Shown here piece after piece: positions 1-64,000 of a stretch of 64,000 bases of DNA. Source of the stretch: Pseudisothecium myosuroides (Eukaryota; Streptophyta; Bryopsida; Hypnales; Lembophyllaceae); contig OX637295.1 in assembly GCA_951799445.1 (NCBI GenBank), forward strand, positions 6,510,001-6,574,000, read 5' to 3'. The notes under the pieces were generated by a model. It worked only from the letters and a program-made list of their open reading frames with translations, was not told the origin of the DNA and ran no database searches. The first letter of the stretch is position 1; the number at the start of each line of letters is the position of its first letter. A program made the position numbers and the translations under genes.

Positions 1-59
1 ATTGCAATTGAATTACAATTTTTTTTTTTTTAAATGTTCAAAAATTCTACTCATTTTAA

Positions 60-1125
60 AAAAAAAGTGTGCTTGAGGTGTGCTTGAAGTGTGCTTGAGG
101 TAGACCTCAAGCACACCTCAAGCACACTATCACTATTCTCATTGTATTTGAGTTAAAAAAATTTAAGAAAATTTGTTGAGAAATTTTATTCAAAATTTTT
201 AAAAAAAGGCAAAGTGTGCTCAAGGTCTACTTCAAGCACACCTCAAGCACTTAAATTGTTGTAATTGCATTTGAATTTTAAAATCATTAAAAAAAAACTT
301 GTTGAAAAATTCTATTCAAAATTTTAAAAAAGACAAAGTATACTTGAGGTATGCTTGAGGTATGCTTGAGGTAGACTACAAGCACACCTCAAGCACAATT
401 TCACTATTCTCATTGCATTTGAATTTTAAAAATATTTGTTGCAAAATTCTATTCAAAATTAAAAAAGAAGACAAAGTATGCTTGAGGTATGCTTGAGGTA
501 GACCTTAGCACACCTTAAGCACACTTTCACAATTCTTGTTGTATTTGAAATTTTAAAAAATTTAAAAAAAAATTGTTGCATAATTCTATTCAAAATTAAA
601 AAAGATCAAAGTGTGTTTGGGGTGTGCTTCAAGTCTACCTTAAGCACACTTCAAGCACATCTCAAGCATAATTTGATTTTTTTTAAAATTTTGAATAGAA
701 TTTTTCAACATTATTTTTTTTGGAAATTTTATTCAAATGAAATAATAAAAAAGAAAATTTGCTTGAGGTGTGCTTGAGGTAGACCTCAAACACACCTCAA
801 GAACTCTTTGATTTTTTTCTTAAATAAATAGAATTTCTCAACAATTTTTTAATTTAAAAAAAAAATCCAAATACAATGAGAATAGTGATAGTGTGCTTGA
901 GGTGTGCTTGAGGTAGACCTCAAGCACACCTCAAGTACACCTCAAGTACACCTCAAGTACACCTCAAGTACACCTCAAGCACAGTTTGATTTAAAATAAA
1001 ATTTGATTAGAAGTTTGCAACAAATTTCATTTTCAATTTTTTTTAAAACTCAAATACAATGAGAATAGTAAAAGTGTGCTTGAGGTTTGCTTGAGGTAGA
1101 CCTCAAGCATACCTCAAGCATACAT
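60..1125. repeat. Array of TGTGCTTGAGGT palindromes with orientation switch
   Basis: About eight clusters of an 11-bp unit (GGTGTGCTTGA) meet their inverse (ACCTCAAGCAC) around a central GGTAGACC, so each cluster can fold into a hairpin. Clusters lie near 66-128, 211-250, 336-402, 474-530, 611-668, 760-806, 891-984 and 1074-1123, roughly 140 bp apart. The AT-rich spacers resemble each other: the first ones carry a CTATTCTCATTG-like segment after the palindrome, the last ones carry its reverse complement before it, so orientation flips near 670-720. The cluster near 915-984 has six successive 11-bp units. No coding potential is visible. Confidence 0.85.
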
Positions 1126-1645
1126 TTTTTTTTAAAGTTTTGAATATAGTTTTTCATCCCATTTAAAAAAGAAATTGTAATTCTTCCCAAATTCCATTAA
1201 GTTGACAACCTACAATTGAAGTCTGCCAACTTGCAGTTAAGTGTGTGTTTGACTTTTGCCCGTATTGTCCAGCTAAGGATGATTGGGGTGTCTTTCTAGC
1301 ATAATGGAGCTCGGGAGGAGCAGGGCCCGGGCCACTCCATTCCCCGAGTTGTGTTTGGGGGGAACGGGAGGAGATGCTCTTAGTGTGTGTAAAGATAGGA
1401 GAATGGTCAAACATGTACTTGCATGCCTAATAACAATCCATATTGGGGTGTCATGTGTCATAGGATTAGTTTGACATGAGGACAAACTTTTGATAATAAT
1501 CTATACCTCAATTCATGCCATGCTCCTTCTATGTCAAATTTAAAAAAAAATCTATGTTGCAACCATAACTGGGGTTCCCATAATTTTAAGAGTTAAAAGT
1601 AAACAACTTGCAATCCCACGGAATTTCAACAGGCTAGCCAGGTAT
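1126..1645. other. Intergenic, no gene recognised
   Basis: Only short open frames with no recognisable domain are present. A GC-rich island at about 1305-1375 interrupts the AT-rich background. From about 1572 the sequence matches the region starting near 41213 (the segmental duplication). Confidence 0.5.
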
Positions 1646-1966
1646 GGTAAGGTAGGAGGCTCAAACCCCGACCGGGCATTAAAAGCGAACATGACTTAGA
1701 GGTACATTTTGCTTTCTTCAATGTACCAGCTATGCACATTTCAGGAGGTGGTCGCTTTTGATGACTACAAATGACCACTTCTTTCCAACTTCAAAAATTT
1801 GTAACTAATTCCACAAAGGTCCAAAAAACATGAGACGACTTGGGTTAGATGTCAATTCCACTTATCTTTCAAGGAAACTTTACTGAAAAATATTTCAAGA
1901 TGTTTTACCTCCCCAAAATTCAGTTTCAACGCTTAGATGGTCGCTTTATGGACCTCCTACCTTAGT
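1646..1966 (+). mobile_element. AGGTAGGAGG-family MITE, copy 1
   Basis: The termini are (TA)AGGTAGGAGGC and its inverse GACCTCCTACCT(TA). The interior is non-coding. The part near 1861-1960 is repeated in inverted orientation in the copy at 41860-42011. Family membership rests on the shared termini and on shared interior with the other copies in this window. Confidence 0.7.
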
Positions 1967-2047
1967 TGTATGGAGAAATCACAAAATTTCTCCATATTTC
2001 AACCTAACCACACAGACTCACACTGGTACAGATACTCGCACAACATA

Positions 2048-2379
2048 TAAGGTAATAGGCCCTGAAATCGCACAGGCTCTAAAATCGCCCACCCTATTCA
2101 AATGTACACTACTTATACATGTAACTATTTCATAGCCTTCAGTGATGTACAAGCAATGTACATTTTAGGGTGTGGGCGATTTTAGAGCCCTATGCCACTT
2201 CAACTTCAAAATTTCATAAATAATTCTAGAAAGCTCCAAAAAATATGAAACGACTTGGATTAGATGTCAATTCCTCTTGTCTTTCAAGGAAAATTTACTG
2301 AAAAATATTACAAGACGTTTCACTTCTCCATAATTCAGTTTCAGCTCTTAGGTGGGCAATTTCTGAACCTGTTACCTTA
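2048..2379 (+). mobile_element. AGGTAGGAGG-family MITE, copy 2 (diverged)
   Basis: It starts TAAGGTAATAGGC and ends GAACCTGTTACCTTA. Its right part (about 2265-2379) is close to the right part of the first copy, with a shared CTTTCAAGGAAA segment. It is non-coding. Confidence 0.6.
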
Positions 2380-2581
2380 TGACTCACGACCAATTAGTCC
2401 CCATCAAAAGTCTAGGTGTCATTTCCACCTTGAATCAATTACGCTACTGGCATCAATTTTCAATTTTCAATTTTTTTTTCCAATCTACTGGACAATATGA
2501 ATATCTCAACTTTTGATGGAGATTGTGTATGAAGTATTTCAAATCTATAAGTTGATTATTAGTCTTCAATATTGTTTACTA

Positions 2582-3158
2582 CCCCCTCTATTCCAATTTG
2601 ATCTTCCTATTAGACAAAATGTTTCAGAATAAGGTTGAAAATAACATTTTTAAAACCTTTTTTGAATTGTAGGTAGAGTTTGATGTACGTACTTCTATCA
2701 TCCTAGAACTTTGAGTTTTGGATTAGTTTTCAAAGTGTGGTTTGGAAGTACATAATAATTGGATTTGGGGGGGATTTTTAAGGAGCAATGGTGGCCATTC
2801 AATTGCTCAATTTAGGCCCACTCAATTGTTTAATTGTAGGCCCTATACCATGTGCAATGTTGATTCCCGTGTTGAGACTTTTGAAAATAGTTTGACTTGG
2901 CTTGGAAGCATTCCCATTGCTATGCCAATGCTTTCGGACCATGTGTAGCTTTCAAGTGAGCAATCCCAGACTAAGTTGATTTATGCCCACAATAGGAGGG
3001 GGTGAATTAGATTGAGCTCCCTATTTTCAAGGATTTGGCCATTGCAATTGCTACAATATGAGGGAAATTGCCCGCCAACCCATTCCTTCTACAAAAGGAA
3101 GATTATTTTCGGACAAAAAATTTAAACCAACAGAAAGATCATTTTGGGATAGAGGGAG
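2582..3158. mobile_element. Stowaway-like MITE with TA target duplication
   Basis: The left end CCCCCTCTATTCCAA and the right end GGGATAGAGGGAG are inverted repeats of the CTCCCTC type known from plant Stowaway (Tc1/mariner-related) MITEs. TA flanks both sides. The paralogous segment near 49940 reads TTTACTACTAGAAA without the element, which is the exact empty site and confirms the TA duplication. At 577 bp it is long for the class, and no transposase is seen. Confidence 0.85.
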
Positions 3159-4388
3159 TACTAGAAAGGCTAGTTCACTATTATGAATACAGATTTACTA
3201 TTTGAATATTTTGTTTACTAGTAAATGTTGTTTTATTATAGAAAAATGCATTATTATTGCAATAATTATAGCTTTATTGCAATAAATAAATTTTTATTGA
3301 AGTATTTATTGTAATGAATGAATTTTATTTAGTTTATATCCCATTTTAAAAAAATTGCTAATTTCATTGTAAAAATGCACTAAATAATTGCATTGTCATT
3401 TATGTAGTATTTTCTATTATATACTATTGACTAAAGCTTTAAAAATAAATTTTGTATTCTCTTTGGTTACAAGTTTTGTCCTCTATTTTTAGCATCCTTG
3501 TTGTCAAAATTTTACTAGGAGGTGAAAAGAAAAAGAAGGGAAGGAAGAGAAGATGAATAAATGAAAAGATCAAGCACCTACGCTATGGGAAATTCTATCC
3601 ATGTAGCACTTTCACTTTTTATTCTTTAAAGTAGTTTGGTTCCCAATTAAGATATTACTCAAACTTCCTCACACTAGCTTTAGTAGATGCAAAGCCACCT
3701 CCCTTCAATTAGAGTCAATAAATTATCAAATCTATTTTATTTTTTTGATATCATTTAAAAAATCAAGTCTCCAATAGACTAATCTAAGTTTACTTTATAC
3801 TATCAGAGATGACCAATGGATGACCAATGGATGACAATATTGTCTCTTGGTCACGTCTATTGATCAAGAGTCATGACCAAGGGAATTATCCAGGATGGCT
3901 CTTTGGCAAAGAGGGCCTTAATATGAATTCTCAATGCCTCGAGTAAATGAAGAAGCTTATTAGAAAAGCATCCCAAGCAGCGTTCACAAAATTGGCTAAA
4001 ATTTGCTCCATTGCTACTTAAAATTTTTAGTAGCTAAAAGTATATTGGAGAAAATACTTGAAAAAATTATATTTTAGCCAAGGTTGCAACAACCAATAGA
4101 ATTTGATAGCCAATTTGTTACTTCCTCTACATTGGAATTAGCATCTATTTAGTCAGTTTTGGATTATAGTACTTCCAATCATCCTTTACAACTTGCAAAA
4201 TCTTTTCTTTTCTATTTTTTTTAAATGCCACTTACTCTCAAGGTAGCCAAAGTTGATGTTTGTTTGTCTTGAAGGTAGCATGTTGAACGAAATTCCCTAA
4301 ACTAGGTAGCACATTGCACTAAACTCCATAAACTAGTTCTGGGATCACTGATCCCAAGATGTAGCTGGATGTAGCAACTTTGGAGAGG

Positions 4389-5120
4389 GGTGAATGCAAG
4401 AAACACCTGTACTATTTTGCATCACACCTTGCTTTCTAATTTGTTTTTTGGTTATAACTTTTGAGTTCTAGCTCCAAATGACTTAAGATTTATAGACAAG
4501 GTACTCATGACTATTATACACCTTAACTAATTTTTTGGTAATTTTCAAAAATAGTTACTATTCCAAAATAGCCCCCGATTTTATATCACACTTGCTAATT
4601 TGGAGGTTTTTAGTACTACTTAGTACCCCCCAAAACAAATTTTGAGCTGAAATTTGGAGGGCATGGTCTTTTAGTAGACTTATAGCTCCTGTCCAAAGGA
4701 ATTCTAAAAATAATTAATTGTATATGGTGTGGAAGTCCACAAATTGTGCTTCTTTCTGCTTGCATTTTGAAACATATAAAATATTATTTTGGAGTTTTTT
4801 TGGGTGAATGACCATCTCCATAGAATTGATATAAATAGCCAATTTTCATTTTATATATTTACTTTTGTTTCCTATTTTTAACTAATTTATACATCAAAGT
4901 ATCCATTTTCTTGAGATTTGACACTTTTCTAGTTCTCTAGCTTAAAGAATTTTTCTATGCATTTCCTTTGGTGGTTACCTTCATCTTAAAGGTGTATATG
5001 TTAGCCATATTTTTTTTGTTTTTTAAAAATTATTTTTCTAATTTTATAGTATTCCAAAAGAAAAATCATGAATACTGTAAAAATGCAACAAAATTGGCAG
5101 GTGTTTTTTGCATTCACCCA
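4389..5120 (+). mobile_element. Inverted-repeat element with GGTGAATGCAAGAAACACCTG end
   Basis: The left end GGTGAATGCAAGAAACACCTG and the right end CAGGTGTTTTTTGCATTCACC are inverted repeats. The duplicated locus near 52450 reads GGAGAGGAATAAT, where this copy reads GGAGAGG-element-AAAGGAATAAT. That is an empty site, suggesting a short target duplication (probably AGG). The element is about 732 bp and non-coding. A GTTATAACTTTTGAG motif lies about 70 bp inside the left end. Confidence 0.75.
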
Positions 5121-8100
5121 AAGGAATAATTTCTTGATTTAAGAGTATTTTGTGCAATTGTGCCCTCAATCTTGGGTATGTTCAATTGAGAAGAGTTGGT
5201 CATGGTTTTGGAATTAAGTATTGAAATACAGAATTTATCATTATTTAAGGATTATCCAATTAGTGTGTTTATTATATGTGTATTGTCAGATAACATTGGA
5301 TTCAATTAAGTCTTTGTATTGGGCAGGACACAAGATTTTGACCTTCATGATCTTTAATCAAATAGTTATGACAACTTGCATTTCAACTTAGATAATTTTA
5401 TAGCATACTAGTATGCCCCATGCCATTGCCACAATCCTTTAGATGTCATTAGAAGTGATGGCTAAGCCTTCTTTAATCTTCTTAATATCAAAATAAGAGT
5501 AATTGTCTAATCTTTAGTTCATAAAAGCTTTGATATTCAATATCTTTTTGCCATGAGTCGGAATGCTACAAAACAACATCTATGGAATTCTCCTTGGAGA
5601 GAGCTTTCCAACAATACCAAGAACAAAACTAAGAGACATATGGTTTTGGAGATCACACCATAACAAATAAAATAAGCAAACAAATAAAACAAAACAAATA
5701 ACCTCATTTAAAATAAATTGTCATTCCACGTATTTACTATCATTATTCTGATTGGAATTACTTAAAGGAATTTTCACCTTGTAATTTGTAAGCAAATGGA
5801 AAACAAAAATCTAAAGTTTTAATTTTTTAAGCTCTAATTAGGGTGTTTTTAAAAGATTTTTTAAATTTTATATACTTATTCAAGTTGTTTTTAAAGGGTC
5901 AGTTTTTTTCTATTGAAAAAGCTAATTTTTGAGGTCAAATATATCTTGGATTCTTTGAATTATAAAATATTTGCAAAGAAAAGGTCTAAAAATGTATATT
6001 GTACATGTGTAAGAGAATTAACTCAAAAATCCACAAACATTTAGATGAATGAAAATATCAAGATTTATATGCTTGTGAAATGTTTGCACTCATCTATTAT
6101 TCAACATTTGAATTTCATGTCCTTAATGATATTATATGGATAATTCTAAAACTTTGAATATTCATCAATGTTATATATTCTATCAATAGATTTTTGAATT
6201 TGAAATGAATTGGACTAAGACTTAAAATTACCAAAAAAGTATGGAAATGCATAATTTTTCATTTCATTTGATATTCCTATTGTATACCTTGAAGACATTG
6301 TTCCCTATTTTTTTTCCCTATAAGTCAACTATAATTCTTATCGAACTTTATTAGATGTATCTTTTATCAAACTTTCTCACATACTGTAGGTTGAGAGCAA
6401 ATTTGGCATAAAATAATTTAAAAGAAATAAGCCGAAATTTTTCAAAAATTAATTGTCAAAAGTGCCTAATGTGTATAATATTAAATGGCCAGAATGCTGT
6501 AAATGTTCAAAATTCCATATTCAATAAAAAAACAAAGACAACTGAGTTCTTGAGAATCTAAGCATGAGCTTTATTCTTGTACATCATAAAGTTCTTCCTA
6601 TTTGTAACTCCCATGAGTATTATGAATACTTTCAATCCATAACTTTCTAAACAAAATGAGATCATAAATGCCGAATTTTTAATGCAATGGTTTGCTCCAT
6701 TTATTAAAAATAAAAAATAAATGCCGAATTTTAATTTTAATTTTTTGAAAAATTCAAATTTTTAATTAAATATTAATGACAATGCCGAACCATGTTTTTC
6801 CAAAAAAATATTTAATTCGGCACTTGAGTGTCGAATCTGCTGCCAACTTACGGTATAGCTTTTTATTGAACTTTTTTGGATGCATCTTTTATCAAACTTT
6901 TGCAATATAGATTTGTCAAATTTTTTCACATTCAGCTTTTGCCAATTCAAAGCCTTTGTCAGCTTCTCTTCTAGGGTTTTCTTGACCACTTGCAATGATG
7001 TGACTAGGTTGCATTTTATCTTCTTTTTGCAATTTGAACTTGTTTTGATCCACACAAAAAAAACTAATATAATATCTTGCGTATTGGCAAGTATAAAGTG
7101 TAAAGAAAAATCTCAATTCTCCCTCAACTTAGTCACAAGTTTCACAAGCAATACAAATCTAAAAAGAGGAATATGCAAGATGTCATTTGCCCTATCTACT
7201 GAACTTTCACGGCTTTAGCTTGTGCTCAATTTTGGACAAATTTGGTCCCTATCACAAAAATTTGGTTTCCACATCCCACCATCAGCTAACAAATCATGGT
7301 CCACAATTGTTTTTTTAGCAATTTTCATTTTAATTATCGAGATGCTCAAGAAATAAGAGTAGTGGCTCAAAAAGGTTGTGGCCTAGTAGTTTGCAGGGGC
7401 ACATGGTTACCTAGTGCCATCCAAGAAATAAATTTGCCCTTTCCATGCTTCCTTGTACGCATTAGTTGCTTCCCCTTCGTAGCTTCTTCAAAAGTTTCTT
7501 CATGAAATGTCTCGGACTTTTTCTCCTCTACATCCTTAGAAGACAACCAAAGGAAGATGTAATCCCCTCTTTGAGATTAGTGATAAGCTCTATCCGTGCC
7601 TCTCAATAATGCTTAACATGTTGAAGATTGAATCAATTGACCTTTGTCCACTATTCATAGGTTTGAAAAGCTTCATTCTTTCAGTGCTAAGGTACGTAGA
7701 AGCTCAAAAGCATGCTATTCATTAAAATTGGGTGACCTTTGGCACTTCTCTTTCATCCAAGTGCAAAAACATAGCTTCCAATCTGGAAAGGAAATGTCCC
7801 AGCACATCTTGAGAATCAGGCACGCATTGAATCTCAATAATCATCCTCCATGTTATCAAATGTGCCCACCCTCAAGATCCAAAGCCTCCTAGGTATCCAA
7901 CGTTGAATCAAGTTGAAAAGCCTTGTCAACACCCACCAATGACCCAAGGTCCTCATAGTGTTCACCTTCCAAGTAGTCTCTAGAAAGACATTGCTAATAT
8001 CAACTTCTAATTTATTCTTTAAAGGACTATTGAGGTACCTCCAACTTTCTAAAGGCTAAAAGCAATCTACACATGTATTACTAACAAACTTGTAGTTCAT

Positions 8101-8322
8101 AGGTCATTACTTCCCAATTACTACAATTCAAACAAGCAACAACCACTTGGTACACACAAAATGGTATTGCTTGTGATTAACTCAACCTTACCACTACAAA
8201 ATGTCTATGAAGTGAAAGCCTATTCACAAACACAAAATAAAACCCACTAGAAACCTCTAGCAACAATGTCTGCATAAATGGGAGAAGGTACCAATACAAT
8301 ATCCAAGATATCCAAACAAAGT
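5121..8322. other. AT-rich intergenic DNA, no gene recognised
   Basis: To about 7300 this is the tail of the segmental duplication. It includes irregular repeats of a TTTTATCAAACTTT / CTTTTTTGGATGCATC type near 6355-6390 and 6860-6950. The short open frames on both strands (longest about 112 codons at 6880-7218) overlap, lack known domains and are not preserved in the right-hand copy. Confidence 0.5.
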
Positions 8323-11098
8323 GATTGCAAGAAACACTTGCCGATTTTGTTGCGTTTTGAATAGTACTCATGTTTTTTTTCTGGAATACTTTAAAATTAG
8401 AAAAATAATAATTTTTTAAATATAAAAATATGCCTAATTTATACACCTTTAAAATGAAGGTGACCATTGGAAGAAATACATAGAAAAATTCTCTAAGTAG
8501 GAGAACTAGAAAAGTGCCAAATCTCAAAAAAATAGGTATTTTCATATTTTAATTAGTTAGAAATAGGAAAAATAAAAAAAAATAAAAAAAAAATAGAACA
8601 TTTATAACAATTCTATGGAGATGGTCATTCACCAGAAGAACCACCAAAATAATATTTTATATCTTTCAAAATATAAGTAGGAAAAAGCTCACTTTGTAAA
8701 CTTCTACACTACATAAAAATAACTATTTTAAAACTTCTTTTGGATAGTAGCTACAAATCTATAAGAAGACCATTCCCCTTAGGGGGTGCACTATATAGTA
8801 TGCTTAGACATCACGTGCAATCAAGCCCCTATTGGATGGGGGCTATGTAGGTAAATTTAGTGAATTTTCCTAGGGCTATGTTTACCTAAATTTCTAAAAT
8901 CGTCTTATTTTATGTACCCTATCTTTCATTTGAATTTTTTTTTGGCTTCATTTTGAATATCCTATTTTTTTTTATAAATTCATAACTAACAAACAATTGC
9001 CATGGAAGTGCGCAACACTAGTCGGATGTAAAGACTTTTGGACAAGAAAATGTGCATTCAATTTTTTGTTAAGTGTAGAAATCATGAAAGAAAACCTTTT
9101 GAATTTTGCAGCCCAAAAAAACACCACCTTTAAACAAAGCTCAATTGCATTCAAAGTGAAACTACTTGCAATACTACATACCAAGTTATACACAAACTAA
9201 CAACCAGTGAGAACTTCATACACAAAGCATTCACAAAGCATAGACAAAGCATACACAATCTAGACAAAAAGTAACAGTCCTCTCAATCAATGATGAAAAT
9301 GAAATGAGCACAAATGCAAGGGATGTGTTAACAAACACAACAAATCATCCCATAATGTGGTTCAAAAACTAAAGGCTGCAGTCAGTAAGGTCCAAGACTG
9401 TAAGATTAACATGCAATAGGAAAAATGCAGTGTAAGATCAAAAGAGTTGTTTCATCCTAGACATGGAACACAATCTTGTTTCTGGAGCAATTAGAGCATC
9501 TTTTTGCAAATATAACTTATATAATTCATTCCAGAATGTAATTTTTACAATTAAAAGAAAGAAGTCCACATGGTCTAGTTTGCTTGCTAAAACAATCTCA
9601 CCATTGGAATTAGTGCATTTTAATTCCATCTTTAAGATTTTAATAATTTAGATTTTCCTTCTATCTCATACCTACTTCTACTGAACAATTTTTTAAAGAA
9701 TAAAACTTAAGTTTTTTTGGATTTTTTTTCTCTAGACTCTCAACTCAATTCTCCACCATAAAGAATTAAAGTTCAAAACTCTATAGTGTAAAAAATTAAA
9801 GTTAAGAAGGGGCATTTAAAATCAAACATTCCAGTCCCGCAATGTAATAAAAAAAATTTATACTTGATATGCAAATACCTTGCAATTTGTGTGGTCAAAA
9901 CTTTTGAAATTGTTTCTACTCCTTTTCATATTAGTTAGGTGTAACATCCTATAGTTAGATGTGCTAAAAAATATTCATATTTTTTTACTCTTTACTATAG
10001 AAATGATAGTTTTGAGTACTTCTTGGCACAAAAAAGGCCTTGGTCCTTTAGGAATTAATTGAAGTCACACAAAATACATTGATGTATTAAAGGGCAAAAT
10101 AAAAGACTTCGATAATGGCCAATGGATGCCAACTTCCAATTAGAATTAGTAATCTTGCATTACTGTTGCAGTACTGTTACAGTACAAATGGATTATTTTC
10201 AAACAAACACTTGCAATATAAAGGTAATACAATTTATAGTTGTTAATATTGTTGCATGTTGTCACCATGCTCTTAGCTTAATCAAAAATTTAGAACTGCA
10301 ACTAATCCAATTGTTGCAATATTGCAACAATCTTAAATTTTTCAATATTGTTTTGGTATTGCATCAATATTGCAACAATACTGCTTGGTAGTACAATTCC
10401 ATCAATATTGCAATAGTACTGATGCAATCAGGGTTTTCTTTCCCGATGCAGTTCATCATCTGGTAGTTATCATCCACTAGCTTTTTAATAATTCTACAAC
10501 GCATAGGATCCAACGCATAGGATCCAACGCCTTAGGATTCCTGAAGGTATAGTTGTCCAAAGTTCAAATTTGGGGGGGGGAACCAAATTTATTATAATTC
10601 ATAAAAGTATTGATTTTGGGGGGTGAATTTTGGCTACCCTACCTTAGAAAAAAAATAGGTAAATTTGTGTATTATCCCATACTCTTATGTATTTATAACT
10701 TAAAATATCCCATTTTGGTGATGCTAATGTACTTCTAAAAATTGTCTAAAATTTAGGTCAAGTTAATTAAAACTACCCTTCTTTTGATCTCAAGTTATTT
10801 CTAAAAAAATTGGGAGTGCCCCCCCTGAGCCATTCCCTCTAAACATTAGCTTGAAGTTTGTTTTTCTGGGTACTAAACAGTACTTAAAACCTCCAAATTG
10901 ATTATGTGACCTAAAATTGGGGGCTAATTTTGGACAATAAACTATGTTTGAATTTTTTTAATTAGTCAAGGTGTATAATAGTTATGAGTACCTAATTTAT
11001 AAATCTTGAGTAATTTGGAGCCAAAACGCAAAAGTTATGACCCAAAAACAAATCAACGCGTAGAGTGTGATGCAAAATAGAACAAGTGTTTCTTGCAA
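8323..11098 (-). mobile_element. Second copy of the GGTGAATGCAAG element, inverted and split
   Basis: 8323-8769 matches the right part, and 10838-11098 the left part, of the element at 4389-5120, both in reverse orientation. The outer ends are GTGATTGCAAGAAACACTTG at 8322 and AAGTGTTTCTTGCAATCA at 11080. Joined, the two halves give about 708 bp, close to the intact copy. The interruption is the hAT-like insertion. Confidence 0.75.
8778..10829. mobile_element. hAT-like non-autonomous element, 2052 bp, 8-bp TSD
   Basis: The element is flanked by the direct repeat CCATTCCC at 8770-8777 and 10830-10837. The ends are CTTAGGGGGTGCACT and AGTGCCCCCCCTGAG, an imperfect inverted repeat. An 8-bp target duplication with (T/C)AGGG-like ends is typical of the hAT superfamily. 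Inside are only short frames with no transposase signature, so it is non-autonomous or decayed. A run of ATTGCAATATTG-type repeats lies near 10300-10420 and G-runs near 10570-10625. Confidence 0.75.
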
Positions 11099-12532
11099 TC
11101 ATCCAACAAAATCTTCTTCTACTAAACAATGAATTGAAAAAACACAAGAAAAATGTCCCCCTCCAACTCATAAAGTGCTGAGTACAACATACAACTCAAG
11201 GCAAAAGAAAATAAGATTACTTACAAAATATGTTGCCCTCAATCTCTACAACCTTCAAAATTGACCTATTGGATGCTCTAAACCTACTCTCAGTGCCCCA
11301 AAAATGTTCCTAACAAACTCCTTGACTTTTGGCATTCAAAATACATTCAAATTTTGCCTCAATTGGACCGCGGATGAAGAAGCTATATAACTTCAAAGTT
11401 GGAGGTTTAGATAGATTTGTACTCTCTTTTGCTTTTCAAAATCTACAAATTTGAATGATTCAGATTTTTGTAATGTATCTATAATGTAGATTTTCAAATC
11501 TATCATGAAATCTAGATTTTAGAAATTAGGATGAAAACCTGAAAATTGATGAAAATTGTAGATGTAAATTTTTTGGATGAAAAACATGCAGATGCCACAT
11601 CACCTTGTCCTTGCCCAATGGTTGTTGCCTCTTGTCTAGTGTTCCGTACTTGGCAACCAGAAGTTGCTTTGCATGAACCAACAGTCCTCCAATGCTAAAA
11701 AATTATTGCCTTTGCCTAGGTCGTCCCCCTAACCCCAAAACTCCACCTCCTAGTTCAAGTGCAATATCTTGTGCTCAAAATCATGTGTAAGCATGAATAT
11801 ACAATATCAGCCCTTAAATCACACAATTTTCTCATTTTAAGTTGTTCAAACCTCAAACTAATGAGAAAATGGATTCTTTTCAAGTGAATGACAAACTAAT
11901 TTCAAAGCATACAAGTAATTAAATGGCTCTCACTCCACCAAGGGAGAATCCAAGAGTGCACATGCATCAAAGAGACTCAAAGAGACTCAAAGAGTACACA
12001 AAAGCCATTTTGTAAACACAATGAGTCAATTGAATGATGTTTCTTTTCACCAAAGTATTTGTATGCTAGTTTTGAAGCACTTTTTAGTTTAAGTTTTTTC
12101 CATTTGAGTAGGTTTTGAAATCAAATTTCACCTCCAAATGTGTTGCTAGGAAAATTTCAGCATCCTCTTTAACACTAAAAAAATCATAATCCTGCAATCT
12201 ATGAGGCCAAATGACTCCAAATTTGAATTCCATCATCTACAACACGTACATTGCAAGATTGAACAATTAAGATTTCTATACCTTAGTGATATGTAGATCT
12301 ATAACACTTCAAAAGCAATGATGTTTTAAAACCCACAAAGGCCTTTGGCCTTTAGGACTTAAACAAGAAATGAAAATGAAAAGAGAACAACACACATCTT
12401 GGTTATAATTGCAATCCATATAAACAAATCACGTAAATAATCCTCAATGGATTGCAATAAATTGTCTATATGATCCAAAGTTTAGTCACATACTATACAA
12501 TAAATCATCCTACAAACCATTATTGTAATTCG
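11099..12532. other. Intergenic region downstream of the receptor gene
   Basis: AT-rich, with no convincing open frame. The part nearest 12532 should contain the 3' UTR of the minus-strand receptor gene. A short AAAGAGACTC tandem repeat lies near 11970-11995. Confidence 0.5.
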
Positions 12533-15517
12533 TCATTGGCTTGAATTTTCCAAAGATAGCTTCACTTTTGTAAAACACTCTAGGCACAAATCATAGTCAA
12601 TTTTGAAAGTGGCCTTTGCCTTAAAGCGAGGCCCAATTATAGGGGCCACTTCGCATCCATCACAAGTCACTCCATCATGATGATCACCTTCAAGGCGAAA
12701 ATATTTGTCTTCAAGACTAGCCAAAGAAGTTGGTGATGACAATTCAACCAACTTATAGGATTCCAAGTTTGGACAATTTTCCCAAGAAAGAATCTCTATT
12801 GAGGGTATGTATCCTAAATTCTTTGGTAAAGAACTTAACAAAACACACCCATCCAAATTGAGTTTGATCAAATGATAGAGCTTCTCCACTTCCTTTGGCA
12901 AGGTCTCCAAGCGTGAACATCCACTCAAATTTAGAATGGTTAAAGAAGACAAGTTCCCCACTTCCATTGGCAAAGCCCTCAAGCTTGAACATCCTTCCAA
13001 ATCAAGAGCAGTCAAGGAAGACAAGTTTCCTACTCCCTCTGGCAAGGCTAGCAAGCTTGAACACCCTCTCAAACATAGAGTGGTCAAGGAAGACAAGTTC
13101 CCCACTTCCTCGGGCAAGGTTGCCAAGCTTGAACACCCACTCAAATCTAGAGTGGTCCAGGAAGACAAGTTCCCTACTTCCTTTGGCAAAGCTACCAAGC
13201 TTGAACACCCTTCCAATTCAAGAGTAGGCAAGAAAGACAAGTTCTTTAATTCCTTTGGCAAGGCCGCCAAGCTTGAACACCCTCTTAAACCTAGAGAGGT
13301 AAGGGAAGACAAGTTTCCCACTTCCTTTGGCAAGGTCAGCAAGCTTGAACACCCTCTTAAATCTAGAGTGGTCAAGGAAGACAAATTTCCAACTTCCTTT
13401 GGCAAGGCTACCAAGCCTGAACACCTACTCAAAAATAGAGTAGTCATGGAAGACAAGTTTCCCACTTCTTTTGGCAAGGCCGCCAAACTTGAACATCCAC
13501 TTAAATATAGAGTGGTTAAGGAAGACAAGTTCCCCACTTCCTTGGGCAAGGTCGCCAAGCCTGAACACCTACTCAAATACAATGTGGTCAAGGAGGACAA
13601 GTTCTTTACTTCCTTTGGCAAGGCCGCCAAGCTTGAACACCCATTCAATTTGAGAGTGGTCAAAGAAGACAAGTTCCCCACTTCCTTTGTTAAGGCTACC
13701 AAGCTTGAACATTCTTCCAAGTCGAGAGTGGTCAAGGAAGACAAGTTCCCTAATCCCTTTGGTAAGGTCGCCAAGCTTGAACATCCTCTCAAACCTAAAG
13801 TGGTCAAGGAAGACAAATTCTCTACTTCCTCTGGTAAGGCTGCCAAGCCTGAACACCAACTCAAAAATAAAGTAGTCATGGAAGACAAGTTCCCCACTTC
13901 CTTTGGCAAGGCCGCCAAGCTTGAACACCCTCTTAAACCTAGAGTGGTCAAGGAAGACAAGTTTCCGACTCCCTTTGGCAAGGCCACCAAGCTTGAACAC
14001 CCTTCCAAACTTAGAGTGGTCAAGGAAGATAAATTCCCCACTTCCTTTGGCAAGGCTACCAAACCTGAACACCTATTCAAAAATAAAGTGGTCATGGAAG
14101 ACAAGTTTCCAACTTCCTTTGGCAAGGCCGCCAAGTTTGAACACCCAGTTAAATATAGAGTGGTCAAGGAAGACAAGTTCCCCACTTCCTTTGGCAAGGC
14201 CGCCAAGTTTGAACATCCACTCAAATATAGAGTAATCAAGGAGGACAAGTTCCCCACTTCCTTTGGCAAAGCCCTCAAACTTGAACATCCATTCAATTTG
14301 AGAGTGGTCAAAGAAGACAAGTTCCCCACTTCCTTTGGCAAGGCCGCCAAGCTTAAACACCCTCTTAAACCTAGAGTGGTCATAGGAAACAAGTTCCCCA
14401 ATTCCTCTGGCAAGGCAACCAAGTTTGAACATTCTTCCAAATTGAGAGTGGTCAATGAAGACAAGTTCCCCACTTCCTTTGGCAAGGCTACCAAGCTTGA
14501 ACATTCTTCCAAATCAAGAGTGGTCAAGGAAGACAAGTTCCCCACTTCCTTTGGCAAGGTCACCAAGCTTGAACACCCTCTTAAATCTAGACTGGTCAAG
14601 GAAGACAAGTTTCCCACTTCCTTTGGCAAAGTTACCAAGCTTGAACACCCTCTTAAATCTAGAGTGGTCAAGGAAGACAAATTTCCAACTTCCTCTGGCA
14701 AGGCTACCAAGCCTGAACACCTACTCAAAAATAGAGTAGTCATGGAAGACAAGTTTCCCACTTCCTTTGGCAAGGCCGCCAAACTTGAACATCCACTCAA
14801 ATATAGAGTGGTTAAGGAAGACAAGTTCCCCACTTCCTTGGGCAAGGTCGCCAAGCTTGAACACCTACTCAAATACAGTGTAGTCAAGGAGGACAAGTTC
14901 TTTACTTCCTTTGGCAAGGCCGCCAAGCTTGAACACCCACTCAAATATAGAGTGGTTAAGGAAGACAAATTCCCCACTTCCTTTGGCAAGGCCACCAAGC
15001 TTGAACATCCTCTCAAATCTAAAGTGATCAAGGAAGACAAGTTCCCGACTTCTTTTGGTAATGCTACCAAACTATTACAAAAACTGAGATTTAGTCTCAA
15101 TAAGGTATGGCTTGATGCAAATTTGTTGGGTAATTGCTTTAGGAATCCAAGTCCTATTAGATCTAGAACTTTCAATGATGCATGTGTGCCACAAAGATCG
15201 GATATTCTCTGCTGCAGAGTAATTGCAATATGTGTTGAAACTGCATGTGGCCATTCAATCAAATTTCCAAAGGTTCCTATCATAATTGCACCCAATTGGG
15301 AACATTGTAGAGGTAGTTGAAGTAAGAAATCCAAGTTGTCAACATGCTCTTTCGGAACACCCATAGCAGTCACCAAAATCAAGACACGAAGTTTGCGAAA
15401 ATCAAAGCTTTCGACTTGTTTAACTATAGTCCCTTGTCTAGAAATGCCTTCAACTGCTTCAAAGTCTTGTTGAACCATAGTCCCTTGCCAAGAAATGCCT
15501 TCAAGAACCTCAACATC
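12533..15517 (-). CDS. Receptor exon: LRR array and C-terminal ZZ-type finger
   Basis: The acceptor TTGAATGCAG precedes 15517; the stop TGA is at 12535-12533. The exon encodes 994 residues. It opens with a duplicated 17-residue piece (DVEVLEGISWQGTMVQQ then DFEAVEGISRQGTIVKQ), where NLRs often carry an EGI linker motif. Next comes a spacer with one degenerate LRR (SLKVLDLIGLGFLKQLP), then 32 LRRs. The last 60 residues contain HHDGVTCDGCEVAPI followed by GPRFKAKATFKIDYDLCLEC. This matches the ZZ zinc-finger layout, including the plant NBR1-like variant where the middle Cys pair is missing. A C-terminal ZZ module is unusual on an NLR and could bind a protein partner (inference). Confidence 0.9.
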   Translation of the reverse strand, partial: DVEVLEGISWQGTMVQQDFEAVEGISRQGTIVKQVESFDFRKLRVLILVTAMGVPKEHVDNLDFLLQLPLQCSQLGAIMIGTFGNLIEWPHAVSTHIAITLQQRISDLCGTHASLKVLDLIGLGFLKQLPNKFASSHTLLRLNLSFCNSLVALPKEVGNLSSLITLDLRGCSSLVALPKEVGNLSSLTTLYLSGCSSLAALPKEVKNLSSLTTLYLSRCSSLATLPKEVGNLSSLTTLYLSGCSSLAALPKEVGNLSSMTTLFLSRCSGLVALPEEVGNLSSLTTLDLRGCSSLVTLPKEVGNLSSLTSLDLRGCSSLVTLPKEVGNLSSLTTLDLEECSSLVALPKEVGNLSSLTTLNLEECSNLVALPEELGNLFPMTTLGLRGCLSLAALPKEVGNLSSLTTLKLNGCSSLRALPKEVGNLSSLITLYLSGCSNLAALPKEVGNLSSLTTLYLTGCSNLAALPKEVGNLSSMTTLFLNRCSGLVALPKEVGNLSSLTTLSLEGCSSLVALPKGVGNLSSLTTLGLRGCSSLAALPKEVGNLSSMTTLFLSWCSGLAALPEEVENLSSLTTLGLRGCSSLATLPKGLGNLSSLTTLDLEECSSLVALTKEVGNLSSLTTLKLNGCSSLAALPKEVKNLSSLTTLYLSRCSGLATLPKEVGNLSSLTTLYLSGCSSLAALPKEVGNLSSMTTLFLSRCSGLVALPKEVGNLSSLTTLDLRGCSSLLTLPKEVGNLSSLTSLGLRGCSSLAALPKELKNLSFLPTLELEGCSSLVALPKEVGNLSSWTTLDLSGCSSLATLPEEVGNLSSLTTLCLRGCSSLLALPEGVGNLSSLTALDLEGCSSLRALPMEVGNLSSLTILNLSGCSRLETLPKEVEKLYHLIKLNLDGCVLLSSLPKNLGYIPSIEILSWENCPNLESYKLVELSSPTSLASLEDKYFRLEGDHHDGVTCDGCEVAPIIGPRFKAKATFKIDYDLCLECFTKVKLSLENSSQ

Positions 15518-18500
15518 CTGCATTCAATTTTTTTTATTAGATTGTATTACATCATCATATAGAGGCTTCAAATGAAAAATTGATTACTTTCACTTATTTA
15601 AAAAAATCATGAATCTTGAAAAAATAAGGGCTTAAATGTTCAGAAACAACATTCAAAAGTATAATAAAAAATACGTATTATTCATGGGCACTTGCCCACT
15701 TGTACTATTACAATGTTACCTTGCTTGTAAATCCACTTTCTAGAATCATAGACGCCTTCCAAATTCTTGAACCTCCAGCAATCATTCGTCCCATGTCGCG
15801 TAGTTGATCATGCATTTCAAGAATGTCACCATCCTCATTGACCTTCAACAATGACATGTCAATTAAACTTTCCAATTCGTTCACAGGAAGGATGCCATCT
15901 TTGGACCACATGTACAAAATAGTCTCTTTTGATATGCCAGATGGATATACATCTCGACAAAAGAAACAAGCCACGTCCAAAAACATCCCCTTCTCAACAC
16001 CATCGTTCAATCCATCATAGCTAATTTTCAAGGTGTTCCAAATTTCTTCATCACCATCCAAATTCCTTCCTCTTGCCATCCTTTGTAATGCACGTTCCCA
16101 ACTTCGCAACCTCTCCTTATTGCGGAGAAATGAACCCATAACTTTCAAGCTCAAAGGCAAGCCATTGCAAGCTTTCACAACATGCTTGCAATAGTTCTCA
16201 AAGTCCGGTGGTAAAGGAGCTACACCCCAAGAAAGGTGATTGGTGAAAAGCGTTGTTGTTGCCTTTTCATCCAACAATTCCACATCCAACCTTCCGTCAA
16301 TGCCCACAAATGATTTTATTGTGCTCCATTTGCGTGTCGTGAGAATTATTGTGGTACCTTTGCTAGCTTGTACGATGTAGGGAGGCACAATATCATGCAC
16401 TAGGGCTTCTTCCTTGACATCATCCAATATTAAAAGAACACTCTTTCCAACCAAGATCTCTTTCATCATCTCTTGTGCATGCTCCAAATTCTTGGGTTTT
16501 TGATCATTTTCAAGTTTGGGTAAGATCTCACATAGCGTGTGGTATGAATTTTGAGATATTGTGGATTGTGAAACAAAGCATGATGCATGGTATGAAGAAT
16601 TCACTTTCGTGTCACCAAGTATTGCCTTTGCTAGTGTGGTCTTGCCAATTCCACCCATGCCAATAATTCCGATATAATTTAGTTTCAAAAGCGCTTTGGC
16701 TTTAGACAATTGACATTCCAAATCAACAACTTCCTTTGACGGTGCAATTTGCTCATCCACCTACACAAATACAAAATTCATATATATTAAAACATTCACA
16801 TAAAAAAAATGCTTTAAAAGCCACAAATGTCAACTACTAAAGGGAATTACTAAAAACAAACATCACTACATGAGTTTTGTAGTTTAGTAATTTCATACCT
16901 TCTGGACATGGTCCATGATGGAGTTGGAGTCTCTTAAGGTGCAAGGTGAACCAAATTGTGGAACCATCTCAGATGAATATGTTCCCTTCAAAAAAGACTC
17001 CTTTAAACTTGTGAGCCTTTCACAAATGTTGGAAAATGTTGGTCGTTGAAGAGGGTCTTGAGACCAACATTCTTGGATTAAATTTGTGAGTTCTTTGCAA
17101 TTGTTGGGTAGGTCTGGTCGTAAGCTTTTACTACTACTACCATGTGTATGTGAAAATTGATCACGAAAATCTTTTGGTTCCAAACCAATATATGGAATCT
17201 TTCCAAATAGAATCTCTGAACATATCATGGCAAATGACCACACATCCGCTCGAAATGGATGCAATGGAATTTTACTTCCCTTGATCATTTCAGGAGACAT
17301 ATACCTTGGTGTTCCAATAGGGTACTTTGCTGGCTCCGGATTCTTTGGATTGCTCAACACCTCCAATTGAGAAGTACCATAGTCCGCCACCTTGAATATG
17401 AGATGAGGATCTAAATCCTCCATAGATATTGAATTTGACAACACATTGTCGGGTTTCAAGTCAAGATGAGCAACTTGCATGTCATGAAGGTAGTACACAC
17501 CTTTCGCAATTTGGTGCATGATGTCAATTGCAATATGATAAGGTAAAGGCTTTTTAGCTCTCTTCAATATGGTAGACAAGTTTGAATCCATCAATTCCAT
17601 CACCAAATGCATCTCAGTAGTTTCATCTTCCGTAGGATTCTCGTCAATTTTTTGGGTAATTCCAAAACCAAAAAATTGAACAAGATTTTTCAATATTTGA
17701 AACAAGTGTGATTTCTTCAACTGCATCACCGAATGCATCTCACCAATTTCATCTTCCTTCAAATTCTCATCAACTTTTTTAATAATCCCACAACCAAAAA
17801 ATTGAACGAGATTTGGATGGCTCAAGCCTGCCAAGATGCCAACCTCTGTTCGAGAGGTCATGAGATATTCAAGGTTGCCTTTCAACACTTTTGTAGCACA
17901 TGCAAGGCCAAACCAATTTGCTTTGTACACATCTCCATAACTTCCTACACCAATTTTTTGGATTAATTTCGGTGATTTGAAATCATTGGGAACCTCCAAA
18001 GCATCCAAGTCTCCACCATCAACTCGATCCAAATTTCTCAGTCTCAACAATAAATGTTGAGCTATTTCATAATCCTTCGAGACTCCTCCCTCAAGGTCAA
18101 GTTCAAGTTCAAGTTCAAGCTTTCTCTTTAGATCTTTGCCATCTTCAAGGACTTGTTCATAGGTAATTGCATCAAACTGAATAGATAGAATATCATTTGA
18201 TTGATTCAAATGGTGGAATAAGTATATATCCCTTGCTGTATCATAACAACACTTGATTTCTAAAAGCAACTCACGAAAAGTCTCCTTGTTTTGGAGTTGA
18301 AATATAGCCGAATGACACCATCGGTCTTGTTCAATGCAACTATTTCCCACAATCTCTACTTTCTTTTGAAGACTACACAATTCTTCAAAAATAGATTGGA
18401 ACTTAAGATCCCCAGTAGCACTTGACAACATTTTGTCGATCCCCTTCATGGCTAGTATGAGTTTGCCAAAAAGATGTATGCATTGATTTCTATTCAAGAC

Positions 18501-19044
18501 TTTTGTCTTTGGAGAGGCTTTCATATCCTTCAAGAATTTCTCAAGACTTGGTATAACATTGCATAGTCTCTTACAATGCTCACTTTGCACTTGTAAGAAA
18601 TCCTTGTCTTTCCTGCAAATGTTCAATACCTATTGTCAATGCAACATCTTGACAGGATATAAAAAGAGCGATTCCCTATGACATACATTCAAATAATCAA
18701 ATATGACTGTTTTACAAATAATTAAACAACATCAAACATTGTCTAGTAAGAGAGTGGTCTATCTATTGAAAGTAGATAACATACTAATTTAGTTTGATCA
18801 TGGTTGATTGCACAACACAAAATAAATCGAGTAGAAAATTATACAAAGAACTTTGTAATTTGAACAATATTGTTTCCTAAGATGTACTTTTCAATCACCA
18901 ACACTTACAAAAGAACATTTATGCTCACCAAGCAAAACCCATGTATTTCCAAAAGCTTGCCATCGTGAAGAAGCTTGCCATCCACATCAAGAAGCGCGCC
19001 ATTTCTTGCACCATTTGGAGTAAAATATTGATATTCTACACTAC
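12533..19044 (-). CDS. Kinase-NB-ARC-LRR immune receptor (PNL class), four supported exons
   Basis: This is a predicted intracellular immune receptor. The exons are 19044-18909, 18612-16899, 16760-15720 and 15517-12533. All introns are GT-AG (296, 138 and 202 bp) and phases agree at every junction: TT|G after the first, then two phase-0 joins (HVQK|VDEQ and TSK|DVEV). Together they encode about 1957 residues. The order is a weak jacalin-like segment, an alpha-helical region, a protein kinase, NB-ARC, 32 LRRs and a ZZ-type finger. Kinase-NB-ARC-LRR fusions are known from mosses. The NB-ARC keeps P-loop, LDDV, GLPL and MHD motifs, so nucleotide-switch function is likely. The true start codon is not resolved: the first supported exon begins in phase 1 and needs upstream exons, for which candidates exist at 21735-21832 and 23020-23061. 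No frameshift or stop interrupts the chain, so it looks intact. Confidence 0.85.
12788..15091 (-). repeat. 32 LRRs of exactly 24 residues (72-bp tandem array)
   Basis: There are 32 consecutive units, each exactly 24 residues, of the form x-L-x-x-C-S-x-L-x-x-L-P-K-E-V-G-N-L-S-S-L-T-x-L. Units 2 to 30 are very alike; only the last two diverge. A higher-order pattern is visible: units 3-7 (KNL variant, YLSR, YLSG, FLSR, DLRG) recur as units 21-25, 18 units or 1296 bp apart. The opposite strand is open for 794 codons because of the repeat composition. Confidence 0.95.
15720..16760 (-). CDS. Receptor exon: NB-ARC nucleotide-binding switch
   Basis: The acceptor TTTGTGTAG precedes 16760 and the donor AAG|GTAACA follows 15720, giving 347 residues. 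Motifs in order: P-loop GMGGIGKTT (residues 34-42), kinase-2 LLILDDV (about 109-115), RNBS-B TTIILTTR (136-143), GLPL in CNGLPLSLKV (198-207), RNBS-D-like MFLDVACFFC (259-268) and MHD in EMHDQLRDMG (315-324). LDDV ending in Val, and the MHDQLRDMGR and SRIW stretches, resemble TIR-type rather than CC-type NLRs. Every switch motif is intact. Confidence 0.93.
16899..18612 (-). CDS. Receptor exon: alpha-helical N-terminus and non-RD protein kinase
   Basis: The acceptor ATTTGCAG precedes 18612 and the donor AAG|GTATGA follows 16899; 571 full codons. The first ~190 residues are predicted helical and resemble the four-helix (HeLo/MCA-type) regions found before kinases and in RPW8-type proteins (inference). 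The kinase follows: glycine loop GVGSYGDV, beta-3 lysine in ATKVL, alpha-C glutamate in RTEVGIL, catalytic HLDLKPDN, DYG in place of DFG, and PRYMSPE. The arginine before the catalytic Asp is Leu, so it is a non-RD kinase, a class often linked to innate immunity. All core catalytic residues remain, so activity is plausible. A 42-residue tandem duplication sits in the N-lobe. An acidic LELELELDLE run comes from a CAAGTT hexamer repeat near 18096-18120. Confidence 0.85.
17562..17813 (-). repeat. 126-bp in-frame tandem duplication inside the kinase N-lobe
   Basis: The two adjacent 42-residue units begin NLVQFFGCGI (17813-17688) and NLVQFFGFGI (17687-17562), and each ends ILK. They share the order NLVQFFG, a KxDEN segment, an EDE acidic patch, EMH-VM-L and ILK. 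The unit spans the alpha-C/beta-4 to beta-5/hinge region, which a normal kinase has once. The second unit (HLVMELMDSNL) looks like the authentic beta-5/hinge; the first (HSVMQLKKSHL) has lost the hinge acidic residue. Confidence 0.9.
18909..19044 (-). CDS. Receptor exon with weak jacalin-like lectin similarity
   Basis: The acceptor TTTTGAAG precedes 19044 and the donor GTAAGT follows 18909. The 136-bp exon enters in phase 1 and leaves in phase 2, which matches the phase-2 start of the kinase exon. It encodes SVEYQYFTPNGARNG followed by KLLEIHGFCLVSINVL. The pattern of a beta-strand, an NG turn, then GE-L-EIHG-followed-by-IN-L is reminiscent of the C-terminal half of jacalin-related lectin domains. 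I see no GG-GG N-terminal signature, so the family call is tentative, while the exon itself is supported by phase. Confidence 0.5.
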
Positions 19045-21734
19045 CTTCAAAATAAATCAAAAGAAAGGGGTCAAACATAACGTCCAAATATGTAAATATT
19101 GGAAGGTCCTAAGAATATTTTAATTAACTATTATATTAGAAACTATCTCATATAAAGAGTTGTATCAAACCAATTAAGCAATTCCTATGCAAATCTAGCA
19201 TCACACAATAAATTAGAAGTCATAAGATACTACTTTGTTATCAAATATTTGTCAACATTTGTCTCATAGAATTCAAATTATCATCTACTAAATATCAATG
19301 ATGCTAGCACATAAGGTAGAGAGATGAGCCTATGAGCCTTGAACCTAGTTGTAGGTATGTATCTACAACCATTTGAAGGTGTTTATAACATATGTACCTA
19401 TAATATAGGTATGTTGTAACATGGAAATAGTCTATAACATAAATACCTATAACATGGACACCTACAACTATAGAAGGTGTCTCATAGATTCTATGCTCAC
19501 ATTACTAGCATTCCCCCTAAATTATCGTAAAGACATACACTAATGGATTGGTGATTCCTCGGGTGATTCAACAAGGGTCATCCGTATTTCTAAATGTTAT
19601 TTCAGCTTTTAAATTTTATGATGCTCAAATTCAACACCATACAAGACAACCAAATGACAATTTTGTAACTACTCAAACATATTGGAGGTGCAAAAATTAA
19701 AGCAATTTGGGGCTTTCAAGGGTCATAGGGCCCATATAAGCACAAAGGTAAACTTTTGTCACTATTATATATTTTATTCATCAAACTTCTATGTCTAATA
19801 AACAAAAAACACCATGCTATAAATGTAATCAAGAAATTGACTTTTACAATTCCACTAGAAAATGCTTGAAGTTTAAAAATACACAATAATGGACAATAGA
19901 AATTGAACTTCAAACTATGACAAAGAAGAAAGTCATCATCATAGCATTAGTTATGTTTGATACTCTTGATCTAAAATCATATAACTTCTCAAATCTTGAA
20001 TACCATATTCATTTTCATCCATCAGCAAAAATCCTTATCCGATTCTAATATAACAAGATAATTTGCAACTCCAATCCATTAAAATGAATATCCAACCATT
20101 ACTTTACACAAGCTTGCACAAAATCAACATTGTCTCACTAGCATATATATTCTCTCAGGGCCATCCTTCTTGAGCATTTTCAAATTCCATCTTTTAAAAA
20201 TTGAAACAATTTAGTCATTGTCTAATTCATAACTATAACTTATGTTGATTTCAACATCATATCATAATAGTTGATTTAAATTTCTTCAAAAGGCTAACTA
20301 TCAATATTTCAAACCAAAGCTTGAATTTATGGAAAGGTCTAGGACAACATTACTCTCAAATTAGGAAGGCAATAGAACTTTCATAAAACAAGTGGCAATG
20401 ATTTTTTCAAATTAATCAAATGTTAACAACTCTCTATCCGAAAATGACAAATGACTCGTAACATGTATTTGAGGTTGAGAACTCCTAAAACATATGAAGA
20501 AGGCTAAAAAATTTAGTATTTGCTTAAAGATAATGTCTCCCGTTTGGAAGGGTGAACCTATTACATTCCCTAATCTAAGGAGGTAAGCAATCCTAAAGCA
20601 TAGGTACATATTGGATTCTTCAATGGACCAACAACAAACATTACAAGATAGGGTTGCTTTAAACTTGTTAATCCAACTTATAGAATTCATAACTATTTTG
20701 AAGAATTCAAAAACCATAAATAAAAGTGGGGTGGATGTAACTTCCCCACTGTATTGTATTTGTATTCCATTAGAATACTAGTACAATGCATATACCTTAA
20801 ACCATGAACACATGCTCAAATTCAAACCTTAGTTACAAACAAATTCATTCAAAAACAAAAACAAAATGACTAGAACAGAGTTGGGTTAAAACAAATACCA
20901 TTTGCTATACCAAAGGACCCATAAATTCATTAAATACATTGATGATTGATTAATTAACCTTGTGAGGATGTTGCACCCAAAAACTGGCCAATGGATAATT
21001 TTCCAAATCACTAGAAATGAAGAATGCACCTATTGCTCCAAAAATCAAATTATTTTGGTAAAGTACCTTAGTGATAGGTCTCGTCCGTCGAGGACTAAAC
21101 ATGAATATGAAATTTCACTCACGGATACTAGTGCTAATTAAAATGTTGGATGATTATCCAACTCCACTTGTAATAACTTGTAATACATATGCATTTTAAA
21201 AAAGACTCTTTTAAATTTTAAGGTGATTGCAAGATTGAAAATTGTAACCTTTGAAAAATTCAAGTCAATCCCTTGGCCTACGTTAATATACTAATCAATA
21301 TTGACTTACAAAGTCATGACCACCATTGGACCTCTACTATTTTCCTTTTCCAATAGAACATATGCACCAAAAGGTGACACTCCAAATATATATTGTACGC
21401 ACAATGATCTGAGTTCTTAAACACTTCAAATCAAAGTGAAAATTGATGCCCCCAAGAACCAATATTTCAATAGAATGCAATAGGATTCAAACTTTACTTG
21501 TAGATAACAACAATCAATGTAACACAATCAAACAAGATTTTCAAGTGGAACATTTAAATACATGTTGCAATTGCTTGTATCTATACTATCCACCGTATAC
21601 AACATTGACTATCCCCAATCTCACAATTTTGCAACAAATGAATTTGCAAATTGTAATTTCAAATGGAACAACATATTTTTGAGAAGATTACAAGTGCAAT
21701 GCTTGACATAGAGTGTTTTGGGATCTTATCTTAC
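19045..21734. other. Probable large intron region, no other gene seen
   Basis: AT-rich sequence between the first well-supported receptor exon and the candidate exon at 21735. One ambiguous stretch at about 20964-21034 has an acceptor GCAATAG and a donor ACAAG|GTTAAT on the minus strand with open reading. Its phase does not fit the neighbouring exons, so I do not call it. Confidence 0.4.
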
Positions 21735-21832
21735 CTTGTAAATAATAAGACTTTCAATCTCACCCAAAGTAAATGAAATATGAAGTCTAACTTTCTCCAT
21801 TGCTTTTCTTGAGAATTCATAGCCAAATGTGT
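21735..21832 (-). CDS. Candidate upstream receptor exon
   Basis: The acceptor GAGCTTTAG and the donor TACAAG|GTAAGA bound 98 bp with an open frame of 32 full codons, including TFGYEFSRKAMEKVRLHIS and ending GEIESLIIYK. The spacing of K-V-R-L-H-I and I-E-S-L-I-I-Y resembles the first strands of a jacalin-type beta-prism. It enters in phase 1 and leaves in phase 0, so it does not join directly to the phase-1 exon at 19044; at least one exon is missing between them. The ATG at AAAGCAATGGAG could be a start codon. It may instead be an unrelated or chance exon. Confidence 0.4.
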
Positions 21833-23019
21833 CTAAAGCTCATCAATGTCCACACTCCTGTCCCAACATTCAGATAAGAGGCATAAATCCTTCATCCTTG
21901 CAATGGTTCCCAAGCTTGATCATCCCTGCAACATTGCAACCATTCATTCATTGAGCCAAATTCTTGTACCTATTTGCCAATCATTGCATATTGTATTTAG
22001 CTAATTCACCCATGAAAAAGCACCAACACTCTATTGACACATTTATGTAGTGCCACACCACCAAGGAAATGATTTCCAACTCAAGTATTGCCCCGAAAGC
22101 TGTTGTACAATTGCAAGCGAAGCCCTATTGTGGGCTACTAGAGTAAACCTGGTTTTTATCATATAGATCCAAAATTTAGCATACAGATCCAAGAACCGGA
22201 CTTTGGCGGGCCCTATTACCACACAGCAAGCAAAATCCGGGAACAATCACAAAGTTTGGAACGCCACAGTACAAACAAATGTATTTTAAGTGGATGATAT
22301 ATTGTTCAAGTTTAAACAACATCTCAAATTTAGATGAGGAAATGGAATTTCTTGCATGTGGATGACACCCAAATAATCTTTGGATGAATAAGTGGACGAT
22401 TTCAAAGCCCATTGTGGTGTTTTCAAGGATGCCATATTCAACACATCAAGTTAAGGACGAGCTGCACAAGGCAAAGAGCCGTGGCTTGCAGAAGAATTGT
22501 GGAGCTCAATCTTGTGCTGTCGAGCTACTTCAAACACTTTCAAGTGTTTGGGGCTTCATCAATAAACAAGGTAACTGTTTTCTTCAACTTAATATTCCGC
22601 TGACATTGAGCAAATTCTTTGAATCAGTGATAAGCAATCAAACAAGCAAGACAAATTCCAAGTCCCGTCAAGTTGAATCTGCCTATTTCAAGTGCGCAAG
22701 AGCAAGATAGTGCATCAATAGTCCAGTAGGTCGATGATGATAGCCCAAGGTCACAAGAAGAAAAGGAATTAGCCATAAACCGTGAGACTTATATTGGCAA
22801 GGAAGTTTGTCGACTTATCAACTGTTCCAGTGACTTGAAGCTGAGTCACTGATGAGCAATCAGTGATCAGGAAATTAAGGCAAAAATTAAGGCAAAGATG
22901 TGTATTGGACCACATCACCCCACTCTCTTTCCAGGTTCAGCACGTCGTGATTACTGAGCAACCTAGAACATGCTAGTCTCGTAAACCCTGCGTCAAGGCC
23001 ATTGTGCATGAAAACTTAC

Positions 23020-23061
23020 CAGAAGCAGGACCTCTTCCACTTTGGGCCGTCCAGGAAACGC
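23020..23061 (-). other. Candidate 42-bp exon further upstream
   Basis: A pyrimidine-rich acceptor (CTGTTTTTTCTGTGCAG) and a consensus donor (CTG|GTAAGT) bound 42 bp with no stop in at least two frames. Its length is a multiple of three. If read in phase 1 it joins in phase with the exon at 21832-21735. It could equally be a non-coding 5' UTR exon of the receptor gene. Confidence 0.35.
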
Positions 23062-24130
23062 CTGCACAGAAAAAACAGGTGCAAAACAAAGATTTGAACT
23101 TTCTAGCTCGAGAAAGAGAGTACAGCAGTCAACGCACAACCACCTCACGAAAACAACAAAGACAGAAAGCTTGAAGCGAAACCTAAACTACTAACATTAC
23201 AAACGACTCTTCAATGAATGACGACTAGGACACTGGTAACCAGAAGAGCTACTTCCAAATCACAACATAACGCACTTTCTTCTTCACACTGGAATCTAGA
23301 AAATCACCTAAATCACTTAATCAAACCAAAAACTCTCCAAAAAACGGCAGAGAAAGAAGAAGAAAAACAGCAGGAGCTTCTACAATACTGAAACGGAATC
23401 TCACCATGATCAGCAACAGAAGGACGACGCGATCAGCAGTGGAAGAACAACGCGATCTGCGGCGGAAGAAGAACGAAATGACGCAGCACAGAAGGGCTTG
23501 ACAGGGGGTAAAAAACGTCACATGCATGAGAGCAGGGGACGAAGCTGCGGAGACGCCAGAGCTCGAGAACTGCCAACAAACGGACGCAAATAGGACGCAG
23601 AGGAGGCAAGAGTAGAAAAGTGGCAAGGCTGGGGTCTGGGGATGGCGATGGGGATCAACAGTGAATGGCGGACCGGGATCCTCGGACGTTGGTGGGGTCG
23701 CTTTGGGCAAGCGTGGCAATAACTGAATGGTAGTACCAATAGTGGCAGTCGTCCCACGTGAAGAACACTGTTGAACGTGGACGACGTCAGCGAGACGGCT
23801 GTTTCCTGCTGCGTGGGATCCGTGTGAGCCAGGGCTAGCCCGAGCTTTTCTGGTCTGGTGTTTTCTTCAACGTAGGAACCAAGTTAATTCCGTCGACGAG
23901 GGTACTGAGTGTATCTCAATTACGTTTCTACCCTCCGGAAAACTGTGATCTTCGTCATCGCCTCCTTTACCTGAGAGGTACACCCCATTTATCGCCAACT
24001 TTAGCGTCCATGAGCAGCCGAGCCGTGCATGTCTGGTCGAACGAGACGCTCTGCGCGCTTCCGATTGGCACATAAGTACCTCTCCGTATAGGTTGCTTCT
24101 CGTCCTCAACATCCGGCACCTGGTGAAATT
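23062..24130. promoter_or_regulatory. GC-richer, possibly divergent promoter region
   Basis: G+C rises clearly above the surroundings from about 23400 to 24120. ACGT-core motifs cluster: CACGTG at 23755-23760, then GAACGTGG and GACGTCAG within the next 35 bp. Spliced-looking minus-strand exons lie on one side and a plus-strand leader-like stretch with short ORFs on the other, so a shared promoter is plausible. No clear TATA box was placed. Confidence 0.35.
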
Positions 24131-24479
24131 TATAGTACCCTAGAGAAAGAGAATTGAGGCTCTTGTGAAAAGGAATTGTCCTCTTCCCTGCGGATTTTCT
24201 CGCTGATCAAGTTTGCAACGCCGTCATCGCACTTGAATAGCGAGAATTTGAGTCCTCGTTGTAGTTGTTGTAGTGAACCTTGTAATTATCACACTTCTTT
24301 GTCATCTTGAATGCGTGGGAATCGCATTAGGGGATGTCAGAGGCTCAGAGCTAGTTGCACCGCAGGAGAAGAGAAGGATTTCAGAATCCTGTTCCAAAAC
24401 TCCACAGCGATCTATAAAGGGAGTACTTCTTTGTGAAAAGAAGAATTGCGCTGTGCTCAATTCAGTAAGAATTCCGCAG

Positions 24480-24758
24480 ATGGCAGAGCAAGAATCGTTC
24501 TGTCCAAATCTTGTATCTTTACACATGAATGTATCCAAAGGTTATGCATTTATTCCTTCTAATTGTGGTAGTGGATTTCAAAGGGCATTTTCATTTGATG
24601 AAAATTGGAGGATATTCTTGTTGGACACAACTTGTCAAGAGGGGCACTCACATTCTTCGACGACTTGTTCCAAGGTGAAGGTTGACTGTTCCGATGTTGT
24701 TGGCACTCACCACAAGCAGATCACTCAAAGCTCGAAAACTGGTCGTCATGCTTTGTGA
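24480..24758 (+). CDS. Hypothetical 92-residue ORF, function unknown
   Basis: An ATG-initiated frame (MAEQESFCPNLVSLHMN...) ends in GRHAL. It is open for 207 bp upstream in the same frame. An overlapping short ORF starting at 24311 (MRGNRIRGCQ) precedes it in another frame, which looks more like a leader with an upstream ORF than one long gene. I recognise no domain. The last 270 bp of the locus (after about 24826) belongs to the duplicated segment. It could be part of a spliced transcript or a chance ORF. Confidence 0.2.
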   Translation: MAEQESFCPNLVSLHMNVSKGYAFIPSNCGSGFQRAFSFDENWRIFLLDTTCQEGHSHSSTTCSKVKVDCSDVVGTHHKQITQSSKTGRHAL

Positions 24759-24825
24759 ATGGGAACTCATCTTCATGTTTTCAACAGCGAAGACTCATCA
24801 GATGTGATGAATGGTCATTCCATTG

Positions 24826-25726
24826 AGGTACGCAATAAATAGCTAAAAGTATTGAAGGAGATTCTTCGGCCAATCCTTTCTCCTTCAAGCAGGGGACGAA
24901 CTCCACAAATGGATAAACCCACAACCCACCACAAATGCAAAAAAATGAAGTTATTCTCCATTGACTTTGTATACTATCTTGTAATTGGTGATTCTCATTG
25001 TCCACCGGTAGCTGCCAAAGCTTCACAGTCATTCAACCTTAATCCTACACTTGTTAAACCACTTCAAAGCTACACTTATAAGGTAGAAAGCTCATAAACC
25101 GACCATTTAAGGAATGGTCCGCCTTTTTCATGTATTTCCTTGGATGGGAATATTTTTAGCTCATTTTTCAGACATGGAGAAGTTGATGAGGAATCTAACC
25201 CAAGTCGTTTCGTATTTTTCCGAGCATTTTTGAATTACTTATGAATTTTCAAACAAGTTGGGTCATAGGTCCCTATTTGTGACCCTAGGTCTTTCATAAA
25301 TGGTTTACTTGCAATTCTAAATAAAAATGGGGAAAGCGAAGAGAGTGATTGGCTCTTGCAATTAATAAGTCTTTTTTCCTTGGTTCATTCAATGACTATA
25401 GTAGTCCATTTCAGAACCAACTCATGTCCATTTCACAGCCATTTGTAGGGGCCATTCTTAATGCCCGAACTGTTCTTGAACCTTCTACCTTAAGTGGTTT
25501 TAGGACTATCTGTGAGCGACCCTTCTACTTTGAGATTTATTCGCATTACACTGTCCAACTTCATTGCATCTACCTATATATTCAAAATTTAATGGTTTGA
25601 TGACAACTTTGTTTGCGCTGCTCTCAATGCTTCAATGCCATGGAGGATGCATATCTTCTTTCGTTGGAAGTACACAAATGAGTGAAGCTCACAAATGAAA
25701 CTCTAGTCCTCAGATTGCCTACTTAA
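24826..25726 (+). repeat. Direct duplication copy 1 (interrupted by a MITE)
   Basis: Matches 26695-27149 in the same orientation: GGTACGCAATAAATAG at the start, CTTCAAGCAGGGGACGAACT, GTAGCTGCCAAAGCTTCACAG, and CTTTCGTTGGAAGTAC and CTAGTCCTCAGATTG at the end. A MITE is present only in this copy, at 25079-25492. The copies differ by many substitutions and small indels, so the duplication is old. Confidence 0.85.
25079..25492 (-). mobile_element. AGGTAGGAGG-family MITE, copy 3
   Basis: It is the reverse complement of the copy at 51950-52364 over most of its length. The ends are TAAGGTAGAAAGC and GAACCTTCTACCTTA. The second copy of the surrounding duplication reads ACACTTGTAAGCGGG near 26930, where this copy has ACACTTATA-element-TAAGTGG, so the empty site shows a TA duplication. 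Confidence 0.85.
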
Positions 25727-25756
25727 CGAAATTGATGAAGGTACTAAAGGTAGGAG

Positions 25757-25859
25757 GTTGTAAAACCAACACAGGTTCAAAGATGGGAATGATGTGTCCA
25801 TAGTGACCATTGCACGCTCACCATCAAGGTTTGTCTGAAATTTTGTTGGTTTTACAACT
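25757..25859. repeat. Short foldback with 15-bp perfect arms
   Basis: GTTGTAAAACCAACA near 25757 and its exact inverse TGTTGGTTTTACAAC near 25845 enclose about 70 bp. It could be a small MITE or a chance foldback. Confidence 0.55.
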
Positions 25860-25897
25860 GCGGAATTTAAAGTAGACAATTAAATTTAAACTAGACA

Positions 25898-25995
25898 ACT
25901 AAAGGTACGTTCACATTTGGTGAATCTGGTACCTAAATTCTTTCGTAAGACTGTGTTTAATGCCAGCATAAACATACTTAAGATATGTTCAAATT
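25898..25995. mobile_element. Small MITE related to the one at 37021
   Basis: The ends AAAGGTACGTTCACATTTGG and AAGATATGTTCAAATT are imperfect inverted repeats resembling those of the 132-bp element at 37021-37152. About 98 bp, non-coding. Confidence 0.45.
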
Positions 25996-26694
25996 AGGGG
26001 TTGTTGCAGTGTAAAACAGATATGAACAGGTGACAGTGAAATAAAAAGTTGGATCAAAAAGCATCACTGGATAATCACACACCATAATCGCATTACAATC
26101 GAACATATATATTTATAGCTACAAAGATTGAAAAAGGATTGAAAGAAAAGTGGACTATCTGATTTAACACAAGTATCTCTCTTGTATTAGTTTGCTTGAA
26201 AATAAGTTGACAGCTCTCAGAGTCTCCGCCAGTCCAAGCAGATGTGTCCACGACTCTGTACGAAATGACATTTTTCATTTTCACAATTTATTAACTTAGG
26301 AGTTTCATAGTTCACGAAGAGCGAAAAGGGTTTCATTCAAATTACCTCTGCTTTTCGGATATTCTTCAAATTTGCTCAATTTATTACATGCTTCAAATGT
26401 TGCTTGGTTGCTTACAAAACTGACGTGCAAGTATAGTATTGCACCTCAACAATGCGACTCTCGTGGGATCCTAATTTAGTCACATCCAGTTATTCAGACA
26501 ATAATTGCGCCACGACTACGTTATTGCAACATAAGCTTGGAGCAGGTGTTCATCTTCAAACCAATATCTATGAATGGTGTCACACTTGAGGTTACTGTAA
26601 ATCTAGCTTGCAAACATTTTAGGACTCACTATCATACCTCAGGACATTGACAATCTGCTCAACAAATAAAGCTAAGTCGTAACAATTTGGAGGT

Positions 26695-27149
26695 GGTACG
26701 CAATAAATAGCGAAAAGTATTGAAGGAGATCCTTTCTCCTTCAAGCAGGGGACGAACTCCACATGTGGACGACCCCACAATTCATCACAAAATTATGCAA
26801 AAAAATGAAGATATCAGTCTCCATCGACTTTGGTGATTCTCATTGTCTACCGGTAGCTGCCAAAGCTTCACAGTGATCCAACCTGAGTCCTACACTTGTT
26901 TAGCCACTTCAAAGCTACACTTGTAAGCGGGCTTTTAAGGCTATCTGTGTGCGACACTTCTACTTCCAGATTTATTCTCATTGCACTGGCCAACTTCATT
27001 GCATCTACCCATTGAAAATCTAATGGTTTGATGACGACAACGTTCACGCTGCTGTCAGTGCTTCAATGCCATAGAGGATGCTCACCTTCTTTCGTTGGAA
27101 GTACTCAAAAGAGTAGAACTCACAAACGAGATTCTAGTCCTCAGATTGG
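26695..27149 (+). repeat. Direct duplication copy 2 (empty site for the MITE)
   Basis: Counterpart of 24826-25726 without the inserted MITE. It is followed to about 28765 by non-coding sequence. Confidence 0.85.
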
Positions 27150-28765
27150 CGACATTCTTGTGTCACTAGAATGTACGAGAAAGAAGCAGGGCTGTCCGGC
27201 GGAATAAAATTGCAGAACAGCAAAGGCAGTGAGAGGCTTTGTAACGGCCAGTAATATTAGGTGATGGCCAGCATCCCTAAGGTGTTCGCCCCCACCAAAA
27301 CGCCACTTTTTGCTATTGTGAGTAGTTACTATTATTAGACTGCTCAAATTTTCATATTTTCTAGTTGGCAAGTGAATGGAGGTTCCAAAACACCAAACAC
27401 CGTGACATTTGGATACAATATGCAAAAGTTATAAAGGGTTAAAGTTTTAGAACATCTACCAAAAAAAATTTACCAATCACTCTATGAAAATCTTGAATTT
27501 GGAGATGTACAGAGTGATGATAGTAGTTTTCACTAGGGTGTGATTCTAGAGGTGGTCATCTCAACAGTCTAGGGTAGGAGGAGGAACATTGATTTAGGAA
27601 AAATAAATTATGTCCTAAGAATTTAAATATAACAACTTCATCTTCATGTAGATTACCAAGTTTTTCTTTTCTTCCCATCCCTACATGAAGTGTTTGGGAA
27701 ATTTGTACAAAGATTGGAAAGCTCTAAGTGACTAGCTAGTCACATCATTGAAGAATAGATACAAATTGTTTTTTTAACATACTTGGATGTACTTCACTAG
27801 TTTTATGCAGCATGGATAAAAAGCTCTTGAATACGTTCATAATCCACCCATTGGATGTGAGGTCTCTACACAGTGCCACCTCACTATTTTTGTTCTTTAG
27901 GAACGATCCATTATGGCCCCTGAAAACGCCTTCTTTGAATAAATGAAACAAAGGCTTTATGGAATGTCATATATAGTGGCACTATTGGAGTGTGCAAGTG
28001 ACAAATTTGGAGTGCCTTAAAGCATCCTCAATGCACACGGCAAAACACCCTTACAAAATATTACTAACTTTTGACTAATGTGGAATTAGAACTTAAAACA
28101 CTTTCACCGGAAGCAAATAATAATCACTTAGGTTAGCCCAAATAAAATACAAATTTGAAAATTAGACAAAAGACAAAAGGTATATAGGCCATGATAAACC
28201 ATACCTATGAAAGGAAAATCATGTAGATGGGTTGACACTTGATCTTTGAAGCATATTTGCTTGTTACAAAAAAAAAAAAAAATCTCTAATCACTTCTCAA
28301 AATTTAGATGTCTCCCAATCATCACTCTTGCATCAATTTTCTGAAAAAAAATATTTTGAATTTTCTTGGGTTTATTCATGCCACGTGAAGTTGACTATTT
28401 TTGCTCCAAACAACATTGCATTTTCTCGAGAGCCTTGATTGGGATAAGAAGTTAAATCCCTAGAAAGTTAATACATTCCCACAGCTTCAAAAAATTTAAG
28501 CTTTAAAAAAAAGCTTTAAAAAATTCCAGTAAAAATTGACATCAAAAGAACCTACCTGACATCTACAGAAAACTAATCCTGGACTTTCGTCCTTCAAGGA
28601 TATATTACAAGGCAACGATCTTTCCCTCTCTCCAGCTAGAACTCACATCAATGGCCCCTTCTATTGCATCTGCATTTCAATACAACACTAAACTCGACAT
28701 CCACAATGTCGGTAACTCTTTACAATACAGGAGCAGAATGCAATAAGACCACGATTGTCTCTGAT
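27150..28765. other. Intergenic, no gene recognised
   Basis: Short frames only. The part just below 28766 is expected to be the 3' UTR of the minus-strand MOSC gene. A poly-A run occurs at 28267-28280. Confidence 0.45.
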
Positions 28766-31700
28766 TCACGACATGATCTCCGAGATGGGAACGGCTTTCA
28801 ACACACTCACCACATCACCAACTCGAACTGCAGGAGCAATCCCATGCACCGGCAACCCCTTGTTTTCACAAGTGACATTCTGACCAAAGAACACCTGCCA
28901 CATCACAGTTCTAATGAAGTTAGATTGAGCACCAGCTTGTGGAAATAAAATGGGCATCAATTATCTTGCAGGAAAGATGTGCATTTATGTCAAACCACAA
29001 CAAACTAAGCTGAGTTTCCAATAGCAAGTTGGATCCATCACCTCATTTTTCATAGACGGGATGTCCAGAAATGTGCCTTTGCGAAACGATCTCAACGTGA
29101 GAGTAGGTTCCTTCCCCGATTCAGCTGTTTGCTGATTGATCGTTGGAATCTGGAAGGCATGCCAACAAGTTCTTACACCTGATCAACTAGCAAGCGAACT
29201 CTCCAAATAATGTAAAGGAAAAAGCACGAACCTTCTTTTCCAGCAGTAAAGGTCCTTCTATCATCACACATGCATTTAAGCACTGTCAAAACATTTTTAG
29301 GGAAGTGCAGATTGAACTTCATGATCACCAACCAAGCTTCAATTCTATCAGAATTTCGTTGGGGATTCTTGCTGTCTTACATCCCAATTTTCCCACTAAT
29401 CTACTTCACACTGCACAGGCAATGCAAATTTAATGCATCGCTAATGCACATGAATTTCAGATTAATTGAAATTGATATTTTACTAAACTTGTAAAAGAAG
29501 CCCTAATATTTGGATTCTTTTAAAATTTTAGCTTTTATTCTTTGCTACAAGCGGAAACCCCCATTCATTTAATATGAAGTTCATTAGCATCAAGGGCAGT
29601 TTTCATACACTTCAGGGAGTAGGAACTTCATATGCCAATGACAAGCGGCTTCATTCCTTGTATATATTATATATATGCAGAGACCATTGCGATGATGCAA
29701 CGCCTATACCCATTATGCATCACAATGATCACATAATCCCCAAACTGTCATGACTTAACCCCAAGTGCTGTCCCATCTAAATGTATAAATTTAAAGTTGA
29801 AATAAACCTTTTGGGAAGTTCTAAGGAAGATAGAAAAATACATCCACGGAAAGAAGAAACCATTTGAGAACTGCAATTTGAGTAATAGAATGATGTTTCA
29901 AATGTTACTCCCTCTGTCTCAAAATAAGACTAGTGTTTCCTTTGTATATTATAAAGGCAACACCGGGCTCATCTTGAGACAGAGGGAATACTATACTTGA
30001 CTATTCTGTTTTAGATTTGGTTGAATTGGCCCAGTTGTTTAGAGTTCCATTACTGTACCGTACAACGCGCACACAGCTTCACGCCATGAAACTGAAGATC
30101 GCCAATTTTGAAAGAGCCCCACTTATCTTCAGCAAAAGCCTCACAGCCGTCCACAAAGATGCTGCAAATTACAAGGCAGGTCCAGCAACTGATGAGTATG
30201 ATGCTCATGTACTGTACATGTGAACAGACACATTCTGCACATGCATACTGGCGAGCTCCCAAGACAACACAAGATTCTCGTCAATGCTTGAAGTGAGAGA
30301 TTAAATCAACAAGGTCGTCCGTGTAGATCCAAAATCCACAGATTTGTGCCAATGCGAAGGCCATGAGAGACTTACTTGGGGCGAAAGCGATTTATGGGAA
30401 TTTGAGCAGGAAGTTTTTCATTCACAGCATCGAGAGAAGCCTGTGCCCCCCAAAAAACGTCCTTCAGGAACAACAAACGAGATTTTCCAAACGAGATTAC
30501 CCGGGGCCAGATCAGCAGGCTTTCCCTTCGAATAGCAAATCATCCAAAACTGAGGGGCTATGCCTCACCTGGGATGCAAGGAGGAACGGATAGCCATCGC
30601 TGAATAAAACCTCATGACCCACTGCATAATCCGGGTCTGTTGATCTCGCAGTATTCTCTGCACAAATCACAAAACACATTTCCTAAATGCATTGAAAAGG
30701 CGTACTTTTGCAAGAGGGGGTTTTCGCATTGGAATGAAATAATTTATAGACAGAGAGAAGGCATAGAGGGAGCCTACGATTGTCAAAGCGCACAAGACTT
30801 GCAGTTTTTCCAATATACTTGGTCAACCACTCTGCTGCTTCTGCTCCTTCAGAAAGGGCCGTTCCTGACCACTCCCAACATGTCACGTTCTCGACCTCCT
30901 CCAGAGGGTATTGAGGCACAAGGGGAATATACAGCGGCTCCATGCCCGGTGCTCTGATGCCTTAAAACGAAATAACAAAAAAATGTGCCACTTCTAGTGA
31001 ATGTGTCAAAACCGCAATTCCAATGCAAGATTTTGAAGCTGATGTGCAAAAGTCTCAGTGGGAGAGAGGAGGATTAGAACCTCAAAATGCTAACCCTCCT
31101 TAATTATAGTAACAACCCGCTTTATATGAAACCAATGAGAAGTGCACAAAATTATGCCCAAGATCAAAGTGCAGCGCTGAATTCTAAATTCTAAAACTTT
31201 GACTAACATCATGATTAGTAAGCGCTGTGGAGAAGACAACTGAAAATTTGAGAATAGGACAACCACGACATACTCTTCAAGATCCTTGGTATCGCAATCG
31301 CAGGTCTAAGATTGGATTCACCGGCAATAACTTGAAAATTATTTGACCATGTCCCAAATCCATGCTAACAAGAGAGCATTCACTTCATTGGAGACAGTCA
31401 TAGAAAAGATCATGTCACTCAAAGACTTGACTTATGAAAGCATCCAAAAAGAAAGGGACAAAAACTCACAAAGAGCTGCGTCAGGAGAGACAGACCCCCA
31501 GCGGGAGTCGAGAGCCTCCTCCGGTAGTGAGACCTCAATGAGCGCCATCTTCTTGATAGCTCTCTGCGACAAGAACCGCCGATTGGCATTCACTATCATC
31601 CATTGCCGATCCCACTTGAACCCTGTACGGGAGGAGTTTCATAAACCACACTTTCAGCGTTTCAGCATTCATGATGGAGTAGGATAAAAATATACATAAA

Positions 31701-32522
31701 AGCACGACGACAAATTCAGCTCATGATGATTATAGCAATTGAGCTTGTAATTTCTGGAGTCTGTAAGGTAGATAGATAATTTGAAGTTGAAATGCATGGC
31801 GTTCAAACAGTCTCTCATCTAATAGTTGTACTTTGGGAAATTCAATATCAATCCCTCTACTAAATTAGCCTACGAGACAGATTTAGAGCCTCCAACCTTA
31901 AACCCATAGATCAGCAAACTTTCAAGAGCGATAATTGGACGACGCACATTACAAGATCGACAGGGGATCATAGCAAAAATCAACAAAATGTTCTGCACAA
32001 ATTTTAGCCAGATGAATAGAAGAGGGAATTCTGCCCAATTTCCACAAAAGAAGCTCTCAGAAAACAATTAGCCCCCACTGTAGAGTTTATTGCAAAGAGA
32101 AGTCACAATAAACCAAAAATGCATCAAATATACAAAAAACCATTCAAGATTCCAAAATTTTCCTCCAAAACTGACTCCAAAACAGATAAGTGTTTCAAAT
32201 CAAAGTTCACCTTTATGGTTAATGGAGACTCTACTTTTAAATCAATTTTTGCCGACTGTGAAAACACGCAACAGCATCACAAACACAAACGAATATTACT
32301 TCTTCGCCGAAAACCTTCATTCCATTATGATTTCCGAATGCATCCGAACTCCTAAAACACACAGAGCCTTCAATTCCAACTCAAATGCGCAAATTCAATC
32401 AGCTCCAAGGCAAGTGCAAGCCCTAAACTCGTACCTGTGGGAGCGATAGAAGCGTGCGGAACAGCAATTCCGCGGCACGATTTCACGGGGTAAATGTACA
32501 ACGCCTTCACTGTCACCGCCAT
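28766..32522 (-). CDS. MOSC-domain protein, plant mARC-like (molybdenum cofactor sulfurase-related), 8 exons
   Basis: Exons on the minus strand: 32522-32435, 31622-31470, 30951-30778, 30657-30569, 30440-30376, 30161-30059, 29149-29042 and 28894-28766. All junctions are GT-AG and phases chain, giving 302 residues. The protein starts MAVTVKALYIYPVKSCRGIA, the MOSC N-terminal beta-barrel signature. It continues with FKWDRQWMIV, then GMEPLYIPL and WEWSGTALSEGAEAAEW, AVGHEVLFSDGYPFLLAS, INRFRPN, FVDGCEAFAEDKW and the CARC motif that supplies the Mo-binding cysteine. It ends with VFFGQNVTC and a VRVGDVVSVLK tail. Family members reduce N-hydroxylated compounds or nitrite with Mo cofactor and an electron partner. 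The last exon could instead start slightly upstream (AGAQSNFI...), but only the VFFGQ start keeps phase. Exon 3 uses a tandem AGAG acceptor. The protein is complete, with no obvious transit peptide. Confidence 0.9.
29908..29988. mobile_element. Stowaway-like MITE (81 bp) in a MOSC-gene intron
   Basis: The ends CTCCCTCTGTCTCAA and TTGAGACAGAGGGAA are inverted repeats with TA on both sides, typical of Stowaway MITEs. It lies in the intron between exons 6 and 7 of the MOSC gene. Confidence 0.8.
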
Positions 32523-33060
32523 TGCGCTCGCCGTTGAGATCGAATTGCTCCCCAAATTGAGAATGCTCCCCAAATTCAAAACCTCCGCATGCAAGATTTT
32601 GTAGCTCACTTGAGAAATCGGATTCCGAGTCACGGTAGTTGCGATTGATTCATCGCGGAAACAGACAACGAAATTGTTCCTCGCACAAACAGACTGAAAG
32701 TGAAAGTGAAAGTGAAAGTGTAGCCGGCGTCCGCCTTGGTCTGGAGAAGAAGACGGTGAAGTCTTGGGAATGCGTAGATCTTGGACGGTTGATCTATGAA
32801 CTGTTTTCGTAGATCTTGGAACGAATATATCCCCGTGCTTACCATAGTGGATTTCTACTAGCTTTTGAGCAGAATTGATCCCTGTTAAAGATCCCCATTG
32901 ATCCCTCGCTTTTTTTTGGTAGGTATTGTGCCAGAAGTCGACTCCAAAATTTGAAGTTTTGGATCGTTTTTGTGTGCACAGGAGGATAAGAGGCAATGCG
33001 ATTTTCTTATAATTAGATAAGAGATAGCTGAATTTACTTCAGCAATTTCTGTAGTTGAGG
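32523..33060 (-). promoter_or_regulatory. 5' region and presumed promoter of the MOSC gene
   Basis: The reading frame stays open upstream of the MOSC ATG but has no other in-frame ATG close by and no protein-like content. It includes a GTGAAA hexamer repeat at about 32695-32720. I therefore treat it as 5' UTR plus promoter. No TATA box is assigned. Confidence 0.35.
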
Positions 33061-33618
33061 ATGGTAACAAGAACTTTGCCTGTGCTCATATCAACTGCTT
33101 CAAGAAGCTTTCGTCCCATAGAATCCTCTGTTGTTCGTGAAATTTAAACTTCAAAACAATTCATCATCACGATGTGCTCTTTGTTTGTCTCTTAACTGCA
33201 AAAATTACTTTAGTACGTTCTGCCAAACATGACCGCGTTTTAGGAACAAACTATTTCCTTGACTTTGGACCATTGGTGGCTTTAATAGCAGGTGCTCAAT
33301 CACGAATTTGTGAAAGCAGAGATCAAGACACTCGACTAATGCATGAGGAAGAAGAGAGTAATTTTCTAATGCCTACATTTGTTTTGAGCATGTAGGTGTC
33401 TTCCATCATGTTGTCCCGGATGTTTTTGGAGGATGTTCAGGACAGTCAAGATGGATCAACATCGCATAGATTTGCATGTACGTCTTGATGGACGCTATAA
33501 ATCTGGTCACACATTCTAGTGTGCATAGAAGGAAATTATCTGCAAAGATGGACAGAGTATGAACAATCCATCTAGGTAGAGGTGCTGCACATCATGTATT
33601 TATTTGTGGAAAACCCAT

Positions 33619-35322
33619 TCAAGGAAAGCTCTGAAAAATGATCGCGATGCAATTGGCAGGAAGCTTATTAGAAACTACTTCAATTGCTTTATAATTGGGA
33701 TGGTATATCGAGACTAGGTTTTTAGGAAGGGGGATTCCAACAGCGTGTAACTTATCAGCAATCATACTTGCTTCTACATTCAGATCCTCTTCCACGAGGA
33801 TGCTGAGCTTGAAGGCCGAAGTTGGAGATTGAAGTGCCTGCGTTTCTTTCAGTATGTTGAGTTATTTACAAGTTCAATAGCGTATTAAAGAGCTTGTGGA
33901 TTCAGAGGTTGTACATCTTCCTGCCTCACATTTGGGTGTGTGCTACTCTTCAATTGTTCAGTTGCCCACTGACATACGGTGGAATCATTTCATTCAGAGA
34001 TTGATTTCTTGCAGTTCGGCTACTAAACGCTCTCTGCAACTGCTGAGTGCTGACCATAAGCGGTGGTGAATTACTAGACGTGCACATACATGCAACTCAT
34101 TGTACGCAAAACTCTGTCAAATGGACAGTTGTCATTTTTGATCAGAAGAAATGTACCTCCGTATGTCACTCTCTTTATAAAAAGTCTTTGTATACTATTC
34201 AGGGACTTCAAGTTGTTCTTGGCTTCTTGCCTCTGCAGGATTTTGCAGTGCACCAGGAATTAGAATTTACTGTTTATAGGAATTTCATTAGAGTTGATTT
34301 GTTCATGAACTAGAGTTGATTTGTTTATAGTTGATTAGTTGCATCAGGATGCGCCAATAGTAGTATATTAGCATTTTTTCTATATCTGTATTCTACGCCT
34401 CTGCTCTGTTATGATTGCAGGTAACTTACATTTCTATTGTTGGAACTTGCTGGCGAGCACTACGATGATTCCACTTGTATGTCCGTGTAATCAGTGCATT
34501 TCAGTAGGTATGTAATGAAACCACATAAACCTTCAATCGAGTGTTCTTCTCAAATTATTATGATTTATTTCTGGAATTCTGGATAGGTACAGTATCACCT
34601 TGTTCGTTTACCTGACTTGGATGAAAACCCTCGCACGAATTTCTGAGGCAGTTACCAATTTGCAGACTGCTCTCTGTCAATTGCGAAAATTCTGAAGTAA
34701 CTGGTCACATTCTGCGACTGTAAGGCAGTTCGTTACCGGCAGTCTGACTTCCATTTCCAGTGGATAAGTGTTCTCTCACCTGCAACCTCTTGCACAATTC
34801 ATATTGCAGACTACGTCACTATTCAGTACACTACGAAAGTACGAAAGGGTCAAATGCGTTGCGTTTCCTATAAGCGATGAAGGAACCAGAAGACTGATTT
34901 CAAAAGGAACTCCACATTGAGGTACATTACACTCCACCCTATTTCATGGATAGTTGTACTTCCAATTTCCACTTGTCATAGCCTCAGAAGCACGGAGAGA
35001 TGCGTGTGCATGCAACCGTTCGAATACAGAGCCCAACTCCAAAGTTCAAAGACTAACTTATTCATAAGAGGATCACTGGACTCAGTTGTTGCAGAAATGC
35101 ACAATATGCTTGAACTGTTGAACAAGTCCTACAATGTCTACTTAAGTCATTGTGAAGTATACTATGCCATTGTGAGAATTGAGATCCATTGTAAGTTACT
35201 GTGCCGAGGATAGCTCCCAGCCTCTCGAAGTCCCAGGCCAGTGCTTTTTGCAGGGACCCACTGGATCTGAACCTCCATTTCTGTGCAGCGGATGAGACAA
35301 CTCGGAAGAATTTGGGGCGCAT
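33619..35322 (-). pseudogene. Unrecognised spliced gene or gene remnant
   Basis: Several minus-strand pieces look like exons. 35322-35200 starts MRPKFFRVVSSAAQKWRFRS, a Ser/Arg-rich transit-peptide-like N-terminus, and ends at a GT donor. 34717-34656 (SQNVTSYFRIFAIDREQ), 34473-34430 (WNHRSARQQVPTIE, donor GTAAGT) and 34230-34157 (QEAKNNLKSLNSIQRLFIK) follow. 33837-33619 has acceptor ACGCAG, a 72-codon open frame including KLSILVEEDLNVEAS and LPKNLVSIYHPNYKAIE, and stop TGA. The third and fourth pieces join in phase. Other joins do not, so exons are missing or the gene is broken. I recognise no family. Confidence 0.35.
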
Positions 35323-35574
35323 TGTTCTAGGGTTTCGTTGTCCTGTGGAGGTCTTGATCTGCGGCTGTCTGTCCAAATTTGCCCAAATTTGCTCAAACAT
35401 TATGAATTTATAACTTATGAAATGGGATCCTTGGGCGGCTCCATGAATCGTTGCCCAAATAGTGGGTGGGTGATGGATGGAAGTGTACTGTAGCAAATCC
35501 TTAGCCGAATCATCAAATATCATTTTTATTTTTTCTATTTAGAAAATGTTTTTGGAAAATTGTAGGTGTGGTGA

Positions 35575-35830
35575 GGTCGAGCTTATAGTTGTGCAACGAG
35601 CCTCCTGCGGAGGCCGTTTTACCCCTGGGGAAAACGCAGGAACATTTTATTTGCGAGGCATGATAAAATTTGCAAATTCTGAGTTCATATTTGCAATCAG
35701 AGGCCTCAAATTAGTTAGGAGAGATCTTAAACTTACCCTAAAGACGGCACAAAATAGGGGGTAGGTTTTTTTATACTGACTCTTGGCTTTACCTCCGCAA
35801 GAGGCTCGTTGCACAACTAAAAGCTCAACC
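35575..35830. mobile_element. Mutator-like MITE, 256 bp, 9-bp TSD
   Basis: The 9-bp direct repeat GTGTGGTGA flanks it at 35566-35574 and 35831-35839. Terminal inverted repeats of about 38 bp begin GGTCGAGCTTATAGTTGTG and GGTTGAGCTTTTAGTTGTG (read inward) and continue through CAACGAGCCTC and TGCGGAGG. A 9-bp target duplication with long TIRs fits the Mutator superfamily. No coding capacity. Confidence 0.85.
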
Positions 35831-35970
35831 GTGTGGTGACCTCGGAGAAGCTTCGTCGAAACTGCAATGTCCTATCCTTCCACTTCGTAACGTTGTTCAA
35901 GAATGCAACACTTTGGAAGAATCTGTGACTCATGTTGTGCAAGCAAAACACTAGATATGAAGATTAAGGA

Positions 35971-36593
35971 TTAACCCCTAAATGCCAAGGGACCGAATTT
36001 TGGTGTCGACAAAACTTTGAAGTTAAATAAAACCTAACCAAGTTACTATTTTTTTGAATTTTTTTTTTGAAGTCTAGTTTTAGCATCAAAAGTCTAATTC
36101 TAGAAATGATGGATTATAATTTTTCTATTCAAGATTTTGTGCAAGGGCATTGCAATCTTGACTTTTTGTAGTGTTGAGGGCTCTTGAAAATGAGCCTCAA
36201 ATATACTAGATTTTGGAGGAAAAATCACATTAGAAATTCATTTAAAAAAAATTTAGAGTAGATTTTGAGAAGCCGTAAATTGATTGGGGTTATGCATGTT
36301 AGGTCCTTTAACCTCATTTTTTTTGTTGGCCAACATTTTAGATTTGGCATGTGAAAAGACTTCAAGTCACTTTCGCAGTTTTAACACCTTCATGTTCAAA
36401 CATTATAATCTTTCAATTTATAAGTGATATTGTTGTGTTTTTTTCTCCTATATTACTTCTAATATGTCTAGTTTGAATTTGTACAGTTACAATTTATTAA
36501 AAATTGATACAGCTTATCAAAATGTTGTCTTTTTGTTCAATTTAGAGCAAAGTCCTAGAAGTTCAAGAAGGGCCTTAGGCATTTAGGGGTTAA
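35971..36593. mobile_element. TTAA element 1 (piggyBac-like MITE)
   Basis: It begins TTAACCCCTAAATGCCAAGG and ends TTAGGCATTTAGGGGTTAA, an inverted repeat that includes the TTAA target. 623 bp, no transposase. It matches the outer parts of the element at 57933-59321. Confidence 0.8.
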
Positions 36594-38210
36594 AAGATTT
36601 GGTGCAAATGTAAAAGTTTTATAGAAGTGCAGTTAAGTAACATTACATGAAGACAATTGCAAACCATGGATCATTCCATTAAATTATCAAATACATTCAT
36701 TTCATGGGGTGCATGAGAGATTTCAAAACAAATATTCAGATTCATCTTCGAACCTCCACATTATTATGGCCTCTTGTTATTTATGTGGTCTACAATATAT
36801 CCTATATTTAGTGAAGAATTTGATTTAATTTGAGTGGAAGCATATGATTGGTCTATTAGAACTAGTGTCTATTGCATTAGTGTCCCTCTTGTATTTATAA
36901 TGCTTTGAACATATGCTACATAATAGATTACCTATAATCATTTAGGCTCTATTATAATAGCTTCAAACTCAAACAAAAGAGAAAAAGAGAAAACTTAATA
37001 TTCATGATTTATAAAGTAGCTTAAGGTATGTTTGCACTTGGTGTTAGGGGTGATGTTTGCAATCTGAATCTTGGTTCAAAAGTAGGTCTAAATTCGTTCC
37101 TAAGATCTTCAATAACAACATTTGTTAACACCAAGTGTGAACATATCTTTAGTCAAAACCTTATTAAGTAAATAGGATGTTTTCCTTTCTAAATATCTAA
37201 ATGATTTTTTTTTTTTGCACTTGCCACACTTATAGCTTGAATCAAATAGTAACCAACAAGTTGCACATGTAATCACTGAAGACATTACATCTTCATGGGT
37301 TGGAATTGTTTTCAAGTAATTGCAACTACTTCTGACCTTTTTCTAAAACCAACTTTTACATATTACTCTTGCCAAAAATGTACGATTTCTACTCATGAGA
37401 ACCTAAGGTCGATATTGGAAATACATGTTTTCAACACTTTAAACACTCATAATTTATTCATAATACATCCAAATTTTTCATTCTAAGAAAGCATAGAATC
37501 CTCTTTTTGACTCTCAACAAGATCTTTTAGAGTTTAATAATAGGAACCATGCTCAAACCCCCATTTGGACTCATTTGAGGTATTATCTTAATGAAAATGA
37601 TATTTCTTGCCAATTTTGTCAACAACGCAGTGACGCGGCCCTCTCCTTCTTCTCCTTGTCTTCTTCTCATTCCAGAAAGTCAAGCCACCGGCCCTCTCTT
37701 GGAAGTCAAAGCCACAGGGTAAACCACTATTTGAAAGACTTTTAATTAGTGTGGCTTTTATGAGCCGAATTCTAGTTGCTGAAAAGGAACTTCACCAGTT
37801 AGTGACAGAGAACTAAGTTAGTTCTAAATCACCCAATGAAACACAATAGAAGTGTGAGGCAAATATCAGTCTGAATATCTTCCACCAATTTTCCACTTGC
37901 GTCTCCAGTCTCCACTTTCATTCTGTCCTACCATCACCCTATCTGATGATAAGACTATAGGGGATACAGTACCAAAACAACTTACTTTACGCGAAGGTCA
38001 GATTTGGCAGAAATTAAGTCATTTCTGGAAGAAAAAAAAATGACATGTGTCATCATGTGAATGGTATGAGGTGACAAAAGACCCTTGAGAATATGACATG
38101 GAAACTCAATTTTGGCACTTAGTGCCGAATCAAACCTTCACGTACGGTATTTTCTATCTAGGGCATGAAAAGTATGTTGTCTCTTCCCTTGTTGTGTTTT
38201 GATTTTCGTA
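36594..38210. other. Intergenic, no gene recognised
   Basis: Apart from the small MITE at 37021, only AT-rich sequence with short frames is seen. Confidence 0.45.
37021..37152. mobile_element. 132-bp MITE
   Basis: The ends AAGGTATGTTTGCACTTGG and CCAAGTGTGAACATATCTTT are inverted repeats of about 25 bp. Non-coding; related to 25898-25995. Confidence 0.65.
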
Positions 38211-38354
38211 AGGTAAGGCGATAACACCTATTCCCATCCATGTACCCAATTCCATCATGATGTACCAACAAAGTACATTTTTACTAAGAAAATGTGCACC
38301 CTTGGTACCTCATGACGGAATTGGATACATGGATGGGAATGGATGTTTTCACCT
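38211..38354. mobile_element. 144-bp foldback MITE with AGGTA ends
   Basis: The two halves are near-perfect inverses: the left arm contains ATTCCCATCCATGTACCC and the right arm GGATACATGGATGGGAAT. The ends are AGGTAAGG and TTCACCT. It abuts the following TTAA element. A diverged copy is at 42244-42381. Confidence 0.75.
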
Positions 38355-39278
38355 TGAACCCTAAAATACCAAGGCATTTTCTGGCTCCGGAACCACTGAA
38401 AACTGCCATTTTTGCTGCGATCACTCCCTAAACCCAAAAAAACTTTTTGCTTAGAATCTAACCATAGGATCTTGTACTTCACTTGTCTCAGATTATGTGG
38501 TAAAAATTTCAAGACATTTGACCGTTCTGATTGGAAGATATTAACATTCAAAGTTGGAAAAAAAAAGTTTTTTTGAACTGTTTCCTGCAATTTCAGATGA
38601 CTTTGACGGCCATTTGTGGATTTTTTTTGCACTACACAACAAAAAGTTGTAATTTTTTATCTTGAACATTTGAGTTGAGAGTCGGGGAATTTTTTTTCAG
38701 AATGTTAAACCTTGATTTTCACATATAAAAAAATTGTTAAATAGAAGTAGGTCCAAAATTGAACGAAATACTAAATTGTTAATAGCTCTTAGGTGGAATT
38801 AAAACAATATAATCCCAATGGTGGGATTGTTCTTGCAAACAAACTTGACCTCGTCCAAAAAAAAATTTAAAAAATTTGAAAATTGCATTCAAAAATGAAT
38901 TCTATAAGTTAGTTTTTTTGAAGATGCTTAAATTGCCCGAAAAACAAGATTGTCCATAACTTTCTCATTATTAGTCCAAATAGAATGAATCAAAGCTTCA
39001 GATGTAGACAAAAACATGATCTTTGAGGGAAAAAAATAAAAAAAATAAAAAACTTTTTTTTTTTTTTTTTCTGCCCGCCGAACTGCTTTTTTGCTTTAGG
39101 ATGGCATAACTTTTGCTCCCGGGCACCGATTGAAAAAAATATATATATTTTAAGAAAGCTAATGTGATTTCCTATCTTCAAAAAAAGTTTCAAAAAATCA
39201 GATCAAAATTTGAGGCCACACGGGTCTGCCCGAAATCTGAAGTGTCCCCCGAGGGGACTTTGGTACTTTAGGGGTTAA
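38354..39278. mobile_element. TTAA element 2 (925-bp family, oldest copy)
   Basis: Same family as 42856-43779 and 50625-51549. The left end is degenerate (TTGAACCCTAAAATACCAAG); the right end is CTTTGGTACTTTAGGGGTTAA. The shared interior includes CATTTTCTGGCTCCG and CATAGGATCTTGTACTTCAC. It has no intact ORF longer than about 125 codons. Confidence 0.8.
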
Positions 39279-39433
39279 GTGCACCTCAAATTCTGAATTG
39301 AAATGAAAGAGTTCCAAGTACATAATCTTGATCAAGCTCATTTATGTACAAATGACAATCACTCATTGGATTAGGAGAGGTATGTTAGTTTCTATAGGAC
39401 AATGGGACTAGTTTAGATTATGGTAACCTCATT

Positions 39434-40363
39434 TTAACCCCTAAAGGACCAACATGCATTTTTATGCAACATAGAAATTTTGGGCAGATACGTGTGACTA
39501 GATATTTGCATGTTTTGGACTGAAACTTTTAGAGTAGGTGGGGACAAGGAATATCTTTCATATGCACCAAATTTCATGACATTTGGAAATACAAGTCAAA
39601 AGTTATGGCCTAATATGTTGTTTGTTTTTCAACTCGGGCAGTCTGGGCAGATAAAAAAAAATCACTTTTTTCAAAAATAAAATTTTGAAATTGGTTTACT
39701 AGATTTATACATACATAGAAAGCTTTGAATCATTCCATTCTCATCAATGAGTCAAACGTTACGAGGATTTTTAGTTTGCGGGCAGTTATGGATTGTCTAC
39801 TCTAAAATAAACTTTGAAGTTGTTTATTTCACCCAATTTTCAATATTTTTCAAAAAAAAAAATCATAGGGTGTAGATTTTTTATTACAACATTGCAACCA
39901 TTGGGATTGGCATTTTTCAATTCCATAAATTTCTTCTTTACAATTTAGTGTTTTGAACCATTCTCTACTTCTTTCTACTTACTATTTTTTTCCTATATGT
40001 TGTATAATTCCAAATAATCTGAAAATTTTCAAGCATTTAGCCAATTTGCCCTGAAGAATGAATCCAAAGAAGCACAACCATTTTGGAAATTTTTTCATAA
40101 TAATCTAACCTTGTGAAGTCAGTTGCCCGATTTTTTGCAGGGCCCAAAAAAGGACTTTTGCCACTTCAAACGCTAATATCTTCCAATCTACAGAATGAAA
40201 ATTTCTGAATTTTTTTCTAGATATTTTCAAACTAGAGTACTACAAGATCCTATGGTTACATGTGTCCAAAAATGATATTTCTCAAAAATTTGGTACTTGT
40301 ACTAGAAATGGCAGTTTTGGAGCATTTTTGGTGAGAACATAGTCAAGGAACTATAGGAGTTAA
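39434..40363. mobile_element. TTAA element 3
   Basis: Left end TTAACCCCTAAAGGACCAAC, right end GGAACTATAGGAGTTAA. It has the same interior as the element at 52797-53788. Its right half resembles the reverse complement of the left half of the 925-bp family (ACTACAAGATCCTATGG versus CCATAGGATCTTGTACT), so the families are related. Confidence 0.8.
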
Positions 40364-40381
40364 ACACTTGATTGAGCATTG

Positions 40382-40616
40382 TTAACCCTTTAAGGACAGA
40401 CTGGTGACCGTGGAAATCATTCCTTTGGATACCGTGAGAATCATTCCCTCAAAAAAAATGCAAAAGCACTCATAGTTTCTACAATCAAACTATTGTAGAA
40501 GACCTTCCCTATTCACAACAAAATTTTGAGGATGAATAGTTGCAATTCAGTCCACATGCAAGGATTCTTTGTCATGCATAGGACGCCAAACATCCGCCGC
40601 ATCGTTTATGGACTAA
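40382..40616 (-). mobile_element. TTAA element 4 (230-bp family)
   Basis: It starts TTAACCCTTTAAGGACAG. Its right end is decayed (CATCGTTTATGGACTAA). It is the reverse complement of the element at 55197-55426 over most of its length. Confidence 0.65.
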
Positions 40617-41212
40617 ACAAGATCTGTCCATGAAAATTGTGTACAACAAACTTTTTTTAAATTGTTATAGAAATTACACCCAAACCTTCCATTGCTTGAA
40701 ATGTGATTTCCCATAACAAGACTCAACCTTCACGTTACCTACTGTAGCTAGTCCCATTTCAGGTGCATGTACCTTATTATGCATTTGGATTCAGGCAGAA
40801 GAAGACTGAACCATGGCCTTGTTCACTTATCAGGGTTGAAGTTGGTGAGACTTCTTTGGCCAGTGGAAACTGCAACTGTTCTGAGTTCTGACCCGTGGAA
40901 GATTTGACTGAAGAAGAAGAGTTCAGAAAGGCCTTCGGATTCAAAGACCAGCACTCCAGCAGGAAGGAACTGAAGCTTTTTGGTGGGGTAGTTCAGTCAT
41001 CTACAACTGTTTTCTCGTCTCTAGATTTCGCTTTTTTATATTGGATAGGGGTCACAATTAGGGTGCAAATACCCTTGACAAATTATTCATAGTTTGAGAT
41101 TTTTGTAGTGTGAAAATCGTGAGAGACTCTCATTCACAAATCTTTAACGTGCTAGCTGATTTATGCGTACCTTATTTATGCTTACCACAGTCAGTTGCTT
41201 AGAACATCTGTA

Positions 41213-41859
41213 CTGGTAATGTGCTTCCTATAGATTTAAGAGTTAGAGGTAAACAATTTGCGGTCATGTGGAATTTCAATGTGAGGTAAGCTTACAGTAC
41301 TGTAGTTAGCTGGTCAGTCACAAAATTTCAACATAACCACACTGACTCACACTTCAGATTCTAACTTATTCAAACTAACTTAAGAAGTTAGCAGTGGCCC
41401 AACTCATGTGAGAAGAATGGGACTTCCAACCCTCTCTCTCATTCCACAAGAAGCTCTCCATGTACCTTTTAGCAGTCATTGGGTAGGCTGGGCGGCTCCA
41501 AGGCCCGATGTCCGCCATTACCCTTGCCCGCACAACATACTGTACATGACTCATGACCAGCTGGTCCCCATGGAAAGTCCGGGTGCCATTTCCACATTCC
41601 AAGCAATTAAAACCAGCGGACACTAGCAGCAGCAGTTTTCCTTGCAATTTTCAATTTTGTTTATTTATTGTTCAATCTATTGAGCAATGTGAATATATGG
41701 ACTTTGGATGGAGACCCTGTGCATCAGCCAGGTATTCGAATCTGTCTGAAACCGAAGCACCTCTTGACTCTTTGATTGCTTTTCTCGGTAGGTAGGGTAG
41801 TCAATGCTGGGCTACTTGGCTGCTTCAGAGCTTGAGAGCTCATGTAAAGATGCTTTGGA
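41213..41859 (+). repeat. Segmental duplication, right copy, first part
   Basis: Collinear with about 1572-2540: AAGAGTTAGAGGTAAACAA, CCACACTGACTCACACT, GACCAGCTGGTCCCCAT and GAGCAATGTGAATAT all have close counterparts in the left copy. It is not interrupted by the MITEs found at 1646 and 2048. Confidence 0.75.
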
Positions 41860-42011
41860 TAAGGTAGGAGGTCCATAAAGCGACCATCTAAGCGCTGAAC
41901 CTGAATTTGGGGGGGGTAAAACATCTTGAAATATTTTTCAGTAAATTTTCCTTGAAAGACAAGAAGAAATGTCATGTGGCACAAGTTGTTTCATACCTTA
42001 CTCCTACCTTA
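41860..42011 (-). mobile_element. AGGTAGGAGG-family MITE, copy 4 (short)
   Basis: TAAGGTAGGAGGTCC at the left and CTTACTCCTACCTTA at the right. The interior is the reverse complement of 1861-1964. Internally deleted to about 152 bp. Confidence 0.7.
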
Positions 42012-42243
42012 CTAGTAATTTGATATCAAGGCCCATGGCATAAGAGCCTGTTGCCATTGGGAGTCGGAACTGGAGGCCCGTCCAGGTTGACCACGGACAG
42101 TCTGCTTAAAAACTCTGGAATCTTGACGAGCGGTACATTTTCTAAAGTAAGCTCCGGGATGGGGTCCGGGAGATCCAGCTTTAGCAGAGCTAGACGCCAT
42201 AGGTCCAGGTCAGAAGTCCAGCTCCCAATGGCAACTGGCTCTA

Positions 42244-42381
42244 AGGTAGACGCATCCCTTTCAGTCTGAGTACCCCATTCCATCATCATGTAAGAATGGA
42301 GTACATTATAGAAAGAAAATGTGCATCTTTGTTACATATTGACGGAATGTGGTAAACGGACAAGAATGGGTGTGTCTACCT
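42244..42381. mobile_element. AGGTA-ended foldback MITE, second copy
   Basis: The ends AGGTAGACGCATCCC and GGGTGTGTCTACCT are flanked by TA on both sides. The interior GAAAATGTGCA... matches the element at 38211-38354. Confidence 0.65.
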
Positions 42382-42609
42382 TATAGGATGCACCTCCTCT
42401 CTCTCTTTGGAAATTGCGCCCTTTTTTGGGATGTTCACGTCTGAATAAACTTGAATACACATTGCATGCTAGATTCCTTCTTAGAAATTCACATGTCTAG
42501 TGTTTGGTTTGTGTGATATTTTGAGATTTTGGAAATAATCTATTTATATTTCTCTATTACAGAGAAGTTAGCTTTATTTTCCAATAATCCTTCATCAATT
42601 TAAAAAAAT

Positions 42610-45600
42610 GATAGTTTATTTTTTGTTTTGTTTTTTATAACAAATGGAAACCATTGTATTAAAAGAGAACCAAATAACCGCTGAGATAGAGGTTGGACAA
42701 ATGAAGAGAGGATGAGCAAAAAAACAAAAAAAGGGAGGTAAAAAGAACCAAGAAACTAAGTAAACAAACAAAGAGGAGGGTCCTCTTTGTTCCACTTGAT
42801 AGAGTAACCAACCCTAGAAGCTAAAACCGGAGATTGCAACCAAATATTAGGAAATTTAATCCCTAAAGGCCCAAGGCATTTTCTGGCTCCGAAACCATTG
42901 AAAACTGCCATTTCTGCTGCAATCACTCCCTAAACCAATTTTTTTTTTTTTTAGAATCTAACCATAGGATCTTGTACTTCACTTGTCTCAAATCATGTGG
43001 TAAAAATTTCATGAAGTTTGGCCATACGGATTGGAAGATATGAGCATTTGAAGTTGGAAAAAGAAGTTTTTTTGAACTCTGGATTGCAATTTCAGATGAC
43101 TTTGACGGCCATTTGTGGATTTTTTTTGCACTACACACCACAAAGTTAAATTTTTTATGTTGAACATTTGAGTTGAGAGTCGGGGAAAAAAATTTCAGAA
43201 TGTCAAAACTTGATTTTCACATATAAAAAAATTGTTGAGTAGAAATAGGTCCAAAATTGAACAAAACACTAAATCTTCAATAGCTCTTAGATGGAATTAA
43301 AAAACCATAATCCCAACGGTGGAATTGTTCTTGCAAACAAACTTAACCTTTTCAAAAAAAAAGATTTGAAAAAATTCGAAAATTGCATTCAAAAATGAAT
43401 TTTATAAGTTGTTTTTTGAAGAAGACGCTTAGATTGCCTGAAAACCAAGATTGTCCATAACTTTCTCATTCTGAGTCCAATTAGAATGAATCAAAGCTTC
43501 AAATATAGACAAAAACATGATCTTTGAGAAAAAAAATCAAAAAAAAAATTCAATTTTTTAAAGTTTTTTTTTCTGCCGGCGAATTGCTTTTTTGACTTCG
43601 GGCGGCATAACTTTTTTTCCCGGGCACCAATTGAAAAATAAAATTATATTTTTGGAAAGCTAATGTAATTTCCTATCTTCAAAAAAAGTTTCAAAAAATC
43701 AGGTCGAAATTTCAGGTCGTTAGAGCCTGCCCGAAATCCCAAGTGTCCCCCAAGGGGACTTTGGGCCTTTAGGGGTTAAACCAAATCCTATTAGAGTTTT
43801 GAGGTCTACACTTAGAAGCTAGGTCAGTCTTAAGAGCAGCAACTTGTCCGAAGTCAAGGAGGGCGCTCCATAAACTAGTATGAAGAAGGATGGTAGGCCA
43901 CCGATCCTATGCAAAGACCATATGGTTACACATAATCCAACATAGTCACAAGGCAGCTCCGCAAACAATAGACCAAATCGTATGTATTCTATGGAACATT
44001 CTAGGAGTAGGAGTCCCAAAATTACACTGGATAGCATCCAATCTTTGATGAGGGACCAAAGTTGGAGACGAGCCGCGGATGTGGTGCATCACCAAAAGTG
44101 CATAGTTCCAAATTTCTTGAGATCTAAAGCACTCAAAGAACTTGTGAAGAGGGATTTCTATGACACTAGGATTGCAACAAACACAATTCACGTCAATCCC
44201 TGGAGCAATTTTAGCTTGCCATGAATTTACGACGACAACATTATGCCAGACTAAACATATAAGGGCCGCATCCTTCTGTGGATGGGCTTTGATCCAAATA
44301 TCTCTCCAACGTGGGACATAGGAATCTGGAAGAAGAGCATACCAATTTGCTGCTATGGGCCGCTTCAGCTGGGTTGAGGTCGTAAGTAGCTTGCGTCCCA
44401 TGGTAGCCGTATAATCCAAGAGTAATTTGCCATTGGACCACTTCCATCTCCCTGGGTCGTACTGAAGTGAATGAACTAGTCGTAAAAACAAGAACTTAGG
44501 AGTCCATCTTCTCCCTTTCTTGACTTGAGAAACTCGAATTCTCCGCACAATGCCTCTATGAACTGATGCTGCTGTCACGTCCGGCAAAAGAGATAATTGT
44601 CTAGAATGGAAGCCCATGGTGGCACGTGGAGTGTCACCCTCTAAGGAGATATCTTGAATATGTGCACTGAATAGTGAAGGATGGGGTTCAGACACCAACC
44701 ATGTGATCTCAAGTAATATGTCATTGGGCATGGAATAGATGCCAGCCCAATCCCCTATGGATGCTAGATTTGATTGAGCATTAAGGAGTAGAAGCCAGGT
44801 GTGCGGAATTTGAGAAATCATAAAAAATCAATGATGGCGTTCCATAGTAGTGAATGGGAATTCTTCTAAAATGTTCTCCCACGTCTTGAACTCATTGGCA
44901 TTGGCATCCCATAAATCTCTAATGGTTCGAAGTCCCGCCCTAACTAAGACTCTTACTTGGTCGACGGAGAAATTGAAATTAGAGCCTATAAAACTTGTTG
45001 ACTACCAAATACTAGTAGAGAGTACCTCGGATGCATTGGTAGGTGGAACTAGCTCAATGTGTTTCACAAGTTTCTTCTATGCAAAAGAAATAGGGTTCCA
45101 TATTCTCGACCCTCTAGATACAGATGGTCTTTTTACCATGAGCCGTGCAGTAGAGGAGAACCAAAATCCAACTTAGGGTGTGGTTTCATACGGTGAATTT
45201 GACATTGGAGGAGAATCTTAAGGCCAAAGATGCTAGATCTATAGCATAGAGAACCCACTTAGCTAATAAGGCGTTAAGAGACACTTCCGGGTCAAGAAGT
45301 TGAAGACCACCAGCTGACTTCAGCAAGCAACAATCTTCCCAACTAACCCTGGTCCAAGACAAGAATTTGGTTCCACTCCACAGGTAGTTGCATATACTTC
45401 CCCTAGCTGTCCTAATTGCTTGGATGGAACCGCACCAAATAGCTATAAAGTAGTAAATTGATGAGAGAAGAATTGCGTTTACCACAATTGCTCGTCCAGC
45501 CAAAGAAAGGTGTTGGGTTGTCCAATACTTCAACTTCTTAGTAATCTTCTGTTGTAAAAACGTGTCCACGTCGGCAGTCTCCATTGAAACACCAAAAGGT

Positions 45601-45650
45601 GCACCCAACAATTTAGACAAGGAGTCATAAGTCCTGATCAGTTTGCATTT
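42610..45650 (-). pseudogene. LINE (L1-type) 3' half: RT C-terminus, zf-RVT, 3' UTR
   Basis: Minus-strand frames 45620-45186 (KLLGAPFGVSM, KKLKYWTTQHLSLAGRAIV, IWCGSIQAI) are the C-terminal part of a LINE reverse transcriptase. 44821-43946 (RWRDIWIKAHPQ, CVCCNPSVIEIPLHKFFEC) is the zf-RVT region that follows it. A frame break lies between them. The 3' UTR runs to a T-rich stretch near 42610-42640, a poly(A) tail on the minus strand. A TTAA element is nested in the 3' UTR at 42856-43779. Inactive. Confidence 0.85.
42856..43779. mobile_element. TTAA element 5 (925-bp family), nested in the LINE 3' UTR
   Basis: Left end TTAATCCCTAAAGGCCCAAG, right end TTTGGGCCTTTAGGGGTTAA. It is almost identical to 50625-51549, so one of the youngest copies. 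It splits the LINE sequence. Confidence 0.9.
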
Positions 45651-45688
45651 CTACCACTTAAGTATATACTAGATAATGTGTTCATTAT

Positions 45689-46431
45689 GGGGTCATTGCA
45701 AGAATGACCGGTACTGAAACATTGTCACAAAACGAAAGTGGATGCTTCCTTTTGCTATAACTTTTGCAGCATGACTCGCATGAATTTGAAATTTTTATTG
45801 GAGATTCTTCTCTTGAGTTTAATCATATCCCATATTTTTCAGAAATTTTCAAAAATCATTTTATATTTAAAAATCATTTAAACTAATATGTCACGTTTTG
45901 AGTTTTAAGGGTTTTTAGTACTATGGAGTCCCCAAATTTAATGATTTGGAAGTGAAATTTCTATAATCTACTCCCATAGTAGGAAGTCATGTTCCTACCA
46001 AGGGGCATTAAAAAATATTATATTTAATGTCCTCTACGTCCATGCAAAGAAGGCTCCCTTGCGCGCACAATTTTGAATGTTGAAGATGGTTTCAAGATAA
46101 TTTTTTTGGTGAAATCTCTTCAAACTAAAGTCTTTTCTAATGGAAAATTTTTGGTTTCTTTGAAAATTGTTTTTCCTAATTTTTACAAATTAAAATGTCA
46201 AACTATGTATTTTCTTCAAAATTTCAGCTCACACGTTTTTGTGAATAACTTTTTACCTTGATTTTTTTTAGGTCTGAAATTTTGGTGATATGCTATTTCA
46301 AGTGTTATACTAATTATCCTTATTTTATTTTATTTTTAAAAATTCATATGCAAAAAGCTTGTAGTACTGGGAGTACTAGGCGAAAACAACCAAAGTGGAA
46401 CAAAAACAGAAGGTCATTCTTGCAACAACCC
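45689..46431. mobile_element. Inverted-repeat element (TTGCAAGAATGACC) at the LINE junction
   Basis: GGGGTCATTGCAAGAATGACC at the left and GGTCATTCTTGCAACAACCC at the right are inverted repeats. About 743 bp. Length, the TGCAAGAA core and an internal TATAACTTTTGCAG motif make it a relative of the element at 4389-5120. It sits exactly between the oppositely oriented LINE parts. Confidence 0.7.
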
Positions 46432-46434
46432 TAT

Positions 46435-46990
46435 GAGACTATCCAATGGGCTAAAGATTCTCAATAGAATCTTATATTTTTGAAACTTGACTTTACAAAG
46501 GCATATGATACAGTCTCATGGGATTTTCTCTTTGGTGTTATGAGGAAGATAGGCATTCTTGATGCCTTTACCCACATTGTTCAAATGTTACTTCAAGATG
46601 CATCAGCATCTGTCTCGATCAATGGCAAACTCTCTAGTTCGTTTAACATTCAGCATGGGGTGTGCCAAGGGTGCGCTTTGGTCCCTTACTTATTCCTATT
46701 GGTTGGGGAAGCCTTTAATATGGCAGCCAAGGAGGATCAGCATCTAGGCAAAATACAAGGCATCCAATTACTGGAGACAAAGGATCGTCAACTTCTTTTT
46801 CAGTATGCTAATGATAATGGGGTATCCATTTTAGACCAGGAAATCTTCTTGAAGAATACGGTGGATCTTGTTCATCGTTTTGGCTCTGCATCAAGCTTAG
46901 TTATTAATTGGACAAAGAATACATGATATTGGTTTTCTCATATCCTCCTTCCAGACTGGCTCAATAATTTTAGGATTACTTGGCCCCCCC
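46435..46990 (+). pseudogene. LINE reverse transcriptase core, inverted relative to its 3' half
   Basis: The plus-strand frame reads ETIQWAKDSQ-stop, then LKLDFTKAYDTVSWDFL, VSINGKLSSSFNIQHGVCQG and PYLFLLVGEAF. The catalytic YADD site is YAND (QYANDN), so it would be inactive even without the stops. The following untranslated part (YWFSHILLPDW...) leads to where the minus-strand fragment begins. This is the layout expected of a 5'-inverted (twin-primed) LINE insertion. Confidence 0.88.
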
Positions 46991-47141
46991 CCCTCACTCC
47001 TTGTCTAAAAATGATAGTTTTGGAAACTGTGGTTTATGAGATCCTACATTTTACCCCCAAACTTATTTTTATAGATAAATAATGTGATTAAATATAAAAT
47101 GAAACAAAATAGTATAGCCTTCTGGTGGATTTTAATTCCTA

Positions 47142-48094
47142 GCCCCTAAATGAAATATTTTAGGAGACAAATGGATGGTCATTTTATGTTAGATATTTTT
47201 TTTCACTGTCCTAAAATTGGCAACTTTTGATGATTATGCCAACAATGTGCTCCATTCTTTTAGGAATTAAGAGGATTCAATGTCCTATGATTTAATATGG
47301 AAAGGTACAAAAAAAACATCATCTTCAAACTAATACGGAGTAGTAGATTACTATGGGAATGAGTGGAAAAATTCTCATTAACTTTGACCGTATGAATTAA
47401 AAGATCACAAGGTTTGAAGTGAGAAGAAAAAGTTTTTTTACCAACCTTGTCCAACATGGTCAATAGACTTTGACCATTAAATGACAAACTAAGCCCATGA
47501 GGTTTGGTTTTGGTAGAATCATTGACAAAAAGTATTTTTTGTATTTTTTTGGAATGTTTCAACTTACAAGACCCACTTCCATAGGGATTACGGCTTGCTA
47601 AGCACCACACTTAGGTTGCAAAGTCTACTTACTATTTTCTTTTACATGCCATAATTGTACAAACTTCGAGCAAACAACAAGACCCAGATTCTAATTCAAG
47701 GATATTTTTTATTACTCTTTCAGTTTCCCTCAAGACAAGTGAATGTCATTTAAAGGTTAATTCCTCCTAGAATGAGATTTTTTGCACTACACATGGATTT
47801 TTTAACAATTGCATACTATATATTATTGCTAGTTACATACCTATCAAATTTCAAAAGTAGAAGAGGAATTTTCGACATGTTACTCAAAGTTATTGCCTTG
47901 TCTAGAAACTTTGGGTAGCATAATTTTTTATCCTTGCGTACAATTACAGCAAAAAAAATTATATTACTGGCAAGGTGGTATATTTGTACACTTTTTGTCA
48001 AAATTTCAAAAAGATCCGATCAAACCTGACTTTGTAGGGAAATACTTGAAATTTCAATTGATCGTTCAACAACCACTTGGTCTTTAGGGGTTAA
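47142..48094. mobile_element. TTAA element, poorly preserved left end
   Basis: The right end CACTTGGTCTTTAGGGGTTAA is clear and matches the right end at 60469. The interior (AAAGATCACAAGGTTTGAAG) matches 59500-59520. The left end may be CTAGCCCCTAAATG near 47142, but this is uncertain. Confidence 0.5.
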
Positions 48095-49924
48095 ATAAAT
48101 AAATAACTATATAGAGATTCTAATTTTAAGAAAATTTATTTTGAAATTGTGTTGGAAGAGACGGGGGGGGATAAAAAAAACTAAAGTTGATAAAAAGGTA
48201 TACTCACCCAAAAGCACTACTGCTAATTTTGCACCACCTCTATTTGGCCCTCAACTGATCACCTTCAATTATCCATTTCACCACTAGTTCTCAATAGCCA
48301 ACAAATGGAATTGAAGAATTTCCTACTGCAAAAAGGATTTAGTGATATAAATAGTTTTTTCATGCTTTCAACTTTGATTATTCATAGAATATTATATGGG
48401 TTTCAAAAATTATAAAACATTATAGGCTAGTTTTTTCTTGAGGATGCTAACATCTTCATAAAAAAAAATCAATATTTGTACTACTTGCGTAGTAAAGACA
48501 AAGAAAGTGGTGTTTTTTGGTGCTTCATCTTAATTTAAAGATGGGATTAAAACACGTCAATCCAAATAGTAGGAATGTTCTACCAAACAAACTAAACACA
48601 ATGTACATTGTATTTACAAAATTGCAAAATTGCAAAATTTGAATTCAAAAGCAATTACACTATACAACTACATTGTGTTTCTATAAAGGTGATCTAATTG
48701 CCCACAAAACAAGATACTCCATAATTTTCACATCACTAATCCTTTGGAATGAATAAAAAGCCTCCCATATGTACAAAAAACTTCCCATATACACAAAAAT
48801 ATATCATATAAGGGAAATTTTGACCTCAAGCAATTTAAGCTTAAGGTGGCACAAACTTTGCTTTTAGGAATCTATTGAAATAAAAATAATATTTCAGAAA
48901 AACTTACTTGTTCTTTCTTCATCAAAAAAAGACACAAAAAAAATTCACTAAAATTAAGATTATTGGGAGCATGTCTAAACTTTCATTTATTTTCTAAAGA
49001 GACAATGTACCTTTACAAGTTAAGAACACATTATGTATTAAACCAATTTCAACTTAAAGGTCTCTATTAGAGTTTTTACAATCAAACTCATGTTTCATAA
49101 ATAGTCTCTTCAAAGTAATGATTTTAAAGTGCAATCCTTGATTGTAGAAAGGTTATCTCACTAGAAGAAATCAACATTTGCCTCAACAAAATCTACATGA
49201 CGTGTTTGTTGAGGCAAACGCAAAATCTGTGTTGAAAAAGGCAAAAAAACGCAGATTTTGCGTATACTTCAACAAACACGTCATGTAGATCTTTAGTCAA
49301 ACACCATATGTAGCTTTGAGCAATACTTCTTGTCATCTATTCTATAAAAGTACATTTTAGTCCTCAACCATTTAGAATAAGTTGTTAAGACTACGGTGAT
49401 TTGTTCTATTAGTGAACAGAAAAAATTAGGGTCACCTAGACAATTAGTATTGCTCTAAATTTATATTTTTGTTGAAATTGGTATATAATAGTAATATTTT
49501 CAACATACACCAATTCAAAACAATGTGCCTTTGGAAAATTAGTCACACGGATTATTATTGCAAATCAATATAGTGAATTACTAGCACAAGGTATCTTACA
49601 CTAGCCCTCATAAATGAAAAGTGATAAGGGTTCAAAATGGATGATAAAAAGATATGGAATCCTACATATCATAAAATGAATAAGGCTTTATGGTCATCTA
49701 GATTTTGCATCGAGACAACCTCAAAGGGTTCTTTCGCAAAATCTTTACGATGACCAAGCCATGATAATAGAGGTTGTCTTACATGAGTGTCTATTTGGCA
49801 AGTTTGTATAGGTGTGCAGGAAGTATCATTAGCCTTGGAATTCCAAGGCCTATTCAATTGCTCAAAATAGAGACAATTTTTGCTCTACGCACTCACAACT
49901 CTATTTTCCATTCCAACAAAGTTG
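48095..49924. other. Intergenic, no gene recognised, contains a strong foldback
   Basis: AT-rich sequence with no coding signal. The 100-bp foldback at 49191-49290 is listed separately. Confidence 0.45.
49191..49290. repeat. Strong 100-bp foldback (43-bp arms, about 39 paired)
   Basis: The arm 49191-49233 starts ATCTACATGACGTGTTTGTT. The arm 49248-49290 is its inverse with about four mismatches, around a 14-base loop. The asymmetry of mismatches and the length would suit a young miRNA-like hairpin or a foldback MITE. No TA or TTAA flanks were recognised. Confidence 0.75.
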
Positions 49925-50552
49925 ATTGTTAGTCTTTAATGTTCTTTACTACTAGAAATGTTGGTTTATTACTGTAAATGCAATTTTACTATTGGAATAG
50001 GGTTTTTATTGTTGAATTGTTGTCTTATTGTAGAAAATGCATTGCTGTCGCAATTATTGCAATTTTATTACAATAAATAAATTTTTATTGAAGTATTTAT
50101 TGTAATAAATGAATTTTTATTTTTATTTTTACATTTTTCAATTGCTAATTCCATTGTAAAAACACACTAAAATAATTGCATTGTCAGATAATTAGTATTT
50201 TCCACAATTACTATTGATTAAAGCTTTAAGTATAAATTTTGTATTCTTCTTGATTACAAGTTTTATCCTCTATTTCTTAGCATCTTAGCTATTGAAATTT
50301 TATTAGGAGGTGAAAAGAAAAGAGAGAGGGAGGAGAAAAAAATGAATAAACAAGAAGAGCAAGCAACTATGCTACGAATTCCTAAATAAGATACTATTCA
50401 AACTTCATTATACTAGCTATAGTGGATGCAAAGCTTCCTCCCCTCGATTAGAGTCAATATCCATTTTTTCTAAAATTTCATTAAAAAAATCAGCCCCCAA
50501 TGGACTGGTCTAAATTTACTTTACACTATTGGAGGTGACCCATAGATGACAA

Positions 50553-51879
50553 TAAGGTAGTTTACTCTAAAAGCCTCTTCAAATCGACCCTATATTTAAG
50601 TCTGAAATGGATATTAGGTGGTCTTTAACCCCTAAAGGCCCAAGGCATTTTCTGGCTCCGAAACCATTGAAAACTGCCATTTCTGCTGCAATCACTCCCT
50701 AAACCAATTTTTTTATTTATTTCAGAATCTAACCATAGGATCTTGTACTTCACTTGTCTCAAATCATGTGGTAAAAATTTCATGAAGTTTGGCCATACGG
50801 ATTGGAAGATATGAGCATTTGAAGTTGGAAAAAGAAGTTTTTTTGAACTCTGGATTGCAATTTCAGATGACTTTGACGGCCATTTGTGGATTTTTTTTGC
50901 ACTACACACCACAAAGTTAAATTTTTTATGTTGAACATTTGAGTTGAGAGTCGGGGAAAAAAATTTCAGAATGTCAAAACTTGATTTTCACATATAAAAA
51001 AATTGTTGAGTAGAAATAGGTCCAAAATTGAACAAAACACTAAATCTTCAATAGCTCTTAGATGGAATTAAAAAACCATAATCCCAACGGTGGAATTGTT
51101 CTTGCAAACAAACTTAACCTTTTCAAAAAAAAAGATTTGAAAAAATTCGAAAATTGCATTCAAAAATGAATTTTATAAGTTGTTTTTTGAAGAAGACGCT
51201 TAGATTGCCTGAAAACCAAGATTGTCCATAACTTTCTCATTCTGAGTCCAATTAGAATGAATCAAAGCTTCAAATATAGACAAAAACATGATCTTTGAGA
51301 AAAAATATCAAAAAAAAAAATTCAATTTTTTAAAGTTTTTTTTTCTGCCCGGCGAATTGCTTTTTTGACTTCGGGCGGCATAACTTTTTTTCCCGGGCAC
51401 CGATTGAAAAAAATTATATTTTTGGAAAGCTAATGTAATTTCCTATCTTCAAAAAAAGTTTCAAAAAATCAGGTCGAAATTTCAGGTCGTTAGAGCCTGC
51501 CCGAAATCCCAAGTGTCCCCCGAGGGGACTTTGGGCCTTTCGGGGTTAAACGGACCTCTCAAGCCATTGAGAAAATCAAGAGAAAAGCATTATCTATTGT
51601 AAGAGCCAATCATTGGCCTTCATTTACTCAAATCACTTTAGAAGTTGCAAGTAGTCAGATTTTGGAAGGCCTAGGGTCACAAATAGGTGCCTACAACAAT
51701 TTTTTTGAAAATTCATAAGTAATTCAAAAATGATTCAAAAAAATATGAAACCACTTGTGTTACGTACCGCATCCATTTTTCTTTCTCTGAAAAATGATCC
51801 AAAAATATTTCTATTTACGGAAACCTGTGGAAAAGGCAAACCAGCCCTTAAGTGGTCGCTTTTAGAGCATATTACCTTA
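50553..51879 (+). mobile_element. AGGTAGGAGG-family MITE, copy 5, carrying a nested TTAA element
   Basis: TAAGGTAGTTTACTC at the left and ATATTACCTTA at the right. The left-hand paralog near 3830 reads GATGACAATATTGTCTC where this copy has GATGACAATA-element-TATTGGCTC, an empty site showing a TA duplication. The 925-bp element at 50625-51549 is nested about 70 bp from the left end. Confidence 0.8.
50625..51549. mobile_element. TTAA element 6 (925-bp family), nested in a MITE
   Basis: Left end TTAACCCCTAAAGGCCCAAG, right end TTTGGGCCTTTCGGGGTTAA. Near-identical to 42856-43779. Confidence 0.92.
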
Positions 51880-51949
51880 TTGGCTCTTGGTCAAAGCTAT
51901 TGACCAAGACTGTGACCAAGAAAATTATTCAGACTGCTCTTGGTTTCTA

Positions 51950-52364
51950 CTAAGATAGGAGGCTGTAAAACAGAGCGGGCATTAAGTATGGACCCTATAA
52001 ATGATTGTGAAATGGACATGAGTTGGTTCTGAAATTGACTAGTACAGTCATTGAATGAATCAAGGAAAAAAGACTTATTAATTGCAAGAGCCAATCATTC
52101 TCTTTGCTTTCCCCATTTTTATTTAGAATTGCAAGTGAATCGTTCATGAAAGACCTAGGGTCACAAATAGGGACCTACGACCCAACTCGTTTGAAAATTC
52201 ATAAGTAATTCAATAATGCTCGGAAAAATACGAAACCACTTGAGTTAGATTCCTCATCAATTTCTCTATGTCTGAAAAATGAGCTAAAAATATTTTCGTC
52301 AAAAGAAATACATGAAAAAGGCAGACCAGCCCTTAGATGCTCCATTTCTGAGCCTCCTACCTTA
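51950..52364 (+). mobile_element. AGGTAGGAGG-family MITE, copy 6 (full length)
   Basis: TAAGATAGGAGGCTG at the left and GAGCCTCCTACCTTA at the right. About 415 bp, the inverse of the copy at 25079-25492. No ORF of note. Confidence 0.85.
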
Positions 52365-52796
52365 CACTGCAAAGAGGCCCTTACTCATTCCCTCGAGAGA
52401 ATCAAGAAAGCTTCCAAGATGTAGTTGGATGTGGCTAGGTTTTGGAGAGGAATAATTTCTCGATTTGATAGTCTTTTGTGCAAATGTGCCCTTAACTTTG
52501 GGTATGTTTGATTGAGATTTGAGAAGTCAGTCATAGTATCCAGAATATTGAAATACGAAATTTATCATTATTTAAAGAATTATCCAATTAGTTTGTCTAT
52601 TATATGTGTTGGCATTGCCAGATAACATTCAGTTGTATAGGACACAGGATGTGACCACCATTCATGATCTTTAATTAAACAGTCCTTAATGATGCAGTAT
52701 TTTTTTTGGAAAGAAGGTGTCAATTAAAAGGCAAAAACAAGGAAAACAATCAATCCGCCTCACGAGGCTGGTTAAGCCTGGTAGGCAGGCTAAAGG

Positions 52797-53056
52797 TTAA
52801 CTCCTAAAGGACCAACATGCTTTTTTTGGTAACATATAAATTTTGAGCAGGTACATGTGATTGGAGATTTGCATATTTTGGGCTGAAATTTTATAGAAGG
52901 TGGGGATGAGGAATATCTTTCATATGCACCAAATTTCATGACATTTGAAAATACGAGTCAAAAGTTATGGCCTAATATGTTGTTTGTTTCTCAACTCGGG
53001 CAATCCAAGCAAATCAGAAAAAATCACTTTTTTCAAAAATAAAAATTTGAAATTGG

Positions 53057-53125
<69 letters not shown>

Positions 53126-53788
53126 ATATATACGTGGAAAGCTTTGAATCATTTCATTTTGATCAATGAGTCAAACGTTATGAGGATTTTTAGTTTGCGG
53201 GTAGTTATAGATTGTCTACTCTAAAATAAACTTTGAAGTCATTTATTTCACTCAATTTTCAATATTTTTCAAACAAAAAATAAAATTGTAGGATGTAGAT
53301 TTTTTATTACAACATTACAACCATTGGGATTGGCATTTTTCAATTCCATAATTAACTTCTTAACAATTTAGTGTTTTGAACCATTCTCTACTTCTTTCTA
53401 CTTACTAATTTTTCCCTATATGTTGTACAATTCCAAATAATCTAAAAAATTTCAAGCGGTCAGCCAACATTCCCTAAAGAATGAATCCAAAGAAGCACAA
53501 CCATTTTGGAAACTTTTTCATAATAATCCGACCTTGTAAAGTGCAACTACCCGGTTTTTCGCAAGGCCAAAAAAAGAACTTTTGCCACTTCAAATGCTAA
53601 TATCTTTTAATCTACATGATGGAAATTTCTGAAATTTTTTCCACATATTCTCAAACCAGAGTACTACAAGATCCTACGGTTACATGTGTCCAAAACTGAT
53701 ATTTTTTCAAAAATTTGGTACTTGTACTTAAAATGGCATTTTTGGAGCATTTTTGGTGAGAACATAGTCAAGGAACTTTAGGGGTTAT
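52797..53788. mobile_element. TTAA element 7
   Basis: Left end TTAACTCCTAAAGGACCAAC, right end GGAACTTTAGGGGTTAT (TTAA mutated). Same family as 39434-40363, but about 60 bp longer because of an ATT microsatellite inside. Confidence 0.82.
53058..53122 (+). repeat. (TTA)n microsatellite
   Basis: About 21 uninterrupted TTA units within TTAA element 7, absent from the related element at 39434-40363. Confidence 0.95.
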
Positions 53789-54106
53789 TGATGCAGTACT
53801 GATAATTCTAAAAAAAATTCATAGTTTTTGTTTTTTTTATTTTTTTTATTTTTTTGAACATGGACAATTTCCACTAAAGAGGGAAACAGTAGAAGGCACA
53901 GCCTTCGGCATAATTTTGAACTTTGAGTAGTCATCAAAATTACATATTCTATTAGTAGATTTTCAAATTTGAAATGAATGGATTAAAATTAAAAACTAAA
54001 AAAAATCTGAAATATTTTAATTTTTCATTTCACTTGACATTCCTTTTTCATACTTCAAGACATTGTTCCCTATTATTTTTCTTTCCCTATGGAACAACTA
54101 CTCAGT

Positions 54107-54330
54107 ATAACTCTTGTCAAACTTGATCAGATGTAACTTTTGTCAAACTTTCTCAGTCACATGTAGCTTTTCTATTGAACTTTCTCAGATGCATCTTTTA
54201 TCAAACTTTCTCAGTCACATGTACAGTAGCTTTTTTTTATTGAACTTTCTCAGATGCATCTTTTGTCAAACTTTCTCAAATGTACTTAGCTTTGTCAAAT
54301 TTTCTCACATTCAACTTCTGTCAATTCAAT
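54107..54330 (+). repeat. Irregular tandem repeats of a CTTTTGTCAAACTTTCTCAGATGC type
   Basis: Successive variants of TTGTCAAACTTTCTCA and AGATGCATCTTTT repeat about seven times. The same pattern occurs in the left duplication copy near 6355-6390 and 6870-6950. Open frames here are a by-product of the repeats. Confidence 0.65.
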
Positions 54331-54722
54331 TCAAAGTCCAAGTCAGTCCTCCCTCTTCTTCGAAGCTTCTCCTGGCCAGTGGCAGTGCCGTGACCAGGTT
54401 GTAACTTTTTTCTTTCTTTCTTTTTGCAATTCAAACTCGTTTTGATTCACGACAAAAATATAAAAAAATAAAGAAAATGAAGTGAAATGAAACCCTCCAC
54501 ACAGGCTGGGGCAACAGAGGCAAGTGTAAGGAAAAGTGTAAGGAAAAGAGTCTCGTTTCTCAGTCCCCCACCATAGTCACAAGTTTGACAGGCTCTGCAA
54601 ATCTGATAAGGAAGAATATGCAGGATGTCCCTCGGCCGCCCACCCGCCCCGTCTGTTGAAACCAGTTTCAGGGGTTCAGCGCGTGTTCAGTTTTGGGCAA
54701 GTCACAAGAACTGGTTGCCACA

Positions 54723-54771
54723 TCCCACCATTGGTCCACCATTGGTCCACCATTGGTCCACCATTGGTCAT
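54723..54771 (+). repeat. CCACCATTGGT minisatellite
   Basis: Four tandem copies of an 11-bp unit. The left duplication copy has only one comparable unit near 7276. Confidence 0.85.
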
Positions 54772-55117
54772 CCATCGGTCCATCAGTCCACTGGGTCCAC
54801 GGTCCCAAGCCGGGAAGTGATAAGCACGAGTATTGGGTATGGGTTTCCTCTGCTCAGTCCATGCCTCTCAACTCAGGGCCCAACGTCTGCAATTACAAGC
54901 ACCTATCAGAGGGTCAAATTTATCATTTTGTAGTACTTGGAGTATGAATAACTCCAAGGTTGGACCATGCCTCTGTCCAGTCAGATATTTCCTCATTGAG
55001 TTGGATTATCAAATGGCAAAATCCTCCGTTTCATAACATTCAGTAGCATGTGTTGATGTTGCCTTGGTTCTACAGTGATGGTGTGCCTCTACATCTTCCA
55101 CTTGTCTAATTCATCAG

Positions 55118-55759
55118 TAAGGTAGGAGGCTGTAAATGCAACCCTCTCCTTCAAACCGTCCCTATATTTAGCTGTAGAATGGATTGGTGGTGATCCTTAA
55201 CCCTTGAACGACGCGGAGAATGTTTGACGTCCGATGAATGACAGAGCATCTTTGCATGTGGACAGAAGTGCAACTATTCATCTTCGGAATTTTGTTGTGA
55301 AAAGGGAAGGTCTTTTACAATAGGTCAATTTTCAATGAGTGGTTTTTCATTTTGTTAAGGCAATGAATCACACGGTAATGGAAAGGGAGGATTTCGAGGG
55401 TCACCCCTTCGTCCTCTAAGAGTTAAATGGACCACTTTTGCTATTGAATGAATCAAGAAAAAATTATTTTTTATATTGTGAGAGCCAATCATTGGCCTTG
55501 ATTTCCTAAAATCACTTTCAAAATTGCAAGGGGACGGATTTTGGGAGACCTAGTGTCACAAATAGGTACCTACTACTGAAATCTTTGAAAATTCACAACT
55601 ATTTCAAAAATGCTTCAAAAAAATATGAAACCACTTGTGTTACATTCCGCATCTACTGTTCTTTCTCTGAAAAATGAGCTAAAAATATTTTGATTCATGT
55701 GCACCTATGAAAAAGGCGGATCAGCCCTTAAAGGGTCGCTTTTTGAGCCTACTACCTTA
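55118..55759 (+). mobile_element. AGGTAGGAGG-family MITE, copy 7, carrying a nested TTAA element
   Basis: TAAGGTAGGAGGCTG at the left and GAGCCTACTACCTTA at the right. Interior as in the other copies, with a nested 230-bp element at 55197-55426. Confidence 0.82.
55197..55426. mobile_element. TTAA element 8 (230-bp family), nested in a MITE
   Basis: Left end TTAACCCTTGAACGACGCGG, right end CGTCCTCTAAGAGTTAA. The inverse-oriented relative is at 40382-40616. Confidence 0.75.
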
Positions 55760-57932
55760 GCTATTGATGAAGCATTGTTGGGATGTGGAATATACCACAC
55801 CATCGCTGTAAAGCTATTGAATGTTATGTTACTTCTACATATATACTGTAATCAAACCCTAGATAATCTACTTTAGGTGGAACTTGTCTCCTCAAAATTT
55901 CATCTTAACTCCTATAAATACTCAAGGCCTTCTTTTACACTTCTTTGGACATATCTTAATACTTTAGTTGTTAGTTTTGTTGAGAAATTTGAAAGTTGTT
56001 TGAATGAGTTGTTCATCATCAAGAATATCGACTTGCGTTTATCATTCAAGGGATGAGCTAAGGTAGACTGATATCTTTGGGGTTCATTGACAAAATAGGA
56101 AATGTGTTTGCAAGTGTAGAGTAAACCTTTTGTTACTCGTTTGTTGAAATTTCAACTTTTGACAACTACCAAAGATTTTTCCTTTGACTATTTTATTTTA
56201 AAATCAAATTCAAAACAAGGTGCCCATCACTGTGGTCATCCACCATACGATTATCCTTTTCATGTACAAACATGTAGAATGTTCTTTCTACATGAACTTT
56301 GAAAATAAGTAGACTCTTTTTGTACTCTGCATCTTCTCACGACTAAAGAGAGCCTCTTGCCTTCTTTTTTCTTTTTTCTTTTTGGTAGCAATATGGCCTA
56401 CAAGAGAATCAATGTCTGGCATACCCTCCAATGTAAAGGAAAATAAGTGGGCCTTTTGCCTAAACAGAACCCCTTCCTCCTGCCCCTTTTGCCTTGTCGT
56501 TCTAACATGTTACAAAAGAAATATCACACGTCTACTGAAATACAGTACAGTGGGCTACCCAAAAGATACGTGTACATATATGATATTCGGCTTATCAACC
56601 CAATTGGCATGGGACCCTACTTATCTCAAGAACTACTATCATAAGGCGTGGTCCAATTACACAATTTAAGAGCAGTTCCATCACTAGCAGAATGTCACAC
56701 CTTGACAGTTGCTGCGTCACATGGAATCAATGTTTTATTTCAATGCACCAATTTTTGACCAATTGGCTACAGCCAGAAGATGTTACCTCTTTTTTGTTCA
56801 AGAATTTTTCATTTTTTTCTGGTCAAAAACAGTCAAATTATAGTTGTCTGTCAAGACCAACAACCAAATTCTACCGAGGTATCACCTAGTTTTGATAAAG
56901 CTATCACCCCAGTATCACATGAGTATTGAAGAAACAGCTGGCTACACCTCTCAAATGATTTAAAAAAAACACTAAAAACTGCATGAAATGTTCCAATGAG
57001 TAGTACGGTAGTACTGTACTGTCGGAAAAGGCTGCGTCTGTTGAATTTTTGCTGTCTGCAGCTCCTCACATGGATTGGCAATGTAACGTCAATGCAAAAA
57101 TTTCTTCATAATGAGCTCACATGCATGTTCCTGGCCCAAAGCTGGTGGAGACAGCCACGGACCTGGTTTTCATGATTCTCGTGTGGAACTGGAGCCAGAC
57201 AAGAGTCGTCCTCACGAGGCCGGCTTGTTCAGTAAGATAGAGTCAGTTTTCATCACATCAAAGACGGAAGTGCAGAAACCGACTTCAAACTCAACTGTGG
57301 TGCAGAACTGAAAGGGGGTGGCAAGGCTGTGGCAGGACAGGACAGGACAGGACAAGACGTGAGGGGCATGACTAAGTTATAAAGGAAAGTGAGTTAACGC
57401 AGGGGCAAACTGACAAACCTCTGCTGTGCCAGTTGAAATTAGAAACTCGGGCTGACATAAATTTAAGGTTTGGGACTACAGAAGAGAACGCGCGCCGGTG
57501 CAGGCGCATTCTGCATAGGAGCAAGCCCAACACAGGGTTGTTTTTTTAGGCCTCATGAGGCCAGACTCGAATGTCGTGGCACATGCACAGTGGTGTATAT
57601 CTGGAGGGAACGTCCTCCATTTCTTGCATGGTGCACTGTCAGAATGAAAAAAAAATGCTGAGCCCAAGGGTGAGCTCTTCAGCGAGCTCCCATGCAAAAC
57701 GCGCATGCATCAGCGCGTTCTCATATGTTAAGAGTTGAGGGAACTCAATGGGAACAGAATGGGAACTCCAGAATCGGTCACCCCTATCGATTCAGTGGCA
57801 GAATTGACCACATTCTTCCTTGGAGTACATTCTGCTTCCCCAAAATGCTCTGAGATGGGCCGAGCCAGCCACGGCTCTTATCATCCACAAAGCGTACATT
57901 CGCAAGTAACCAGTTGGAACCAAAAGTTGCAA
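55760..57932. other. Intergenic, no gene recognised
   Basis: Somewhat GC-richer between 57080 and 57760, with a GGACA-type microsatellite near 57333-57355, but no domain or convincing splice-bounded ORF. Short ORFs of 60-107 codons overlap on both strands. Confidence 0.45.
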
Positions 57933-59321
57933 TTAACCCCTAAATGCCCAAGGCAACCAAGTTTTGGAGTCCACAAAAGTTTGAAGTTTAATAAAATCTT
58001 ACCAAGTTACTCCTTTTTGGTACTATTTTTAGTAATTTTTTGGACAAACTGTTTTTGAAATCTAGTTTTAGCATCAAAAATCTGATTTTGAAAATGAATG
58101 ATTATGATTCTTCTATTCAAGATTTTGTATAAGGATATCCATTACAAATCTTGATTTTCTAGTGGTGAGGGCTCTTGGAAACAAGCCTCAAATACATTAG
58201 AACTTGGAGAAAAAAATCACATTAGAAATTCATTTAAAAAATTGTAGAGTAGATTTTGAGAAGTTTTAAATTGATTGGAGTTATGCATGTTATGCCCTTT
58301 AACCCATAAGGACCCAAGTGACCATTTTCTGGTCGCTGTCCTTGTTTTTTGAGCTTCTCTTCTCATGTTTTGAGTTTTTTGAAAAATAAGATTTATTTAT
58401 AAAAAATAGACTTTGTTACAAAACCAATGGCAGTGGTTTCATCAAATTTCAAGTTAAACTCCGCCTTGTGGAATTTTTCAAAGTTTAGCAGTGTAGTCTA
58501 GTTTACAACTCGTTCTTTTGTGTTCAGTTTGGGCATGCCAGCCAACCAATGAGCTTCTTGCCCACCTCGTAAAGGTCAGATCCACCTTGAAAAGGTCAAA
58601 TCCAAGGAGCTCAAGGAGAAGACAAGTGTCCCATTCTTTTTTCTCTTGCAAACACTACTCAAATTTCAGTGACCACCGTGCACTGCAAGCTTCACCATGA
58701 ATTGTGAAATTCTTGAAATGTTATGAAATTTTACATGTACATTTTCAACTCTCTTATCTTTCACTGAGCACAAAAAGGCATCATTTTGAAATATTCACAC
58801 AAAGATATACTCCTTCAAAATGAGCTGCCCTGTATTTCCATTGACTCAAATAAAACTTCAAAATTAAATATCTCCTGAACCATGCGGTCAAATAATCTGA
58901 TTTTTTTTGAGATGCTCACTCTCAATGTTAAATTCAAGATCCTATGATTACATTATATCCGATCTCAAAAAAATGGATCAAAAAATTGCTCAAGTTGTTG
59001 GCAGTTTTGGCCCATTTTGAAAGAACACCCCCCTTGGGTTAACCTCATATTTTTAGGTGACCTCATTTTTACATGTGAGAAGAGGATTGAAAGACTTCAA
59101 ATCACTTTGTAACACACTCATGAGCAAAAATTATAATCTTTCAATCCATAATAGATATTGTTGTGTTTTCTTTTTCCATGTGATCTCTAAAATGTTTAGT
59201 TTAAATTTGTACGATTACAATTCAAATTTTCTTTATAAAATACATCAGAATGTTGGATTTTTGTTCAATTTAGAGCAAAATTTTAAAAGCTTAAAAAAAG
59301 CTTTGGGCATTTAGGGGCTAA
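57933..59321. mobile_element. TTAA element 9, interrupted by element 10
   Basis: Left end TTAACCCCTAAATGCCCAAG, right end TTTGGGCATTTAGGGGCTAA. The outer parts match the 623-bp element at 35971-36593, which lacks the insertion and so gives its empty site (CCTTTAACCTC). Confidence 0.85.
58299..59042. mobile_element. TTAA element 10, nested in element 9
   Basis: It starts TTAACCCATAAGGACCCAAG and ends CCCCCCTTGGGTTAA. Comparison with 36311-36316 in the uninterrupted relative shows insertion at TTAA with duplication of TTAA. Confidence 0.88.
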
Positions 59322-60469
59322 CCCGTAAAAGACCAGTTTTTTTTCCAGGGGAACATTGTCAAAAACTGCAATTTTTTGGTATGTTATTCAAAAATGAAAA
59401 TTGAAATTTTTCTTGAAACTTAAACAATACAAAACTGAAGTAAATTATTTTATCAAAGTGTCAAGAAAAATTCAGCCCATTTGACCATGTGAATTGAAAG
59501 ATTATAAGGTTTGAAGTGTGAAACAAAAACTTTTCTTCATTCCTATGAAACATGGCCCTTTTGGAGTAAAATTTTGACCATTTGTAAGTACATGACGTTA
59601 GGTACTCTCATGAAAAATTTTACATGCAAATATAAAGTCTAGCTTACTCTAAATCACCCTGCAATGCAAGGACATTAAATGAATTGGCAATACACTAGTC
59701 AATTTGGGATGATTTCTTGTACCGCTAATGTGGCCACTAAGCTATTTCTCTGGAAAGCTCTCCTACTTTCCATTAGGTTCACGTGTAAGATTGAAGAATT
59801 TTGCCAGGCTTCTGCATGAGTTTTTCTTGATCGTTTAGATTTCATTATATTATAGTAGAGTTCTTTATTAGAAATATGTCATTTTTTTCTTGCGAGTCTC
59901 TATATGATCCATCCGTAGGCACTGAGTGTTGCTAAAGGAAAGGAAATCAACTGAGACTTGAAGCAATTTTTTTATTTGAAATATGATTTATAAAAATTTA
60001 GAGACAAACATTTGGAACATGTGGAAAACATTTCAAGAATTTTGACTTCACAAATTGCAAGATAATAGGATTTGAAGTTAAAAGAAAATGTTTTTCTTGA
60101 AACCACCCCAACGTAGCTAACAAAGTTTGACTCCTCTTAGAATGTGATTTGAGGACTAGATTTTTTTTTGACAATTGTATGTCATATTTTATCACTTACA
60201 TACCTGCCAAATTTAAAAGTTGATGAGCTCTTTGCAAAAGATTCCCAAAAGATTTCTAAATCACTTGAGCTACCTCAGGAGTTTAAGGCAGCATAACTTT
60301 TGATCCAAGTACCCGATCAAAAAAAAGTTAGTTCTTCACTAAGGAGGTACATGTTAACTTTATACATTGTGTTCAAATTTCATAAACATCTGATCCAAAA
60401 TGGCTTTGTAGGAACCTACCCAAGATTCCTTACATACGTTGAATAGACACTTGGTCCTTTAGGAGTTAA
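59318..60469. mobile_element. TTAA element 11, sharing its target site with element 9
   Basis: Left end CTAACCCGTAAAAGACC, right end TTGGTCCTTTAGGAGTTAA. The CTAA at 59318-59321 is at once the right end of element 9 and the left end of this one. 1152 bp, related to 47142-48094. Confidence 0.75.
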
Positions 60470-62390
60470 AACTCAATCCAATGGTCCCGCTAGCACGCCC
60501 TGCATTTTCATGGGCTTATCATATTGATCCCATGGCCAACATTTTGTTGTGTTTTAGTGAGCCTGGAAATAAACTCATTACATGCTACGACATGGAGTTT
60601 AAGCTTGGAGAACACTAAGCACTAATAATGTCATTTCGATGGTGAAACAATTTTTTTCATATTGAAAAATGGATAATTTTCATCCGCTTCTGGCTGTAAT
60701 GTGCAACTTTAAAAATGTCTACAACATTGAATTAAGTTCGATTTATAATAGTGGTTTGTGATTTATTACACGGTAGTTTATAAAAAAAATAATATACTTA
60801 TACAATGTATTTCAGTACTTTGATTTCTTCTTCCTTAAACTTGATTTTGACATTCAAAATGATATTTTTTTTGCTTTAAAGCAAAACTAACAAAAATGAG
60901 GCTTCTAAAATGTAGTTAATTTTTACTCCAATTGAAAATTTGCTAAAAATGAGCATTTTTTTGAAGGTTGAAGTTGAGGATCTTTAAGCGGGTAAACTTC
61001 AAGTGACACAATAGTTTTCTTTTATAACAATAGGATCTTGTACTATTATAAATTACTCTTATACAAAAATTTCAGATTTTTTAAGCATTGTATGTAATTG
61101 ATATGAATTTTTTTTACTTTTTTCTTCAAAATTTTGTGGTAACTTTGAAATTTCACAAAACATCTAGAAGTTTTAAGTCACATGTTACATATGATTTTAT
61201 TTCTCAAACCTATAATGAAGGACAAAAAATTCCATAAATTCCACATGTGACATGTATGTGTACGGTAGTTGCAAATTAAAAGGTGAATCATAATTATTGG
61301 CTTACACAAATTCACAGGAGGCTCATGAAAAAGGGAAGAGGTAAATTTTTTGTCTACTAGAAAACTATTTTTCAACATTTTGATTGTTTTGATTGTTTTT
61401 AGCTCGTCAAGAAGTCAAAGCTATCCCTAAAATCTAATTTCTCCCAATTCACCTAGAAGAGGAAGTATGATGAAACTCCACAAAACCACTCAAAAATTTA
61501 GAAATCCATTTTTGATTTTGACAGACCATGTTCAAGAATTCACCCTCTCTCTAGAATGCCAACTTAAAGGCCAAATTTTTGAAGTATAAGCTACCAACAT
61601 CTAATTGTGATCCTTTTTTAACCTACCTCCCTTTACAAATTCTTGCCTAAAATATCCAACCATTATTCATAAAAGCCTAGGGTTACATTCGTATACACCA
61701 CTTTCCAAGCTTTAAAAATTTATAGTTTACTCATACAATGTCCAAAAAATGCATTGTAAAGGAATCTAGAATATCCTTTTGACTACCAACAAGACCCCAC
61801 AAAACTTTTCCAATATAAAAAGTGGGAACCATGTTGAATTGCTTATTTGGAAGCATTTAGGTGAAGTTACTTTAACCCTCAAAGCTTCGAGAAGCCCAAT
61901 TTAGGTTGTAACATGGTGGTTTTTTGTATATTTGACACAAAAGGTGCATGAATTGAGATAATCATAAGGTGATTAAAAAATTTGTATTCATGCTAAATTG
62001 GGTTTAATGACACAAGACACTTCCAATTTTGATCATTATTGTACCTCCTATATGTTTGAATTGTTGCTAAATGGCCATGTATTCTACATATATAGTGTTA
62101 TATTTAAACATGACAAAGATTTGATATAAAAACAACCTCCAAAATAATGAAAGACAATAGTTGTTGAATTTTTAATCCAATGGTATACATCTTTGTCATA
62201 TGTCAACAAATATTATTCGTATTCTAGGAGTGAAATACACGACCGCATATACGATCCCCACCGGATCTTGTATGTGTTCAAAATGTGAAATTACTTCATG
62301 TGGAAAGTGCCCTTCAAATTTACACCGGCTGGTCCCAACCCCACTGACCATATCCACGCCGCCCGGGCTCCACCAGCCCCACCCGCCGGC
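60470..62390. other. Intergenic, no gene recognised
   Basis: AT-rich. A possible further TTAA-type end (TTAACCCTCAAAGCTTCG) lies at 61873, but no matching right end was found. From about 62320 the sequence becomes GC-rich, marking the GAPDH promoter. Confidence 0.4.
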
Positions 62391-62394
62391 AGCT

Positions 62395-62417
62395 CATTAT
62401 TATTATTATTATTATTA
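62395..62417 (+). repeat. (ATT)n microsatellite in the GAPDH upstream region
   Basis: About seven to eight ATT units between GC-rich promoter segments. Confidence 0.9.
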
Positions 62418-62567
62418 GCAAACCAACACTAATACCCCCCACACTATTAATACCTTACCCATGCTATTTTCCTGCCGTCCCCCACCAGCTCACCGTGTCC
62501 AGGACCACCATGCATTGACCGCGTGCGCATGCCCGCCACCGCCAACCCCCTGCCCATTCCGCCTCCA

Positions 62568-62573
62568 TATAAA
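62568..62573 (+). promoter_or_regulatory. TATA box of the GAPDH gene
   Basis: TATAAA in the context CCATATAAACA, followed about 30 bp later by a CT-rich stretch (CTTTTTCCTCCGCTC) suited to transcription start. The surrounding region is C-rich. The assignment relies on its position 1.1 kb before the first coding exon, implying a long leader with at least one 5' intron. Confidence 0.65.
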
Positions 62574-62599
62574 CAACCCCCACTCCCAACAATCTTTTT

Positions 62600-64000
<1,401 letters not shown>

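What the first reader, a model, noticed from the sequence alone, without database searches (positions are those of the whole stretch)
35971..60469. Dense cluster of TTAA-targeting, CCCCTAAAGG-ended elements: a piggyBac-like family in a plant
At least ten elements (35971, 38354, 39434, 40382, 42856, 50625, 52797, 55197, 57933, 58299, 59318) share inverted ends of the form TTAACCC(C)TAAAGG. They sit at TTAA, and none has a matching end in the first 35 kb. Insertion strictly at TTAA with CCC-starting ends defines the piggyBac superfamily, which is seldom reported in land plants. Several size families (230, 620, 740, 925, 930-990 and 1150 bp) share ends but not interiors, implying one mobilising transposase elsewhere in the genome.
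Basis: partly seen in the sequence, partly recalled or inferred. Interest (0 to 1): 0.88.

Follow-up and report, generated by a model that had tools for sequence, protein, structure and literature searches.

The report
Moss genome full of piggyBac transposons
A cluster of short mobile DNA elements in what is probably a moss genome derives from piggyBac transposons, a group best known from animals, and the same genome carries full-length, nearly identical piggyBac copies with open transposase genes, so the system moved very recently.

Summary
The eleven listed elements exist; TTAACCCCTAAAGG-like ends number 17 in the window (0.5 expected). The window's own genome is held (388 Mb): TTAACCCCTAAAGG occurs exactly 21,067 times, read backwards once. 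Searched with Pfam DDE_Tnp_1_7 (piggyBac transposase), it gave 899 candidates; all 116 that were scored pass the cut-off, best E 1.7e-83. Eleven full-length copies of two families (PB1, 5,632 bp; PB2, 5,414 bp; long open transposase frames) have TTAA at 22 of 22 ends, alike ends and unrelated flanks. Two whole PB1 copies differ by one base. A third family, PB3, has the window elements' own end, CCCCTAAAGGACCAA, and the 925-bp window elements match its two ends with the middle missing. Empty sites show insertion into a single TTAA. Errors in the finding: related ends or copies do lie in the first 35 kb, and most size families share diverged interiors. The host is probably a moss. Membership of the piggyBac superfamily is established here; activity today and which transposase moves the small elements are inferred.

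The parts
9464..10058 (-). E1: truncated relative of the 925-bp family, one end TTAATTCCTAAAGG at 10058
   Evidence: 176 bits
12349..12362 (-). E2: lone end TTAAGTCCTAAAGG; no interior match found
28345..28599 (+). old fragment of a 925-bp-type element (its right part)
   Evidence: 24.4 bits; control maximum 9.8
35971..36593 (+). E3: 623-bp element, TTAA both sides; uninterrupted relative of E12
38354..39278 (+). E4: 925-bp family; left tetramer mutated to TTGA
39434..40363 (-). E5: 930-990-bp family, TTAA both sides
40382..40616 (+). E6: 230-bp family; right tetramer CTAA
42856..43779 (+). E7: 925-bp family, TTAA both sides, 99.2% identical to E9
47139..48094 (+).
48539..49023 (+). E16: decayed 925-bp-type element next to E8, right end at 49023
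   Evidence: (71.8 bits)
50625..51549 (+). E9: 925-bp family, inserted at a TTAA of repeat R
51951..52071 (-). Part of an unfilled copy of repeat R: gapless empty site (one TTAA) of a full-length PB1 transposon that sits in another R copy on contig C10
52797..53788 (-). E10: 930-990-bp family; one tetramer ATAA
55197..55426 (+). E11: 230-bp family, at the same TTAA of another R copy as E9
57933..59321 (+). E12: 620-bp family interrupted by E13
58299..59042 (-). E13: 744-bp element nested in E12; perfect TTAA empty-site pair with E3
59318..60469 (+). E14: 1152-bp element abutting E12 and sharing one tetramer (CTAA)

Best explanation
The cluster consists of non-autonomous piggyBac-superfamily transposons. 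Shown: TTAA on both sides of insertions; ends CCCCTAAAGG and near variants; no long open frames; the same end and both sub-terminal regions occur on full-length elements (PB3) in the same genome whose open frame is a piggyBac DDE_Tnp_1_7 transposase; two further full-length families (PB1, PB2) have near-identical copies at unrelated sites. Inferred: the 925-bp elements arose when a PB3-like element lost its middle, and are cut out and re-inserted at new TTAA sites in trans by a PB3-type transposase, by the hairpin cut-and-paste route known for Trichoplusia ni piggyBac; the 620-bp and 230-bp families ride on the same or related transposases. Also inferred: the system is still active.
For: Enrichment of ends. 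Empty sites: E13 in E12 against E3; PB1 in repeat R against window 51951-52071, 121 bp without gap, one TTAA. Genome: 21,067 exact ends, backward control 1. Transposase: 116 of 116 scored candidates (of 899) over the Pfam cut-off, 14 control genomes 0; PB2 protein 284 bits to DDE_Tnp_1_7, best solved relatives piggyBat (131 bits) and piggyBac 6x67 (106 bits) with the three acidic motifs in register. PB1 and PB2: 22 of 22 ends TTAA in 11 copies; two PB1 copies 1 mismatch in 5,632 bp, two PB2 copies 99.908%. Link: CCCCTAAAGGACCAA at 3 of 10 further transposase loci; the 925-bp profile matches PB3 with positions 2-523 at its right end (215 bits) and 535-925 at its left end (101 bits). Recent movement of the small elements: E7/E9 99.2% identical, similarity ending at TTAA. 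Sampled genome copies: 29 of 36 end tetramers TTAA.
Against: A third 925-type stretch (93 bits) lies inside PB3 upstream of the frame, so homology is not confined to the ends. The PB3 copy read has an extra T after its left TTAA, and the second PB3 copy shows no 535-925 match at its left end. No start codon was assigned to the 589-aa PB3 frame. The 620-bp family matches PB3 only marginally (5 bits) and the 230-bp family not at all, so their mobiliser is open. PB1 and PB2 copies were picked by equal score, which favours identical ones. 7 of 36 sampled and 6 of 27 window end tetramers are not TTAA. No activity was measured.
Confidence: 0.95

Rival explanations
1. Kolobok-superfamily elements, which also duplicate TTAA.
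For: TTAA duplications; Kolobok also forms long-lived MITE families such as T2 in Xenopus (PMC6004289, passages).
Against: Kolobok ends are 5'-RR..YY-3' (PMC9587614, passages); here CCCC. The transposases on elements with these ends are DDE_Tnp_1_7 and match piggyBac structures.
Confidence: 0.01
2. Tc1/mariner- or Harbinger-like elements with TA or TTA duplications that prefer TTAA targets. From sequence alone a 2-, 3- or 4-base duplication inside TTAA cannot be told apart.
For: The empty sites fit TA, TTA, TAA and TTAA alike.
Against: All four bases recur (22 of 22 ends of PB1/PB2) and the transposase is piggyBac type.
Confidence: 0.01
3. PiggyBac-derived but extinct: all copies are old relics and the identical full-length copies reflect assembly duplication or gene conversion.
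For: Many window copies are diverged (E4/E7 86%; 925-bp against 930-990-bp family about 57%), and several ends have mutated tetramers. Many scored transposase loci hold stops.
Against: PB1 and PB2 copies on different contigs have alike ends and unrelated flanks directly outside TTAA at both ends, unlike assembly duplication; one copy has its empty site in the window.
Confidence: 0.04
4. The small elements are moved mainly by PB1 or PB2 transposase rather than PB3.
For: PB1 has the youngest copies and ends CCCCTAAATG, exactly the first ten bases of the 620-bp family.
Against: The 925-bp, 930-990-bp and 620-bp profiles found no match in PB1 (E up to 0.1), while the 925-bp profile matches PB3 at 215 bits; only PB3-type loci have CCCCTAAAGGACCAA.
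Confidence: 0.2

Closest known systems
piggyBac of Trichoplusia ni (PDB 6x67; PMC7351741, passages)
   Same: TTAA target on both sides, CCC-starting short inverted ends, DDE_Tnp_1_7 transposase with the three acidic motifs aligned.
   Different: Proteins only 23-27% identical over the aligned part; elements 5.4-5.7 kb; PB1/PB2 proteins 1,068 and 1,032 aa from the first ATG against 594; plant host; huge numbers of deletion derivatives.
Other animal piggyBac families (PMC10813416, passages; piggyBat 9c0f)
   Same: CCC ends with CCCTT, CCCAT and the like, short TIRs, mostly TTAA with a few variant duplications.
   Different: Host kingdom; these families have CCCCTAAAGG, CCCCTAAATG or CCCCTCAGGG ends.
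Kolobok T2-MITEs of Xenopus (PMC6004289, passages)
   Same: TTAA target, long-lived non-autonomous families.
   Different: Ends AGGRR and a different transposase.
Plant MITEs of the hAT, Harbinger and Mariner superfamilies (recalled)
   Same: Short non-coding deletion derivatives in very high copy number.
   Different: Different target sites, ends and transposases.

Membership tests
piggyBac superfamily | Transposase with DDE_Tnp_1_7 domain on elements with these ends | tested here: met
   116 of 116 scored loci over cut-off; PB2 284 bits; PB3 with CCCCTAAAGGACCAA end
piggyBac superfamily | Three catalytic aspartates | tested here: met
   TVDE / TDNFFTS / GVDIIDQ of PB2 align with piggyBac TIDE / CDNWFTS / GVDTLDQ; PB3 and PB1 have the matching motifs by eye. 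That these are the catalytic residues is recalled
piggyBac superfamily | Insertion at TTAA with TTAA duplication | tested here: met
   Empty sites; 22 of 22 ends of PB1/PB2; 29 of 36 in sampled small copies
piggyBac superfamily | Ends starting CCC / pyrimidine | tested here: met
   compared with PMC10813416 passages
piggyBac superfamily | Footprint-free excision through a TTAA hairpin | not testable with these tools
   Needs an assay; known for T. ni piggyBac (PMC7351741 passages)
piggyBac superfamily | Cysteine-rich C-terminal domain | tested here: inconclusive
   Cysteine-rich C-termini are visible in PB1, PB2, PB3 but Pfam called only DDE_Tnp_1_7 in PB2
Kolobok superfamily | Ends 5'-RR..YY-3' | tested here: not met
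   Ends are CCCC; rule from PMC9587614
Sola3 | Sola transposase with TTAA target | not tested
   No Sola search was made; less likely because DDE_Tnp_1_7 elements carry the same ends. Sola3's TTAA target is recalled
Tc1/mariner | TA target duplication and mariner transposase | tested here: not met
   TTAA at 22 of 22 ends and piggyBac-type transposase; TA itself cannot be excluded by sequence

The most novel reading that the evidence does not exclude
A land plant carries a complete, presently mobile piggyBac system: several autonomous families with near-identical copies plus tens of thousands of deletion derivatives mobilised in trans, a piggyBac/MITE burst in a moss.
Probability: 0.7. Interest if true: 0.85.

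Novelty: new member of a known kind. Interest (0 to 1): 0.72.

Why it matters
piggyBac is a workhorse of genome engineering taken from an insect; plant work borrows it (PMC10905368, seen only in the listing). A native, recently moving piggyBac in a land plant would offer a plant-adapted TTAA-specific transposon and a natural system in which the birth of MITEs from an autonomous piggyBac by internal deletion can be followed copy by copy. It also raises a testable question of origin: old inheritance in plants or transfer from another kingdom. In this genome it is no curiosity: one end type alone occurs 21,067 times in 388 Mb.

Tried and rejected
Rejected: Kolobok (ends); TA or TTA targeting (see rivals); hidden coding capacity of the small elements (longest stop-to-stop frame 120 aa in the 10 elements tabulated; mismatches spread evenly over three phases); transposase remnants in the window's 35.9-64 kb (no transposase match among 124 stop-to-stop pieces of at least 55 aa; 2 of 126 pieces dropped as low-complexity; tblastn with piggyBac gave only hits at E 1.9 or worse); long frames in the first sampled loci as transposases (5 of 10 frames of 220 aa or more scanned, none a transposase; tblastn of piggyBac on those loci none).

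Led nowhere: scans of viral contigs (0 and 0) and of bacterial and archaeal contigs (6 matches, about 7 expected by my own estimate); Rfam (0); tRNA (0).

Literature: five searches were answered. In the parts of their listings that I saw there is no paper on piggyBac in mosses; the one moss paper that holds the word (PMC10619864) uses 'piggybacking' (passages). The listings show only the top of each ranking and later searches failed, so absence from print is not established.

Not answered: the genome-wide count of TTAA plus the 15-base end and of TTAACCCCTAAATG.
Full report
What was claimed and what is there. The finding lists eleven elements with ends TTAACCC(C)TAAAGG between 35971 and 60469. 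All eleven are real element ends. TTAACCCCTAAAGG with up to two mismatches occurs 17 times in 64 kb against 0.53 expected, and none of 100 shuffles reaches that. Asked the other way round, of 55 places within two mismatches of CCCCTAAAGG, 15 directly follow TTAA while no other tetramer precedes more than two; permuted decamers next to TTAA give 0.155 on average and at most 3. Self-comparison and profiles group the elements into a 925-bp family (E4, E7, E9), a 930-990-bp family (E5, E10), a 620-bp family (E3, E12), a 230-bp family (E6, E11) and singletons (E8, E13, E14, E16). They cover 42% of the stretch.

Corrections. The first 35 kb are not free of them: ends at 10058 and 12362, homologous copies at 9464-10058 and 28345-28599. 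The interiors are not all unrelated: the 925-bp profile finds both 930-990-bp copies along nearly the whole length at 129 and 109 bits, and the reverse search gives 122-135 bits. E1, E8, E13, E14 and E16 match these families in part, while a reversed window and ten resampled ones give at most 9.8 bits for any of eight profiles. The 620-bp and 230-bp profiles match nothing else in the window. The shared part includes a stretch around CATAGGATCTTGTA, 96-110 bp from one end in six elements (exact in four, one mismatch in two).

Target duplication. E13 sits inside E12. Taking it out and keeping one TTAA gives a sequence that aligns without a gap at that point to E3, the uninterrupted relative. E9 and E11, of two different families, sit at the same TTAA of two copies of a repeat R; two unfilled R copies read TGAA there, one substitution away. 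E7 and E9 are 99.2% identical over 921 bp and their similarity ends at TTAA. In the window 21 of 27 placed ends have exact TTAA, five are one substitution away and one uncertain end two. Of the 18 ends placed by homology alone, 14 are TTAA.

The genome. The window is C9:6510001-6574000 of G000 (388 Mb, 222 contigs). TTAACCCCTAAAGG occurs there exactly 21,067 times, the same letters backwards once. CCCCTAAAGGNCCAA occurs 9,853 times, backwards twice. Of the 23 such places listed up to C1:1,530,972, 19 are also among the TTAA matches listed (compared by hand, taking that list as complete to there). Fourteen arbitrarily placed 10-kb stretches hold 21 ends within two mismatches, which extrapolates to some 58,000 ends in the genome, a rough figure from a small sample. 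In 28 fetched loci, 14 of them chosen because they hold ends, 18 full-length copies were found by profile; 29 of 36 end tetramers are TTAA, 10 of 12 in the arbitrarily placed loci.

The transposase. Searched with Pfam DDE_Tnp_1_7, G000 gave 899 first-look candidates. The 116 that were scored all pass the cut-off of 22.4 by far (243-287.5 bits); many of them hold stops; 14 control genomes gave none. Full-length elements of three families were read. PB2 (C10:4146077-4151490, 5,414 bp) has a perfect 14-bp inverted end CCCCTCAGGGCCGG, TTAA on both sides and an open frame of 1,032 aa from ATG with DDE_Tnp_1_7 at 284 bits. Its relatives among solved structures are piggyBat and piggyBac, with the three acidic motifs in register. 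PB1 (C9:10079421-10085052, 5,632 bp) has a 1,091-aa frame (1,068 aa from the first ATG) and ends CCCCTAAATG/CCCCTAAACG. Six PB1 and five PB2 copies, picked by equal score, were read at both ends: within a group the terminal sequences agree, TTAA is present at 22 of 22 ends, and the flanks are unrelated. Two whole PB1 copies on C9 and C5 differ at one base; two whole PB2 copies are 99.908% identical. One PB1 copy lies inside an R repeat, and the R copy in the window at 51951-52071 is its gapless empty site with a single TTAA. Another PB1 copy abuts, at TTAA, an element of the window type. The three transposases are 36-37% identical to each other and 23-27% to T. ni piggyBac over the aligned parts.

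The link. Ten further transposase loci were read for 2.4 kb downstream. Three have an end CCCCTAAAGGACCAA, the end of the window elements. The other best candidates are CCCCTTGAGG, CCCCTCAACA, CCCCTCAATG, CCCCTTAAGT, CCCTGAAACG and TCCTTAAATG; one locus is unclear, and some loci offer a second candidate; these are single ends picked by motif. In one of the three (PB3, about C10:10309544-10315270) the 925-bp profile matches with positions 2-523 at the right end (215 bits) and 535-925 at the left end (101 bits). The 925-bp family therefore looks like what remains of a PB3-like element after loss of its middle, transposase included. The PB3 frame is 589 aa between stops and carries TIDE, MDNFFSS and GVDVADQ. 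Against a simple story: a third stretch like the small elements (93 bits) lies inside PB3; its left end has an extra T after TTAA; the second PB3 copy has the right-end match (215 bits) but not the left-end one. The direct parent may be another member.

Mechanism. Inferred from the anatomy and from what is published for T. ni piggyBac (PMC7351741, passages): a PB3-type transposase binds CCCCTAAAGG ends on full and deleted copies alike, frees them through TTAA hairpins and joins them to new TTAA sites. Shown here are the ends, the target, the enzyme family and very recent movement; not shown are binding, cutting and activity today.

Host. The window holds kinase, NB-ARC and LRR parts in that order on the minus strand. 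Among 49 relatives of the kinase part the only one whose name gives an organism is from Physcomitrium patens (38% identity); the closest are metagenome proteins at 64-67%. That kinase-NB-LRR proteins are typical of mosses is recalled.

Novelty. The elements belong to a known superfamily by the features tested. Unusual are the host and the scale. In the answered searches I saw no report of piggyBac in mosses; one paper names plants among sources of piggyBac (PMC10813416, passages), so no claim of a first is made.

Noticed in passing
25079-25492, 51562-51879, 51958-52364, 55443-55759, fragments near 2.2 and 3.8 kb: Repeat R, ends about TAAGGTAGGAGGCT..AGCCTCCTACCTTA, another probable MITE family; a favoured landing place for TTAA elements (E9, E11 and a PB1 copy sit in R copies).
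   Followed up: partly
12533-18629, minus strand: Kinase-NB-ARC-LRR gene with a ZZ finger after the LRR; the LRR part is about 30 near-identical 72-base units (12882-15070).
   Followed up: partly
L067/L057 joined, positions 1972-2514 (C10:10311111-10311653): A stretch like the small elements (93 bits to the 925-bp profile) inside PB3 upstream of the transposase frame, also present in a second PB3 copy: a small element that became part of its own helper, or an old shared part.
   Followed up: no
L038+L035 joined, positions 2085-2283: A remnant of the 230-bp family (48 bits) lies near a left-end region next to or outside PB2's left end; PB2 starts at position 3077 of this stretch.
   Followed up: no
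59318-60469: E14 holds the sub-terminal block of the family twice in the same direction (59454-59603 and 60012-60131), perhaps a composite of two elements.
   Followed up: no
38215-38355 and 42239-42386: Two related fold-back (inverted repeat) elements, one directly against the left end of E4.
   Followed up: no
53058-53127: (TTA)23 microsatellite grown inside E10, absent from its sister E5.
   Followed up: no
L017:3260-3440: An insertion of roughly 170 bases, not at TTAA, inside a 930-990-type element; part of the same sequence (TTCATTATATTATAGTAGAGTTC) also occurs in E14 near 59841.
   Followed up: partly
43946-46926; and one stop-to-stop piece in 35.9-64 kb: Broken non-LTR retrotransposon pieces (RVT_1, zf-RVT), and a piece matching the NAD-binding domain of glyceraldehyde-3-phosphate dehydrogenase.
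   Followed up: no
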